The notes under the pieces: model-generated | Seen by the model: only the letters and a program-made list of their open reading frames with translations | Told to the model about the DNA's origin: nothing | Database searches by the model: none | Translations under genes and position numbers: made by a program | Origin: Streptomyces sp. R44 | GTDB taxonomy: Bacteria > Actinomycetota > Actinomycetes > Streptomycetales > Streptomycetaceae | Assembly: GCF_041053105.1 (NCBI RefSeq) | Contig: NZ_CP163444.1 | Location: 6,166,001-6,230,000, forward strand | Direction of reading: 5' to 3' | Length of the DNA stretch: 64,000 nt | Part shown: positions 1 through 64,000 of the stretch, one piece after another | Layout of the letters: every line of letters begins with the position of its first letter | Numbering within the stretch: position 1 is the stretch's first letter

Positions 1-1770
1 GTCGTCGCGCCGCTGCTCTCCCTCGTGGTGCTCCTCGGCGGCGGCTACGACGTCCTCGCCTCGCCCGTCCTCGTCTACACCCTGTACGGCCTGATCACCG
101 CCGCCGTGCTCTGGCCCTTCGCCCGCCTCGGCGACTGGCCCGGCCTGGTCCGCGGGTGGCTCAGGGCCCGCGCCGCCACGACGGACGGCACCCCGCCGCC
201 CCTCGACCCCGCCGGGCCCCCACCGCTCTCGCAGTGGCCCGAGCTGCGGGCGGTCGGACAGCAGCGGGCGGCGGACCTGCTCGCCGCCGAGCTGTTCGCC
301 GGCCGCATGAACGACGTGGACTGCGCCCGGGTCCGCCACGGCGTCGAGCGGAGGCTCACGTCCTTCGTCGACACCGTGCTCCGGCAGGGCGCCGCGGCCG
401 GGGTCCACCCCTCGGGCGACCGCGACCTGCCGGGCCGCACCGCCACCCACGACCTCCTCCTCGGGCAGGTGCGCATCGGCCGCTGCGTGGCCGAAGCACG
501 GAACCCGGCCGCCTACCGGGGCGTCGGCCTCGCCCTCGAACCGGCCGCCCTCGCCACCTCGCTCCTGGTCGTGGGCCCCTCAGGCGCCGGGAAGACCACC
601 CGCCTGACCGGCCCGGTCGTCGAGTCCCTCACCCTGCAGGCCCTCACCGGAGCCTGCGCGGTCGTCGCCGTGGGCACGGCGGACGCGCCGCTCGGCCCGG
701 ACGGCGCCTACGACGTCGTCGTCACGCCCGGCGACCCGGCCTCGCCGTACGACCTGGACCTGTACGCCGGCCTCACCGACCCCGACGAGGCCGCGGCACT
801 GCTCGCGGAGGGCCTCGCGGGCGACGTCGAGAGCCTCGACGTCCGGCGGGCCGCCACCGTCCTCGCCCAGCTCGTCGGCCCCTACCGGGCGGCGCACGGC
901 CGCTTCCCGTCCGTGCCGGTGCTCCGCGAACTCCTCGAAGCGGGCCCGGAGACGCTGACGGCGCTCCTCGGCCGGCTCCCGGCCGAGGACGCGGCCATGC
1001 GCCGCGAGCTGGAGGCCCGGATCCGGCAGGCCGGGACCGCCGCCGACGCCGGGCCGCTGCTCGCGGACCGCCTGTCGCTCCTCGACCGGCCGGCCTTCGC
1101 CGAGTTCTTCGGCGCCGACGGCAGCGACGTACGGCCCTTCTCGCTGAAGTCCGTCGTCCACCACCCGCTGCGGGTCCGGATCAAGCTGCCCGAGCGGGGC
1201 CACGAGGAGGCCTCGCGGCTCCTCGCCCGGCTGGTCCTCGCCCAGTTCCTGGCGGCGGCCCGGACGGGCGCCAAGCGCCCGCACTTCGTGGCCCTCGTCC
1301 TCGACGACGCCCATGGGGCGCTCACCACGGGCACCGTCCGCTCCCTCCAGCGGCTGCGCCCGCACAACGCCGGTGTCGTGCTCGGGCTCCGTACCCTCGG
1401 CGAGGTGCCCGAGGCCCTGCACGGCCCGCTGCTCGGCGCCGTCGGCTGCCGGGTGGCGCTCTCCGGCATCACCACCTGGGACGGCCGGGGCTTCGCCGAG
1501 ACCTGGGGCAAGGAGTGGGTGGAGACCACCGAGGTGGCGCAGCACACGGTCTTCGCCCACCAGCCGATGACCCGGTTCATCCACTTCCTGCGCAAGAAGG
1601 TCACCGGCGTGGCCGTCACCACCGACGCGGTCACGACCCGGAAGGTCGAGCGCGAGCGCTGGTCCGCCTCGGAGCTCGCCCACTCGGTGCCCCCGGGCCA
1701 CGCCGTGGTGTCCCTGACGACGCCCCAGGGCGCGCACACGCCTCCGGTCCTGGTGGACCTGCGCGCCTGA
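1..1770 (+). CDS. P-loop ATPase, conjugation-coupling-protein-like (5' partial)
   Basis: The frame is already open at base 1, so the gene starts upstream; the first in-window start would be a GTG at 25. The visible N-terminal part is hydrophobic (about residues 1-40 of the visible frame) and reads as a membrane segment. A Walker A motif, GPSGAGKTT, sits about a third of the way in, and a Walker B-like VALVLDDAHG follows about 220 residues later. The overall plan (membrane N-terminus, ATPase core) resembles VirD4/TraG-type DNA-translocation ATPases. Nothing around it looks like a conjugation locus, so the role in Streptomyces is unknown. About 235 bases without a gene separate it from the next CDS. 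The family placement is inferred from motif order only. Confidence 0.7.
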   Translation, partial: VVAPLLSLVVLLGGGYDVLASPVLVYTLYGLITAAVLWPFARLGDWPGLVRGWLRARAATTDGTPPPLDPAGPPPLSQWPELRAVGQQRAADLLAAELFAGRMNDVDCARVRHGVERRLTSFVDTVLRQGAAAGVHPSGDRDLPGRTATHDLLLGQVRIGRCVAEARNPAAYRGVGLALEPAALATSLLVVGPSGAGKTTRLTGPVVESLTLQALTGACAVVAVGTADAPLGPDGAYDVVVTPGDPASPYDLDLYAGLTDPDEAAALLAEGLAGDVESLDVRRAATVLAQLVGPYRAAHGRFPSVPVLRELLEAGPETLTALLGRLPAEDAAMRRELEARIRQAGTAADAGPLLADRLSLLDRPAFAEFFGADGSDVRPFSLKSVVHHPLRVRIKLPERGHEEASRLLARLVLAQFLAAARTGAKRPHFVALVLDDAHGALTTGTVRSLQRLRPHNAGVVLGLRTLGEVPEALHGPLLGAVGCRVALSGITTWDGRGFAETWGKEWVETTEVAQHTVFAHQPMTRFIHFLRKKVTGVAVTTDAVTTRKVERERWSASELAHSVPPGHAVVSLTTPQGAHTPPVLVDLRA

Positions 1771-2006
1771 GGGGCGCGCGCCGCGCCCCGGCGCCGCGCC
1801 CGGCCCCGTGCCGCGCGCCCGCGTGGGCTCCCGCCGACCTGCGGCGGCCGCCCGTTCGGTCCAGCCGTCTCACCCCTCGCGCGGCTGAGCGGGGTCCCGG
1901 CGGCCCTGGCACAATCGGGGGCGCCGCTCACCTGAGCGGTGCCTCCCCGCCTCCGTGCACGGCTCCCCCCGCGCGCGGTCCTCGCTCAAAGGTCCGACGG
2001 TCCCCA

Positions 2007-3569
2007 ATGCCGCCCACCCTCGCCTCGCTCGTGCAGCACTCCGCCCTCAAGCTCATCGTCCGCGCCGGTGAGGACCGCCTCGACACCCCCGTCCGCTGGG
2101 CGCACGTCAGCGAGCTCGCCGACCCCGTCCCGTACATGGAGGGCGGCGAACTCCTCCTCACCACCGCGCTCACGCTCGACGCCGAGGACCTGGAGGCGAT
2201 GCGCCGCTATGTGCGGCGGCTGCTCGGCGCCGGGGTGGTCGGCCTCGGGTTCGCCGTGGGCGTCAACTACGAGGAGATCCCGCCCGCCCTGCTCGACGCG
2301 GCGCGCGAGGAGCACCTGCCCCTCCTGGAGGTGCCGCGCCGGACCCCGTTCCTGGCCATCAGCAAGGCCGTCTCGGCGGCCATCTCCGCCGACCAGTACC
2401 GCGCCGTCACGGCCGGTTTCGAGGCGCAGCGCGAGCTGACCCGCGCCGCGCTGGCCGAGGGCCCCGAGGCCGTCGTCGCCCGGCTCGCCGCGCACGTCGA
2501 CGGCTGGGCGGCGCTGTACGACGCCTCCGGCGCCGTCGTCGCCGTCTCGCCCGAATGGGCGGCGCGCCGGGCCGCCCGGCTCACCCCCGACGTCGAGCGG
2601 CTGCGCGAGCGGCCCGCGCCCGCCAGCGCCGTCGTCGGCGGTACGGACGACCGCGTCGAGCTCCAGTCGCTCGGCACCGGACGCCGGGTGCGGGGCGCCC
2701 TCGCCGTCGGTACGGGCGCGCCCCTCGGCACGGCCGAGCGGTACGCGGTGCACTCGGCGATCGCCCTGCTCACCCTTACGACGGAACGTTCCCGCTCGCT
2801 CCAGGCGGCGGAGCAGCGGCTCGGCGCGGCGGTGCTGCGGCTGATGCTCGCGGGCCAGCCGGAACCCGCCCGCGCGGTGGCCGGCGACCTCTACGGAGGG
2901 CTGCTCGACGCCCCGTACCGGCTGCTCGTCGCCGAGCCCGCCGGAGGCGAGCCGGCCGCCGAGCCGCCGCTGCCGGTGCTCGCCGAGGCCCTGGAGGCCG
3001 CCGCCGCCCGCGCGGGCGAGGCGGTGCTGACCGTCGCCGAGAGCGGACAGCGGCTCGTCGTCCTGGCCGGGGACGGGGGCGCGGTGGTCGCCGCCTGCGA
3101 GGCGTACGCGGAGCGGGAGTCGGACGAGGCCGGTGTCGTCGTCGGCCTCTCCGCCCCGGCGGGCCCGGCCGGCGCGGCCGCCGCGTACAAGCAGGCCGAG
3201 CAGGCCCTCTCGGTCGCCCGGCGGCGCGGCAGGGCGCTCGTCGAGCACGAGGACCTGGCGGCGGGCTCGGTCCTTCCGCTCCTCGCCGACGAGGCCGTCC
3301 GGGCCTTCGCCGACGGGATGCTCCGCGCGCTGCGGGAGCACGACGCGACCGGCCGCGGCGACCTGGTGGCCTCGCTGCGCGCCTGGCTCTCCCGGCACGG
3401 CCAGTGGGACGCGGCGGCGGCGGACCTGGGCGTCCACCGGCACACGCTGCGGTACCGGATGCGCCGGGTGGAGGAGATCCTCGGCCGTTCCCTGGACGAT
3501 CCGGACGTCCGGATGGAGCTGTGGCTGGCCCTGAAGGCGACGGGCGAGGACGGCGGCGGGGCCTCCTAG
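2007..3569 (+). CDS. PucR/CdaR-family transcriptional regulator
   Basis: This is a 520-residue protein with the PucR layout. The N-terminal PucR-type sensor region begins at the start (residues 1-125, with a VRWAHVSELADP segment typical of the family). A variable GGDEF-like middle follows, and the C-terminus holds a helix-turn-helix with the characteristic LGVHRHTLRYRMRRVEEILG stretch near residue 480. The reading frame extends far upstream, but homology begins at the ATG at 2007, so that start is used. PucR proteins usually respond to a small metabolite and control catabolic genes; the target here cannot be read from the sequence. A hairpin at 3576-3603 ends the transcript. Confidence 0.88.
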   Translation: MPPTLASLVQHSALKLIVRAGEDRLDTPVRWAHVSELADPVPYMEGGELLLTTALTLDAEDLEAMRRYVRRLLGAGVVGLGFAVGVNYEEIPPALLDAAREEHLPLLEVPRRTPFLAISKAVSAAISADQYRAVTAGFEAQRELTRAALAEGPEAVVARLAAHVDGWAALYDASGAVVAVSPEWAARRAARLTPDVERLRERPAPASAVVGGTDDRVELQSLGTGRRVRGALAVGTGAPLGTAERYAVHSAIALLTLTTERSRSLQAAEQRLGAAVLRLMLAGQPEPARAVAGDLYGGLLDAPYRLLVAEPAGGEPAAEPPLPVLAEALEAAAARAGEAVLTVAESGQRLVVLAGDGGAVVAACEAYAERESDEAGVVVGLSAPAGPAGAAAAYKQAEQALSVARRRGRALVEHEDLAAGSVLPLLADEAVRAFADGMLRALREHDATGRGDLVASLRAWLSRHGQWDAAAADLGVHRHTLRYRMRRVEEILGRSLDDPDVRMELWLALKATGEDGGGAS

Positions 3570-3575
3570 GGCCTG

Positions 3576-3603
3576 TCTTCCGGAGGGTTCGTCCTCCGGA
3601 AGA
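3576..3603. terminator. Bidirectional terminator hairpin
   Basis: An 11-bp perfect stem (TCTTCCGGAGG / CCTCCGGAAGA) with a 6-nt loop lies between the convergent ends of the PucR gene and the small membrane protein gene. It has no long T-run, as is usual in Streptomyces. Confidence 0.75.
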
Positions 3604-3606
3604 GCC

Positions 3607-3810
3607 CTACTCCGAGCCGAGGGAGCTCGCGTCGTCGCCTCCGCCCCGCTTCCGGCTCCGGCGCTGTCCGTCGCGGACCAGCTCGCCGCCCAGCAGGGTC
3701 ACGGTGGCCACCGCGCGCACCCAGCGGGGCCCGCCGCGCGACGCCCACACCACGCAGCCGCAGCCGGCGACGGCCAGGACCAGGACGCCGATCAGTACGT
3801 AAAGGATCAT
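3607..3810 (-). CDS. Small single-span membrane protein
   Basis: This is a 67-residue protein of unknown function. It opens with a hydrophobic helix (MILYVLIGVLVLAVAG onward, residues 1-25) and continues with a basic, polar tail, suggesting an N-terminally anchored protein with a cytoplasmic tail. A longer frame starts at 3936, but the ATG at 3810 has a purine-rich GGGGGGAAAG ribosome-binding site just upstream and starts directly with the membrane helix, so it is preferred. It is transcribed away from the EamA transporter gene, and the two starts are 155 bp apart. Confidence 0.6.
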   Translation of the reverse strand: MILYVLIGVLVLAVAGCGCVVWASRGGPRWVRAVATVTLLGGELVRDGQRRSRKRGGGDDASSLGSE

Positions 3811-3928
3811 GCTTTCCCCCCCCGGGGGTCGTACGGTCCCGGCCATCCTCCCACCCCTCCGGAAGACCCCGTCCGCCCCCGCGCGCCGTCCGAATTCCGC
3901 TACGCCTGCCCGGATCCGGGCAATTTTC

Positions 3929-3958
3929 TTGGTCATCGGGCCCGGAACTCCCTACTCT
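3929..3958 (+). promoter_or_regulatory. Promoter of the EamA transporter gene, probably leaderless
   Basis: TTGGTC (3929-3934) and TACTCT (3953-3958) are separated by 18 bp. The ATG at 3966 begins 8 nt after the last base of the -10, which would place the first transcribed base at or next to the start codon. No Shine-Dalgarno sequence is visible before this ATG. Confidence 0.5.
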
Positions 3959-3965
3959 CCTGCTC

Positions 3966-4940
3966 ATGACAAGCCCCGCCGTCGATCCGGCCCCCGAGAC
4001 GCACCCGGCCGCCCCCGAACCCCGTACCGAAGCCCGTGCCGCCGCCCCCGCCCGCCGGATCACCGGCGCCGTCTGGGCCGCGCTCGGCATCGTGTACGTC
4101 GTCTGGGGCTCCACGTACCTCGGGATCCGGATCGTCGTCGAGACCCTCCCGCCGTTCCTCTCCGGCGGCGCCCGCTTCATCACCGCCGGCCTGCTCCTCG
4201 CCGCGATCGTCGCCTGGCGCCAGGGCCCCGCCGCACTCAAGGTCACCCGCCGGGAACTCGGCTCCGCCGTCCTCGTCGGACTGCTCCTCATCCTCGGCGG
4301 CAACGGCCTCGTCGTCCTCGCCGAGACCTCCATACCCTCCGGCCTCGCCGCCCTCCTCGTCGCCGCCGTCCCCGTCTGGGTCGTCCTGCTCCGCGCGCTC
4401 TTCGGCGACCGCCCCGGCCTCGGCGCCTTCGGCGGCGTCCTGCTCGGCTTCGCGGGCCTCGGCGTCCTCACCGTCCCCGGCCTGAGCGGCGAGGTGAAGA
4501 TCGGCGGCGTCCTGCTCGTCCTCGTCGCGGCCCTGCTGTGGTCCGTCGGCTCCGTCTCCTCCGCACGGCTGCCGATGCCCGCCAACCCGTTCACGGCGAG
4601 CGCCTACGAGATGCTGGCCGGCGGCCTCGCCGCGCTCACCCTCGGCCTCGTCCGCGGCGAACACCACGGCCTCGACCTGGGCGCCGTCTCCGGCCGCTCC
4701 TGGGCCGCCCTCGCGTACCTGATCGTCTTCGGCTCGCTCGTCGCCTTCACCGCGTACGCCTGGCTGCTCCAGTCCGCCCCGGTCTCCCTCGCCGCCACCT
4801 ACGCGTACGTGAACCCGGTCGTCGCCGTCCTCCTCGGCGCCCTCGTCCTGAACGAGGCCCTGACCTGGCCGATCCTCCTCGGCGGCGCGATCGTCGTCGG
4901 CGCCGTCTGCCTCATCGTCTCGACCGAGCGACGCCGCTGA
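3966..4940 (+). CDS. EamA/DMT-superfamily transporter (RhaT/YedA-like exporter)
   Basis: This is a 324-residue integral membrane protein with about ten hydrophobic helices in two repeated EamA halves, after a 30-residue Pro/Ala/Glu-rich cytoplasmic tail. The first half carries the hallmark VWGSTYLGIRIVVETLPP motif (residues about 48-65), and the second half has the ATYAYVNPVVAVLLGALVLNE signature. Members export metabolites, amino acids or drugs; the substrate here is unknown. The start is supported by a promoter that would give a leaderless mRNA. It stands alone, with the aldehyde dehydrogenase 159 bp downstream on the same strand. Confidence 0.88.
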   Translation: MTSPAVDPAPETHPAAPEPRTEARAAAPARRITGAVWAALGIVYVVWGSTYLGIRIVVETLPPFLSGGARFITAGLLLAAIVAWRQGPAALKVTRRELGSAVLVGLLLILGGNGLVVLAETSIPSGLAALLVAAVPVWVVLLRALFGDRPGLGAFGGVLLGFAGLGVLTVPGLSGEVKIGGVLLVLVAALLWSVGSVSSARLPMPANPFTASAYEMLAGGLAALTLGLVRGEHHGLDLGAVSGRSWAALAYLIVFGSLVAFTAYAWLLQSAPVSLAATYAYVNPVVAVLLGALVLNEALTWPILLGGAIVVGAVCLIVSTERRR

Positions 4941-5099
4941 CCCTCCGGCGTGGGTGCCGGCCACCGTCCGCTTCGGCCGAAGCGGACAGAGCCGCCACCC
5001 CCACTACTCCATACCGGACAAGCCCGCGCCCGCCGTCCCGGCCCTACGGTGTCACCAGAGCAACCGCTCGCACCCCGAAACGGAAAGGGCCGGGACGCA

Positions 5100-6545
5100 A
5101 TGACGACCACCCACGCCTTCTGGCTCGCCGGCCGTGAGGCCACCGGCGACGCCACCTTCGACGTCACGAACTCGTACGACGGACGTCTGGTCGGCAAGGT
5201 CAGCGTGCCCACCGAGGCCCAGGTCGAGGAGGCCGTCGCCGCCGCGCACGCCGTCGTCGACGAGTTCGCCGCGACCCCGGCGCACGTCCGCGCCGCCGCC
5301 CTCGACCACGTGTCGAAGCGGCTCGCCGAGCGCACCGAGGAGATCGCCCTCCTGATCTCCGCCGAGAACGGCAAGCCCATCAAGTGGGCCCGCGGCGAGG
5401 TCGGCCGTGCCGTCTCCGTCTTCCGTTTCGCCGCCGAGGAGGCCCGCCGCTGGAACGCCGGCGAGGCCCAGCGCCTGGACACCGAGGCCGGCGGCGCGGG
5501 CCGCCTCGCCCTCACCCGCCGCATCCCCACGGGCGTCGTCCTCGGCATCGCGCCGTTCAACTTCCCGCTGAACCTCAGCGCCCACAAGGTCGCCCCGGCC
5601 ATCGCCGTCGGCGCCCCGATCATCCTCAAGCCGGCCCCGTCGACGCCGATCTCCTCCCTGATCCTGGGCGAGATCCTGGCCGAGACCGACCTGCCGGCCG
5701 GCTCCTGGTCGATCCTGACCGTGCCGAACGACCGCATGCCCGCCCTCGTCCAGGACGAGCGCCTCCCGGTCATCTCCTTCACGGGCTCCGACAAGGTCGG
5801 CTACGCCATCCAGCAGTCGGTGCCGCACAAGCACTGCACCCTGGAGCTCGGCGGCAACGCCGCGGCCGTCGTCCTGCCCGACTGGTCCTCCGAGGCCGAC
5901 CTGGACTGGGCCGCGACCCGCATCGCGACCTTCTCCAACTACCAGGGCGGCCAGTCCTGCATCTCCGTGCAGCGCGTGATCGCCGACGCCTCGGTCTACG
6001 ACCGCCTGGTGCCGAAGATCGTCGCCGCCGTCGAGGCGCAGGTCACCGGCGACCCGGCGGACGACGCCACCGACGTCGGCCCGCTCGTCGACGAGGCCGC
6101 CGCCCAGCGCGTCGAGTCCTGGGTCGACGAGGCCGTCGCGGCCGGCGCGAAGCTCCTCACCGGCGGCAAGCGCGAGGGCGCCACCTACGCCCCGACCGTC
6201 CTCACCGACCTCCCGGCCGATGTCACCCTGGCCCGCGCCGAGGTCTTCGGCCCGGTCCTGACCATCGCCAAGGTCGACGGCGAGGCCGAGGCCTTCGCCG
6301 CGGTCAACGACTCGGACTTCGGCCTCCAGGCCGGTGTCTTCACCCACGACCTGCAGACCGCCTTCCGCGCCCACCGCGCCCTGGAGGTCGGCGGCGTGAT
6401 CGTCGGCGACGTCCCCTCGTACCGCGCCGACCAGATGCCGTACGGCGGCGCCAAGCGCTCCGGCGTCGGCCGCGAGGGCGTCAAGTACGCGATGGACGAC
6501 TACACCTACGAGCGCGTGCTCGTCCTGACGGGCCTCGCCCTCTAA
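5100..6545 (+). CDS. NAD(P)-dependent aldehyde dehydrogenase
   Basis: This 481-residue protein matches the ALDH superfamily along its length. The substrate-channel motif FNFPLNLSAHKVAPAIAVG lies near residue 155, the general-base glutamate is in LELGGNAAAVV (Glu249), and the nucleophilic cysteine is in QGGQSCISVQRV (Cys287). The C-terminal MPYGGAKRSGVGREG loop is typical. The protein oxidises an aldehyde to an acid or thioester; the closest subfamilies include lactaldehyde and succinate-semialdehyde enzymes, and the substrate cannot be decided. The ATG at 5100 has GGAAAGGG upstream. The frame is also open upstream, but without homology there. Confidence 0.9.
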   Translation: MTTTHAFWLAGREATGDATFDVTNSYDGRLVGKVSVPTEAQVEEAVAAAHAVVDEFAATPAHVRAAALDHVSKRLAERTEEIALLISAENGKPIKWARGEVGRAVSVFRFAAEEARRWNAGEAQRLDTEAGGAGRLALTRRIPTGVVLGIAPFNFPLNLSAHKVAPAIAVGAPIILKPAPSTPISSLILGEILAETDLPAGSWSILTVPNDRMPALVQDERLPVISFTGSDKVGYAIQQSVPHKHCTLELGGNAAAVVLPDWSSEADLDWAATRIATFSNYQGGQSCISVQRVIADASVYDRLVPKIVAAVEAQVTGDPADDATDVGPLVDEAAAQRVESWVDEAVAAGAKLLTGGKREGATYAPTVLTDLPADVTLARAEVFGPVLTIAKVDGEAEAFAAVNDSDFGLQAGVFTHDLQTAFRAHRALEVGGVIVGDVPSYRADQMPYGGAKRSGVGREGVKYAMDDYTYERVLVLTGLAL

Positions 6546-6568
6546 GGCGTACGCCTCACGAGACCAGG

Positions 6569-6601
6569 CGGTCCGAGCCCACTGTGCGGGGGCTCGGGCC
6601 G
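6569..6601. terminator. Terminator between convergent genes
   Basis: A 12-bp stem (CGGTCCGAGCCC paired with GGGCTCGGGCCG, one G-U pair in RNA) is followed on the plus strand by TCTTTCGTC. It lies between the ends of the aldehyde dehydrogenase (plus) and the monooxygenase-like gene (minus). Confidence 0.7.
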
Positions 6602-6608
6602 TCTTTCG

Positions 6609-6911
6609 TCATGCCACGGGGGAGTCGTCGAGGCGGACGACCTCCGCCGGCCCCGCGCGGAAGGCCTTGTTCGCGGCGTCGGCCGCGACCATGTGCGGGG
6701 CGACGTCGTGCGCGGCGAGGGCCTCCGCCGAGGCCCAGCGCTCGATCAGGGCGAAGCGGTCGGGGTCGTCGGCCACCCGGTGGAGGTCGTACTGCAGGCA
6801 GCCCTCCTCCGCCCGCACCAGGGGGGCGAGCGCCTCGAAGGCGGCGAGCTGCTCCGCGCCACGGCCGGGCAGGGTGGCGACGAGGACGATGAGCTTGATC
6901 GGCTGAGACAT
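6609..6911 (-). CDS. Antibiotic-biosynthesis-monooxygenase (ABM) domain protein
   Basis: This is a 100-residue protein made of one dimeric alpha-beta-barrel ABM domain. The family pattern is visible: an N-terminal strand (IKLIVLVATLPG), the GCLQYDLHRVADDPDRF centre and the LIERWASAEALAAHDVAPH segment, where the histidine and tryptophan are typical. Relatives include YgiN-type quinol monooxygenases and heme- or lipid-peroxide-related enzymes. Many are housekeeping proteins with no link to antibiotics, and no biosynthetic genes flank this one. It is divergent from the acyl-CoA dehydrogenase gene, with 133 bp between the two starts. Confidence 0.85.
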   Translation of the reverse strand: MSQPIKLIVLVATLPGRGAEQLAAFEALAPLVRAEEGCLQYDLHRVADDPDRFALIERWASAEALAAHDVAPHMVAADAANKAFRAGPAEVVRLDDSPVA

Positions 6912-7044
6912 GCCGCGGACCCTACGCGCGGCCCCGCCGGACGGTCGGGGCGTCTCATCTGGAGGACAAACCCGGAGGGATCCCCTCCTCTTTCCGGACC
7001 CGCCGGAATCGGGTACGACGGACAGGAAGCCCAAGGAGGTGTCC

Positions 7045-8970
7045 ATGTCCGCACCCACCCAGCGGCCCAAGGTCACCGAGCGCGAGGCCCGGCAGGTCGC
7101 CGAGGCCGCGCGCGAGCGGGACTGGCGGAAACCCAGCTTCGCCAAGGAGCTGTTCCTCGGCCGCTTCCGCCTCGACCTCGTGCACCCGCACCCGCTGCCC
7201 GCCGCCGAGGACGTCCGCCGCGGGGAGGCCTTCCTCGCCGTCCTCCGCGCGTTCTGCGAGACCCGGATCGACGGCGCCCGCATCGAGCGCGAGGCCCGCA
7301 TCCCCGACGAGACGATCACCGGACTCAAGGAGCTCGGCGCCCTCGGGATGAAGATCGACCCGAAGTACGGCGGGCTCGGCCTCACCCAGCTGTACTACAA
7401 CCGCGCCCTCGCCCTCGTCGGCTCCGCCAGCCCCGCCGTCGGCGCCCTCCTCTCCGCGCATCAGTCGATCGGCGTACCGCAGCCGCTGAAACTCTTCGGG
7501 ACCCAGGAGCAGAAGGACGCCTTCCTGCCCCGGCTCGCCCGCACCGACCTCTCCGCCTTCCTCCTCACCGAGCCGGACGTCGGCTCCGATCCGGCGCGCC
7601 TCGCCACCGCCGCCGTACCGGACGGGGACGACGCGTACGTCCTCGACGGCGTGAAGCTGTGGACCACCAACGGCGTCGTCGCCGACCTGCTCGTCGTCAT
7701 GGCCCGCGTCCCCGCCTCCGAAGGGCATCCCGGCGGCATCACCGCCTTCGTCGTCGAGGCCGACGCGCCCGGCATCACCGTCGAGCACCGCAACGCCTTC
7801 ATGGGCCTGCGGGGCCTGGAGAACGGCGTCACCCGCTTCCACCGCGTCCGGGTCCCGGCGGCGAACCGCATCGGCCCCGAGGGCGCCGGCCTCAAGATCG
7901 CCCTCACCACCCTCAACACCGGCCGGCTCTCCCTCCCCGCCGCCTGCGCGGGCGCCGCGAAGTGGTGCCTGAAGATCGCCCGCGAATGGTCGGGGGAGCG
8001 CGAGCAGTGGGGGAGGCCCGTCGGCCGCCACGAGGCCGTCTCGACCAAGATCTCCTTCATCGCGGCCACCGCGTTCGCGCTGGAGGCGGTCGTCGACCTC
8101 GCCTCCCAGATGGCCGACGAGGACCGCAACGACATCCGCATCGAGGCCGCCCTCGCCAAGCTGTACGGCTCCGAGAAGGCCTGGCTGATCGCCGACGAAC
8201 TCGTCCAGATCCGCGGCGGCCGCGGCTACGAGACCGCCGACTCGCTCGCCGCCCGCGGCGAACGGGCCGTCCCCGCCGAACAGCTCCTGCGCGATCTCCG
8301 GATCAACCGCATCTTCGAGGGCTCCACCGAGATCATGCACCTGCTGATCGCCCGCGAGGCCGTGGACGCCCACCTCTCGGTGGCGGGGGACCTCATCGAC
8401 CCCGAGAAGTCGCTGGGGGACAAGGCGAAGGCGGGCGCCCGTGCCGGCTCCTTCTACGCCCGCTGGCTGCCGGGACTGGTCGCCGGCGCGGGGCAGCTCC
8501 CGGGCGCGTACGGAGAGTTCGGCGCCTTGGCGGGCCACCTCCGGTACGTGGAGCGCACGTCCCGCAAGCTCGCCCGGTCCACCTTCTACGCGATGTCCCG
8601 CTGGCAGGGCCGCATGGAGCTCAAGCAGGCGTTCCTGGGGCGCATCGTCGACATCGGCGCCGAACTCTTCGCGATGAGCGCCGCGTGCGTCCGTGCCGAA
8701 CTCCTCCGCACCACGGGCGAGCACGGCCCCGAGGCCCACCAGCTGGCGGACGCCTTCTGCCGCCAGGCCCGCCTACGCGTCGACGAACTCTTCACCCGCC
8801 TCTGGTCCAACACGGACGACCTGGACCGCCGGGTGGTCGACGGCGTCCTGGCCGGGCGCTACACCTGGCTGGAGGCGGGCATCGTGGACCCGAGCGGGGA
8901 GGGCCCCTGGATCGCGGACGCGACCCCGGGCCCGTCGCCCCACCCCAACACCCACCGCCGAATCCCGTAG
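7045..8970 (+). CDS. Acyl-CoA dehydrogenase, long form
   Basis: This 641-residue protein has the N-terminal helical, middle beta and C-terminal helical domains of FAD-dependent acyl-CoA dehydrogenases. Visible markers include LTEPDVGSDPA in the middle domain, the IRGGRGYE motif and the RIFEGSTEIMHLLIAREA stretch before an extra C-terminal region of about 190 residues. The length matches very-long-chain enzymes rather than the usual 380-400 residue forms. It would catalyse the first step of fatty acid beta-oxidation. The start has an ideal AGGAGG four bases before the ATG. An inverted-repeat element follows it, and no electron-transfer flavoprotein genes are nearby. Confidence 0.9.
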   Translation: MSAPTQRPKVTEREARQVAEAARERDWRKPSFAKELFLGRFRLDLVHPHPLPAAEDVRRGEAFLAVLRAFCETRIDGARIEREARIPDETITGLKELGALGMKIDPKYGGLGLTQLYYNRALALVGSASPAVGALLSAHQSIGVPQPLKLFGTQEQKDAFLPRLARTDLSAFLLTEPDVGSDPARLATAAVPDGDDAYVLDGVKLWTTNGVVADLLVVMARVPASEGHPGGITAFVVEADAPGITVEHRNAFMGLRGLENGVTRFHRVRVPAANRIGPEGAGLKIALTTLNTGRLSLPAACAGAAKWCLKIAREWSGEREQWGRPVGRHEAVSTKISFIAATAFALEAVVDLASQMADEDRNDIRIEAALAKLYGSEKAWLIADELVQIRGGRGYETADSLAARGERAVPAEQLLRDLRINRIFEGSTEIMHLLIAREAVDAHLSVAGDLIDPEKSLGDKAKAGARAGSFYARWLPGLVAGAGQLPGAYGEFGALAGHLRYVERTSRKLARSTFYAMSRWQGRMELKQAFLGRIVDIGAELFAMSAACVRAELLRTTGEHGPEAHQLADAFCRQARLRVDELFTRLWSNTDDLDRRVVDGVLAGRYTWLEAGIVDPSGEGPWIADATPGPSPHPNTHRRIP

Positions 8971-8975
8971 CCGCC

Positions 8976-9262
8976 GTTCCCCTTGCGGGCGCGCTTCCGC
9001 CCGTTGTGGGCCCGCTTCCGCCGGGGCGGTGCCCACCCCGTTGTGGGCAGGCGTTCCGCAAGGGGCGGAACGGGTGGGCACAACGGAACGGCGCCCTTGC
9101 CGGCGCCAGAGGCTCCCGAGCCTGACCCGCACCGGATGCGCGCCGCGCCGGTGGTGCTGGTCCAGGCGCGGAACGCGGAGGCGCCGCGAGAGGGCGCCGT
9201 CCCGTGTGCCCACCCGTCCCGCCCTGCGGGACGATTTGCCCACACGGGGGTGCCCCGGGGCA
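8976..9262. repeat. Intergenic inverted-repeat element, copy A (fills the gap 8971-9328)
   Basis: This stretch of about 290 bp shows nested hairpins and matches two other places in the window (17838-18258 and 32959-33194). It contains the stems CGTTCCGC / GCGGAACG, framed by GTTGTG / CACAAC, in one half, and GTCCCGC / GCGGGAC, framed by CGTGTG / CACACG, in the other half in inverted order. Extra partial units precede the first half (about 9002-9040). Open frames through it are repeat-derived and have no homology. No transposase gene is present. Terminator, mRNA-stabilising or mobile (MITE-like) roles are all possible. Confidence 0.7.
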
Positions 9263-9328
9263 CCGTTCAGCCCGCCGCGTCGTCCACGTGGCGGACCGGA
9301 CCCCCGCCGCCCCGCACGTCGCGGCAGG

Positions 9329-10573
9329 ATGACCCCCGTGACCGTCATCCACATCCCCGGCTCCAAGTCCGTCACCGCCCGCGCCCTCTTCCTCGCCGCC
9401 GCCGCGGAAGGCACCACCACCCTCCTGCGCCCGCTCGTCTCCGACGACACCGAGGGTTTCGCCGAGGGCCTCACCGCCCTCGGCTATGCCGTGCGCCGCG
9501 AGCCGGACGCCTGGCACATCGAGGGCCGGCCCGCCGGGCCCGGTGCGGAGACCGCCGAGGTGTACTGCCGGGACGGCGCCACCACCGCCCGTTTCCTGCC
9601 GACCCTCGTCGCCGCAGGCCACGGCACGTACCACTTCGACGCCTCCGCGCAGATGCGCCGCCGTCCCCTCGGCCCGCTCAGCACCGCCCTGCGCGACCTC
9701 GGGGTCGACCTCCGGCACGGGGAGAAGGACGGCCACCACCCGCTCTCCGTGCACGCCGCCGGCGTGAAGGGCGGCGCGCTCACCCTGGACGCCGGGCAGT
9801 CCTCCCAGTACCTGACCGCGCTGCTGATGCTCGGCCCGCTCACCGCCGAGGGCCTCGACATCACCGTCACGGACCTGGTCTCGGAGCCGTACGTCGAGAT
9901 CACGCTCGCGATGATGCGGTCCTTCGGGGCCGAGGTCACCCGGGAGGGCCGTACGTACCGCGTCGCCCCCACCGGCTACCGCGCCCCCACCTACGGCATC
10001 GAGCCGGACGCCTCCACCGCCAGCTACTTCTTCGCCGCCGCCGCCCTCGAACCGGGCCGTTCCGTCACCGTCCCCGGCCTCGGGACGGGCGCCCTCCAGG
10101 GCGACCTGGCCTTCGTCGACGTGCTGCGCCGGATGGGCGCCGACGTCGAGATCACGGACACCGGGACGACCGTCCGCTCCACCGGCACCCTCCGCGGTCT
10201 CACCGTCAACATGCGGGACATCTCGGACACCATGCCGACCCTCGCCGCGATCGCGCCGTTCGCCGACGGCCCGGTCCGCATCGAGGACGTCGCCAACACC
10301 CGTGTCAAGGAGTGCGACCGTCTCGACGCCTGCGCCGAGAACCTCCGCCGCCTCGGCATCACCGTCGAGACCGGCCCCGACTGGATCGAGATCCACCCCG
10401 GCACCCCCACCGGGCCTGCCGAGATCGCCACCCACGGCGACCACCGGATCGTGATGTCCTTCGCGGTGACGGCGCTGCGCACCCCCGGGATCACCTTCGA
10501 CGACCCGGGCTGCGTGAAGAAGACCTTCCCGGACTTCCACGAGGTTTTCCACAGGTACACCCGGACCGCGTGA
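9329..10573 (+). CDS. aroA: 3-phosphoshikimate 1-carboxyvinyltransferase (EPSP synthase) family protein
   Basis: This 414-residue protein carries the EPSP synthase landmarks in order: [11 protein letters not shown] near residue 10, [54 protein letters not shown] and CVKKTFPDF at the C-terminus. The family transfers enolpyruvate from PEP to shikimate-3-phosphate. The PEP/glyphosate loop is unusual: residues 80-88 read CRDGATTAR, placing Ala where sensitive enzymes have the Gly of GNAGT. No other shikimate gene is adjacent and an inverted-repeat element lies just upstream, so this may be a paralogue rather than the main aroA. The ATG at 9329 is where homology starts; the frame runs further upstream through the repeat. 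Confidence 0.85.
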
Positions 10574-10607
10574 AGACCGCACAGCCTTTGCGGCAAGAAT
10601 GGGGGGC

Positions 10608-11867
10608 ATGAGCGACCGCCCCTCTCCTCTCGCCGATCCGCGCAGCGTCTTCTCCCCCGTGGATGGAGGCGCAGGCCGCCGGGACATCGTCGTCCTCGGC
10701 TCGACCGGGTCCATCGGCACCCAGGCCATCGACCTGGTGCTGCGCAATCCCGACCGATTCCGGGTCACCGCCCTGGCCGCCTCCGGCGGCCGGATCGGGC
10801 TGCTCGCCGAGCAGGCGCACCGGCTGAAGGTCGCCGCGGTCGCCGTGGCCCGCGAGGAGGCGCTGCCCGAGCTGCGCGAGGCGCTGAAGGCGCTGTACGG
10901 CTCCGAGCCGCTGCCCGAGCTCCTGGCGGGGCCGGACGCCGCGACCCAGCTGGCCGCCTCCCCGTGCCACACCGTCCTCAACGGCATCACCGGATCCATC
11001 GGCCTCGCGCCCACCCTCGCCGCCCTCGAAGCCGGCCGCACGCTCGCCCTCGCCAACAAGGAGTCGCTGATCGTCGGCGGCCCCCTGGTGAAGGCGCTCG
11101 CCAAGCCGGGCCAGATCATCCCGGTCGACTCCGAGCACGCGGCCCTCTTCCAGGCGCTCGCCGCCGGCACCCGTGCCGACGTCCGCAAGCTGGTCGTCAC
11201 GGCCTCCGGCGGCCCCTTCCGCGGCCGTACGCGTGAGCAGCTGGCCCATGTCACCCGCGAGGACGCGCTCGCCCACCCGACCTGGGCGATGGGCCCGGTG
11301 ATCACGGTGAACAGCGCGACCCTGGTGAACAAGGGCCTGGAGGTCATCGAGGCCCACCTGCTCTACGACATCCCGTTCGACCGCATCGAGGTCGTCGTCC
11401 ACCCCCAGTCGTACGTGCACTCGATGGTCGAGTTCACGGACGGCTCCACCCTCGCGCAGGCCACCCCGCCGGACATGCGCGGCCCGATCGCCATCGGCAT
11501 CGGCTGGCCCGAGCGGGTCCCGGACGCGGCCCCCGCCTTCGACTGGACCAAGGCCTCCACCTGGGAGTTCTTCCCGCTCGACACCGAGGCCTTCCCGTCC
11601 GTCGGCCTGGCCCGGCACGTCGGCGAGCTGGGCGGCACCGCCCCGGCCGTCTTCAACGCCGCGAACGAGGAGTGCGTGGAGGCGTTTCTCGCCGGACGGC
11701 TGCCGTTCAACGGAATCATGGATACCGTCACTGCGGTCGTCACCGAGCACGGAAAGCCCAGCAGGGGAACCTCGCTGACGGTCTCGGACGTCCTCGAAGC
11801 GGAGACCTGGGCGCGCGCCCGGGCCCGAGAGCTCGCAGCGAAGGCAACAGCGGAGGCCCGCGCATGA
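10608..11867 (+). CDS. dxr: 1-deoxy-D-xylulose 5-phosphate reductoisomerase
   Basis: This 419-residue protein makes 2-C-methylerythritol 4-phosphate from DXP with NADPH and a divalent metal (MEP pathway). The nucleotide-binding [12 protein letters not shown] lies about 30 residues in; [39 protein letters not shown] and the metal-site region around [14 protein letters not shown] follow in family order. Starts at 10599 and 10608 are both possible. A -10-like AAGAAT at 10595-10600, 18 bp after TGAAGA, would give a transcript beginning at or next to the ATG at 10608. The stop overlaps the start of the next gene by four bases (ATGA), so the protease is translationally coupled. Confidence 0.95.
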
Positions 11868-13171
11868 CCGAAATGCTCCTGTACGCCCTGGGCATCGTGC
11901 TGTTCGCCCTCGGTCTCCTCGTCTCCATCGCGTGGCACGAGCTCGGACACCTCTCCACGGCCAAGCTCTTCGGCATCCGCGTGCCGCAGTACATGGTCGG
12001 CTTCGGCCCCACCATCTGGTCGAGGAAGCGCGGCGACACCGAGTACGGACTCAAGGCCATCCCCGCCGGCGGCTACATCCGCATGATCGGCATGTTCCCG
12101 CCGGGCCAGGACGGCAGGATCGAGGCCCGCTCCACCTCGCCCTGGCGCTCGATGATCGAGGACGCCCGCGAGGCCTCGTACGAGGAGCTCCAGCCGGGCG
12201 ACGAGACGCGGCTGTTCTACACGCGCAAGCCGTGGAAGCGCGTGATCGTGATGTTCGCCGGACCGTTCATGAACCTGGTCCTGGCGGCGATGCTGTTCTT
12301 CGGCTCGATGATGACGATCGGCACCGCGGGGCAGACGACCCAGGTCGCCGGGGTCCAGAAGTGCGTCATCAAGCAGAGCGAGAAGCGCGAGAAGTGTGCG
12401 CCGGGCGACCCCGTCTCCCCGGCGTTCAAGGCCGGCCTGAAGGAGGGCGACAAGATCGTCGCCTTCAACGGCACGCCGGTGAACGACTGGGACACCCTCT
12501 CCGACCACATCCGCGACACCATCGGCCCCGCGACGATCACCATCGAGCGGGCCGGACAGCGCATCGACCTGCGCCCCACCCTCGTCTCCAACGAGGTGCC
12601 GAGGAAGGACGCGGACGGCAAGGTCGTCCAGCCGGTGGACTACATGCAGGCCGGATATCTCGGCTTCGCCTCCAAGACCGAGGTCGCGCCCCTCACCTTC
12701 GGCGAGACCACCGCGCGCATGACCGACCTCGTGGAGAACGGCGTCCACTCGGTCATCGCCCTCCCGGGCAAGATCCCCGGCCTGTGGGACGCCACCTTCG
12801 GCGACGGCAAGCGCGCCGAGGACTCCCCGGTCGGCGTCGTCGGCGCCGCCCGCATCACCGGCGAACTGATGACCGTCGAGGCCCCGCCGACGACGATCCT
12901 CGTGTGGTTCATGAACCTGCTGGTCATGTTCAACGTCTCGCTGTTCCTGTTCAACATGCTCCCGCTGCTGCCGCTCGACGGCGGACACATCGCGGGCGCC
13001 CTCTGGGAGTCCGTGCGCCGCCACGTCGCCCGGATCTTCAAGCGCCCCGACCCCGGCCCGTTCGACGTGGCCAAGCTGATGCCCGCCGCCTATGTGGTGG
13101 CCGGTGTCTTCGTCTGCTTCACGCTGCTCGTCCTCGCCGCCGACATCGTCAATCCGGTGAAACTGACGTAG
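11864..13171 (+). CDS. rseP: Site-2 zinc metalloprotease, M50 family (RseP/Rip1-like)
   Basis: This 435-residue membrane protease has the zinc site WHELGH near residue 25 in the first transmembrane helix. A PDZ domain (about residues 130-250, [19 protein letters not shown]) follows, and the second catalytic motif [15 protein letters not shown] sits in a C-terminal helix. Family members cut membrane proteins within the bilayer, for example anti-sigma factors in envelope stress responses. The position between dxr and ispG is common in actinobacteria. The start overlaps the dxr stop, indicating one operon. The substrate is not shown by the sequence. Confidence 0.93.
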
Positions 13172-13177
13172 CCCGCA

Positions 13178-13209
13178 GGGGGGCCGGACCCGGTGGTGTC
13201 CGGCCCCCC
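13178..13209 (+). terminator. Terminator after the M50 protease gene
   Basis: A perfect 12-bp stem (GGGGGGCCGGAC / GTCCGGCCCCCC) with an 8-nt loop starts 7 nt after the stop codon. A TAACCT element (13223-13228) follows before ispG and may be a separate -10 for that gene, although no clear -35 is visible. Confidence 0.65.
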
Positions 13210-13274
13210 GCCCCCGGGGCGGTAACCTCGGAGACCTGAGCCCGCCGACGCACAACCTTGAGGTTGCACTTCAG

Positions 13275-14413
<1,139 letters not shown>

Positions 14414-14432
<19 letters not shown>

Positions 14433-14485
14433 CGCCTCCCGGATCCGCCGGTCGCCATCGGCGCCCGACGCCTCCCGGATCCGAC
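14414..14485. repeat. 36-bp tandem duplication spanning the ispG stop codon
   Basis: Bases 14414-14449 and 14450-14485 are two copies of a 36-bp unit with only two differences. The first copy holds the last six sense codons of ispG and its TGA; in the second copy the TGA position reads CGA. The stop remains in the first copy, so the second copy is non-coding. Confidence 0.9.
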
Positions 14486-14497
14486 CGGAACCTCGCG

Positions 14498-14533
14498 CGA
14501 AGCCCCTCCACCCCACCCGGTGGAGGGGCTTCG
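14498..14533 (+). terminator. Terminator after ispG
   Basis: A perfect 15-bp stem (CGAAGCCCCTCCACC and its complement) with a 6-nt loop lies after ispG and before the acetyltransferase gene. A TACAGT at 14568-14573 may be the next -10. Confidence 0.8.
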
Positions 14534-14610
14534 TGCACAGGACGGGCCCCGCCGAGGGGCACGGGGGTACAGTGCGGAGACCAGCAGATCCGTACCGTGA
14601 GGCCCCCCAC

Positions 14611-15456
14611 GTGCTGACAGAGACCACCACTCGGGTCCTCGAACCCGCCGACCTCGGCGCCGCGCTCGCCGTCCTGGAGAGCGCCCCCGTCGAGAACGCC
14701 TTCGTGACCGCCCGTGTCCAGGTCGCCGGGCTCGACCCCTGGCGCCTCGGCGGTGAGATGTGGGGCTGGTACACCGAGGGCAGACTCCGCTCGCTCTGCT
14801 ACTCCGGCGCCAACCTCGTCCCCATCTGCGCCACCCCCGAGGCCGTCCGCGCCTTCGCCGACCGGGCCCGCAGGATCGGCCGCCGCTGCTCCTCGATCGT
14901 CGGCCCCGCCGAGGCCACCGGCGAGCTGTGGCGGCTCCTGGAGCCCAGCTGGGGACCCGCCAGGGACGTCCGCGCCCGCCAGCCCCTGATGGTCGCCGAG
15001 GAGTCCTCCACCACCGTCGTGCCCGATCCGCTGGTGCGCCGCGTCCGCAAGGACGAGATGGAGGTGATCATGCCCGCCTGCGTGGCCATGTTCACCGAGG
15101 AGGTCGGCGTCTCCCCGCTCGCCAACGACGGCGGACTGCTCTACCAGGCCCGCGTCGCCGAGCTCGTCGGCTCCGGCCGCTCCTTCGCCCGCATCGAGGA
15201 CGGCAAGGTCGTCTTCAAGGCCGAGATCGGCGCCGCCACCCGCCAGGCCTGCCAGATCCAGGGCGTCTGGGTCGCCCCCGAGCACCGCGGCAAGGGCCTC
15301 TCCGAGACGGGCATGGCCGCCGTCCTCCAGTACGCCCTCGCCGACGTCGCCCCGGTCGTCAGCCTGTACGTCAACGACTTCAACACCCCGGCGAGGGCCG
15401 CGTACCGCCGCGTCGGCTTCCGCGAGACCGGCGCGTTCATGAGCGTGCTGTTCTGA
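14611..15456 (+). CDS. GNAT acetyltransferase with N-terminal DUF4081-like domain
   Basis: This 281-residue protein has an N-terminal half of about 130 residues that resembles the domain often fused to actinobacterial GNAT proteins. The C-terminal half is a GNAT fold with the acetyl-CoA loop VWVAPEHRGKGLSETGMAA (about residues 217-235) and the SLYVNDFNTPARAAYRRVGF strand-helix end. The reaction would be acyl transfer to an unknown amine, possibly a protein. The GTG at 14611 is chosen because homology begins right there. A second, unrelated-length GNAT gene follows 42 bp later. Confidence 0.85.
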   Translation: MLTETTTRVLEPADLGAALAVLESAPVENAFVTARVQVAGLDPWRLGGEMWGWYTEGRLRSLCYSGANLVPICATPEAVRAFADRARRIGRRCSSIVGPAEATGELWRLLEPSWGPARDVRARQPLMVAEESSTTVVPDPLVRRVRKDEMEVIMPACVAMFTEEVGVSPLANDGGLLYQARVAELVGSGRSFARIEDGKVVFKAEIGAATRQACQIQGVWVAPEHRGKGLSETGMAAVLQYALADVAPVVSLYVNDFNTPARAAYRRVGFRETGAFMSVLF

Positions 15457-15498
15457 ACCCGCTGTGCGCGGCGCGCGGGCGCTTGTAGGGTGCGCCGC

Positions 15499-16044
15499 AT
15501 GGATGACGCACAGGTCGTGATCGGTCCGGTCAATCTCGCCGCCCGGGTGGACGAGGCCCTCGCCGTGCAGGCGGTCGCCTTCGGCCTGGACGCGGGCGAG
15601 GTCGCCGTACGCCGCCACATCGTGCTGCGCCACCTCCTCAGCCCCGGCGCCCGCGCCTACGGGGCCACCACCCCCGACGGACGGCTCGTCGGCTTCGTGT
15701 ACGGGATGCCCAACGACCGCACCCACTGGTGGTCCACCGTCGTCGAGACGTATCTGCGGGCCACCGGCACCGCCGACTGGCTCGACGACTCCTTCGTCAT
15801 CACCGAACTGCACGTCCACCCCGACTTCCAGGGCCTGGGCGCCGGCCGCGGGCTGATCACCACCATCACCGACACCGCCGACGAGAAGCGCTCCATCCTC
15901 TCCGCGATCGACACCGACTCCCCGGCCCGCGGCCTCTACCGCTCCCTCGGCTACGTCGACCTCGCCCGGCAGGTCCACTTCCCCAGCGCCCCCCGCCCGT
16001 ACGCGGTCATGGGCGCCCCGCTGCCGCTCAGGCGCCGGAACTGA
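15499..16044 (+). CDS. GNAT family N-acetyltransferase
   Basis: This is a 181-residue single-domain GNAT protein. The acetyl-CoA binding segment is [20 protein letters not shown] (near residues 98-117), followed by [15 protein letters not shown] at the end of the fold. The substrate is unknown. The ATG at 15499 lies 8 nt after the last base of a TAGGGT hexamer (15486-15491), so the mRNA may have almost no leader; a GTG nine bases upstream is less likely. The gene stands between another GNAT gene and proS. Confidence 0.85.
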
Positions 16045-16115
16045 TTTCTCCTGCCAGGGGCCGCCCGGCTAACCTCGGGCCCATCACTTTCAGTCCCGGC
16101 AGGAGTACGAGAACC

Positions 16116-17819
16116 ATGGCCAACGCACCGGTCCAGCGCATGTCCCAGTTGATGGCGAAGACGCTGCGCGACGACCCGGCGGACGCCGAGGTCCTCAGCC
16201 ACAAGCTCCTCGTCCGCGCCGGCTACGTCCGCCGCACCGCCGCCGGCATCTGGAGCTGGCTGCCCCTCGGCAAGAAGGTCCTCTCCAACATCGAGCGGAT
16301 CGTCCGTGAGGAGATGGACGCCATCGGCGCGCAGGAGGTCACCCTGCCCGCGCTGCTGCCCCGTGAGCCGTACGAGGCGACCGGCCGCTGGGACGAGTAC
16401 GGTGCCGAGCTCTTCCGCCTCCAGGACCGCAAGGGCGGCGACTACCTCCTCGGGCCGACCCACGAGGAGATCTTCACCCTGCTGGTGAAGGACCAGTGCT
16501 CGTCCTACAAGGACCTGCCGGTGATCCTCTACCAGATCCAGAACAAGTTCCGCGACGAGGCCCGCCCCCGCGCCGGCATCCTGCGCGGCCGCGAGTTCCT
16601 CATGAAGGACTCGTACTCCTTCGACACGGAGGACGAGGGCCTCGCCCAGTCCTACGCCCTGCACCGCCAGGCCTACCGGCGCGTCTTCGAGCGCCTCGGC
16701 CTCGACTACCGCATCGTCGCCGCCACCGCCGGCGCCATGGGCGGCTCGAAGTCCGAGGAGTTCCTCGCCCCGGCCGAGGCCGGCGAGGACACCTTCGCCG
16801 ACTGCCCGAACTGCGACTTCGCCGCGAACACCGAAGCCGTCTACCAGACGGTGAAGCCGGTCGACGGCGCCGCGGTCCCCGCCGCCGAGGAGATCCCCAC
16901 CCCCGACACCCCGACGATCGAGACCCTCGCGGCCTCCCTCGGCGTGCCGGCCTCCGCGACCCTCAAGAACCTCCTGGTGAAGGTCGACGGCGAGATCGTC
17001 GCCATCGGCGTCCCCGGCGACCGCGAGGTCGACATGGACAAGGTCGAGGAGCACTTCGGCCCGACCGCGACGGTCGAGCTGGTGACGGAGGAGGACTTCG
17101 CGCAGCGCAGCGACCTCGTCCGCGGCTACGTCGGCCCCCAGGGCCTGGAGAAGGTCACCTACATCGCCGACCCGCGCGTGGCGCCCGGCACCGCGTGGAT
17201 CACGGGTGCCAACAAGGAGGGCATGCACGCGAAGAACGTCGTCGCGGGCCGTGACTTCGAGGTCTCCGAGTACGTCGACGTCGTCGTCGTCCAGGAGGGC
17301 GACCCGTGCCCCAAGTGCGGCACCGGCCTCAAGCTGGACCGCGCCATCGAGATCGGCCACATCTTCCAGCTCGGCCGCAAGTACGCCGACGCCCTCAAGC
17401 TCGACGTCCTCGGCCAGAACGGCAAGCCGGTCCGCGTGACCATGGGTTCGTACGGCATCGGCGTCTCCCGCGCGGTCGCGGCGCTCGCCGAGCAGACGGC
17501 GGACGAGAAGGGTCTGTGCTGGCCGGCGGAGGTCGCCCCGGCCGACGTCCACGTCGTCGCCGCCGGCAAGGCCCTCCAGACGGAACTGGCCCTGGAGGTC
17601 TCGGAGAAGCTCTCCGCGGCCGGCCTCCGCGTCCTGGTCGACGACCGCGCGGGCGTCTCCCCGGGCGTCAAGTTCACCGACGCGGAGCTCATGGGCGTCC
17701 CGAAGATCCTCGTCGCGGGGCGTCGCTCGGGTGAGGGCGTGGTGGAGCTGAAGGACCGCCGGACGGGCGAGCGCGAGGAACTGACGGTCGCGGAGGCCCT
17801 CACCCGCCTGACGGCCTGA
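16116..17819 (+). CDS. proS: Prolyl-tRNA synthetase, bacterial type with editing domain
   Basis: This 567-residue class II aminoacyl-tRNA synthetase charges tRNA-Pro. Motif 1 lies around residue 65, motif 2 is in [21 protein letters not shown] (near residue 150) and motif 3 is in [14 protein letters not shown] (near residue 445). The inserted editing domain occupies about residues 230-400, with the conserved lysine region ATLKNLLVK. The anticodon-binding domain ends the protein. The length is the usual 560-580. The ATG at 16116 has AGGAG upstream. An inverted-repeat element fills the space to the next, convergent gene. Confidence 0.97.
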
Positions 17820-17837
17820 CCCACCGGCGCGGCCGCC

Positions 17838-18258
17838 CCCCGCCGGTGTGGGGCCCGCGCCCTTGCGGGGCGGTGCCCCTCGCCCACCCCCGTGTGGGCA
17901 ATCGTCCCGCTGGGGCGGGACGGGTGGGCACACGGGACGGCGCCCTTCAGCGGCGCCTCCGCGTTCCGCGCCTGGACCCGCACCGACCGCGCGGCGCACG
18001 ACGTGGTGCGGGTTCAGGCGCGGGAGCCTCTGGCGCCGGCAAGGCGCGGGTCCGTTGTGCCCACCCGTTCCGCCCCGGCGGAACGCATGCCCACAACGAG
18101 GGAGGGCACCGCCCCGGCGGAACGCGTGCCCACGACGGGGGTGGGCACCGCCCCGGCGGAACGCGTGCCCACGACGGGGGTGGGCACCGCCCCGGCGGAA
18201 CGCGTGCCCACGACGGGGGTGGGCACCGCCCCGGCGGGACGCGTGCCCACAACGGGCG
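17838..18258. repeat. Intergenic inverted-repeat element, copy B with expanded 39-bp tandem array (fills 17820-18263)
   Basis: This copy is in the opposite orientation to copies A and C. The hairpin module with CGTGTG / CACACG comes first (17900-17940). A central near-palindrome follows, whose arms GCGCCTGGACCCGCACC and GGTGCGGGTTCAGGCGC pair with one G-U. Then comes the GTTGTG-type module. From 18072 a 39-bp unit recurs at 18072, 18111, 18150, 18189 and 18228 (the last partial). The element occupies the whole space between the convergent ends of proS and the stomatin-like gene, so it may also end both transcripts. The 78-residue frame read from the array is repeat-derived and not counted as a gene. 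Confidence 0.75.
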
Positions 18259-18263
18259 CGGCG

Positions 18264-19166
18264 TCACGCGTGCTTTTCGTGGGGGGCCGGTTCGACCGAC
18301 GTGCCCGTCAGGTCCTCCACCGCCTCCTCCGCCGCCGCCCGCCCCTTCAGATACGCCTCGCTCAGCGGCGCCGCCGCCGACGACCCCTCCACCTCCGCCG
18401 GGCCCCCCGGCGTCGCGCGTTCCAGGAACCTCAGCAGTTCCACCGGAATCGGCAGGACGAGCGTCGAGTTCTTCTCCGCCGAGACCGCCATCACCGTCTG
18501 CAGCAGTCGGAGCTGCAGCGCGGCCGGCTGGTCCGACATCACCCCCGCCGCCTCCGCCAGCTTCTTCGAGGCCTGGAGCTCCGCGTCCGCGTTGATGACC
18601 CGCGCCCGCCGCTCCCGGTCCGCCTCCGCCTGCCGGGCCATGGAGCGCTTCATGGTCTCCGGCAGGGACACGTCCTTGATCTCGACCCGGTCGATCGCGA
18701 CGCCCCAGCCCATCGCAGGACTGTCGAGCATCAGCTCAAGGCCCTGGTTGAGCTTCTCGCGGTTGGACAGCAGATCGTCGAGGTCGCTCTTGCCGATGAT
18801 CGACCGCAGCGAGGTCTGCGCCATCTGGGAGACCGCGAACTTGTAGTCCTCCACGCGCACCAGCGCGTCGGCCGCGTCGACGACCTTGAAGTAGACGACC
18901 GCGTCGACCCGTACCGTCACGTTGTCCCGGGTGATGCCCTCCTGCGCGGGCACGGGCATCGTGACGATCTGCATGTTCACCTTGTGCAGGCGGTCGACGA
19001 CCGGAACGATCATCGTGAAGCCGGGCGAGCGGATGTCGTCACGCAGCCGGCCGAAGCGGAACACGACACCCCGCTCGTACTGCTTGACCACCCGCGCCGC
19101 CGCCGCCGCGTACACCGCGGCCGCCGCGGCCGCGCCGGCCGCCGCCATGAGCAGCTCTTCGATCAT
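18264..19166 (-). CDS. SPFH/Band 7 (stomatin-like, slipin) membrane protein
   Basis: This 300-residue protein has a short N-terminal hydrophobic segment (residues 6-28, Ala-rich). The Band 7 domain follows (YERGVVFRFGRLRDDIRSPGF, then VTVRVDAVVYFKV and AQTSLRSIIGKSDLDDLLSNR). An Ala/Glu-rich coiled-coil region then carries the typical AVSAEKNSTLVLPIPVELLRF end. Slipins form membrane-bound oligomers, often with a partner NfeD protease; no NfeD gene is adjacent. The ATG at 19166 has AGGGGG upstream; a longer frame to 19199 lacks a ribosome-binding site. The pseudokinase gene lies 46 bp upstream on the same strand. Confidence 0.9.
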   Translation of the reverse strand: MIEELLMAAAGAAAAAAVYAAAAARVVKQYERGVVFRFGRLRDDIRSPGFTMIVPVVDRLHKVNMQIVTMPVPAQEGITRDNVTVRVDAVVYFKVVDAADALVRVEDYKFAVSQMAQTSLRSIIGKSDLDDLLSNREKLNQGLELMLDSPAMGWGVAIDRVEIKDVSLPETMKRSMARQAEADRERRARVINADAELQASKKLAEAAGVMSDQPAALQLRLLQTVMAVSAEKNSTLVLPIPVELLRFLERATPGGPAEVEGSSAAAPLSEAYLKGRAAAEEAVEDLTGTSVEPAPHEKHA

Positions 19167-19212
19167 CACGGCCCCCTGGATTGAGCCGAAAAGGTACAAA
19201 AAGGGTATTCCC

Positions 19213-20112
19213 CTACAGCCAGCTCGCGAACTCCAGAAGCAGCTCGGCGTCCTGCCGCCGCCCGGCCGTCAGCGCCCGGGTCCCCGATTCGACCGCGCGG
19301 AACAGGGTCCAGCCGCGCAGCCGCTCCCGGTCCAGGTCCAGGGAGTCCGCCAGCTTGTTGACCCGCCGCCGGGCCGCCGAGGCGCCGGAGGACGCGGCCA
19401 CCAGGTCCTCGACCCGGTCCCGTACGAGCCGGGCCAGGTCGTAGGCCCGCTCGCCCACCAGCGGCTCGGGTCCGACCGCCAGCCAGGGCGTCCGGTCGCC
19501 GGCGAGGACCTTGCCCTGCCGGAAGTTCCCGTGCAGCAGCAGTGACTCGGAGGGGTCGGCCACCAGCTCCTCGCGGACCGAGAGCGCCGCCGCCGTCAGT
19601 TCCCCGGTCGCCGGGTCCGCGCGGTACGGCTCCATCGCCCGGGCCTGCCGGTCCGTCCGCTCCGCCGCCGTCTCGAAACCGTGCCCGGCCGGTGGCTCGA
19701 CCCACAGCCTCCGTACGGTGCCGGCGGCCTCCAGGAGCGCCTTCGCCTCCGGCAGGGAGCGCAGCGAGACCTCGGGGTGCAGCCGTTCGAGGACGAGCGC
19801 GTCCTCCCCGGCCTCGTCGAGGAGCTGGACCGCACCCCAGCCGTTCCAGTGCGCCAGCGCGTCCCGTTCGAGGTCCGGCCGGGTGAACGGCGGCGCGATC
19901 TTGAGCGCGGCGGGGGAGCCGTCGGAGCGCCGGACGAGCACGACGAGGCTGCTCCGTCCGCCGGGGGCCATCACCCGTTCGGTGTCCAGGGACGCGTGGG
20001 CGAGCGCCTGCTCGGCGAGCACGGGCAGCTTTCCGAGCCACTCGGCCGCCGCGGCGGCCCCGTACGTCTCACCGAGCGTCCTGGCCAGTCGCTGCGGCGG
20101 TTCGAAACCCAT
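19213..20112 (-). CDS. APH-fold protein, probably a pseudokinase (aminoglycoside/hydroxyurea kinase family)
   Basis: This 299-residue protein follows the APH(6)/hydroxyurea-phosphotransferase pattern. The ATP-anchoring lysine is kept in AALKIAPP, with the paired glutamate in LERDALAHW. The catalytic loop, normally HGDxxxxN, reads HGNFRQGK (His194 to Lys201), so both the catalytic Asp and the metal-binding Asn are lost. The second metal aspartate is replaced too, in WLAVGPEPLVGERAYD (Gly214). Phosphotransfer is therefore unlikely, and the protein may bind a ligand or regulate something. It sits upstream of the slipin gene on the same strand. Family membership is clear; loss of activity is inferred. 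Confidence 0.8.
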   Translation of the reverse strand: MGFEPPQRLARTLGETYGAAAAAEWLGKLPVLAEQALAHASLDTERVMAPGGRSSLVVLVRRSDGSPAALKIAPPFTRPDLERDALAHWNGWGAVQLLDEAGEDALVLERLHPEVSLRSLPEAKALLEAAGTVRRLWVEPPAGHGFETAAERTDRQARAMEPYRADPATGELTAAALSVREELVADPSESLLLHGNFRQGKVLAGDRTPWLAVGPEPLVGERAYDLARLVRDRVEDLVAASSGASAARRRVNKLADSLDLDRERLRGWTLFRAVESGTRALTAGRRQDAELLLEFASWL

Positions 20113-20128
20113 GCGTACGTTGTTCCTT

Positions 20129-20156
20129 CGGTCGGGGCGGGACTCGGTCGGGGCGG
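20129..20156. repeat. 12-bp direct repeat
   Basis: CGGTCGGGGCGG occurs at 20129-20140 and 20145-20156, just after the DUF4439 stop and upstream of the pseudokinase gene (minus strand). It is possibly a regulatory site for that gene. Chance is not excluded in such GC-rich DNA. Confidence 0.45.
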
Positions 20157-20573
20157 CTACACCCGCTCGGCGAGCCCAGGAAAGGTTACGTCGCTGCCGC
20201 GCCAGCGGACGGCCCGTACCGCCGCCTCCCGGAGCGCGGCGGCCGCCGCGCCCCGCGCGCGGCCCTCGGTGGCCCGGACGAGGTCGGAGTAGACCCCGGC
20301 CACCCGGTCCTCCAGGACCGCCGCGAGCCGCACCGCGCCGGCCGGGTCCGCGACCGGGAACGGCAGCTCGTACGCCGCCTCCGCCGCCACCGGCGTCCCG
20401 CCGAGGTCCCGCACGGTTCGGCGCAGGGCGTCCCGCCGGGCCCGGTGCGCCTCGTACGCGGCGGTCGCCTCGGCCCGCCGTTCGGTGCCGACGCGGGCGC
20501 CGACGACGCCGTACCCGTACACGGCGGCGTGCTCGGCGGCCAGCGCGGCCTGGGTCGCGACGAGGGCGCTCAT
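20157..20573 (-). CDS. Ferritin-like DUF4439 protein
   Basis: This is a 138-residue Ala-rich helical protein. The first helix carries AAEHAAVYGYGVVGARV, the pattern seen in DUF4439 ferritin-like proteins, and a later helix has the VLEDRVAGVYSDLVRAT segment with further acidic residues. No full set of metal ligands can be confirmed by eye. It overlaps the lipoprotein gene upstream by four bases (ATGA), so the two are co-translated and may work together at the membrane. Its function is unknown. Confidence 0.75.
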   Translation of the reverse strand: MSALVATQAALAAEHAAVYGYGVVGARVGTERRAEATAAYEAHRARRDALRRTVRDLGGTPVAAEAAYELPFPVADPAGAVRLAAVLEDRVAGVYSDLVRATEGRARGAAAAALREAAVRAVRWRGSDVTFPGLAERV

Positions 20574-21133
20574 GCCCGGGCTCCTTCGGTCAGCAGATAG
20601 GCGTGGGCGGCGCCGGAGGCGGCCACGGAGGCGAGCAGCCGGGCGTACTCGGGCGGGGCGGTGAGCAGTGCGGCGGTGTGCCCGTCGGAGGCCCTGCGCT
20701 CGGCCGCGGCGAGTTCCCTGAGGGCGGCCCGGGGGTCGGCCGCCACCCGTACGGGCGCGGGAGAGGCCGTGGGCTTCACGGAGGCGGAGGCGGAGGGGGA
20801 GGCCGAGGCCGCTGCCGTCGTCGGCTTCACCGTCGTGCCGCCCTCCCCGAGCGCCTTCGCGTGCGCCGCCACCGCGCCCCGCAGCGCGGTCAGCCGGGGT
20901 GCCAGGGCCGGGTGGGCGGCGAGCGTCGCGTCGTAACGTTCCAGCAGGCCGCGCGCGGCGGTCACCGACCGCAGCCGCAGGGCCGCCTCGGTGCGCGCCA
21001 CCCGTTCGGCCTCCAGCTCGGCGGCGCTCGGCCGCCGGGGCCCGCCGCCCGACGAGGAGGTGCAGGCCACGAGGGCCGCCGCTCCCGTCGCCGCGCCCGC
21101 CACGAGGAGTGCGCGCCTGCCCGTCGTCGTCAC
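20570..21133 (-). CDS. Putative lipoprotein
   Basis: This 187-residue protein begins with a twin-Arg-free signal sequence, [20 protein letters not shown], and a lipobox ending LVAC, so it should be lipidated at that cysteine and lie outside the membrane. The mature part is Ala-rich and helical, with a Ser/Thr/Pro/Lys linker (around residues 100-125), and its C-terminal half is related in composition to the DUF4439 partner. The GTG at 21133 is preferred: it begins the signal peptide directly and has GGGGAGAG upstream. The divergent neighbour is rimP, 179 bp away. Confidence 0.7.
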
Positions 21134-21254
21134 GCCTGCTCTCCCCGTCTGCCGTCCGTCGTCGAAGATCATCGAGATCACCGCAGGCGAGCGTACCCGC
21201 GGGCCCCGGGGCCATGGACGGCAACACCCTCCCGGACCGGATACCCTTTGTGCT

Positions 21255-21274
21255 GACACGCGACGACACGCGAC
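21255..21274. repeat. 10-bp tandem repeat upstream of rimP
   Basis: GACACGCGAC occurs twice head to tail at 21255-21264 and 21265-21274, 38 bp before the rimP start and just after a TACCCT hexamer (21242-21247) that could be a -10. It would lie at the beginning of the operon's leader. Confidence 0.5.
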
Positions 21275-21312
21275 GAACCCACAACAGCACACGCGGCCGA
21301 GGAGTCACCCGG

Positions 21313-21810
21313 ATGAGCACCACCCAGAGCGACAGGCTGCGCGGACTCGTGGAGCCGCTCGTCGCCGCGAAGGACCTGGATCTGGAAGAGATCGAGGTGT
21401 CCCGGGCCGGCCGCCGCGGACTGCTGCGGATCGTCGTCGACTCGGACGAGGGCGTGGAGCTGGACGCCTGCGCCGAGCTGAGCCGCGCGATCTCCGAGAA
21501 GCTCGACGAGACCGACGCGATGGGCGAGGGCGAGTACGTCCTCGAAGTCAGCTCCCCGGGCGCCGACCGCCCCCTCACCGAGCACCGCCACTACGTGCGC
21601 GCCACCGGCCGCCTGGCCAAGCTCCAGCTGGTCGAGGGCGGCGACCTGGTCGCGCGCATCCTGGCCGTGGACGAGGACGGCCTCGACATGGAGGTGCCGG
21701 GCGTGAAGGGGCGCAAGCCCACCGCCCGCCGGGTCGAGTTCGCCGAGATCGTCAAGGCGCGTGTCGAGATCGAGTTCAACCGCAAGGACAAGAAGGAAGA
21801 GGAGGCGTAG
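21313..21810 (+). CDS. rimP: Ribosome maturation factor RimP
   Basis: This 165-residue protein is needed for 30S subunit assembly. The N-terminal alpha-beta domain has the family segment [23 protein letters not shown] and the strongly conserved [14 protein letters not shown] motif (near residue 75); a small SH3-like C-terminal domain follows. The ATG at 21313 is preceded by GGAG. It is the first gene of a long operon with nusA directly after it (2-bp gap). Confidence 0.94.
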
Positions 21811-21812
21811 CC

Positions 21813-22808
21813 GTGGACATCGACGTGAAGCTCCTGAAGGGCTTGGCACAGGAGAAGGAAATCTCCTTCGAGATGCTGGTCGAGGCGATCGAGTCGGCCC
21901 TCCTCATCGCGTACCACCGCACCCCCGACGCCCGTCGCCACGCGCGCGTGGAGCTGAACCGGGCCACCGGTCACGTGACGGTGTGGGCGAAGGAGGACCC
22001 CTCCGACCTGGAGGAGGGCCAGGAGCCCAAGGACTTCGACGACACCCCGTCGGACTTCGGCCGGATCGCGGCGAGCACCGCCCGCCAGGTCATCCAGCAG
22101 CGGCTGCGGGACGCCGAGAACGACGTGACCTTCGGCGAGTACGCGCGCCGTGAGGGCGATGTCGTCGCCGGTGTGGTGCAGCAGGGCAAGGACCCGAAGA
22201 ACGTCCTCGTCAAGCTGGACGACAAGCTGGAGGCCATCCTTCCGGTGCAGGAGCAGGTGCCGGGCGAGGAGTACACGCACGGTCTGCGGCTGCGCACGTA
22301 CGTCGTCCGGGTGGCGAAGGGTGTCCGCGGTCCGTCCGTCACCCTCTCGCGCACCCACCCGAACCTGGTGAAGAAGCTCTTCGCCCTGGAGGTGCCGGAG
22401 ATCGCCGACGGTTCCGTCGAGATCGCGGCGATCGCCCGTGAGGCCGGTCACCGCACCAAGATCGCCGTGCGTTCCACCCGTTCGGGCCTGAACCCCAAGG
22501 GCGCCTGCATCGGCCCGATGGGCAGCCGCGTCCGCAACGTGATGGCGGAGCTGCTCGGCGAGAAGATCGACATCGTCGACTGGTCGGACGACCCGGCCGA
22601 GATGGTGGCGAACGCCCTCTCGCCGGCGCGGGTCTCCAAGGTCGAGGTCGTGGACCTGGCCGCCCGCTCCGCGCGGGTGACGGTGCCGGACTACCAGCTG
22701 TCGCTGGCGATCGGCAAGGAGGGCCAGAACGCCCGCCTCGCCGCGCGGCTCACCGGCTGGCGGATCGACATCCGTCCGGACACGGAACCGGCCGGTCCGC
22801 AGGACTGA
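21813..22808 (+). CDS. nusA: Transcription termination/antitermination factor NusA
   Basis: This 331-residue protein binds RNA polymerase and nascent RNA and controls pausing, termination and rRNA antitermination. The N-terminal polymerase-binding domain starts [20 protein letters not shown]. An S1 domain follows (near residue 110), then two KH domains containing [19 protein letters not shown] and [19 protein letters not shown]. It lacks the C-terminal acidic repeats of the E. coli protein, as is normal in actinobacteria. The GTG start is set by the spacing to rimP and by homology. The rimP-nusA pairing is near universal. Confidence 0.96.
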
Positions 22809-22882
22809 GACCGTTTTTGGCCAACAGCTGTTCGATTTTTGCCCCAAACGGGTGAGGTCGGTACGGGGAGGTAGACTTAATC

Positions 22883-23164
22883 GTGTCTGGCCGGACGCAT
22901 GCCTGCGCGTGCCCTGAGCGAACCTGTGTGGGATGCCGGGAGCGAGCGGCCAAGAGCGATCTGCTGCGGATCGTGGTGAATAAGGACGAGTGCGTCCCTG
23001 ATCATCGCGGTACGCTGCCCGGCCGGGGTGCGTACCTGCACCCCGCCGTGGTCTGTCTCGACCTGGCGGTCCGCCGCCGGGCCTTTCCGAGGGCCTTCAA
23101 GGTCCAGGGACCGCTCGACACGGAGGCACTCCGCCACCACGTCGAGCAGGCGGCACCGCAGTGA
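22883..23164 (+). CDS. ylxR: YlxR (RnpM) family RNA-binding protein
   Basis: This 93-residue protein has the DUF448 signature: [17 protein letters not shown] near residue 15 and [10 protein letters not shown] near residue 45. Members bind RNA, and the Firmicute protein has been linked to RNase P. It lies between nusA and infB as in most bacteria. The GTG at 22883 has GGGGAGG upstream. The 74-bp gap after nusA is AT-rich for this genome and could hold a promoter, but no convincing hexamer pair was found. Confidence 0.9.
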
Positions 23165-23229
23165 ACAAGAAGTACGGCACGGAACACCGTGCGGTCAGGT
23201 ACCTCGCGAGTTGGAAGTAGGTCGAGATT

Positions 23230-23299
23230 GCGATGAGCACTCGATGAGTACGCGATGAGTACGCCCATGAAGTAGCGACGGTCCGGCGGTAACCGGACC
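23230..23299 (+). promoter_or_regulatory. infB leader: triple 11-bp repeat and hairpin
   Basis: Three 11-bp tandem units (GCGATGAGCAC, TCGATGAGTAC, GCGATGAGTAC) occupy 23230-23262. A 7-bp hairpin, GGTCCGG / CCGGACC with a 6-nt loop, follows at 23280-23299, and the AAAGGAG ribosome-binding site comes next. The 150-bp gap between ylxR and infB has no gene. A role in infB expression is an inference from position. Confidence 0.5.
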
Positions 23300-23314
23300 T
23301 CACAAAGGAGCGAA

Positions 23315-26404
<3,090 letters not shown>

Positions 26405-26546
26405 CGCGTAGGGCTGCGTCCGGGGCCGGTCGGCGGAAGTATTTCCGTCGATCGGCCCCGGCCGTTGCGTGTACGGTTCTGGTGTCCCTGCCAAGCGACG
26501 GCGTGGCAGGCCACCGAACCCGAACCGGCGGGACATCCGGCACTAC

Positions 26547-26840
26547 ATGTACGTGGGGACTCTGTCCTTCGACCTGCTCCTCGGCGACGTCCACTCGTTG
26601 AAGGAGAAACGCTCCGTCGTCCGGCCCATCGTCGCCGAGCTCCAGCGCAAGTTCTCCGTGAGCGCGGCCGAGGTGGGCGACCAGGACCTCCATCGCAGGG
26701 CCCGTCTCGGTGTCGCGCTGGTGTCCGGGGACCCGGGGTTCCTCTCGGACGTGCTCGACCGCTGTGAGCGGCTCGTCGCCGCACGTCCGGAGGTGGAGCT
26801 GCTTTCGGTGCGCCGCAGGCTCCACACTGATGAAGACTGA
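26547..26840 (+). CDS. ylxP: YlxP (DUF503) protein
   Basis: This 97-residue protein matches DUF503: it starts MYVGTLSFDLLLGDVHSLKEKRSVV and continues with a ferredoxin-like fold carrying AAEVGDQDLHRRARLGVALVS. The gene commonly sits between infB and rbfA and is thought to belong to ribosome assembly, but no activity is established. An upstream frame exists (from 26469), but homology begins at 26547. Confidence 0.88.
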   Translation: MYVGTLSFDLLLGDVHSLKEKRSVVRPIVAELQRKFSVSAAEVGDQDLHRRARLGVALVSGDPGFLSDVLDRCERLVAARPEVELLSVRRRLHTDED

Positions 26841-26870
26841 TTTGAGCAAGGCAAAGAAGGAGAAGGACCA

Positions 26871-27311
26871 GTGGCCGACAACGCGCGGGCGAAGAAGCTG
26901 GCAGACCTCATCCGGGAGGTGGTCGCCGAGAAGCTGCAGCGCGGCATCAAGGACCCCCGCCTGGGTACGCACGTGACCATCACGGACACCCGCGTCACCG
27001 GTGACCTGCGGGAGGCCACGGTCTTCTACACGGTCTACGGCGACGACGAGGACCGCGCGAGCGCGGCGGCCGGCCTGGAGAGCGCCAAGGGCATCCTCCG
27101 TTCGGCCGTGGGCCGGGCGGCGGGGACCAAGTTCACCCCGACCCTGACCTTCGTGGCCGACGCCCTCCCGGAGAACGCCCGCACCATCGAGGACCTCCTC
27201 GACAAGGCGCGCGCCTCCGACGCCCAGGTGCGTCAGGCCTCCTCGGGCGCCACCTTCGCGGGTGACGCCGACCCCTACAAGAAGCCGGGCGAGGACGAAG
27301 CCGCCGAATGA
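26871..27311 (+). CDS. rbfA: Ribosome-binding factor A
   Basis: This 146-residue 30S maturation factor has the KH-like RbfA fold, with the family segments IREVVAEKLQRGIKDPRLG and VTITDTRVTGDLREATVFYT near the N-terminus. An acidic C-terminal tail of about 25 residues follows. The GTG start lies after AAGGAGAAGG. The last four bases overlap the truB start (ATGA), so the two are translationally coupled. Confidence 0.95.
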   Translation: MADNARAKKLADLIREVVAEKLQRGIKDPRLGTHVTITDTRVTGDLREATVFYTVYGDDEDRASAAAGLESAKGILRSAVGRAAGTKFTPTLTFVADALPENARTIEDLLDKARASDAQVRQASSGATFAGDADPYKKPGEDEAAE

Positions 27312-28207
27312 GCAACACGACCAAGACGCCCGACGGCCTTGTCATCGTCGACAAGCCGTCGGGCTTCACTTCGCACGACGTCGTGGCCAAGATGCGCGGG
27401 ATCGCCAGGACCCGCCGCGTCGGCCACGCCGGCACGCTCGACCCCATGGCCACGGGCGTCCTCGTCCTCGGCGTGGAGCGGGCCACCAAGCTCCTCGGTC
27501 ACCTCGCGCTGACCGAGAAGGAGTACCTGGGCACCATCCGCCTGGGCCAGACGACGATCACCGACGACGCCGAGGGCGAGATCACGGCGTCGGTCGACGC
27601 TTCGAAGGTCACCCGCGAGCAGATCGACGCCGGCGTCGCCGAGCTGACCGGCGCCATCATGCAGGTGCCGTCGAAGGTCTCCGCGATCAAGATCGACGGC
27701 AAGCGGTCGTACGCGCGCGTGCGCGGCGGCGAGGAGTTCGAGATCCCGGCCCGCCCGGTCACCGTCTCCTCCTTCCGGGTGTACGACGTCCGCGAGGCGA
27801 CCGCCGAGGACGGCACCCCCGTCGTCGACCTGGTCGTCTCGGTGGTCTGCTCCTCCGGCACGTACATCCGGGCGCTCGCCCGGGACCTCGGCGCCGGACT
27901 CGGCGTGGGCGGCCACCTGACCGCGCTGCGCCGCACCCGGGTCGGCCCGTACAAGCTGGACTCCGCCAGGACCCTGGACCAGCTCCAGGAGGACCTCACG
28001 GTCATGCCGGTCGCCGAGGCGGCTGCGGCGGCGTTCCCGCGCTGGGACGTCGACGAGAAGCGGGCCAGACTGCTGCTCAACGGCGTCCGCCTGGAGATGC
28101 CGGAGTACCCGAAGGGTCCCGTCGCGGTCTTCGGACCGGAGGGGAAGCTGCTCGCGCTGGTCGAGGACCAGCGGGGCAAGGCGAAGAGCCTGGCCGTCTT
28201 CGGCTGA
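27308..28207 (+). CDS. truB: tRNA pseudouridine-55 synthase TruB
   Basis: This 299-residue enzyme converts U55 of tRNA to pseudouridine. The catalytic aspartate is in GHAGTLDPMATGVLVLG (near residue 45), preceded by VDKPSGFTSHDVV. The KVSAIKIDGKRSYARVRGGE segment and the GTYIRALARDLG motif follow, and a short C-terminal PUA-like domain ends the protein. It is the last gene of the rimP operon and is closed by the hairpin at 28223-28256. Confidence 0.95.
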   Translation: MSNTTKTPDGLVIVDKPSGFTSHDVVAKMRGIARTRRVGHAGTLDPMATGVLVLGVERATKLLGHLALTEKEYLGTIRLGQTTITDDAEGEITASVDASKVTREQIDAGVAELTGAIMQVPSKVSAIKIDGKRSYARVRGGEEFEIPARPVTVSSFRVYDVREATAEDGTPVVDLVVSVVCSSGTYIRALARDLGAGLGVGGHLTALRRTRVGPYKLDSARTLDQLQEDLTVMPVAEAAAAAFPRWDVDEKRARLLLNGVRLEMPEYPKGPVAVFGPEGKLLALVEDQRGKAKSLAVFG

Positions 28208-28222
28208 GCGAAGGTCTCCGTC

Positions 28223-28256
28223 GTGGGGCGGGCACGCATGCGCGTGCCCGCCCCAC
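28223..28256 (+). terminator. Terminator of the rimP-truB operon
   Basis: A perfect 15-bp stem (GTGGGGCGGGCACGC and its complement) with a 4-nt loop starts 15 nt after the truB stop. Confidence 0.85.
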
Positions 28257-28414
28257 GCTTTCCCCCCCTCGGTTTCCCCCGCACCAACTCTGTCCCGCAG
28301 AGCCGCTGAAATTCACCCCATCGGGGAGGCGCTCGGAGTGAACGGGGGAGTGTCGGGGGGCGCGTTTTCCCGCGAACGCCTCCGCGTGATCACCGGCCGC
28401 CTACCGTCGACACC

Positions 28415-31400
28415 ATGGGAAGCGGGGACCTGGCGACGCTGGTGCGCATCTGCGATCCGGCGGGCCGGCCACGCGGCACCGGTTTCCTCGCCGACCATCA
28501 CGGCACGGTCGTCACCAGCCACGAAGCCGTCGACGGGCTCAGCCGCGTCGTCCTGCACGCCCCCGGCGACCGGATCTGGCTCGCCGAGGCCGAGGCCGTC
28601 ACCCCGCTGCCCGAGAGCGGCCTCGCGCTCGTACGGACCGAAGGACTCGGCGGCCGCCCGCTGCCGCTCGCGACCCGGCCCGAGATCGAACCCGGCACCT
28701 ACGTGCGGATCGCCGCCCAGGGCTGGCGCGAGGCCCGTGTCCTCGGCCCCGCCGCCGTCACGTACACCGCCGCCGACCGCTTCCACGCCCTCGCCGACGC
28801 CCTCGAACTCGCCATCGGCACCGAAGGCGCCGACGCGCTGCGCCGCGGCGGACCGGCCGCCGGAGGACCCGTCCTCGACACCGTCACCGGCACCGTCCTC
28901 GCCGTCCTCGGCACCGCCCTGCACGGCGACCGCCAGGCCGCCGGATACGCCGTCCCGCTCCGGCCCGCCGGCCCGCTCACCGCCCTCCTGCGGCGCAACG
29001 CGGCCACCGTCCCCGCGTACGGACCCGACCTCAACCTCGCCGCGATCCTGGAGCTCACCGCCACCTCCACCGGTCCCGTACGCGACCCGGACCCCTGGCC
29101 CGAACCCGTCGAACGGCCCGACTGCGTCCGCGAGTTCGCCCGCTTCACAGCCGGCGACACCCCCGTCCTCGCCCTCGTCGGCGCCCCCGGCACCGGCCGC
29201 ACCACCGCCCTCGCCGCGCTCTGCGCCCGCCGTGCCCGGGGCGTCGCACCCGCGCCGACCGTCCGGCTGCGCGGCGCCGACCTGCGCGCCGAGGACCGGT
29301 CGCTCGCCGACGCCGTCGGCCGCGCCCTGCACCAGGCCGGCCGGATCGTCGCCGCCTCCGGCGCGCTCGGCGACACCACCACCGCGACCCCGGAGCGGGC
29401 CGCCGCACTCGCCCGGGACGCGGGCCGCCCGCTGCTCGTCGTCCTCGACGGCCCCGAGGAGATGCCGCCGCTCCTCGCCCACCGGCTCGCCGACTGGACG
29501 ACGGCCACCGAGGAATGGCTCCGCACCCACCAGGCCCACCTCGTCACCGCCTGCCGCCCCGAGCACTGGGAACAGGCCGGCACGCTCTACACCCCGGGAG
29601 CCCTGCACCGCACGGCGACGGGCACCGACGACGGCCTGCCCGCCGCGCTCGCCCTCGGGCCGTACTCCGAGGCGGAGGCCCGAGCCGTACGCGAGGGGTA
29701 CGGGATCGGGGAGACGGACCTCGCCCCGGCGGACGCCCGGCACCCGCTCGCCCTGCGGCTGCTCGCCGAGGTCCGGGCGGCGCTGCCCGGGGAGGTGCCC
29801 GGGCGGCCCGGCCGCGAGGAGATCTTCACCGCCCACCTGGACCTGATGTGCCTGCGGGCCGCCGTCCGGATCGCCGCCGGCTCCCGGCCGCTCCTGAGGG
29901 GGACGGCCGTCCGCCGGCTCGCCGCCCGCGTCACCGGCCGGCTGCACGAGGCGGCCCGCCGGTGCCTCGGCCCCGGGCACGGCGTCCTCGACCGGGCCTC
30001 CTTCGAGGAACTCTTCCCCTGGCGCGAGGGCTGGGCCTCGGCGGTCCTCACCGAGGGCCTCCTCGTCCCGGCGGGCTCCGGCTACCGCTTCGCCCACGAG
30101 GAGCTCGCCGACTGGGTCCAGGCCGCCCACCTGGACCTGGACACGGCGCTGGACGCCCTGGTGCACGGGCGCGACGGGGACCCGGCGGCGGGTGCGGCCG
30201 ACACCCCCGCCGGGCTGCCGCCCGTTCCCCGGCATCGGATCGGGCCCGTGCTGCAGGCCTTGCTGCTGCTGCACCGGGAGCGGGGACCCGCCGGGCTCGC
30301 GCCGCGACTCGCCGGGCTCGCCGAGGCACTCGGGCGGTTCGCCGGCGACGGGCAGGACGGCGAAGGGCAGGCAGCGGACGGGCGGGCCGGGGACGGGCCG
30401 GCCAGGGACGGGTGGGCCGGGGACGGGCCCGGCGACCGGCACGTCGGGGACGGGCTCGGCGGCGACCGGCACGCCGGGGACGGGGCCTGGTGGGCCGCGC
30501 GCCTGTTCCGGGAGAGCGTGCGACGCCTGCCGGACCCGCGCCCGTACCTGCCCGTCCTGCGCCTGCTCGCCGACCTGATCGGGTCCCGCCCCGACCCGCA
30601 CCGGGTGTTCGCCCCCTTCGGCCCCCCGTTCTGGCTGGCCCTGCCCCTCGCCAAGGACGAACGCATCGACCTCCTGCGCCGCCTGGTCCCGGCCGACCCG
30701 CCACCGGCCGGTCGGGCGCACGAAAGCGGCCGGAGCCTGGACGCCGTCGCCGGCATGCTCGTCGCCGACCCCCGGGGCGTCCAGCCGCTCCTCTGCCGCT
30801 GGTTCGGCGACCCCCGGCCCGCCGTCGCCACCGCCGCCCAGGCCCTCCTGCACGGCCACCGGGCGCTCGCCGTCGACGACCTGTGCGAGGCGCTCGTCGC
30901 CACCGCCCACCCGCTCGCCGACGGCCTCCTCGCCGCCCTCGCCCGGGACGAGCCCTCCGCGCTCTGCCGTGCCGTCGACCGCTGGGCCCACGACGACGGG
31001 CGCCCGGAGCGGCGGGTCGCGGCCGCCGCGTACGGACAGCTCCTCGCCGGACACGTCACCACCTCCGCCGACCGCGAGCTCCTCCGCTACGCCGCCCTCG
31101 CCCTGCTCGCCCGCCCCGGCGACCAGACCCTCCACGGCGCCGCCCTCGGCCTCCTCGTCCGCGACCCGCACAGCCGCGCCCGGCACCTCCCGCGCGCCCT
31201 CGCCGAGCCCCGGGTGCCCGCGCCGGCGCTCGCCGAGGCCCTCGCGACCCACCCCGAGGAGGCCCTCATCGGCTTCCGGGCCCGGCTGATCGGCACCGGG
31301 GAGGTGCCGGCCGCCGCCCTGCGGGCCCTCGCCGAGGTCGACACGCCCGCCCTCGCCCGCCGGATCGCCGCCCTCGTCCGCGACTACGCCGCCCGTCACC

Positions 31401-31960
31401 CCGAGGGCGCGCCCCTCGTCGCCGCCTTCGTCGACCGCCGCCTCGAAGACGGCCCGGCCGCACGAGCGGTCCTCTTCCCGCTGGTCACCGGCCTGATCCG
31501 GGGCCGCCCCGCCCCACTGCGGCGCGCCCTCGCCCCCGTCCTCGCCGCCCCCGGCACCGGGGCCTCCCGGCATCTGCGGGCCGAGCTGCTCGACGTACTC
31601 CTGGAGCACGAGCGGTACGAGGCCGAGACCGGGGAGCTGACCGTCCTGGAGGCCCTGCTGCGGGCCGCCGCGGAGGGCGCGGAGCGGCGCAGCGCCCCGC
31701 GCACCCGGGAGCTCGTCCTCCGGGCCGGCGCCCTGTGCGCCCGTACCCCCGAAGGCGCGTGGCGGCTCGACCGGGCCCTCGCCGGGGCCGTCCGTGAGCT
31801 GCCCGCCTTCGCCGCGCTCCTGGCCGCCTGGACGGTCGCCGACCCCGGTGACTGGGCCCCGCTGTTCGGATCGGAGACCCTCCAGGCGCTGCGGAGTCCC
31901 GGCACTGCCATGCCGATGCGTACCGACGGCCGTGGACATGGCAGTCTTAGACCTGCGTAA
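28415..31960 (+). CDS. Trypsin-like pseudoprotease fused to a STAND-type NTPase and helical repeats
   Basis: This is a 1181-residue protein. Residues 1-200 have a trypsin-fold pattern (GTGFLADHHGTVVTSHEAV), but the residue before the GGP motif, where the catalytic Ser should be, is Ala149 (PAAGGPVL), and no Asp precedes LALVRTEG. Residues 250-400 form a P-loop ATPase with GAPGTGRTT (Arg262 instead of the usual Lys) and the Walker B-like LLVVLDGPEEM (Asp345), like STAND signalling ATPases. Helical HEAT-like repeats follow to the C-terminus, interrupted by a Gly/Asp-rich low-complexity stretch near residues 640-695. It lies between truB and ribF on the same strand. The architecture is that of a sensor or defence-type switch; the actual role is unknown. 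Confidence 0.75.
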   Translation: MGSGDLATLVRICDPAGRPRGTGFLADHHGTVVTSHEAVDGLSRVVLHAPGDRIWLAEAEAVTPLPESGLALVRTEGLGGRPLPLATRPEIEPGTYVRIAAQGWREARVLGPAAVTYTAADRFHALADALELAIGTEGADALRRGGPAAGGPVLDTVTGTVLAVLGTALHGDRQAAGYAVPLRPAGPLTALLRRNAATVPAYGPDLNLAAILELTATSTGPVRDPDPWPEPVERPDCVREFARFTAGDTPVLALVGAPGTGRTTALAALCARRARGVAPAPTVRLRGADLRAEDRSLADAVGRALHQAGRIVAASGALGDTTTATPERAAALARDAGRPLLVVLDGPEEMPPLLAHRLADWTTATEEWLRTHQAHLVTACRPEHWEQAGTLYTPGALHRTATGTDDGLPAALALGPYSEAEARAVREGYGIGETDLAPADARHPLALRLLAEVRAALPGEVPGRPGREEIFTAHLDLMCLRAAVRIAAGSRPLLRGTAVRRLAARVTGRLHEAARRCLGPGHGVLDRASFEELFPWREGWASAVLTEGLLVPAGSGYRFAHEELADWVQAAHLDLDTALDALVHGRDGDPAAGAADTPAGLPPVPRHRIGPVLQALLLLHRERGPAGLAPRLAGLAEALGRFAGDGQDGEGQAADGRAGDGPARDGWAGDGPGDRHVGDGLGGDRHAGDGAWWAARLFRESVRRLPDPRPYLPVLRLLADLIGSRPDPHRVFAPFGPPFWLALPLAKDERIDLLRRLVPADPPPAGRAHESGRSLDAVAGMLVADPRGVQPLLCRWFGDPRPAVATAAQALLHGHRALAVDDLCEALVATAHPLADGLLAALARDEPSALCRAVDRWAHDDGRPERRVAAAAYGQLLAGHVTTSADRELLRYAALALLARPGDQTLHGAALGLLVRDPHSRARHLPRALAEPRVPAPALAEALATHPEEALIGFRARLIGTGEVPAAALRALAEVDTPALARRIAALVRDYAARHPEGAPLVAAFVDRRLEDGPAARAVLFPLVTGLIRGRPAPLRRALAPVLAAPGTGASRHLRAELLDVLLEHERYEAETGELTVLEALLRAAAEGAERRSAPRTRELVLRAGALCARTPEGAWRLDRALAGAVRELPAFAALLAAWTVADPGDWAPLFGSETLQALRSPGTAMPMRTDGRGHGSLRPA

Positions 31961-31999
31961 AGGCGAACAGGGCGAACAGGCGGACGAGGAGCGGTCACA

Positions 32000-32953
32000 G
32001 TGCAGCGCTGGCGTGGCTTGGAGGACATCCCCCAGGACTGGGGACGCAGCGTCGTCACCATCGGCTCCTACGACGGGGTGCACCGTGGACACCAGCTGAT
32101 CATCGGGCGTGCCGTCGAGCGCGCCCGGGAGCTGGGGATCCCCTCCGTCGTCGTCACCTTCGACCCGCACCCCTCCGAGGTCGTGCGGCCCGGCAGCCAC
32201 CCGCCGCTGCTCGCCCCGCACCACCGGCGCGCGGAGCTGATCGCGGAGCTCGGGGTGGACGCGGTGCTCGTGCTGCCGTTCACCGCCGAGTTCTCGCAGC
32301 TGTCCCCGGCCGACTTCATCGTGAAGGTGCTGGTCGACAAGCTGCACGCGAAGGCCGTCATCGAGGGCCCCAACTTCCGCTTCGGCCACCGGGCCGCGGG
32401 CAACGTCGCGTTCCTCACCGAGCTCGGCGCCACCTACGACTACGAGGTCGAGGTCATCGACCTGTACGTCAGCGGGGCCGCCGGCGGCGGCGAGCCCTTC
32501 TCCTCCACCCTCACCCGCCGCCTCGTCGCCGAGGGCGACATGACCGGCGCCGCCGAGATCCTGGGCCGCCCGCACCGGGTCGAGGGCATCGTCGTCCGCG
32601 GCGCGCAGCGCGGCCGCGAGCTCGGCTTCCCGACGGCCAACGTCGAGACCCTGCCGCACACGGCGATCCCGGCGGACGGCGTCTACGCGGGCTGGCTGAC
32701 GGCCGCGGGGGAGCGGATGCCGGCGGCGATCTCGGTCGGCACGAACCCGCAGTTCGACGGGACGGAGCGGACGGTCGAGGCGTACGCGATCGACCGCGAG
32801 GGCCTCGACCTGTACGGGCTGCACGTGGCCGTGGACTTCCTGGCGTACGTGCGCGGCATGCTCAAGTTCGACACCCTGGACGACCTGCTGCAGGCGATGG
32901 CGGGCGACGTGAAGCGCTGCCGCGAACTGACGGAGCAGTACGACCAGGCCTGA
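32000..32953 (+). CDS. ribF: Bifunctional riboflavin kinase/FAD synthetase
   Basis: This 317-residue enzyme makes FMN and FAD. The N-terminal nucleotidyltransferase domain has SVVTIGSYDGVHRGHQ and VVTFDPHPSEVV, and the later EGPNFRFGHRAAGN. The C-terminal kinase domain has GRPHRVEGIVVRGAQRGRELGFPTANV and ends with the typical LYGLHVAVDFLAYVRGMLKF. The GTG start is 39 bp after the STAND gene's stop. An inverted-repeat element separates it from the convergent ABC importer. Confidence 0.95.
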   Translation: MQRWRGLEDIPQDWGRSVVTIGSYDGVHRGHQLIIGRAVERARELGIPSVVVTFDPHPSEVVRPGSHPPLLAPHHRRAELIAELGVDAVLVLPFTAEFSQLSPADFIVKVLVDKLHAKAVIEGPNFRFGHRAAGNVAFLTELGATYDYEVEVIDLYVSGAAGGGEPFSSTLTRRLVAEGDMTGAAEILGRPHRVEGIVVRGAQRGRELGFPTANVETLPHTAIPADGVYAGWLTAAGERMPAAISVGTNPQFDGTERTVEAYAIDREGLDLYGLHVAVDFLAYVRGMLKFDTLDDLLQAMAGDVKRCRELTEQYDQA

Positions 32954-32958
32954 CGGCG

Positions 32959-33194
32959 CGTTGTGGGCATGCGTTCCGCCGGGGCGGAACGGGTGGGCAC
33001 AACGGACGGCGCCCTTGCCGGCGCCAGAGGCTTCCGCGCCTGAACCCGCACCGGATGCGCGGCGCCTTCGGGGCGCGGGTCGGCGCGGAACGCGGAGGCG
33101 CCGCTGAAGCGCGCCGTCCCGTGTGCCCACCCGTCCCGCCCTGCGGGACGATTGCCCACACGGCGGGTGGGCACCGCCCACAACGGGGGGCGCC
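32959..33194. repeat. Intergenic inverted-repeat element, copy C
   Basis: This is the most compact of the three copies, about 236 bp. The left module (32959-33006) has the outer stem CGTTGTG / CACAACG and inner stem CGTTCCGC / GCGGAACG. The right module (about 33113-33163) is inverted, with GTCCCGC / GCGGGAC and CGTGTG / CACACG. GGCGCC palindromes flank both modules on the inside. It fills the gap between the convergent ends of ribF and the ABC ATPase gene. Confidence 0.75.
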
Positions 33195-33196
33195 GC

Positions 33197-34164
33197 TCAG
33201 ACCCGCGTCACCCAGTGGCACGCCACCGCCCCCTCCCCGCCCCCCGCCAGGACCGGCAGGTCCCTGCTTCGGCAGGCGTCCGCGACCGGGGCCGCCTCGC
33301 CCGAGGCGAGGAGCTGGCAGCGGGCGTGGAAGCGGCAGCCGGACGGGATGCGGGACGGGTCCGGCGGTTCGCCGGTCAGCACGACCGGCGCGCCCTCCGA
33401 CTCCGGAAGGACCGACAACAGCGCCCGGGTGTACGGGTGCTGAGGGTTCGTCAGGACGGATTCCACCGTGCCGGTCTCCACGACCCGGCCCAGGTACATC
33501 ACGGCCACCCGGTCCGCGATGTTCCACGCGAGCCCCAGGTCGTGGGTCACCACCAGGGCGGACAGGCCGAGTTCGTCGCGCAGGCGCAGCAGGAGCGCCA
33601 GGATCTCGCCCCGTACGGACGCGTCGAGGGAGGCCACCGGCTCGTCGGCGACGATCAGTTCGGGTTCCAGGACGAGCGCGCCCGCGATGACCACGCGCTG
33701 CCGCTGGCCGCCGGACAGCTCGTGCGGGTAGCGCAGGAAGAAGCGTTCCGGGGGGCGGAGTCCGGCCCGAGACAGGGCCTCGGCGACCGCCGTCCGCTCG
33801 TCCCGTTCCGATCGGTGGACCCCGTGGATCCGCAGCCCCTCCGCCACCGCGTCGTACACGGTGTGCCGGGGGTTCAGCGAACCGCTCGGGTCCTGGAGCA
33901 CCAGCTGCGCCCGCTTCCGGTAGGACCGCAGCGCCCCCGAGGAGTACGCGAGGGGTTGCCCGTCGAAGGCGACCGTGCCCGACGTGGGCCGGACCAGGCC
34001 GAGCAGCGAGCGGGCCAGCGTCGTCTTGCCGCAGCCCGACTCGCCGACCAGGGCCACGATCTCCCCGGCGCCGATGTCCAGGTCCACGCCGTCCACCGCG
34101 CGCGCGGGCGGCGCGCCCCGACGGCCGGGGAAGGTCACGTGCAGTCCGCGCGCCGACAGCAGGC

Positions 34165-34168
<4 letters not shown>
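33197..34168 (-). CDS. Peptide ABC transporter ATP-binding protein (DppF/OppF-like)
   Basis: This is a 323-residue ATPase subunit. Walker A is GESGCGKTT (near residue 42), the signature is [15 protein letters not shown] and the Walker B region is [12 protein letters not shown]. The C-terminal oligopeptide-transporter extension has the cysteine-containing [14 protein letters not shown] segment typical of OppF/DppF. It is the last gene of a five-gene minus-strand operon and overlaps the preceding ATPase gene by four bases. Confidence 0.92.
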
Positions 34169-35126
<958 letters not shown>

Positions 35127-35130
<4 letters not shown>

Positions 35131-36011
35131 CGCCCCACCCCCAGCTTCGGGTTCAGCACGGACTCCACGGCCCGGCCGCAGAGCGTGAACGCGAGCGCGA
35201 CCAGGGCGATCGCGATCCCGGGCGGGGCCAGGTACCACCAGTGCCCGGAGGAGACGGCGCCCGCCTCCCGGGCGTCCTGGAGCATCCCGCCCCAGGAGAC
35301 CACGGTCGGGTCGCCCAGGCCGAGGAAGGCGAGGGTCGCCTCGGTGAGGATGGCGGTCGAGATGCCGAGGGTGGTCTGCGCGAGGACCAGCGGCATCACG
35401 TTCGGCAGCACGTGCCGGGTCATGACGTGCCGGTGGCCGCCGCCGAGCGCGGTCGCCCGCTCGATGTACGGGCGGGACTCCACCGCGATCGTCTGCGCCC
35501 GCACCAGGCGGGCGGTGGTCGGCCAGGAGGTCACGCCGATCGCCAGGACCACCGTCCACATCGACCGGGACATGACCGTGGCGAGGACGATCGCGAGGAC
35601 CAGCGTCGGCATCACCAGGAACCAGTCGGTGATCCGCATGACGACGGTCGAGAACCAGCCGCCGTAGTGTCCGGCGATGATGCCCACCAGGGTGCCGATG
35701 GCGACCGAGAGGGCCGCCGCGAGCAGGCCGACGAGCAGCGAGATCCGGGCGCCCCAGATCAGCAGGCCGAGCAGCGAGCGCCCGAACTGGTCGGTGCCCA
35801 GCGGGAACTCGGCGCTCGGCGGCTCCAGAGCCGTGCCCGGCGCCTCGGTCACCGACTGCACGTCGGCGCCGACGGTCCACGGGGCCGTGAGCGCGAGCAG
35901 GGCGATCAGGGCGAGGCCGATGAGTCCGTAGAGACCGGCGCGACGGGTCCGGTACGAGGTCCAGAAGCGCGCGGCCGAACTCCTGCGGCGCTCCCATGCG
36001 AGAGAGGTCAT
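35127..36011 (-). CDS. Peptide ABC transporter permease (DppC/OppC-like)
   Basis: This 294-residue membrane protein has six predicted helices. FPLGTDQFGRSLLGLLIWGARISL near the N-terminus is the classic OppC/DppC signature, and the cytoplasmic EAA-like loop reads YIERATALGGGHRHVMTRHV. The C-terminal part has AFLGLGDPTVVSWGGML. It overlaps both neighbouring genes of the operon by four bases. Confidence 0.93.
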
Positions 36012-37069
36012 CGGCCCACCCGGGGGTCGAGCAGCGGATAGAGCAGGTCGGCGATCAGGTTCATCAGGATCATCGCCCCGGCGAACACCACGAACAGGCC
36101 CTGCACGAGCGGCAGATCGGGCACGCTCAGCGCCTGGTAGAAGAGCCCGCCGAGCCCCGGCCAGGAGAACACCGTCTCCACCAGGATCGAACCGGCCGCG
36201 ACGTGGCCCAGGTTGATGAAGATCATGGTGATGGTCGGCAGGAGCGCGTTCGGCACGGCGTGCCGGCGCCGCACGGCGTCGTCCCGCAGCCCCTTGGCCC
36301 GCGCCGTCGTCAGATAGTCGCCGCCCATCTCGTCGAGGAGCGAGGACCGCATCACGAGCAGGGTCTGCGCGTAGCCGACGGCGACGAGCGTGACCACGGG
36401 CAGGACCAGGTGGTGGGCGACGTCGAGGACGTACGCGAAACCGGTCTCGCCGGTGCCGGACTCCATGCCGCCGGTCGGGAAGAGCCCCGGGATCGGCCCC
36501 ATGCCCACGGAGAAGACGATGATGAGGAGCAGCCCGAGCCAGAAGGAGGGCACCGACCACAGGGTCAGCGCGATCCCGGTGTTCAGCTTGTCCCCGAGGC
36601 CGCCGTGCCGCCAGGCCGAGCGGGTGCCCAGCCACAGCCCGAGCGCCGAGTAGATCACCACGGCGACCCCGGTGAGCAGCAGCGTCGCCGGGAGCTTCTC
36701 CGCGATGAGGTCCCCGACGGGGGCACGGAACTGGAACGAGGTGCCGAGGTCGCCGCTGAGCGCCTTGGCGCAGTAGTCGGTGAACTGCTGCCACAGCGGC
36801 AGGTCGAGCCCGAACTGGCGGCGCAGTGTCGCGAGTTGCTCGGCGGAGGTGGGCACGCCGTGGGTCATCGCCTTCACCGGGTCACCGGGGATGATCCGGA
36901 AGAGGAAGAAGCTGGTGACCAGGACGGCGAAGAGGGAGACGAGCGCGCCGCCCAGCTTCCCCGCCGCGTGGCGGAGATAGCCGAGGGAGGAACCGGTGCG
37001 GGGTGCGCCGTCCGTGGCGCGGGCCTTCTCGGCCCGCGCCACGTCGGCGGGGGTGCTTGCCGTCGTCAC
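36008..37069 (-). CDS. Peptide ABC transporter permease (DppB/OppB-like)
   Basis: This is a 353-residue membrane protein. After an unusually long charged N-terminal tail of about 35 residues comes the DppB start (LVTSFFLFRIIPGDPV), and the ABC loop follows (DYLTTARAKGLRDDAVRRRHA). The start is a GTG at 37069, three bases after the binding-protein stop, so the two genes are tightly coupled. It forms the channel together with the DppC-like subunit. Confidence 0.93.
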   Translation of the reverse strand: MTTASTPADVARAEKARATDGAPRTGSSLGYLRHAAGKLGGALVSLFAVLVTSFFLFRIIPGDPVKAMTHGVPTSAEQLATLRRQFGLDLPLWQQFTDYCAKALSGDLGTSFQFRAPVGDLIAEKLPATLLLTGVAVVIYSALGLWLGTRSAWRHGGLGDKLNTGIALTLWSVPSFWLGLLLIIVFSVGMGPIPGLFPTGGMESGTGETGFAYVLDVAHHLVLPVVTLVAVGYAQTLLVMRSSLLDEMGGDYLTTARAKGLRDDAVRRRHAVPNALLPTITMIFINLGHVAAGSILVETVFSWPGLGGLFYQALSVPDLPLVQGLFVVFAGAMILMNLIADLLYPLLDPRVGR

Positions 37070-37072
37070 GTA

Positions 37073-38911
37073 CTACTCGCGGTCGTCGGCGGTGGAGCGG
37101 CGGCGCATGCCGAGGAAGACGCCGAGGCCGACCACGACGACCACGGCCGCGGCGATGCCGATGATCACTCCGGTGGACGAGCCGCTGTCGGAGTCCTCGG
37201 CCGCGGCCGTGGGCACGGCCGACCACCAGCTCCAGTAGCCGTCCTGGCCCCACAGGTTCCCGGCGGCCTCGGGCATGGTCGTGATGGACTTGATCTGGTC
37301 CGTGCGGTACGCCTCCAGGGCGTTCGGGTAGGCCATGATGTTCATGTACCCCGTGTCGTACAGCAGGGACTGCATCCGCTTCACCAGATCCGCCCGCTTG
37401 GCGGTGTCGTACTCGACCGCCTGCTGCGCGTACAGCCCGTCGAACTCCTTGTCGCAGATGAAGTTGTCGGTGGCGCCGGAGTCCTTCGGAGTCGCCGGGA
37501 GCGTGCCGCAGGTGTGGATGGAGAGCACGTAGTCCGGGTCGGGGTTGACCGACCAGCCGTCGAACGCGAGGTCGTAGTCGCCCTTGACCCAGGGGTCGGA
37601 GACGCTGTCCAGACACTCGACCTTCAGGCCGATGCCGAGCTTGCCCCACCACTCCTGGAGGTACTTGCCGACCGCCTTGTCGTTCGGGTCGGTGGCGTGA
37701 CAGAGGATCCGGAGCTCCAGGGGCTTGCCGTCCTTGCCGAGCCGCTTGCCGGCGGCGTCCTTCCGGTATCCGGCGGCGTCGAGGACCTTCTCCGCCTGGG
37801 CGGGGTCGTACGCGCGCTTCTGCGCGGTCTCCGGCTTCCAGAAGTACGAGCCGAAGCGCGGCGGGATGTACCCCTCGCCCTCGACGGCGTGGCCCTGGAA
37901 GACCTTGTCGACGAGGGTGGTGCGGTCGACGGCGAGGAAGAGCGCCTTGCGCACCTCGGGGTCGAGCAGCGCCTTGTTGCCGTTGCCGAAGGTCTTGCCG
38001 TCCTGGGCCTTCGCGCCCGGGTTGGTGGCGAGGGCGTAGAAGCGGCGGCCGGGGGCGTCGTTGACCTTGATGTTCTTCTGGGTCTTCAGGGCGGCCGCCT
38101 GGGCGGGCGTCAGGTTCGGTACGAAGGACACCTCGCCCTTCTGCAGGGCGGCGACGGCGGCGTCCCCGTCCTTGTAGTACTTGAAGACCAGCTCGTCGAA
38201 CTTGGGGGCGCCGCGCCAGAACTTCTTGTTCGGCTTGAGCTTGATGTACTGGTCGACCTTGAAGTCCGTGATGACGAAGGGGCCGTTCCCGACGATCGGG
38301 AAGGTCTTGTCGTTGTTGAACTTCGAGAAGTCGGTGACCTTCTCCCAGACGTGCTTCGGCACGATCGGCACGTCGAGGGCCGTCATCGTCGCCTGCGGCT
38401 TCTTCAGCCGGATGACCAGGGTCTGCGGGTCGGGGGCGGTGACCTGGGCGAAGTTCGCCGTGAAGCTGCCGTTGGCGGTGGCGGCGTTCGGGTCGGTCAT
38501 CATCTTGTTGAAGGTCCAGGCCGCGTCCTCGGCGGTGGCCTGCTGCCCGTCGGACCAGGTCGAGTCCTTGCGGATCGTGTACGTCCACGTCAGCTTGTCG
38601 GCCGAGGACGTCCACGCGGTGGCCAGACCCGGGACCGTGCGCGCGTCCTTCGGGTCGTAGTTCGTGAGGTACTCGTAGGCCAGCCGGTGGATGCTCGTCG
38701 AGGTGAGCTTCTGGGCGAGGAACGGGCTCAGCGAGTCGATGCTCTGCGAGACGGCGACCGTGAGGGTGGTGCCGCCGGACTTCTCGTCCTCCGCCTGCGC
38801 GGTGCCGGGGACGACGGCGAGGGAGCCGGTGGCGAGACCGGCGGCGAGCAGCAGCCGGAGGGCTCTTCGGGCAGGGGCGGGGCGGGGTGGAACCTTCGTG
38901 ACCATGACCAT
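37073..38911 (-). CDS. Peptide-binding protein of the ABC importer, with C-terminal membrane anchor
   Basis: This 612-residue family 5 extracellular solute-binding protein has a Sec-type signal peptide ending near AQA/ED (residue 40), with no lipobox. The SBP_bac_5 body includes TWTYTIRKDSTWSDGQQATAED and YVLSIHTCGTLPAT. After the binding domain a Ser/Asp-rich linker leads to a C-terminal hydrophobic helix (GVIIGIAAAVVVVVGLGVFL) and a basic end, RRRS. The binding protein therefore appears held at the membrane by its C-terminus instead of by a lipid. It is first in the operon, after a good promoter. Confidence 0.9.
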   Translation of the reverse strand: MVMVTKVPPRPAPARRALRLLLAAGLATGSLAVVPGTAQAEDEKSGGTTLTVAVSQSIDSLSPFLAQKLTSTSIHRLAYEYLTNYDPKDARTVPGLATAWTSSADKLTWTYTIRKDSTWSDGQQATAEDAAWTFNKMMTDPNAATANGSFTANFAQVTAPDPQTLVIRLKKPQATMTALDVPIVPKHVWEKVTDFSKFNNDKTFPIVGNGPFVITDFKVDQYIKLKPNKKFWRGAPKFDELVFKYYKDGDAAVAALQKGEVSFVPNLTPAQAAALKTQKNIKVNDAPGRRFYALATNPGAKAQDGKTFGNGNKALLDPEVRKALFLAVDRTTLVDKVFQGHAVEGEGYIPPRFGSYFWKPETAQKRAYDPAQAEKVLDAAGYRKDAAGKRLGKDGKPLELRILCHATDPNDKAVGKYLQEWWGKLGIGLKVECLDSVSDPWVKGDYDLAFDGWSVNPDPDYVLSIHTCGTLPATPKDSGATDNFICDKEFDGLYAQQAVEYDTAKRADLVKRMQSLLYDTGYMNIMAYPNALEAYRTDQIKSITTMPEAAGNLWGQDGYWSWWSAVPTAAAEDSDSGSSTGVIIGIAAAVVVVVGLGVFLGMRRRSTADDRE

Positions 38912-38973
38912 GGGACGTGACCTCGCGTCGGAGTTTCTGTCGTGGATCTTGGGCTGACGAGCGGTGAAGCGAA

Positions 38974-39003
38974 GGTGTATCAGCGGTGGTCTGCCGTCGT
39001 CAA
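38974..39003 (-). promoter_or_regulatory. Promoter of the peptide importer operon
   Basis: On the minus strand TTGACG (39003-38998) and TACACC (38979-38974) are 18 bp apart, 62 bp before the binding protein's start. The -35 is near consensus and the -10 weaker; GATACA with a 16-bp spacer is an alternative. Confidence 0.5.
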
Positions 39004-39041
39004 CGATCGCTCAAACCCCGTGTGGGCTGCGGGAACGCCAA

Positions 39042-39075
39042 GAGGCTCCGTATCGGTGAGCCGATACGGAGCCTC
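39042..39075 (-). terminator. Terminator of the EspI-like gene
   Basis: A perfect 15-bp stem (GAGGCTCCGTATCGG and its complement) with the loop TGAG begins 22 nt after the EspI-like gene's stop and separates the secretion locus from the peptide importer. Confidence 0.85.
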
Positions 39076-39097
39076 ATTGGTCTAATCCTGTGACGCC

Positions 39098-42000
39098 CTA
39101 CTGCTGAGGGGCTGGCGGCGCCTGCGGAGGGCCCTGCGGGTCCGTCTGCGGGGGCAGCGGCTGCCCCGGCTGGGACTCGCTTCCGTCCTGCGGCTGCTGC
39201 CAGGCCTGCGGCACGCCGGGCTGCCCGGGCTGACCCGGCTGCGGCGGGTACGGCTGGCCCGCCGGGGGACCGTACGGCTGCCCGGGGACCGGCTGGCCGG
39301 GTGCGAACTGACCCGGCATCGGGCCGGCCTGTCCGGGCATCTGACCCGGCATCGGCTGACCGGGCTGCGGGTAGCCCTGCGGCGGATAGGGCTGGCCCGC
39401 CTGCGGCTGCGGCGGGTACGGCTGCCCGGGCTGCGGCGCCTGGGGAGCGTACGGCTGCCCGGGGACCGGCTGGCCGGGTGCGAACTGACCCGGCATCGGG
39501 CCGGCCTGCCCGGGTACCTGCCCCGGCACCGGCTGCCCGGGCATCGGCTGACCCGGCGCGAACTGACCCGGCACCGGCTGCCCCGGCACGGGCTGGCCGG
39601 GCATGGCCTGGCCCGGCATCGGCGGGGCCATGTGCGGCGGCACCGCGCCCTGGCCGTCACCGGTCCACAGCCCCTGCGCCTGCTGCGCCCGTACGAAGTC
39701 CTCGGCCACCATCGCCGAGAGGTGGAAGTACGCCTCCCGGGTCTTCGGCCGCATCATGTCGAGGTCGACCTCGGCGCCGGCCGCCAGGTGCTCGTCGAAG
39801 GGCACGACCACGACACCGCGGCAGCGGGTCTGGAAGTGCTGCACGATGTCCTCGACCTTGATCATCTTGCCGGTCTCGCGGACCCCGGAGATGACCGTGA
39901 TGGAGCGCTGCACCAGGTCCGCGTAGCCGTGGGCCGACAGCCAGTCGAGGGTCGTCGAGGCGCTGGAGGCGCCGTCCACGGAGGGCGTGGAGATGATGAT
40001 CAGCTGATCGGCGAGGTCCAGGACCCCGCGCATGGCGCTGTACAGCAGACCCGTACCCGAGTCGGTCAGGATGATCGGGTACTGCTTGCCGAGGACGTCG
40101 ATCGCGCGCCGGTAGTCCTCGTCGTTGAAGGTCGTCGAGACGGCCGGGTCCACGTCGTTGGCGAGGATCTCCAGACCGGACGGCGCCTGCGAGGTGAACC
40201 GGCGGATGTCCATGTACGAGTTCAGGTACGGGATCGCCTGCACCAGGTCGCGGATGGTCGCCCCGGTCTCGCGCCGCACCCGGCGGCCGAGCGTGCCGGC
40301 GTCCGGGTTGGCGTCGATCGCCAGGATCTTGTCCTGCCGCTCGGTGGCGAGGGTCGCGCCGAGCGCGGTGGTCGTCGTGGTCTTGCCGACACCGCCCTTG
40401 AGCGAGATGACCGCGATCCGGTAGCAGGAGAGGACCGGCGTCCGGATCAGGTCCAGCTTCCGCTGCCGCTCCGCCTCCTCCTTCTTGCCGCCGAGCTTGA
40501 AGCGGTTGGCGGCGCCGGGGTTCCGGCTGGACTTGGGCTTCTGCTTGTTGTTGCGCAGGAGCCGGTCGGAGGAGAGCTCGACGGCCGCGTTGTACCCGAG
40601 CGGCGCGCCCGGCACGGAACGCTCCCGCTGGTCGTGCGTCACCGGCGAGGGCCAGGCGGCACCGGTCCGCGGATCCACCGGCGGCTGACCGTCGTACGGC
40701 GGCTGCGGGGCCTGCGCGGCCTGCGGGGGTACGGCTCCGGGGTGCGGGTAGCCGTAACCGCCCGGCGCCTGCGCCTGCGGCGGGACACCGCCGGGTGCCC
40801 CGGGCTGCTGCGGGTAGCCGTAACCGGCCTGCTGCGGAGGCGTCCCGGGCTGCGGGAAGCCGTAACCGCCCTGCGGGGCCGGGGCCGGGGGCTGCGCGGC
40901 CTGCGGAGCCTGCGGGTAGCCGTAACCGGCGGGCGCCTGGGGCTCGGCCTGCGGCGGTACGGGTGCCCCGGGCGCCGGCCAGGCGGCGGTGGGCGGCAGC
41001 GGCGCGGCCTGCGGCACCGGCTGGGCACCCGGGAGGGGCTGCGCGGGCCACTGCTGCGCGGGCTCGGGGGCGGCGGGCTGGAAGGACGGGGGCAGCGGCG
41101 GCAGCCCGGCCTGCGGACCCGCGGTCGGGTGCGGAGCACCGTACGGCCCGGGGGCGGCCGGGGCGCCGGGGAAGGCACCCGGAGCGCCGGCGGCGGGGTC
41201 GTACGGACCGGGAGCCGGGCCCGGGCCGAAGCCCTGCGGCGCGTCGGCGACCGGCTGCGCGGCGGGGAGGGGAGCGGCGGCGGGAGCGGCGGAGGTCTCG
41301 GCCTCCGCGCCCGTCTCCGTCCCCGCTTCGGCCACGGGCGCGGCCGGCTCGTCCTCCGGGCCCGTCGCGCCGTCGGCGGCCTCGGCCCCCGCGGCGGCCG
41401 TGTCGTCGGAGGCCTCGGCGGTCTCCTCGCCGTCCGAAGCGCTCGACGCGATCGACGCGTCGGCGGTCGCCTCGTCGTCGTTGCCCGCGCCGGGCGCGGT
41501 CTCCGCCGCTGCCGGGGCGGCGGGCTCGCCGGGAACGGCGGGGGAGTCCTGCGCGGCGTCCGCCGGACCGGCGGGCTCGGCGATCCCACCGCTCACGACC
41601 GCCTCAGGAGCCTCGGAGGAGGCGGGCGTCGCGGAGGCGGTGGAGCCCTCCGCGCCCTCTGCGTTCTCCGTCTGCTCCGCCTGCTCCGCCGTGCGCTCGG
41701 CGATGTCGCGCTTGAGCTGGGCGGGGGAGAAGCGCATGGTGGCGCCGCTCTCGACGTCGCCGCCACCGAAGGAGGCCGCGGGCGCGGCCGTCTCGGCGGC
41801 GGGCGCCGGGACGGGCGGCACGGAAGCGGACGGCACGGAAACCGGCGGCACCGAGGCGTCGGCCACGGGCGCACCCGGCACGGGCGCACCGAAGGAGGGC
41901 GGCGACACCGGCTGCCCCGGCACCGGCGCACCGGGAGCGAAGGCGGGCGCGGGAACGCCGGCGACAGGCGTGGCAGGACCAGGCGGGACAGGACCAGGCG

Positions 42001-42439
42001 TGGCCGGACCCGGCGGGACAGGAGCAGGCGGGACGGGACCGGGCGCGGCGGCCACGGGCGCGACCGGCGCGCCGAACGGCGGAACCCCCGCCGGAGGCAC
42101 CGCTCCGGCAGCCGGCACCGGCGGAACCGCCGCGGGCGCGACCGGCTCGACGGCCTGAGCGGGCGCGGGCACAGGAGCCGGCGGGGCCGGCGGCGCCACG
42201 TTCCAGCCGGGCTCGAAGCCGCTGCCGGCGGGGAGGCCCGGCACGGCGACCGGCGCTCCGCTCGGCGGCGGGGGAGTGGCACCGCCCGCCCCCGTACCGC
42301 CCGACGCGTTCTGCGTGTACCAGGCGGGCGGGGTGTAGTCGATGGTGAACTCACCCGTCATCTCGGCGGGATCCGCGTCGGACTGATCGTCGGCGGGCGG
42401 ATTCCAACCCCCGTGGATCTCGTCGCGATCGCCGTTCAC
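39098..42439 (-). CDS. EspI-like, proline-rich MinD/ParA-type ATPase of the type VII locus
   Basis: This is a 1113-residue protein. The first 580 residues or so are disordered and rich in Pro, Ala, Gly and Glu. The MinD/ParA-like ATPase follows, with a deviant Walker [13 protein letters not shown] (Lys681 and Lys686), then [18 protein letters not shown] and [14 protein letters not shown]. The last 190 residues are [12 protein letters not shown] repeats. The same plan (Pro-rich N-terminus, MinD-like core) is found in mycobacterial EspI. The GTG start has GGAGG upstream. It probably modulates secretion at the membrane or cell pole; that role is inferred from the family. Confidence 0.82.
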
Positions 42440-42667
42440 TTTGCCTCCTGGTGTGGTCGAGCACCCTTGTGCCGTTGTGGGCGGGGCCCTTCCACCCTAA
42501 TCGCCGCGAGCCGCCCCCGGGCAGGGCCGACGGCCCCTCCGCGCCCGCCTCCGCGAACCGGTCCGGGCCCCAAGTGACCCGGTCGCGCCGCAGAGTGAGA
42601 ACCCCCACCGTTCAAACCGATGCAAAAACGGACGTACTTGAACGACTTCCGGTCATGGACAGGTCGC

Positions 42668-43444
42668 TCAGTCCATCCGGCGGGCGCCGCCCAACAATCC
42701 GGTCTCGGCGTCCGTCGCCTGCGTCATCACGAACTGGCGGTCGCTCTGGGTGCACCAGAGCGTCACCCCGTCGGCGAGCGTGGACAGCGCCTCGTACTCG
42801 TGCCGCGGCAGGCTCATGATCCGGCCGATCTGGGCCGCCTCGTCGGGGGACACCCGCTGGATCCCGACCAGCGAGGACTTCTCCAGGAGCCGGGGCGCGA
42901 CCGGGCTCAGATAGGGCAGCAGCGTCACCACCGACTGCCAGGGCGCCGACACGACCCGGCCGCGCGGCGGACGCATGCCGCAGTCGCGCACCACGACCAC
43001 CGGACTGCCCGCCGACGCGCCCTGCGGCGGCACCCGGCCCACGTCGTGCAGCGTGATGCACGGCTGCCCACCGCCCGCGGCCTGCGCGAGGGCCGTCCAC
43101 GCCTGCGCGCGGCCCGTCTCGACCGCCACCCGGGCGCCCGTCGCGGCCGCCCGCAGGGCCAGTACCTGCGCGGTCCACAGACCGCCGATGAGGGTGACGT
43201 CGTACGGGACGGGCCGGTTGATGCCGAGCACCGCCGGGCGGCTCTCCGCGTCCACACCGATCACCATGCCGTCGTCGCCGACCGGCAGGGCCAGCGCCTC
43301 CAGCTGTTCCAGGGGTACGGAGTGCCGGTCGCGGCGCGGCCCGACGAGCCCGAAACCGAACCGGGGCCGCGTGGCCCGTCCGCCCGTCCGCCGGGCGGCG
43401 GAAGCGCCCGTCGACGGGGGCGTACCGAAGGAAGCGGTGGACAT
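42668..43444 (-). CDS. Type VII locus protein of unknown function
   Basis: This is a 258-residue soluble protein. After a disordered basic N-terminus (residues 1-45) come alternating strands and helices, including VIGVDAESRPAVLGINRP and DVTLIGGLWTAQVLALRAA, which look like a nucleotide-binding or EccC-like fold without the P-loop lysine. Its start overlaps the eccE stop by one base (TGATG), so it is translationally coupled to the membrane component EccE and likely acts in the same complex. I do not recognise the family. The 228-bp gap downstream holds an AT-rich patch and a possible promoter for the EspI-like gene. Confidence 0.7.
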   Translation of the reverse strand: MSTASFGTPPSTGASAARRTGGRATRPRFGFGLVGPRRDRHSVPLEQLEALALPVGDDGMVIGVDAESRPAVLGINRPVPYDVTLIGGLWTAQVLALRAAATGARVAVETGRAQAWTALAQAAGGGQPCITLHDVGRVPPQGASAGSPVVVVRDCGMRPPRGRVVSAPWQSVVTLLPYLSPVAPRLLEKSSLVGIQRVSPDEAAQIGRIMSLPRHEYEALSTLADGVTLWCTQSDRQFVMTQATDAETGLLGGARRMD

Positions 43445-44748
43445 CAGCGCGCACCTCCCAGCGGCAGCGTCGCCAGGATGCCGGGCACCTGTTCCCGGTC
43501 GAGGCGCACCAGACCCGTCTTCACGCCGCGCGCCGCACGCTCCAGTTCGTGCCGGGCGGCCACCAGTTCCTCGTCGCTGCGCCCCGTGATCCGCACGTGT
43601 CCGGTCACCGTCACCTCCTGCCGGTCTCCGCCGCTCAGCGTCAGGCTGAACGTCGTCGCGAGCGCGGGCAGCGAGGTCAGCAGGGCCACCAGCTGCGGCA
43701 TCGACGCGCCCGCGCCACCGCTCCGGCCGCCCAACTGGGGCCAGCGCCCCACCCAGTACGTCGTGTGCCGCCGGTCGTCCACCCGCCAGGTCCGTGCGGT
43801 CTCCTGGGTCCTGCGCCCCTGCGCCTGCCCCCGGCCCGCCTGCGCTATCGCCATCGGGCTGGCGCAGCTCGACGTGGCGAGCGCGGAGGTCAGCTCCTGC
43901 TCCGTCAGCACGCTCGCCCGGAACCCGGCGCCCGCGAGCCGGCTCGCCAGCTGGTCCGCCGCCCGCACCACGCACTTCTGGGCGCCCGTCATGCCGCCGC
44001 CGCGCGCGGCGACCGCCTCCGGGCAGAGCTCGGGGTCGAGCTTGAGCGCGATCCAGGTGATCCGCACGGCGGGGGAACCCGTCTGCGCCTGGAGCGGCCC
44101 GTAGTTGCGGGCGGCCATCGACTGCGCGGGCAGGTGCGGCGCGGGCGCCGGCTGCGTGTGCTGCACGATCTGCGCCGACTCCAGGCGGATGCCGTCCACG
44201 CTCAGCACGTCCCGGACGAGCCCGACGGGCAGCGGCTTCGCCGCGCGGTCCGGACGCAGCGCCGTGCCGTCCGACTCGACCCGCAGGACGGCCGTCAGGA
44301 AGGTGCCGTCGCCGACCATCCCGACCGGACGGCGGTCACGGTCGCTGTACGCGTAGGTCCGCAGCGCCGGATCGCACTCCACGAGCGGCGCGAACCCCGG
44401 CTCGGTGCCCTCCGGCACCGTGAACGAGGAGGCGCGGCGCGAGCGGGCGCGCAGCGCGAGGAAGGTACCCAGCCACTCGGGCAGCGAACGCCGGTGCCGG
44501 CGCACCACGGCGAGCAGCAGCAGCACGACGGCGACCACGCCCGCGGGCACCAGCAGCATCGGCTCGACGACCCAGGCGAGCAGCAGCAGCGCGGCCGCCA
44601 CCTCGATCAGTACGAGCTGTTGCAATTGGAACGAACCGAAGTGTCCGGGACGTGCCTGGAGCCTCGGTGCGACCGAGGGGACGGGTCCCGTGGACGGGGG
44701 TGTGGAGGCGGCGGCCGCATCGGGCCGCCTCCGCCTCGCGGAAGCCAT
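43444..44748 (-). CDS. eccE: Type VII secretion protein EccE
   Basis: This is a 434-residue protein. Two adjacent hydrophobic helices occur near the N-terminus (LVLIEVAAALLLLAWVV and LLVPAGVVAVVLLLLAVV, residues 45-85), followed by a large soluble domain, the EccE layout. The soluble part includes WVGRWPQLGG and many paired strands. In mycobacterial ESX systems EccE sits at the rim of the membrane complex. It is divergent from eccB, with a 190-bp shared upstream region. The assignment rests on topology, size and locus. Confidence 0.85.
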   Translation of the reverse strand: MASARRRRPDAAAASTPPSTGPVPSVAPRLQARPGHFGSFQLQQLVLIEVAAALLLLAWVVEPMLLVPAGVVAVVLLLLAVVRRHRRSLPEWLGTFLALRARSRRASSFTVPEGTEPGFAPLVECDPALRTYAYSDRDRRPVGMVGDGTFLTAVLRVESDGTALRPDRAAKPLPVGLVRDVLSVDGIRLESAQIVQHTQPAPAPHLPAQSMAARNYGPLQAQTGSPAVRITWIALKLDPELCPEAVAARGGGMTGAQKCVVRAADQLASRLAGAGFRASVLTEQELTSALATSSCASPMAIAQAGRGQAQGRRTQETARTWRVDDRRHTTYWVGRWPQLGGRSGGAGASMPQLVALLTSLPALATTFSLTLSGGDRQEVTVTGHVRITGRSDEELVAARHELERAARGVKTGLVRLDREQVPGILATLPLGGAR

Positions 44749-44938
44749 GATGGAGAATCCCCCTCAATTCATCCCGATGACCCTGGCCCGCCAGGGCTTT
44801 GGCGGCCGGATCACCCTACCCGCCCCACGAACCCCACGGGACAGCAGGCATAGTAGGGGGCCGGTCCGAAGGCCGGGGCCCGGGTGTCACCACCCCGGAA
44901 CCCCGCGCGAAGATCGCGCCTGACGAGAATGGGGACTC

Positions 44939-46489
44939 ATGGCATCGCGGCGGGACGAGCTCAACGCGTACACCTTTGCGAAGAAGCGCACGGTGGCGGC
45001 ATTCCTCCAACCCTCGCCCTCCGGCACGGAGGAGGGGGCACCGAAGCCGCTGCGCGCGGTCGTCCCCGGTCTGATCGCCGCCGCGCTCGTCGTCGCCGGC
45101 TTCGGCGCCTGGGGCATGTTCAGCCCCACCGCCCCCAAGGGCTGGGACACCCCCGGCACCCGGGTCATCGTCGGCAAGCAGTCGACGACCCGGTACGTGG
45201 TCCTGGAGACCGGCAAGGGCAAGGACAAGAAGACCCTGCTCCACCCGGTCCTCAACCTGGCCTCCGCCCGGCTGCTGCTCAACCCCGACCAGTTCCAGGT
45301 CATCCAGGTCGACGACAAGAAGCTCGACGAGGGCAAGCCGCCGCGCGGCCCCATCCTCGGCATCCCGTACGCCCCCGACCGGCTGCCCGTCGCGGAGGAC
45401 GCCGGCAAGAAGAAGCGCTGGGCCGTCTGCGAACAGCCCGGCGGCGGCAAGGGCGCCAGCGTCCAGAAGGCGACCTTCCTCTTCGCCGAGCGCGACGCCA
45501 AGCGCACCGAGGGCGCCAACCAGCTGAAGAACGGGCAGGTCCTGTACGTCAAGGGCCAGAAGGACAGCGCCCAGTTCCTCGTCGACCACACCGGCACCAA
45601 GTACCCGCTGAAGGCCGACCGGCCCGGGCTCCTCACCGCCCTCTTCGGCCTCGGCAAGGAGCCGCAGGCCGTCACCGACGACTGGCTCGCCACCCTGAAG
45701 ACCGGCGACGAGATCGACTTCCCGCAGATCGACGGCAAGGTCGGCACCCCCACCGACATCCCCGACAGCACCCTCGACGGGACCGAGAACCGGATCGGCA
45801 TGGTCCTCCTCGCCCAGACCGGCTCGGGCCCCCAGTACTACGTCGTGCTCCCCGGCCGGATCCAGCCCGTCACCCCCTTCACCGCCTGGCTGCTCATCAG
45901 CTCCCCGCAGACCCGGGACCTGGACATGGACGGCGAGGCCACCACGGTCGACGCCCCCAACTTCGTCCCCGACCCGACCCTCTTCCACGGCGGCGTCCGC
46001 TGGCCCACGCTGAAGTCCGTCCAGGTCAACGCCTCCACCGGCGAGGGCGCCCGCGACACCGTCTGCAGCGTCCTCACCGACGTCAGCGAGAAGGGCGACA
46101 CCAAGCTCGCCACCTGGGCCGGCACCGAGTACCCCGCCGACGTCACGGCCGGCGGCACCAGCACGTACGTCACCCCCGGCACGGGCCTGCTCTACACCCA
46201 GATCCAGGGCAGGCAGAAGACGTCCGACGGCTCCGGCTCCCTCTTCCTCGTCACCGACACCGGCCTGCGGTACGCCGTCCAGGCCAACGGCGACAGCGAC
46301 TCCGCCCACTCCGACATCGGCGCGGGCGAACAGAAGCAGACCGACGGCAGGCCGGAACCCAGCGACGCCCAGAAGCGTCTCGGCTACGAGAAGGTCCAGC
46401 CGGTCCTCGTCCCGATCGAATGGTCGGAGTTCCTCTCGAAGGGCCCCCGGCTGGACACCAACAGCGCGCGTCAGCCGCAGGGTTCCTAG
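44939..46489 (+). CDS. eccB: Type VII secretion protein EccB
   Basis: This 516-residue protein has one N-terminal transmembrane helix (VVPGLIAAALVVAGFGAWG, residues 41-59) after a cytoplasmic start typical of the family (ASRRDELNAYTFAKKRTVAAF). A long extracytoplasmic domain with repeated beta modules follows, including TRYVVLETGKGKDKKTLLHP. EccB forms the outer-facing part of the ESX membrane channel. The mycosin gene follows within 12 bp, and the two are likely co-transcribed. Confidence 0.95.
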   Translation: MASRRDELNAYTFAKKRTVAAFLQPSPSGTEEGAPKPLRAVVPGLIAAALVVAGFGAWGMFSPTAPKGWDTPGTRVIVGKQSTTRYVVLETGKGKDKKTLLHPVLNLASARLLLNPDQFQVIQVDDKKLDEGKPPRGPILGIPYAPDRLPVAEDAGKKKRWAVCEQPGGGKGASVQKATFLFAERDAKRTEGANQLKNGQVLYVKGQKDSAQFLVDHTGTKYPLKADRPGLLTALFGLGKEPQAVTDDWLATLKTGDEIDFPQIDGKVGTPTDIPDSTLDGTENRIGMVLLAQTGSGPQYYVVLPGRIQPVTPFTAWLLISSPQTRDLDMDGEATTVDAPNFVPDPTLFHGGVRWPTLKSVQVNASTGEGARDTVCSVLTDVSEKGDTKLATWAGTEYPADVTAGGTSTYVTPGTGLLYTQIQGRQKTSDGSGSLFLVTDTGLRYAVQANGDSDSAHSDIGAGEQKQTDGRPEPSDAQKRLGYEKVQPVLVPIEWSEFLSKGPRLDTNSARQPQGS

Positions 46490-46501
46490 GGGGTGGCACC
46501 G

Positions 46502-47764
46502 GTGACGACGACCCACCGCACGGTCGCCCTGCTCGCCGCGGGCAGCCTCACGGCCCTCCTCGCCGCCCCCGCCGCGGCCGCCGCACCCGCCGCGCCGCGC
46601 CGGGACGGCCCGGCCCTCGACGGCAGCGGCGAGTGCACCTTCCCGATGAAGAAGCAGATCGAGGGCATCCCCTGGCCCCTCCAGCGGGTCCTCCTCGACG
46701 AGCTCTGGCAGGACACCAAGGGCAAGGGCGTCCGGGTCGCCGTCATCGACACCGGCGTCGACGACGTCAACCCGCAGCTGCGCCCCGCCGTCGACGCCAA
46801 GTCGGGCAAGGACTACCTCAAGCCCGACAAGAACAACCCCTCCTACGGCGACGACAAGCGCGGCAAGACCGACGGCACCGTCGACGAGGTCGGCCACGGC
46901 ACCAAGGTCGCGGGCATCATCGCCGCCCGCCCCCGCAACGGCACGGGCTTCGTCGGCCTCGCCCCCGAGGCCACGATCATCCCGATCCGACAGAACGACG
47001 AGAAGAACAGCGGCAAGTCCGACACGATGGCCCAGGCGATCGACTACGCCGTCCAGAAGGGCGCGCGGGTCATCAACATCTCGCAGGACACCACCCAGCC
47101 GCTGGGACCCGACTCGCCCATGGCCAAGGCCGTCGCCCGGGCCATCGCCAGTGATGTCGTCGTCGTCGCCTCCGCGGGCAACGACGGCACCGACGGCGTC
47201 CGCAAGAAGACCTACCCGGCCGCCTTCCCCGGCGTCCTCGCCGTCGCCTCCTCCGACCGCAACAACGAACGCGCCGTCTTCTCCCAGTCCGGCCCCATGG
47301 TGGGCGTCGCGGCGCCCGGCGTCGACATCGTCTCCACCATCCCCGGCGGCGGACAGTGCGTCGACAACGGCACCAGCTTCTCCGCCCCGTACGTCGCCGG
47401 CGTCGCGACCCTGCTCCGCGCCAAGTACCCGAAGTGGAGCGCGGCCCAGATCGTCACCCGCATCGAGCAGACCGCCGTCCGCGTGATCAACGGCCGTGAC
47501 GACCACGTCGGTTGGGGAGTGGTCGATCCCGTGCGGGCGCTCGCCGACCAGCCCGGCACGCCCGCCTCCTCGCCCGTGCCCGACCCGGGGCCGCCCAAGC
47601 CGCCGGCTCCCGAGCCGGCCCGGCTGACGCTGTCGGAGACGCCCCAGGAGCGCTCCGAACGGCTCGCCACCTATGCGTTGGGGATCGGAGGTGTCCTGGT
47701 GGCCGTGGTCGCCGGGACCGCCACCGTGATCCGCGACAGCCGCCGCAGGAGGGAGGCCCGATGA
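46502..47764 (+). CDS. mycP: Mycosin, type VII secretion-associated subtilisin-like protease
   Basis: This is a 420-residue S8 protease with a signal peptide (residues 1-30) and a C-terminal transmembrane helix (LATYALGIGGVLVAVVAGTAT), so the catalytic domain faces outward. The triad is intact: Asp83 in VAVIDTGVDD, His132 in VGHGTKVAGI and Ser292 in NGTSFSAPYVAG. Mycosins are required for ESX complex stability. A GTG at 46493 is also possible, but AGGGGG lies at the proper distance only for the GTG at 46502. It follows eccB closely. Confidence 0.93.
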   Translation: MTTTHRTVALLAAGSLTALLAAPAAAAAPAAPRRDGPALDGSGECTFPMKKQIEGIPWPLQRVLLDELWQDTKGKGVRVAVIDTGVDDVNPQLRPAVDAKSGKDYLKPDKNNPSYGDDKRGKTDGTVDEVGHGTKVAGIIAARPRNGTGFVGLAPEATIIPIRQNDEKNSGKSDTMAQAIDYAVQKGARVINISQDTTQPLGPDSPMAKAVARAIASDVVVVASAGNDGTDGVRKKTYPAAFPGVLAVASSDRNNERAVFSQSGPMVGVAAPGVDIVSTIPGGGQCVDNGTSFSAPYVAGVATLLRAKYPKWSAAQIVTRIEQTAVRVINGRDDHVGWGVVDPVRALADQPGTPASSPVPDPGPPKPPAPEPARLTLSETPQERSERLATYALGIGGVLVAVVAGTATVIRDSRRRREAR

Positions 47765-47802
47765 CGCGCGTATCGGTCAAGTATCGGGTGCTCCCTTTGC
47801 AG

Positions 47803-47831
47803 TTGGAACTGTCGCCGTCAATGGCTACAGT
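47803..47831 (+). promoter_or_regulatory. Candidate esxBA promoter
   Basis: TTGGAA (47803-47808) and TACAGT (47826-47831) are 17 bp apart in the 190-bp gap between mycP and esxB. A separate promoter would let the secreted substrates be made in excess over the channel proteins. Confidence 0.5.
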
Positions 47832-47954
47832 GACCGCTGGGGGCACGGCAGTGCGAACCCAGCACGGGGGCGGCATCAGAAGATTCCCGTCCGCATCACG
47901 ACCGGAAGGCCCGACGGCCCGTCCGTCGACGCCACCGAAGGAAGAAGGGGCAAG

Positions 47955-48305
47955 ATGTCGAAAGACCTGAACGTAACCAGTGCCGAACAAGTCAAGCTCG
48001 CCGGCCGGATCCAGGACTTCTCCGACGAGCTCCAGGCCCGCATCACCTCCCTCAACGGCGTGGTGGACCGCGTTCAGGCGGGCTGGCAGGGCGCTGCGAG
48101 CAAGGAGTACGACCGGGTCCAGAACGACCTGAACCAGCGTCTGCGCAGCATGCGCGCCGAGCTCACGAAGCTCGAGGAGATCATGCGCATGAGCGCCGAC
48201 GGCTTCTCGCAGGAGGAGGAGGACCGTCTCCGGTCCTTCCGTCAGATGGACAACAGCTCCGGTGCCGGCGCCTCGGGTGGCCAGAGCGCCATCCTCGGCA
48301 TCTGA
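47955..48305 (+). CDS. esxB: WXG100 protein EsxB
   Basis: This 116-residue helical-hairpin protein has the WXG motif as WQG (in VQAGWQGAASKEYDRV). It is longer than typical because of a C-terminal tail, SSGAGASGGQSAILGI. The usual C-terminal YxxxD/E secretion signal is not clear; FSQEE occupies the place. With EsxA it should form the secreted heterodimer that in Streptomyces coelicolor is needed for sporulation. The esxB/esxA naming follows their order relative to bldB. Confidence 0.88.
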   Translation: MSKDLNVTSAEQVKLAGRIQDFSDELQARITSLNGVVDRVQAGWQGAASKEYDRVQNDLNQRLRSMRAELTKLEEIMRMSADGFSQEEEDRLRSFRQMDNSSGAGASGGQSAILGI

Positions 48306-48358
48306 GCCGTCCGACCCGACCAGTCCTCCGCGCCACTCTCAACCGAGGAGTCAACACC

Positions 48359-48649
48359 ATGACCACTGCGGTCAATTACGACACCGTGACGCAGGCGGCG
48401 GCCGACACCCGCCTCACCTCCAGCACCCTCACGCAGAAGCTCGACGACCTCATGGCCGAGGTCAACCGCGTCGCCTCCAACTGGGAAGGCGAGGCGAAGA
48501 TCGCCTACCGCGAGAGCCAGGACCGCCTGACCCGCGACATGGCCGGCATGAACCAGGACCTGGCCCGCATCGCCCAGCTCCTCGACGAGTCGGTCGCCGG
48601 CTACCAGGACACGGACAAGGGCAACGCGGCCCGCTTCCGCATGATGTAA
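48359..48649 (+). CDS. esxA: WXG100 protein EsxA
   Basis: This 96-residue helical-hairpin protein has the WXG motif WEG in the turn (VASNWEGEAKIAYRES) and the YxxxD secretion signal YQDTD near the C-terminus (residues about 81-85). The size is typical for the family. It is co-transcribed with esxB (53 bp apart, GAGGAG ribosome-binding site). A 19-bp perfect hairpin ends the transcript. Confidence 0.92.
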   Translation: MTTAVNYDTVTQAAADTRLTSSTLTQKLDDLMAEVNRVASNWEGEAKIAYRESQDRLTRDMAGMNQDLARIAQLLDESVAGYQDTDKGNAARFRMM

Positions 48650-48663
48650 GACCTTGCACGTAC

Positions 48664-48705
48664 GCGTGAGGGGGTGGCCCGTTCCCACGGGCCACCCCCT
48701 CACGC
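48664..48705. terminator. Bidirectional terminator between esxA and bldB
   Basis: A perfect 19-bp stem (GCGTGAGGGGGTGGCCCGT and its complement) with a 4-nt loop lies between the convergent esxA and bldB genes. Confidence 0.9.
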
Positions 48706-48708
48706 ATG

Positions 48709-48999
48709 TCAGGCCTGGCGCAGATCGAACTCGCCGTCACGGGCCCCCAGGACGAACGCGTCCCACTCGGCCTTCGTGTAGCGCAGCACCGTGTCCTTGT
48801 CGAGGGACGAGCGCATCGCCACCGCGCCCTCGGGCAGCCGGGCGATCTCCACACGCTCCTCGTCCGGGCTCGTCCCCGGGGCGCCCTCCCACTCGACGCC
48901 GGAGATGTCGAGCGCGTACAGCTCCTCCTTCTGGCGCTCCTTCTCGGCGGCCAGAGCGCTGTCGACGTCGCTGCGCGTGCTGTTGTCTGCGTCGGTCAT
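48709..48999 (-). CDS. bldB: BldB, developmental regulator (DUF397)
   Basis: This is a 96-residue protein with an acidic N-terminal helix of about 40 residues (SDVDSALAAEKERQKEELYA) and a DUF397 domain ending EWDAFVLGARDGEFDL. The position between esxBA and eccC, the size and the DUF397 domain match BldB of Streptomyces, which is needed for aerial growth and acts as a dimer. The ATG at 48999 has GAAGGGAAAG upstream; the frame extends to 49041, but that part lies in a hairpin. The recognition rests on context plus domain. Confidence 0.82.
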   Translation of the reverse strand: MTDADNSTRSDVDSALAAEKERQKEELYALDISGVEWEGAPGTSPDEERVEIARLPEGAVAMRSSLDKDTVLRYTKAEWDAFVLGARDGEFDLRQA

Positions 49000-49026
49000 C
49001 GGCGCTTTCCCTTCGCGGTGGTACGG

Positions 49027-49056
49027 CGGTCCCTCCCACACTAGTGGGAGGGACCG
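49027..49056. terminator. Hairpin between eccC and bldB
   Basis: A perfect 13-bp stem (CGGTCCCTCCCAC and its complement) with the loop ACTA lies after the eccC stop and 28 bp before the bldB start. It can terminate eccC and overlaps the region where the bldB promoter must be. Confidence 0.75.
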
Positions 49057-49081
49057 CTCCGCTCAGGGCTGTTCGAGCAGC

Positions 49082-52000
49082 TCAGTGCTGCTCGGGCAGC
49101 CAGCCCAGCTGCACCAGCGGCGTCCCGCGCTTCCGCGACACGAACGTGCCCCGGCCCGGAGGCATCGGCCGCGCCCGGACGCTGCCGAGGATGTCGCCCT
49201 CCTGCGGATCGCCGGAGAGGATCACGCCCTGCGCGCCCAGCTCCCGCATCCGCTGCATGAACGGCTCGTACATCGCGCGGGAGGCACCCGCCTGGCTGCG
49301 CGCCACGATGAACCGGATGCCGACGTCCCGCGCGAACGGCAGGTTCTCCACCAGAACCGCGAGCGGGTTCCCCGAGTTGGTGGCCACCAGCTCGAAGTCG
49401 TCGACCAGGACGAACAGTTGCGGACCCGACCACCAGCTGCGGTCGCGCAGCTGCTGCGGCGTGATGTCGGGCTTCGGCGCCCGCTTCGTCATCACGGTGT
49501 TCACCGCGTCCATGTGCATCTGCATGGCCGAGGCCATCGGCGCGTACTCCAGGAGGTGCGAGGGCGCCACGGCCTCCAGCATCGTCCGCCGGTAGTCGCC
49601 CACCACGATCCGCGCCTGCTCCGGCGAGTACCGCTCGCACAGCTGCTTGGCGATCAGCCGCAGCAGCGCCGTCTTGCCGGACTCGCTCTCGCCGAAGATC
49701 AGGAAGAACGGATCCGACTCGAAGTCGACGAACACCGGCTCCAGGTTCGTCTCGTCGATGCCGATCGCGATGCCGTGCTGCGGGTACTCGAAGCCCTTCG
49801 GCAGCTGCTCCGCCGGCAGCTTGCGCGGCAGCAGCCGCACCGCCGGCGCCGGGGCCCCCGTCCAGCTCGCCTTCACTGCCTGGACGAACGCCGCCGTGCC
49901 GTCCGCCAGATCGGCCGAGGAGCTCGACCCGTCGATCCGCGGCAGCGCCCCCATGAAGTGCAGCTTCTCCGGCACCTGGCCGCGGCCCGGCACACCGGTC
50001 GGCACGTTCGCCGCGACCTTCCGGTCGAACTCGGAGTCCATGACGTCGCCGAGCCGCAGTTCGAGCCGGCCCAGCATCTGGTCCTTGAGCGCCGCCCGCA
50101 CCTCCATGTACCGGGCGGCGGTGATCACCACGTGGATGCCGTAGCCCAGACCGCGCGCCGCGATGTCGGAGACGATCGGCTCCAGCATGTCGTAGTCGTT
50201 GCGGAAGCTGCCCCAGCCGTCCACGATCAGGAAGACGTCGCCCCAGGCCTCGCCCGGCAGTTCGCCCGCCGCCCGCTTGCGCCGGTAGGTCGCGATCGAG
50301 TCGATGGAGTGCGCGCGGAAGAACTCCTCCCGCCGGTTCAGCACGCCCATGACCTCCGCGACCGTCCGGCGCACCCGCTCGGGGTCGAGCCGGGACGCCA
50401 CCCCGCCGACGTGCGGCAGATCGGCCAGGGACACCATGCCGCCACCGCCGAAGTCCAGGCAGTAGAACTGCACTTCGGCCGGAGTGTGGGTGAGGGCGAA
50501 CGAGGAGACGAGCGTCCGCATGATCGTCGACTTGCCGGACTGCGGACCGCCGACCACCATCATGTGACCGGCCGCGCCCGAGAAGTCCCGGTACAGCACC
50601 TCGCGCCGCTGCTCGAACGGCTTGTCGATGAGACCGAGCGGCACGGTGAGTGCGCCCTGACGGGTGTACTCCGTCGCCGTGAGCCCCCGGTCCGCGGTCT
50701 GCGCGAGCCCCGGAAGCAGCTGGTCGAGCGAGGGCGCCTGGTCGAGCGGCGGCAGCCACACCTGGTGCGCCGGCACCCCCTGGCCCTCCAGACGCCGCAC
50801 GATCACGTCGAGGACGGTGTCCGCGAGCGCGTCGTCCTCCTCGCTGCGCTGCGCCGTCAGATAGGCCGGGTCCGGCGCCGCGTACACCACCGGCACCGGC
50901 GCCGCCGTGAACAGCGCGGGCCGCCGCTCCACCGGCATCTGCCCGATCTCCAGACGCGGCCCGCCCGTCCGGTAGGTCCCCGAGACGTACGCGGCCTTGA
51001 AGCGCGTCATCTCGTCCGTACCGAACTTCAGATAGCCCGAACCCGGCACCGACGGCAGGTGGTACGCGTCCGGCACGCCGATCGCCGTGCGCGACTCCGC
51101 CGCCGAGAAGGTCCGCAGACCGATCCGGTACGAGAGGTACGTGTCCAGGCCGCGCAGCTTGCCCTCCTCCAGGCGCTGCGAGGCCAGCAGCAGGTGCACA
51201 CCGAGCGAACGGCCGATGCGGCCGATCTGGATGAACATGTCGATGAAGTCGGGCTTGGCGGTGAGGAGTTCGGAGAACTCGTCGATCACCAGGACCAGCG
51301 AGGCCAGCGGCTCCAGGGGAGCACCCGCCGCCCGCGCCTTCTCGTAGTCGTGGATGTTGGCGTAGTTGCCCGCCGAGCGCAGCAGCTCCTGTCGCCGCTG
51401 GAGCTCGCCGCGGATCGCGTCGCCCATGCGGTCGACGAGCGTCAGGTCGTCGGCGAGGTTGGTGATGACCGCCGCCACGTGCGGCATCTGCGACATGCCC
51501 GCGAAGGTCGCGCCGCCCTTGAAGTCCGCGAGGACGAAGTTCAGCGTCTCCGAGGAGTGCGTCACCGCGAGACCGAGCACCAGCGTGCGCAGCAGCTCCG
51601 ACTTTCCGGAACCCGTCGCGCCGACGCACAGACCGTGCGGGCCCATGCCCTCCTGCGCCGCCTCCTTCAGGTCCAGCATGACCGGCGCGCCGTCCTCGCC
51701 GACACCGATCGGCACCCGGAGCCGCTCGGCCACCGACCGGGGCCGCCAGGTCCGCGCCACGTCCACCGAGGCCGCGTCCCCCAGGTTCAGCAGATCCGTG
51801 AAGTCCAGGTTGGCGAGCAGCGGTTCGTCGTCGTCCCCGCCGCCCATCCGCAGCGGCGAAAGCTGCCGGGCCAGCGCCTCGGCCGCCGGCAGCGAGATGC
51901 CGTCCGGCAGCCCCTCGTACGCGAAACCGCCGCCGGACTCCAGCCGCAGCCGGCCCGGCCGTACCACCACCGAGAGGCCACCGCGCGGCTCGTCGAGGTC

Positions 52001-53035
52001 ACCGGAGACGACCTCCACGATCGTCACGCCCTGGAGGCCCTCCGCGGCCGCGAGCATCGAGTCCGGAGGCACCATCCCGCCGTCCAGGACGACCACCACG
52101 TGCGGCTGGTCGAGCACCGGCGGGCTCTCCCGGGAGAACCGGGTCCGCCCTTCCAGCTTCGAGCGGACCATGTTCTCCAGCTCACCGAGGTCGTCGCCGA
52201 ACAGCCGCTTCGTACCGGCCCCGTCGACCTGCCCCGGCACCTGGGTGTGCGGCAGCCACTTCGTCCAGTCCCAGCGCTCCTGCGCCGGCCGCGCCGCCAC
52301 CACGGCGAGCATCAGGTCGTCGGGGGAGTGCAGCGTCACCAGCTGCGCCACGAGCGCCCGCGCCGCCGCCTGCGCCGACTCCGGCTCGCCCGACACCGTC
52401 ACGTGGTAGAACGCCCGCATCGAGACCGCCATCGGCAGCCCGTCCAAGGTCCCGTGCACCGCGAGGAACTGCTGCATCGCACCCGCGCACAGCGGCTCCA
52501 GCTCGTCCACCGGAGCCGTGTCCGGCGCCACGAGCGGCGTCGCCAGCTGCTGGGCCCCGAGGCCGATCCGCGCCTGCCCGAAGTCATGGTCGCCGACCCG
52601 CCGTTCCCACACCCGGGAACCCTCCGCCACCACCGACCACAGCTGCTCGGGGGCGGGGTGCAGATACAGCTGCGCGTCCCGCTGCCTGCGCGCCGTGCGC
52701 CGCACCGTACGCCGGGTCTGCGCGAGGTATTTGAGGTAGTCGCGGCGGACATCGGACATTTGCCCCTGCGTACCGCGACGGAATCTGACGAACTGGGCGA
52801 CGGCCATCGCGACCGTCGACGCCAGCATCAGCGTGCCCATGATCCGCATGATCGGCGAGGGCGTCATGAAGAAGAAGACGACCGAAGAACCCATGCCGAG
52901 CATCGGCAGGAGCTGCATCAACGCCGACTCCTGCTGTCCCCGCGGAAGTTCCGGCGGAGACTCCAGGACCAGTTCCTCACCGGGCACTTCCGGAGGAAGT
53001 GACCTCGGCGGGCGTTTGACGACGATCTGGCTCAC
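49082..53035 (-). CDS. eccC: Type VII secretion ATPase EccC (EccCa-EccCb fusion)
   Basis: This 1317-residue motor of the ESX channel has two transmembrane helices near residues 35-85 (MQLLPMLGMGSSVVFFFMT and the following stretch). Three FtsK/SpoIIIE ATPase domains have Walker A lysines at about 478 (GATGSGKSE), 835 (GGPQSGKST) and 1121 (GESESGKTA). Walker B-type sequences include LVLVIDEFSELL, LIVDGWGSF and FVLVDDFELV. All domains are on one chain, unlike split EccCa/EccCb systems. The GTG at 53035 begins the homologous part. eccD is divergent, with 227 bp between the starts. Confidence 0.95.
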   Translation of the reverse strand: MSQIVVKRPPRSLPPEVPGEELVLESPPELPRGQQESALMQLLPMLGMGSSVVFFFMTPSPIMRIMGTLMLASTVAMAVAQFVRFRRGTQGQMSDVRRDYLKYLAQTRRTVRRTARRQRDAQLYLHPAPEQLWSVVAEGSRVWERRVGDHDFGQARIGLGAQQLATPLVAPDTAPVDELEPLCAGAMQQFLAVHGTLDGLPMAVSMRAFYHVTVSGEPESAQAAARALVAQLVTLHSPDDLMLAVVAARPAQERWDWTKWLPHTQVPGQVDGAGTKRLFGDDLGELENMVRSKLEGRTRFSRESPPVLDQPHVVVVLDGGMVPPDSMLAAAEGLQGVTIVEVVSGDLDEPRGGLSVVVRPGRLRLESGGGFAYEGLPDGISLPAAEALARQLSPLRMGGGDDDEPLLANLDFTDLLNLGDAASVDVARTWRPRSVAERLRVPIGVGEDGAPVMLDLKEAAQEGMGPHGLCVGATGSGKSELLRTLVLGLAVTHSSETLNFVLADFKGGATFAGMSQMPHVAAVITNLADDLTLVDRMGDAIRGELQRRQELLRSAGNYANIHDYEKARAAGAPLEPLASLVLVIDEFSELLTAKPDFIDMFIQIGRIGRSLGVHLLLASQRLEEGKLRGLDTYLSYRIGLRTFSAAESRTAIGVPDAYHLPSVPGSGYLKFGTDEMTRFKAAYVSGTYRTGGPRLEIGQMPVERRPALFTAAPVPVVYAAPDPAYLTAQRSEEDDALADTVLDVIVRRLEGQGVPAHQVWLPPLDQAPSLDQLLPGLAQTADRGLTATEYTRQGALTVPLGLIDKPFEQRREVLYRDFSGAAGHMMVVGGPQSGKSTIMRTLVSSFALTHTPAEVQFYCLDFGGGGMVSLADLPHVGGVASRLDPERVRRTVAEVMGVLNRREEFFRAHSIDSIATYRRKRAAGELPGEAWGDVFLIVDGWGSFRNDYDMLEPIVSDIAARGLGYGIHVVITAARYMEVRAALKDQMLGRLELRLGDVMDSEFDRKVAANVPTGVPGRGQVPEKLHFMGALPRIDGSSSSADLADGTAAFVQAVKASWTGAPAPAVRLLPRKLPAEQLPKGFEYPQHGIAIGIDETNLEPVFVDFESDPFFLIFGESESGKTALLRLIAKQLCERYSPEQARIVVGDYRRTMLEAVAPSHLLEYAPMASAMQMHMDAVNTVMTKRAPKPDITPQQLRDRSWWSGPQLFVLVDDFELVATNSGNPLAVLVENLPFARDVGIRFIVARSQAGASRAMYEPFMQRMRELGAQGVILSGDPQEGDILGSVRARPMPPGRGTFVSRKRGTPLVQLGWLPEQH

Positions 53036-53168
53036 CGGCGCATCAATCCCTCGTTGGAGGCGGGCTCGTGGCGGGAGCATCCGCACGCCACCCCTGTCGG
53101 CAGCCGAGCGCACGGACTTCCCCCATGGGACGGCGATCCTACTTGCAGCCCCCACCGGCCGTCCCCGG

Positions 53169-53174
53169 TAGGGT
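53169..53174 (+). promoter_or_regulatory. Possible -10 element of the eccD promoter
   Basis: TAGGGT here is preceded by TTGCAG (53143-53148) at a rather long 20-bp spacing. The same hexamer lies upstream of eccE and of the EspI-like gene. Confidence 0.3.
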
Positions 53175-53194
53175 GGCGCGCGCATCGTGCGCAA

Positions 53195-53260
53195 CCGCGA
53201 ATCAGATCGCGAGGGGCCGCGAATCCAGACGGGCGCAACCGCGAACCAGGGGGTCCACAC
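53195..53260 (+). repeat. Three direct repeats with exact 22-bp period upstream of eccD
   Basis: CCGCGAATCAG (53195), CCGCGAATCCAG (53217) and CCGCGAACCAG (53239) start exactly 22 bp apart, that is two helical turns, and end right before the GTG of eccD. Spaced repeats on one helix face suggest a protein-binding array. No such regulator is known to me for this locus. Confidence 0.7.
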
Positions 53261-53262
53261 AC

Positions 53263-54735
53263 GTGAGTACGACCGCAACGACCGGCTTCTGCCGCGTCAC
53301 CGTCGTGGCGCCGGACAGCCGCATCGACGTCGCGCTCCCCGAGGACATCGCCGTCGCCGACGTCTACCCGGAGATCCTGCGCCTCACCGGCCAGACCCAG
53401 GCGGCCGGCACCCCGACCGGCTACCACCTGGTCCGCCGCGACGGATCCGTCCTCGACGGCGCCCGCACCCTCGCCGCCCAGCAGGTCCTCGACGGCGAGG
53501 TGCTCTCCCTGCGCCCCTTCGCCCAGTCCCTGCCGCCGGCCGTCTACGACGACGTGTCCGACGCCGTCGCCTCCGCCGTCACCCGGGACCGGCACCTGTG
53601 GAGCGACGAGCTGCTGCGCGGCGCCGGACTCGTCGGCGGCGTGCTGCTCCTCGTCCTCATGGGCTTCGTCCTCTGGTTCGCCGACCCGGTCCGCCACGAC
53701 ATGCACAGCCTCCCCGGGATCATCGCGGGCGCCGCCGGTCTCCTCCTCACCGCCTTCGCCGGCGTCCGCGCCCGCGTCTACGCGGACCGGGCGACCGCCG
53801 TCGCCCTCGGCCTCGGCGCCCTGCCGCTGCTCCTCATCGCCGGCTCCGGCATCGTCGCCGCCGACCCGGGCCAGGGCCCCGGCCGCCTGCAGTTCCTGCT
53901 CGGCTGCGTCACCGTCCTCGTCGCCTCCGTGGCCCTCGTCGCGCTCACCCCCAGCGGCGACGCCCCCTTCGTGGCCGCCACCTTCCTCGCCGTCGTCGGC
54001 ACCCTCGCCACCTTCCTGATGATCCTCACGGAGGCCACCGCCACCGAGGCGGCCGCCGCCTGCGCCCCCGTCGCCATCGGACTGGTCGCCTTCCTGCCCG
54101 GCCTCTCCGCCCGCTTCGCCCGCCTCCCGATCGGCTACGCCGCCCCGCGCAGCGCCGCCGACGACGAGTTCTCCGCCGAGCCGCAGCAGGGCGAGGAGGC
54201 GCAGCCCGTCGACGGCGAGCGCATCGCGCTCCAGGCCCGCCGCGGCCACGAGATGCTCCTCGGCCTGGTCGGCGGCTGCGCGGCCGTCGTCGTCGGCACC
54301 GCCGCGGTCCTCGGCTTCGCCGGAAACGTCTGGGGCCAGTTCCTCGCGCTCGCCGCCGGCCTCGCGATGCTGCTGCGCGCCCGCCTCTTCCGGTACACCT
54401 CGCAGGTCGCCTGCGTCCTCGTCGCCGGCATCGCCGCCATCGCGCTGCTCGTCCTCGGCCTCTCCCTCAACCCGCCGGCCGACCTGGTCAAGGACCTCCT
54501 CATGTACGGGGACCGGGGCGGCCTCGACATCCGTACGATCTGGCTCACCGCCGCCGTCGCCGCGGGCGCCGCGCTGATCACCGCGATCGGCCTGATCATC
54601 CCGAGGAAGGGCCTCTCGCCCTTCTGGGGCCGGCTCCTCGACCTGGCCGAGGGCTTCGTCCTGCTCTCCCTCGTCCCGCTCGCCCTCGCCGTCCTCGACG
54701 TCTTCACCCGGGTCCGGTCCCTCACCAGCAAGTAG
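53263..54735 (+). CDS. eccD: Type VII secretion integral membrane protein EccD
   Basis: This 490-residue protein has an N-terminal ubiquitin-like (YukD) domain (residues 1-90; FCRVTVVAPDSRIDVALPED) followed by about eleven transmembrane helices. A hydrophilic loop (DDEFSAEPQQGEEAQPVDGE) separates helices in the middle. EccD lines the ESX membrane complex. The GTG at 53263 is the start of homology; upstream in-frame codons lie in the direct repeats. The rpsO leader follows. Confidence 0.95.
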   Translation: MSTTATTGFCRVTVVAPDSRIDVALPEDIAVADVYPEILRLTGQTQAAGTPTGYHLVRRDGSVLDGARTLAAQQVLDGEVLSLRPFAQSLPPAVYDDVSDAVASAVTRDRHLWSDELLRGAGLVGGVLLLVLMGFVLWFADPVRHDMHSLPGIIAGAAGLLLTAFAGVRARVYADRATAVALGLGALPLLLIAGSGIVAADPGQGPGRLQFLLGCVTVLVASVALVALTPSGDAPFVAATFLAVVGTLATFLMILTEATATEAAAACAPVAIGLVAFLPGLSARFARLPIGYAAPRSAADDEFSAEPQQGEEAQPVDGERIALQARRGHEMLLGLVGGCAAVVVGTAAVLGFAGNVWGQFLALAAGLAMLLRARLFRYTSQVACVLVAGIAAIALLVLGLSLNPPADLVKDLLMYGDRGGLDIRTIWLTAAVAAGAALITAIGLIIPRKGLSPFWGRLLDLAEGFVLLSLVPLALAVLDVFTRVRSLTSK

Positions 54736-54935
54736 AAAAGGGACCCGGGGGCGCTCCGGCGAGCTGGTACGCTGTGTGACGGCCGTTTGTGTACGCGCTC
54801 CCGGAAAGCCCCGAGATCACTCGGATGCCTCTGGAAGCTGCGCCCATCGGACCTTCGCCCGTGAAGTCACGGAAGCTTCCCCTGAGACCCAGACCAGGGG
54901 CACTCGCGGGCGCACGAACCAACGAGGAGAACCGC
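54736..54935 (+). promoter_or_regulatory. rpsO leader region
   Basis: The 200 bp before rpsO have no gene. A TACGCT hexamer (54768-54773) may be the -10. Leaders of S15 genes often bind S15 and autoregulate, and distinct structures have been described for different phyla, including Actinobacteria; the fold here was not established. Confidence 0.35.
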
Positions 54936-55226
54936 GTGGCTCTCGACGCCGCTGTCAAGAAGCAGATCTTTGCCGAGTTCGGCACCAAGGAGGGCGACAC
55001 CGGCTCTCCCGAGGTCCAGGTCGCGATGCTGTCCCGCCGCATCTCGGACCTGACCGAGCACCTCAAGCAGCACAAGCACGACCACCACTCCCGTCGTGGT
55101 CTGCTGATCCTGGTCGGCCAGCGCCGCCGCCTGCTGCAGTACCTGGCCAAGAAGGACATCCAGCGCTTCCGTACGCTGGTCGACCGCCTCGGCATCCGCC
55201 GCGGTGCGGCCGGCGGCGCCAAGTAA
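54936..55226 (+). CDS. rpsO: 30S ribosomal protein S15
   Basis: This is a 96-residue protein. Four helices carry the S15 hallmarks: [39 protein letters not shown] and [19 protein letters not shown]. It binds 16S rRNA in the central domain. The GTG start is preceded by GAGGAG. It is followed by a terminator-like hairpin and by pnp, the standard rpsO-pnp pair. Confidence 0.98.
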
Positions 55227-55250
55227 TCCGTTCCACGGTGAACGCTGCGG

Positions 55251-55285
55251 AGGGAGCGGTTCCCACTTTCAGGGGGCCGCTCCCT
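55251..55285 (+). terminator. Terminator-like hairpin after rpsO
   Basis: A 14-bp stem (AGGGAGCGGTTCCC with GGGGGCCGCTCCCT, two G-U pairs in RNA) with a 7-nt loop is followed by TTGCTGT. Part of the transcription may read through into pnp. Confidence 0.7.
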
Positions 55286-55523
55286 TTGCTGTACGTGCAC
55301 AAAGTGCGCATCGGCACTTAGTCTGGTCGCACAACCCCATACGACGAGCGTGAAGCCGCCGGCCAGCCGCCGGTCCTCGGTAGTGGCCCCCGGAAACGAA
55401 GACCCGGGTGCTTCGATCGAAGACCGGCCCGCACCCTAGGCGAGCTTCTCCGCCCCCGTCGGACACCGTCCCCGGCCACACGGGTCGAAGGACGCAAAGA
55501 CGAACACGTAGGAGAAACCCATA
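55286..55523 (+). promoter_or_regulatory. pnp leader with candidate promoter and stem-loops
   Basis: TGCACA (55296-55301) and TAGTCT (55319-55324) are 17 bp apart and may be a pnp promoter. Further on, CCGGTC (55370) pairs with GACCGG (55422), enclosing other stems and the palindrome CTTCGATCGAAG (55411-55422). In S. coelicolor the rpsO-pnp intergenic RNA is cut by RNase III and pnp has its own promoters; this leader fits that arrangement. Confidence 0.5.
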
Positions 55524-57743
55524 GTGGAGAACGAGACCCACTACGCCGAGGCCGTCATCGACAACGGCGCCTTCGGTACCCGCACCATCCGCTTCGAGAC
55601 CGGCCGTCTGGCCAAGCAGGCCGCCGGCTCCGCCGTCGCCTACCTGGACGACGACACGATGGTCCTCTCGGCCACCACCGCCTCGAAGCGCCCCAAGGAC
55701 CAGCTCGACTTCTTCCCCCTGACGGTGGACGTCGAGGAGCGGATGTACGCGGCCGGCAAGATCCCCGGCTCCTTCTTCCGCCGTGAGGGCCGCCCCTCCG
55801 AGGACGCCGTCCTCACCTGTCGCCTGATCGACCGCCCGCTGCGCCCCTCCTTCAAGAAGGGCCTGCGCAACGAGATCCAGATCGTCGAGACGATCATGGC
55901 GCTCAACCCCGACCACCTGTACGACGTGGTCGCGATCAACGCCGCCTCCTGCTCCACGCAGCTGGCCGGCCTGCCCTTCTCCGGCCCGATCGGCGGCACC
56001 CGTGTCGCGCTGATCAAGGGCCAGTGGGTCGCGTTCCCGACGCACACCGAGCTCGAGGATGCCGTCTTCGACATGGTCGTCGCCGGTCGCGTCCTGGAGG
56101 ACGGCGACGTCGCGATCATGATGGTCGAGGCCGAGGCCACCGAGAAGACCATCGAGCTCGTCAAGGGCGGCGCCGAGGCGCCGACCGAGGAGGTCGTCGC
56201 CGCCGGTCTCGAGGCCGCGAAGCCCTTCATCAAGGTCCTCTGCAAGGCCCAGTCGGACCTCGCCGCCAAGGCCGCCAAGCCCACCGGCGAGTTCCCGGTC
56301 TTCCTCGACTACCAGGACGACGTCCTGGAGGCGCTCTCCGCCGCCGTCAAGGACGAGCTGGCCCAGGCGCTCACCATCGCCGGCAAGCAGGAGCGCGAGA
56401 CCGAGCTCGACCGCATCAAGGAGCTCGCCGCCGAGAAGCTCCTCCCGGCCTTCGAGGGCCGCGAGAAGGAGATCTCCGGTGCGTACCGCGCGCTGACCAA
56501 GAAGCTGGTCCGCGAGCGCATCATCAAGGACAAGGTCCGCATCGACGGCCGCGGCATCACGGACATCCGTACGCTCGCCGCCGAGGTCGAGGCCATCCCG
56601 CGCGTGCACGGCTCGGCGCTGTTCGAGCGTGGCGAGACCCAGATCCTGGGCGTCACCACCCTCAACATGCTCCGCATGGAGCAGCAGCTGGACACCCTCT
56701 CCCCGGTGACCCGCAAGCGCTACATGCACAACTACAACTTCCCGCCGTACTCCGTCGGCGAGACCGGCCGCGTGGGCTCGCCCAAGCGCCGCGAGATCGG
56801 CCACGGCGCCCTCGCCGAGCGCGCCCTCGTGCCGGTCCTCCCGACCCGCGAGGAGTTCCCCTACGCGATCCGTCAGGTGTCCGAGGCCCTCGGCTCCAAC
56901 GGTTCGACGTCCATGGGCTCGGTCTGCGCCTCCACCATGTCGCTGCTGAACGCCGGTGTGCCCCTCAAGGCCCCCGTCGCCGGCATCGCCATGGGCCTGA
57001 TCTCCGAGGAGATCGAGGGCCAGACGCACTACGTCGCCCTCACCGACATCCTCGGTGCGGAGGACGCCTTCGGCGACATGGACTTCAAGGTCGCCGGTAC
57101 GAAGGAGTTCGTCACCGCCCTCCAGCTCGACACCAAGCTGGACGGCATCCCGGCCTCCGTCCTGGCCGCGGCCCTCAAGCAGGCCCGCGACGCCCGCCTC
57201 CACATCCTCGACGTGATGATGGAAGCGATCGACACGCCGGACGAGATGTCCCCGAACGCCCCGCGGATCATCACCGTCAAGATCCCCGTGGACAAGATCG
57301 GTGAGGTCATCGGCCCCAAGGGCAAGATGATCAACCAGATCCAGGAGGACACCGGCGCCGACATCACGATCGAGGACGACGGCACCATCTACATCGGTGC
57401 CGCCCAGGGCTCGCAGGCCGAGGCCGCCCGCGCCACGATCAACGGCATCGCCAACCCGACCATGCCGGAGGTCGGCGAGCGCTACCTGGGTACGGTCGTC
57501 AAGACCACCACCTTCGGTGCCTTCGTCTCCCTGATGCCCGGCAAGGACGGCCTGCTGCACATCTCGCAGATCCGCAAGCTCGCCGGTGGCAAGCGCGTGG
57601 AGAACGTCGAGGACGTGCTCGCGATCGGCGCGAAGGTCCAGGTCGAGATCGCCGAGATCGACCAGCGCGGCAAGCTCTCCCTGGTCCCCGTCATGGCGGA
57701 CGAGGACGCTGCCGAGGGTGACAAGGACGACGCTGCCAAGTGA
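55524..57743 (+). CDS. pnp: Polynucleotide phosphorylase
   Basis: This 739-residue 3'-5' phosphorolytic exoribonuclease and RNA polymerase has two RNase PH domains (the first with [19 protein letters not shown], the second with [20 protein letters not shown] and [13 protein letters not shown]). They are separated by an all-helical domain and followed by a KH domain ([16 protein letters not shown]) and an S1 domain ([20 protein letters not shown]). Streptomyces PNPase also adds 3' tails to RNA. The start is GTG. The stop overlaps the start of the M16 gene (GTGA). Confidence 0.98.
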
Positions 57744-59119
57744 CGTCCCGTAGTTCCCGCGCGACGGCCCGCCCCTCTTCGGAGGGGCGGGCCGTCGCCC
57801 GTACCCAAACGCTTCTCCCGGGCAAGGACGGCATCGGCACGGTCCGCCGCACGACCCTCCCCGGCGGCCTGCGGATCGTCACCGAGACCCTCCCCTCCGT
57901 GCGCTCCGCCACCTTCGGCATCTGGGCGCACGTCGGCTCCCGCGACGAGACCCCCACGCTCAACGGCGCGACCCACTACCTGGAGCACCTCCTCTTCAAG
58001 GGCACCCGCAAGCGGTCCGCCCTCGACATCTCCGCCGCGATCGACGCGGTCGGCGGCGAGATGAACGCCTTCACGGCGAAGGAGTACACCTGCTACTACG
58101 CCCGGGTCCTCGACACCGACCTGCCGCTGGCGATCGACGTCGTCTGCGACATGCTCACGGACTCGCTGATCCTCGAAGAGGACGTGGACGCCGAGCGCGG
58201 CGTCATCCTCGAAGAGATCGCAATGACCGAGGACGACCCCGGTGACGTCGTGCACGAGCTGTTCGCGCAGACGATGTTCGGCGACACCCCGCTGGGCCGC
58301 CCGGTCCTCGGCACCGTCGACACGATCAACGCGCTCAGCCGCGGCCAGATCGCCCGCTTCTACAAGAAGCACTACGACCCGACCCACCTGGTCGTCGCCG
58401 CCGCGGGCAACGTCGACCACGCCACGGTGGTACGCCAGGTCCGCCGCGCCTTCGAGAAGGCCGGCGCCCTGACCCGTACCGACGCCCGGCCGGTCGCCCC
58501 CCGCGAGGGCGCGCGCACCCTCCGTACGGCGGGCCGCGTCGAGCTCCTCAACCGGAAGACCGAGCAGGCCCACGTGGTCCTCGGCATGCCGGGCCTGGCC
58601 CGCACCGACGAGCGCCGCTGGGCCCTCGGCGTGCTGAACACCGCCCTCGGCGGCGGCATGTCCTCCCGCCTCTTCCAGGAGGTCCGCGAGAAGCGCGGCC
58701 TGGCCTACAGCGTGTACTCGTACACCTCGGGCTTCGCCGACTGCGGCCTCTTCGGCGTGTACGCGGGCTGCCGGCCCAGCCAGGTCCACGACGTCCTGAA
58801 GATCTGCCGGGACGAGCTCGACAAGGTCGCCTCCGACGGCCTCACGGACGAGGAGATCACCCGCGCCGTCGGGCAGCTCTCCGGCTCGACCGTGCTCGGC
58901 CTGGAGGACACCGGCGCGCTGATGAACCGCATCGGCAAGAGCGAGCTGTGCTGGGGCACCCAGATGTCGGTCGACGACATGCTGACCCGGATCGCGGCGG
59001 TCACCCCGGACGACGTCCGCGAGGTCGCCCGCGATGTACTGGAGCAGCGGCCCTCGCTGTCGGTGATCGGCCCGCTGAAGGACAAGCAGGCGGACCGCCT
59101 CCACCACGCGGTCTCCTGA
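57740..59119 (+). CDS. M16 family zinc peptidase (PqqL/processing-peptidase-like)
   Basis: This 459-residue pitrilysin-family protein has the inverted zinc motif HYLEH (in [15 protein letters not shown], near residue 78) and the distal ligand glutamate in [16 protein letters not shown] second, inactive M16 domain contains [24 protein letters not shown]. The gene follows pnp as in many actinobacteria. A perfect hairpin lies within the first 20 codons, so the GTG at 57740 is a slightly uncertain start, but no better start exists before the conserved region. The substrate is unknown. Confidence 0.9.
57761..57798 (+). terminator. 17-bp UUCG hairpin at the pnp/M16 junction
   Basis: A perfect 17-bp stem (GCGACGGCCCGCCCCTC and its complement) closed by a TTCG tetraloop starts 18 nt after the pnp stop. 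It would end or protect pnp mRNA, yet it lies inside the M16 reading frame. Confidence 0.75.
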
Positions 59120-59135
59120 ACCCCAAGTCCCTTAA

Positions 59136-59897
<762 letters not shown>

Positions 59898-59902
59898 CGG
59901 CC

Positions 59903-60355
59903 ATGGGCGGAAAGATCACGTACGTCTTCCTGGCCACCGTGCTCGTGCTCGTCTTCGGCGTGGTGGCGATGGAGGGCGTCCTGCTCCTCCTCACGGGCGA
60001 GCCGGCCGCCATGGGCATGGGCGCCGTGGCGTTCCTGCTGCCCGCCGTCGGCGGCTGGTTCCTCTGGAAGAACACCAGCTTCGCGCGCCGGGCCAACCGC
60101 CTGGCCGCGGAGCTGGAGGCCGAGGGCGGCCTGCCCGTCGACGAGCTGAAGCGCACGGAGGGCGGCCGGATCCTCCGGGACTCGGCCGACGAGGTCTTCG
60201 CCCGGCGCAAGGCCGAGACGGAGGACTCACCCGAGGACTGGCGCTGCTGGTTCCGGCTCGCGGTGGCCTACCACGACGCCCGGGACACCCCCCGGGCCCG
60301 CAAGGCGATGCAGCGGGCCATCGCGCTCCACGAGGGGCGTCCGGTCAGCGCGTAG
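59903..60355 (+). CDS. Small membrane protein with helical C-terminus
   Basis: This 150-residue protein of unknown function has two hydrophobic helices (YVFLATVLVLVFGVVAMEGV and MGAVAFLLPAVGGWFLW). They are followed by a charged helical part with a TPR-like WRCWFRLAVAYHDARDTPRA segment. It begins 6 bp after dapB and is likely in the same transcript. Its last 11 bp overlap the end of the convergent gene. Confidence 0.75.
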   Translation: MGGKITYVFLATVLVLVFGVVAMEGVLLLLTGEPAAMGMGAVAFLLPAVGGWFLWKNTSFARRANRLAAELEAEGGLPVDELKRTEGGRILRDSADEVFARRKAETEDSPEDWRCWFRLAVAYHDARDTPRARKAMQRAIALHEGRPVSA

Positions 60356-60905
60356 CGGCCGGGGCCGTGCCGTACTCGGCGTTCCAGGCCTCGACCGTGT
60401 CGGCCGCCCGGTCGAAGGCCTCGACACGGGAGAGGAAGTCGGCGTTGTGGTCGGTGAGCAGCAGCAACTGCTCACCACCCTGCCGGTCGAGCACCAGGGC
60501 CTGACCCTGGACGGTACGGGGGAGTCCGAGCCAGCGGACCGGCTGCTGGGTGGTGCGTACGGAGGTCACCTTCGCCCAGGGCACGGTGACGGTCGAGAAG
60601 AAGGCCACGCGGCGCAGGCCGACGCGGCTCACCCAGGTGCCCATCCGCAGCATCCGCAGCGAGGCCACGATGACCAGCGCGGCGATGCCGAGCGTGACGC
60701 CCGCGCCGCCGAAGGCTCCGGCCACCGCGATGATCACGGCGGCGAGCAGGACGAACGAGGCGAGCAGCAGCGCGAGCGCCGCCGCCCCCACCCGCCACGA
60801 GCCCGGCCGGTACGGGCGGCGCCACTCGTCGTGGTCGTCGAACGGCAGGGCTACTTGGTCGGTCGTGTCAAAAGCACGGTCGGCCGTCAGAAAGGGCAGG
60901 GGCAC
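60345..60905 (-). CDS. Membrane protein with PH-like domain
   Basis: This is a 186-residue protein. Two hydrophobic helices (VGAAALALLLASFVLLAAVII and a following Gly/Ala-rich one) lie near residues 40-85. The soluble part, VGLRRVAFFSTVTVPWAKVTSVRTT, resembles bacterial PH domains found in small actinobacterial membrane proteins. Function unknown. It is convergent with and overlaps the preceding gene by 11 bp. Confidence 0.75.
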   Translation of the reverse strand: MPLPFLTADRAFDTTDQVALPFDDHDEWRRPYRPGSWRVGAAALALLLASFVLLAAVIIAVAGAFGGAGVTLGIAALVIVASLRMLRMGTWVSRVGLRRVAFFSTVTVPWAKVTSVRTTQQPVRWLGLPRTVQGQALVLDRQGGEQLLLLTDHNADFLSRVEAFDRAADTVEAWNAEYGTAPAATR

Positions 60906-60959
60906 GACAGGTCCTCACTCACAAGCACGCTCGAAGGGGCAGTGCCCGGTGAGGCTACC

Positions 60960-61226
60960 TCAGCGGTTGTCGGAGGCCTCGGACTGCTGCTGACGAGTGG
61001 CCGAGTCACCCGACTGGAGCGAGGGCATCCCGAAGATCAGGGATCCGACGAGTCCGGCCACGACGGTCAGCCCGAGCAGGCCGCGGCCCACGATCTGCGG
61101 GGCGCTGAGGCGCTCCCTGGGCGGTGGAGTGACGTTACTGCGGAAGTGGTCGGCCTCCGCGACGAACGCGAACGGTACGGCCTCTCGCCTGGGGGTACCC
61201 CCGGACGGAGTCTGGGGGAGGAACAT
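60960..61226 (-). CDS. Small membrane protein
   Basis: This is an 88-residue protein. Residues 1-45 are hydrophilic, one hydrophobic helix (GRGLLGLTVVAGLVGSLIFG) follows and a short polar tail ends it. An ATG at 61244 is also in frame, but AGGAGA lies at the right distance only for the ATG at 61226. Function unknown; it precedes the PH-like protein gene on the same strand with a 54-bp gap. Confidence 0.6.
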   Translation of the reverse strand: MFLPQTPSGGTPRREAVPFAFVAEADHFRSNVTPPPRERLSAPQIVGRGLLGLTVVAGLVGSLIFGMPSLQSGDSATRQQQSEASDNR

Positions 61227-61422
61227 CAGAGCCACTCTCCTCATTTGTCGTCATGCGTCACAGGTACAGACGACGGAAGAGACGTTTTGGTGCCCTTTTT
61301 CATCAAAGCGGCCGAATCTCATCCTCCGGGAGGACGCCACCGAGGAAGGCGATCACCGTGTTGGACGACTATGCAGTCCCATACGGCACACATGTCCGAA
61401 CACACGATGCGAAGTGTCCGTA

Positions 61423-61452
61423 TTGCGACGTTTCACGAAGTTCATCTAGGCT
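61423..61452 (+). promoter_or_regulatory. Candidate dapA promoter
   Basis: TTGCGA (61423-61428) and TAGGCT (61447-61452) are 18 bp apart. The expected start of transcription is about 61459, just before a hairpin. Confidence 0.5.
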
Positions 61453-61463
61453 GATCAAACGGA

Positions 61464-61501
61464 CCCGGCGCTGCCTGAACCCCCGAGCAGGCAGCGCCGG
61501 G
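61464..61501 (+). promoter_or_regulatory. Hairpin in the dapA leader
   Basis: A perfect 14-bp stem (CCCGGCGCTGCCTG and its complement) with a 10-nt loop lies immediately after the predicted transcription start. It is followed by CTCCCTTTCTCCTG, so it could stabilise the mRNA or terminate early. Confidence 0.55.
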
Positions 61502-61562
61502 CTCCCTTTCTCCTGTCCCCCTCGGGGACACCAGGCGCTGAGCAGCGAGTAGCGTGTTACCC

Positions 61563-62462
61563 ATGGCTCCGATCTCCACTCCGCAGACCCCCTTCGGGCG
61601 GGTCCTCACCGCCATGGTCACGCCCTTCACGGCGGACGGCGCACTCGACCTCGACGGTGCCCAGCGACTCGCCACCCACCTGGTGGACGCGGGCAACGAC
61701 GGCCTCGTCATCAACGGCACCACCGGCGAGTCCCCGACCACCAGCGACGCGGAGAAATCGGAGCTCGTCCGAGCGGTACTGGAGGCGGTCGGCGACCGCG
61801 CCCACGTCGTCGCCGGCATCGGCACCAACGACACCCACCACTCCATCGAACTCGCCCGCACCGCCGAGCGCGACGGCGCACACGGCCTCCTCGCCGTGAC
61901 GCCGTACTACAACAAGCCCCCACAGGAGGGCCTGTACCGGCACTTCTCGGCCATCGCCGACGCCACCGAGCTCCCGGTGATGCTCTACGACATCCCCGGC
62001 CGCAGCGGCGTCCCGATCGACACCGAGACGATCGTCCGCCTCGCCGAGCACCCGCGCATCGTCGCCAACAAGGACGCCAAGGGCGACCTCGGCCGCGCCA
62101 GCTGGGCCATCGCCCGCTCCGGCCTCGCCTGGTACTCCGGCGACGACATGCTCAACCTGCCGCTGCTCTCCGTCGGCGCCTGCGGCTTCGTCTCCGTCGT
62201 CGGCCACCTCGTCACCCCGGAGCTCCGCGCCCTCCTCGACGCCCACCTCGGCGGCGAGGTCCAGAAGGCCACGGAGATCCACCAGAAGCTGCTCCCGGTC
62301 TACACCGGCATGTTCCGCACCCAGGGCGTCATGACCACCAAGGCCGCCCTCGCCCTCCAGGGCCTCCCGGCCGGCCCGCTGCGCCCGCCGCTCGTCGAGC
62401 TCTCCCCGGAGGAGACGGCCCAGCTCAAGGTCGACCTGGCCGCCGGCGGGGTAGAACTCTGA
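61563..62462 (+). CDS. dapA: 4-hydroxy-tetrahydrodipicolinate synthase
   Basis: This 299-residue TIM-barrel aldolase condenses pyruvate with aspartate semialdehyde. The landmarks are GTTGESPTTSD (near residue 52), VTPYYNKPPQEG with the catalytic tyrosine, and the Schiff-base lysine in IVANKDAKGD (Lys170). It comes before dapB in the pathway, and the RNase J gene follows as in mycobacteria. An in-frame GTG at 61554 is possible, but the ATG at 61563 fits the family start better. Confidence 0.96.
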   Translation: MAPISTPQTPFGRVLTAMVTPFTADGALDLDGAQRLATHLVDAGNDGLVINGTTGESPTTSDAEKSELVRAVLEAVGDRAHVVAGIGTNDTHHSIELARTAERDGAHGLLAVTPYYNKPPQEGLYRHFSAIADATELPVMLYDIPGRSGVPIDTETIVRLAEHPRIVANKDAKGDLGRASWAIARSGLAWYSGDDMLNLPLLSVGACGFVSVVGHLVTPELRALLDAHLGGEVQKATEIHQKLLPVYTGMFRTQGVMTTKAALALQGLPAGPLRPPLVELSPEETAQLKVDLAAGGVEL

Positions 62463-62509
62463 CAACAGACTTCACAACTGAACACTGACAACAGCAAGTG
62501 CACGATTGT

Positions 62510-62548
62510 CATGCGCGCCACGTGCCCGACCGGTACGTGGCGCGCATG
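62510..62548 (+). promoter_or_regulatory. Hairpin directly upstream of the RNase J ribosome-binding site
   Basis: A perfect 14-bp stem (CATGCGCGCCACGT and its complement) with an 11-nt loop ends three bases before GAGGAGA. It may terminate dapA or influence translation of the RNase J gene. Confidence 0.6.
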
Positions 62549-62562
62549 GTGAGGAGAGTCTT

Positions 62563-64000
62563 TTGAGTCATCCGCATCCCGAACTCGGCGCCCCGCCGAA
62601 GCTGCCCAAGGGCGGCCTGCGCGTCATCCCGCTCGGCGGCCTCGGTGAGATCGGCCGCAACATGACGGTCTTCGAGTTCGACGGCCGTCTGCTGATCGTC
62701 GACTGCGGCGTCCTCTTCCCCGAGGAGGAGCAGCCCGGCGTCGACCTGATCCTGCCGGACTTCACCATCATCCGGGACCGCCTCGACGACATCGAGGGCA
62801 TCGTGCTCACGCACGGGCACGAGGACCACATCGGCGCCGTCCCGTACCTGCTCCGGCTGAAGCCGGACATCCCGCTCATCGGCTCCAAGCTGACCCTCGC
62901 CCTGATCGAGGCCAAGCTCCAGGAGCACCGCATCCGCCCCTACACCCTTGAGGTGAAGGAGGGCGACCGCGAGCAGCTGGGCCCCTTCGACTGCGAGTTC
63001 GTCGCGGTCAACCACTCCATCCCGGACGCCCTGGCCGTCGCCATCCGCACCCCCGCGGGCATGGCCGTCGCCACCGGTGACTTCAAGATGGACCAGCTCC
63101 CGATGGACGGCCGCCTGACCGACCTCCACGCGTTCGCGCGGCTCAGCGAGGAGGGCATCGACCTCCTGCTGTCCGACTCGACGAACGCCGAGGTCCCGGG
63201 CTTCGTCCCGCCGGAGCGGGACATCTCGAACGTCCTGCGGAACGTCTTCGCGAACGCCCCGAAGCGGATCATCGTGGCCAGCTTCGCCAGCCACGTGCAC
63301 CGCATCCAGCAGATCATCGACGCCGCCCACGAGTACGGGCGCCGGGTCGCCTTCGTCGGCCGCTCGATGGTCCGCAACATGGGCATCGCCCGCGACCTGG
63401 GCTACCTCCGGGTCCCGGCCGGCCTCGTCGTGGACGTGAAGACCCTCGACGACCTGCCGGACGACGAGGTCGTGCTGGTCTGCACGGGTTCCCAGGGCGA
63501 GCCCATGGCGGCCCTGTCCCGCATGGCCAACCGCGACCACCAGATCCGCATCGTCCCCGGCGACACGGTGATCCTCGCGTCCTCGCTCATCCCGGGCAAC
63601 GAGAACGCGGTCTACCGCGTGATCAACGGCCTGACCCGCTGGGGCGCGAACGTGGTCCACAAGGGCAACGCCAAGGTCCACGTCTCGGGCCACGCCTCGG
63701 CCGGCGAGCTGCTGTACTTCTACAACATCTGCAAGCCGAAGAACCTCATGCCGGTGCACGGCGAATGGCGCCACCTTCGCGCCAACGCCGAGCTCGGCGC
63801 GATGACGGGCATCCCCAAGGACCACATCGTCATCGCCGAGGACGGCGTCGTCGTCGACCTGGTCGACGGCCGCGCCCGCATCACCGGCAAGGTCCAGGCG
63901 GGCTACGTGTACGTGGACGGCCTCTCGGTCGGCGACGTCACGGAGACCTCCCTCAAGGACCGCCGGATCCTCGGCGAGGAGGGCATCATCTCGGTCTTCC
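62563..64000 (+). CDS. rnj: Ribonuclease J (3' partial)
   Basis: The first 479 codons of a metallo-beta-lactamase/beta-CASP ribonuclease are present, and the rest lies beyond the window. The zinc motif is HGHEDH (in VLTHGHEDHIGA, near residue 84). ATGDFKMDQ, the beta-CASP part with FVGRSMVRNMGIA and SSLIPGNENAV, and the C-terminal histidine region MPVHGEWRHL follow. RNase J acts as endonuclease and 5'-3' exonuclease in mRNA decay and rRNA maturation. The start is the rare codon TTG with GGAGAG upstream; no ATG or GTG fits the conserved N-terminus. Confidence 0.95.
   Translation, partial: MSHPHPELGAPPKLPKGGLRVIPLGGLGEIGRNMTVFEFDGRLLIVDCGVLFPEEEQPGVDLILPDFTIIRDRLDDIEGIVLTHGHEDHIGAVPYLLRLKPDIPLIGSKLTLALIEAKLQEHRIRPYTLEVKEGDREQLGPFDCEFVAVNHSIPDALAVAIRTPAGMAVATGDFKMDQLPMDGRLTDLHAFARLSEEGIDLLLSDSTNAEVPGFVPPERDISNVLRNVFANAPKRIIVASFASHVHRIQQIIDAAHEYGRRVAFVGRSMVRNMGIARDLGYLRVPAGLVVDVKTLDDLPDDEVVLVCTGSQGEPMAALSRMANRDHQIRIVPGDTVILASSLIPGNENAVYRVINGLTRWGANVVHKGNAKVHVSGHASAGELLYFYNICKPKNLMPVHGEWRHLRANAELGAMTGIPKDHIVIAEDGVVVDLVDGRARITGKVQAGYVYVDGLSVGDVTETSLKDRRILGEEGIISVF

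Follow-up and report, generated by a model that had tools for sequence, protein, structure and literature searches.

Three copies of an inverted-repeat element in the window

The window analysed here is a 64,000-nt stretch of the Streptomyces sp. R44 chromosome (NZ_CP163444.1, positions 6,166,001 to 6,230,000), in which an initial annotation had claimed three copies of an inverted-repeat element. All three are real, and each shows the claimed build of two hairpin modules in opposed orientation around a central near-palindrome. Specifically, each element is a heterodimer in which hairpins H1 and H2, on opposite strands, flank a quasi-palindromic core whose tip varies. The repeated unit is narrower than the ranges first assigned to it, the excess being mostly degenerate half-units (e.g., the 39-nt units at 18109-18258). 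The features are as follows:

8977..9038, + strand: degenerate half-units left of copy A
9039..9246, + strand: copy A (L027), full heterodimer with H1 left and H2 right, between tandem genes
9039..9085, + strand: copy A hairpin H1, CGTTGTG..CACAACG
9203..9246, - strand: copy A hairpin H2, CGTGTG..CACACG
17891..18098, - strand: copy B, full heterodimer in reverse orientation, between convergent genes
17891..17934, + strand: copy B hairpin H2
18053..18098, - strand: copy B hairpin H1
18109..18258, no strand: 39-nt tandem half-units right of copy B
32959..33162, + strand: copy C, full heterodimer, 5 nt past a stop codon, between convergent genes
32959..33004, + strand: copy C hairpin H1
33005..33119, no strand: copy C quasi-palindromic core including the variable tip
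33120..33162, - strand: copy C hairpin H2

The terminal inverted repeats have 46-nt arms that are 85% complementary in copy B and 42-nt arms that are 83% complementary in copy C.

A large family in the chromosome

The expectation that further copies would be found was borne out by pattern search and BLAST. Exact matches to a two-arm pattern identified at least 69 similar elements of ~206 nt in the 8.89-Mb chromosome, against 0 genome-wide for the reversed pattern used as a control, and the motif of the hairpin 3' arm had 153 matches against 0 in its control, placing the family far above chance. Exact full-pattern matches per element-bearing genome ranged from 69 at most to 1 at least, and single hairpins are present in other Streptomyces. 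We followed up 11 single-arm places, taken from 100 listed matches of the 153, and by reading assigned them to five near-full variants, five half-elements ending near the tip and one solo palindrome; hairpins nested within hairpins also occur in the family. None of the 69 copies comes within 1 Mb of a chromosome end (P about 2 × 10−8 under uniform placement, with the limit chosen post hoc).

Folding and covariation of the hairpin modules

The predicted fold of a 214-nt stretch containing copy C has an energy of -165.6 kcal/mol (z = -9.3). For copy C itself, one long hairpin (-165.5 kcal/mol) is predicted to be more stable than two local hairpins (-135.6 kcal/mol), and either fold may form; the covariation test covered the local hairpins. 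The module alignment gave a covariation score of 0.234, compared with 0.082 ± 0.010 for shuffled alignments, none of which reached it in 500 attempts, and no more than 0.062 for slid-alignment controls. The excess over shuffled alignments that the initial annotation had predicted thus appeared on three of five measures, the covariation score among them, and the slid controls were exceeded too. Within the family, 56 full copies (52 from this genome and four from relatives) showed almost no covariation (RNAalifold term +0.18, with a double change in 2 of 58 pairs), and the signal above controls emerged when nine other Streptomyces genomes contributed their single hairpins; the argument therefore rests on the cross-species hairpins. 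Here, we show that the H1/H2 module fold covaries across Streptomyces. The compensatory stem change first noticed is real between the module types, but among the three copies it amounts to one H1/H2 difference. Similarly, the side loops described as constant are indeed invariant (GGC and GGTGGG) in 44 aligned hairpins, although partly by row choice, because these hairpins were picked with a pattern fixing TGTGGG and GGTGGGCACA. A known RNA family was rejected as an identity, since none of the 4227 Rfam families matched the three copies at gathering scores, nor did any match copy C at E up to 1.

Placement at gene ends and a putative 3'-end role

According to the gene caller run in this analysis, all 69 copies are intergenic, with 30 in convergent, 37 in tandem and two in divergent gaps. 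Relative to gaps of at least 60 nt, this represents a convergent excess (P = 4 × 10−8) and a divergent deficit (P = 6 × 10−8), and both hold against all gaps (P = 4 × 10−6 and P = 7 × 10−5, respectively). Stop codons were a median of 26 nt away (n = 97), whereas the figure for start codons was 104 nt (n = 41). In tandem gaps, 17 copies run forward and 20 reverse. Outside the 69, one near-full variant (L308) and, elsewhere, 3 of 20 solo hairpins fall within called genes, which counts against a strict gene-end placement.

Of 15 element-free convergent orthologues, 7 carried a stem of 12 bp or longer (4% in shuffles), compared with 2 of 30 flank remainders of the convergent sites in R44; the remainders are shorter (median 53 nt vs 80 nt for the element-free gaps), which in itself makes a stem less likely to turn up there. 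Against replacement of an ordinary hairpin, a 12-bp stem is missing from roughly half of the empty convergent sites and from 13 of 17 empty tandem ones, and G015 and G098 show no strong hairpin at sites such as those of L061 and L008. Some tandem sites in relatives are a short gap alone, with no strong hairpin. Because an ordinary long hairpin stands at 7 of 15 empty convergent sites, we read the element as a putative bidirectional 3'-end hairpin, and among the roles initially listed, terminator or RNA-stability element appears to fit the position data best. Transcription from either side would yield a very stable fold that ends or protects the transcript, and the element would do the job of the ordinary hairpin often found at the same place in relatives.

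A Term-seq study of 13 species, one being S. venezuelae, describes Streptomyces intrinsic-type terminators as very stable long hairpins past the stop codon that are followed by little U enrichment (PMC12207403). The element resembles these in being a stable hairpin behind a stop codon. The absence of a U-run after H1 or H2 in the copies examined speaks against an intrinsic terminator, although Streptomyces terminators are in general poor in U at this place. In contrast to the terminators described there, it is a repeated family of about 206 nt with two hairpins and a core rather than a unique sequence, and its part in termination is a prediction from sequence.

Changing and inverted content at shared sites

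Beyond the reach of the initial annotation lies what we consider the main result, that content turns over and inverts at fixed sites. When sites were checked regardless of occupancy, 7 of 11 were common to S. litmocidini. Among 60 matched pairs occupied in both species, 20 were inverted, and the core score of matched pairs (0.609) equalled that of random cross-species partners (0.609 ± 0.006), showing that content is not shared with the close relative although many sites are. At orthologous sites a trace of descent may persist: pairs in the same orientation scored above random partners in the core (0.619 vs 0.609) and in the tip (0.307 vs 0.267), the score was 0.642 for the seven pairs in which each flank was at least 92% identical, and the orthologue's mean rank among the relatives' copies was 0.415 (0.5 meaning no signal), falling in the top tenth in 13 of 60 cases.

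For 58 of the 69 copies the nearest neighbour lies inside the same genome, where 25 were expected. Linkage within the genome dropped from r2 = 0.27 between positions no more than 3 nt apart to 0.04 at 11-30 nt, so that variants more than ~10 nt apart are nearly unlinked, and 16 of 21 module pairs showed no association at P < 0.05 (five did); recurrent mutation at the same positions could account for part of this low linkage. Copies may be homogenised, flipped and reshuffled by inter-copy recombination, possibly a gene conversion-like exchange, which near-palindromic DNA would help. A perfect 200-bp palindrome would be unstable as DNA, which may be why the H1/H2 difference persists.

Relation to known repeats

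No earlier description of this repeat was found in the literature searched, which covered few subscription journals. Its closest kin are REP/REPIN repeats, which several papers describe as extragenic short palindromic modules with inverted doublets as the apparent unit (PMC3116915, PMC3733652, PMC3686654, PMC2817692), heterodimers being common and hairpins predicted in ssDNA or RNA (PMC3116915, PMC3733652). The family likewise comprises many extragenic inverted palindrome doublets (69 full copies, 0 in called genes). Unlike REP/REPIN as described there, its hairpin ends (CGTTGTG/CACAACG and CGTGTG/CACACG) lack a GTAG or CGTC tag, its genome lacks a RAYT (PF01797), its hairpin is longer (about 46 nt) and its core long (about 115 nt), singlets are few among the places read, and content is shuffled almost freely at fixed sites.

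Overall interpretation and alternatives

We consider it probable (roughly 0.6) that the three sites belong to a REP-like family of non-coding heterodimeric palindromic repeats, amplified in one Streptomyces clade, which has a 3'-end role and whose copies recombine. If so, one repeated, inter-recombining element serves many gene 3' ends in a Streptomyces clade, this would be a bacterial instance of concerted evolution among dispersed short repeats with no known transposase, and hundreds of natural variants, together with the cross-species comparison of filled and empty sites, become available to probe Streptomyces terminator requirements. A bolder and rather doubtful proposal likens the copies to a 'sexual' population, made up of transcription-end elements. 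A dedicated candidate recombination or hairpin-processing activity would swap short tracts and flip elements among dozens of fixed sites, so that the terminators of a species would evolve in concert; repeated cleavage of an extruded hairpin might then have left its marks in the hypervariable tip and in the half-elements that end near it.

A rival that strikes us as unlikely is a miniature element of REPIN or MITE type that is purely selfish and still mobile, and that inserts into, or survives only in, hairpin-rich 3' regions. Its place behind genes would reflect purifying selection elsewhere, and the differing content would reflect repeated insertion at the same hotspots. MITEs are dispersed, non-coding elements with terminal inverted repeats, a target duplication and an autonomous relative with the same ends, and the family shares the dispersal, the non-coding nature and the terminal inverted repeats. 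The occurrence of both orientations in tandem gaps, the lineage-specific amplification (69 down to 1 full matches), the nested hairpins and half-elements, and the tandem sites that are a mere short gap in relatives also fit mobility. However, the 7 of 11 sites shared with S. litmocidini mean that strong hotspots would be needed. The 52 of 69 copies with both ends located have no direct duplication at their ends beyond shuffled pairs (mean longest 0.50 nt vs 0.51 ± 0.13), although old insertions could have lost it since. No Y1 transposase gene was found by PF01797 search in this genome or in 12 of 13 element-bearing genomes searched. PF01797 did match in G098 and in G040, the latter carrying solo hairpins, but no hairpin arm motif lies within about 1.5 kb of those genes, and RAYT/IS200-type mobilisation was rejected accordingly. 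A gene-carrying transposon between single arms was likewise discarded, as the 11 places among the listed matches were variants, half-elements and a solo palindrome, with no transposon or autonomous relative with matching ends. Phage or plasmid origin was rejected because viral contigs held no exact hairpin motif and PLSDB no match at E 1e-6. Of the earlier label 'MITE-like', the dispersal stands, but the shared sites, the missing flanking duplication, searches that found no transposase partner, and half-elements that end near the tip speak against the rest.

Alternatively, the copies might organise the chromosome as gyrase or nucleoid-protein sites, comparable to BIMEs, positioned in convergent gaps, where positive supercoiling builds up, a reading we regard as improbable. 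The excess between convergent genes and the distance of every copy from the chromosome ends (a limit set after seeing the data) are compatible with it, and the conserved internal-loop sequences suggest protein recognition. Nevertheless, base-pair covariation with changing sequence points to folding rather than to a duplex binding site alone, and over half of the copies (37 of 69) lie between tandem genes.

A repeated heterodimeric element

The sequence of the three window stretches identifies them as one and the same element of about 206 nt, read from the sequence as follows.

9039-9246, + strand: element copy A
17891-18098, - strand: element copy B
32959-33162, + strand: element copy C

At its left, the element carries a hairpin, H1 (outer stem CGTTGTG/CACAACG, inner stem CGTTCCGC/GCGGAACG), followed by a core that is quasi-palindromic, about 115 nt long and variable at its tip and, at its right end on the opposite strand, a second hairpin, H2 (CGTGTG/CACACG plus CGTCCCGC/GCGGGACG). 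The initial annotation recognized the three copies and drew their full extent too wide: outside the limits listed here lie mostly degenerate half-units, arranged behind copy B as a 39-nt tandem array.

The most economical account is that of a REP-like heterodimer serving as a bidirectional 3'-end hairpin, with copies kept alike by recombination. The element would act at gene 3' ends as a hairpin usable from both sides, and recombination between copies would maintain their similarity; we infer that this activity is gene conversion, a process that the title of a REP review poses as a question (Higgins 1988, as cited in PMC4681348). Streptomyces terminators, described in PMC12207403 as long, stable and U-poor after the hairpin, have a character that fits the element in this role. 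REP heterodimers without obvious explanation are noted in PMC3733652. We make no claim of REPIN membership because no REP-associated Y1 transposase (RAYT, PF01797) was found in the own genome.

Copy number and distribution

The own genome is a single contig of 8,892,027 bases. BLAST recovered at least 40 full-length copies (40 of 272 candidates scored), and a pattern demanding both inner arms matched 69 copies, its reversed form none. The arm motif occurs 153 times (reversed motif, 0), such that, by numbers, full elements account for most arms. We read the 11 listed single-arm places as five near-full variants, five halves ending near the tip and one solo palindrome. None of the 69 copies lies within 1 Mb of a chromosome end (P ~ 2e-8 if placement is uniform, with the limit picked after seeing the data).

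Several copies depart from the canonical form. At loci L034, L056, L061, L067, L072, L081 and others, another hairpin with GGCTTCGCTCGAGCAGGGGG takes the place of the H1 or H2 inner stem. Counting the own genome, where it occurs at 22 places, this motif is present in 12 of 61 Streptomyces genomes, some of them genomes in which the element was not found (e.g., G026). Half-elements at L304, L310 (two), L311 and L312 end at or near CCCGCACC next to the variable tip, as though the fold-back had been cleaved at its end. Loci L305 and L229 (site B in relative G161) are solo palindromes, two H1 3' arms back to back with the core absent, between convergent genes.

Of 150 genomes of the genus, 5 (the own one among them) carry the exact full pattern, and at least 120 stretches from named genomes match it, with S. 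litmocidini, S. tanashiensis, S. nymphaeiformis, S. zaomyceticus, S. wedmorensis and others among the matches listed. Counts in twelve relatives (G150 to G161, in order) were 47, 39, 7, 16, 25, 16, 11, 2, 2, 13, 21 and 6, one of the last six resembling a chance match. With copy C as BLAST query (E <= 1e-10, five candidates scored per genome), 18 of 150 genomes matched, own included; 12 of these yielded, among those scored, only short matches of ~40-75 nt (once ~104), mostly of one hairpin, so the hairpin module is more widespread than the heterodimer. A record named Microtetraspora glauca NRRL B-3735 (L092) is probably misnamed, since its element coordinates are identical to those of G076, a genome placed in the own genus.

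Position at gene ends and at orthologous sites

Using a simple codon-usage gene caller, we placed none of the 69 copies in genes, 30 in convergent, 37 in tandem and 2 in divergent gaps. Across 1.46 Mb of DNA from the own genome and relatives, convergent gene pairs flank 16% and divergent pairs 28% of background gaps 60 nt or longer (p = 4e-8 and 6e-8 for the copies' convergent excess and divergent deficit); with gaps of every length counted, the shares are 19% and 19% (p = 4e-6 and 7e-5). With element edges set at a fixed offset from the arms, the median distance was 26 nt to stop codons (n = 97) and 104 nt to start codons (n = 41). A counter-case is L308, a near-full variant outside the 69, which lies within a called gene. 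Twenty solo hairpins of other genomes fell in 7 convergent, 8 tandem and 2 divergent gaps and, in 3 cases, within called genes.

Sites C and B were traced by our own reading, irrespective of occupancy, in 15 genomes, two of them identical and hence counted as 14. Site C held 4 full elements, 1 remnant and 9 blanks; site B, 2 full, 3 shortened or partial, 1 solo palindrome and 8 blanks. Another eleven own sites were scored by counting arm motifs within the gene gap. S. litmocidini (G151) has two motifs at 7 of these 11 and S. diastatochromogenes (G156) at 1 of 10 evaluable; no two-motif site was detected in G004 (11 sites; two with one motif), G015 (11) or G098 (9 evaluable).

Empty sites frequently carry a long hairpin of the ordinary kind: stems of at least 12 bp occurred in 47% of the convergent gaps (n = 15) and 24% of the tandem gaps (n = 17), versus 4% and 0% in shuffles. 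In sampled gaps (80 of each kind), the frequencies were 41% convergent, 21% tandem and 5% divergent. Outside the element, own convergent flanks carried such stems in 2 of 30 cases; together with the long hairpins at empty sites, this is the chief support for a role at 3' ends. In some relatives no strong hairpin is present at tandem sites such as L061 and L008, which is at odds with the element being a pure substitute for one. One of the 17 tandem gaps, the L017 site in G156, has a single hairpin with an H1-like left and an H2-like right arm, as if it were a collapsed element.

Linkage within the genome and turnover at shared sites

Linkage among 48 biallelic sites in 52 own copies decayed with distance, with r2 of 0.27 (<=3 nt), 0.083 (4-10 nt), 0.040 (11-30 nt) and 0.024 (>80 nt), against ~0.019 expected without linkage, and all four combinations occurred in ~80% of site pairs separated by over 10 nt. 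Repeated mutation could account for part of this low linkage. It is less likely as the whole cause because the modules are multi-base: among seven such modules, 16 of 21 pairs showed no association at p < 0.05 and 5 did, copies with no named module type being left out pair by pair. The hairpins differ least among copies, with a mean pairwise distance of 0.02-0.04, compared with 0.10-0.12 for the core and 0.42 for the tip.

We compared 60 own/relative pairs at 40 own sites (by our count) with both flanks matched at 80-97% identity; several own sites supply more than one pair, one pair (L043/L166) has 3.3 kb between flanks, and three further pairs were dropped for absence of the pattern between flanks. 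Because presence of the pattern was the criterion for choosing the relatives' loci, the pairs are uninformative on occupancy. Orientation was the same in 40 and inverted in 20. The core alignment score per base, 0.609, equals that with random own partners (0.609 +/- 0.006), the within-genome score being 0.658; the nearest neighbour lay within the own genome for 58 of 69 own copies (25 expected). In the clear single case L067/L106, flanks are 97% and 94% identical and the element is inverted and dissimilar. Some descent signal may remain: same-orientation pairs score 0.619 in the core and 0.307 in the tip (random 0.609 and 0.267), the seven pairs whose flanks both reach 92% identity have a core mean of 0.642 (two inverted), and the orthologue's mean rank among the relatives' copies is 0.415 rather than 0.5, falling in the top tenth in 13 of 60.

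Structure and covariation

Almost no covariation was found within 56 canonical full copies (52 own, four from relatives), a set that omits 17 own copies whose hairpins are replaced or whose ends are altered. Across species, 44 distinct hairpins were compared: nine other genomes contributed 21 from stretches with a single hairpin, and element-bearing loci the other 23. Cells changed on both sides numbered 56 versus 16.2 in shuffles, paired cells reached 96.3% versus 87.9%, and the covariation score was 0.234 versus 0.082 (each 0/500). No excess over shuffles was seen in this set for pairs changed on both sides (5 versus 4.6) or for further pair types (13 versus 11.3). The number of independent events is modest, since many hairpins are related. 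Covariation is clearest at an outer pair that adjoins the invariant stem (UA, GC, CG) and at an inner pair (UA, CG, GC, UG); the two outermost pairs also vary, although 13 and 9 of the 44 hairpins leave them unpaired. In these hairpins the loop sequences, GGC and GGTGGG, do not vary, partly because the pattern that picked the rows contained them.

CCACC follows within 25 nt after 13 of 20 solo hairpins (L323-L342), and CCACCGG after 11, as raw counts in which several are paralogues from one genome; its complementarity to GGTGG of the internal loop makes a pseudoknot possible. An Actino-pnp RNA was identified in the window at 55369-55428 (+) with 61.2 bits.
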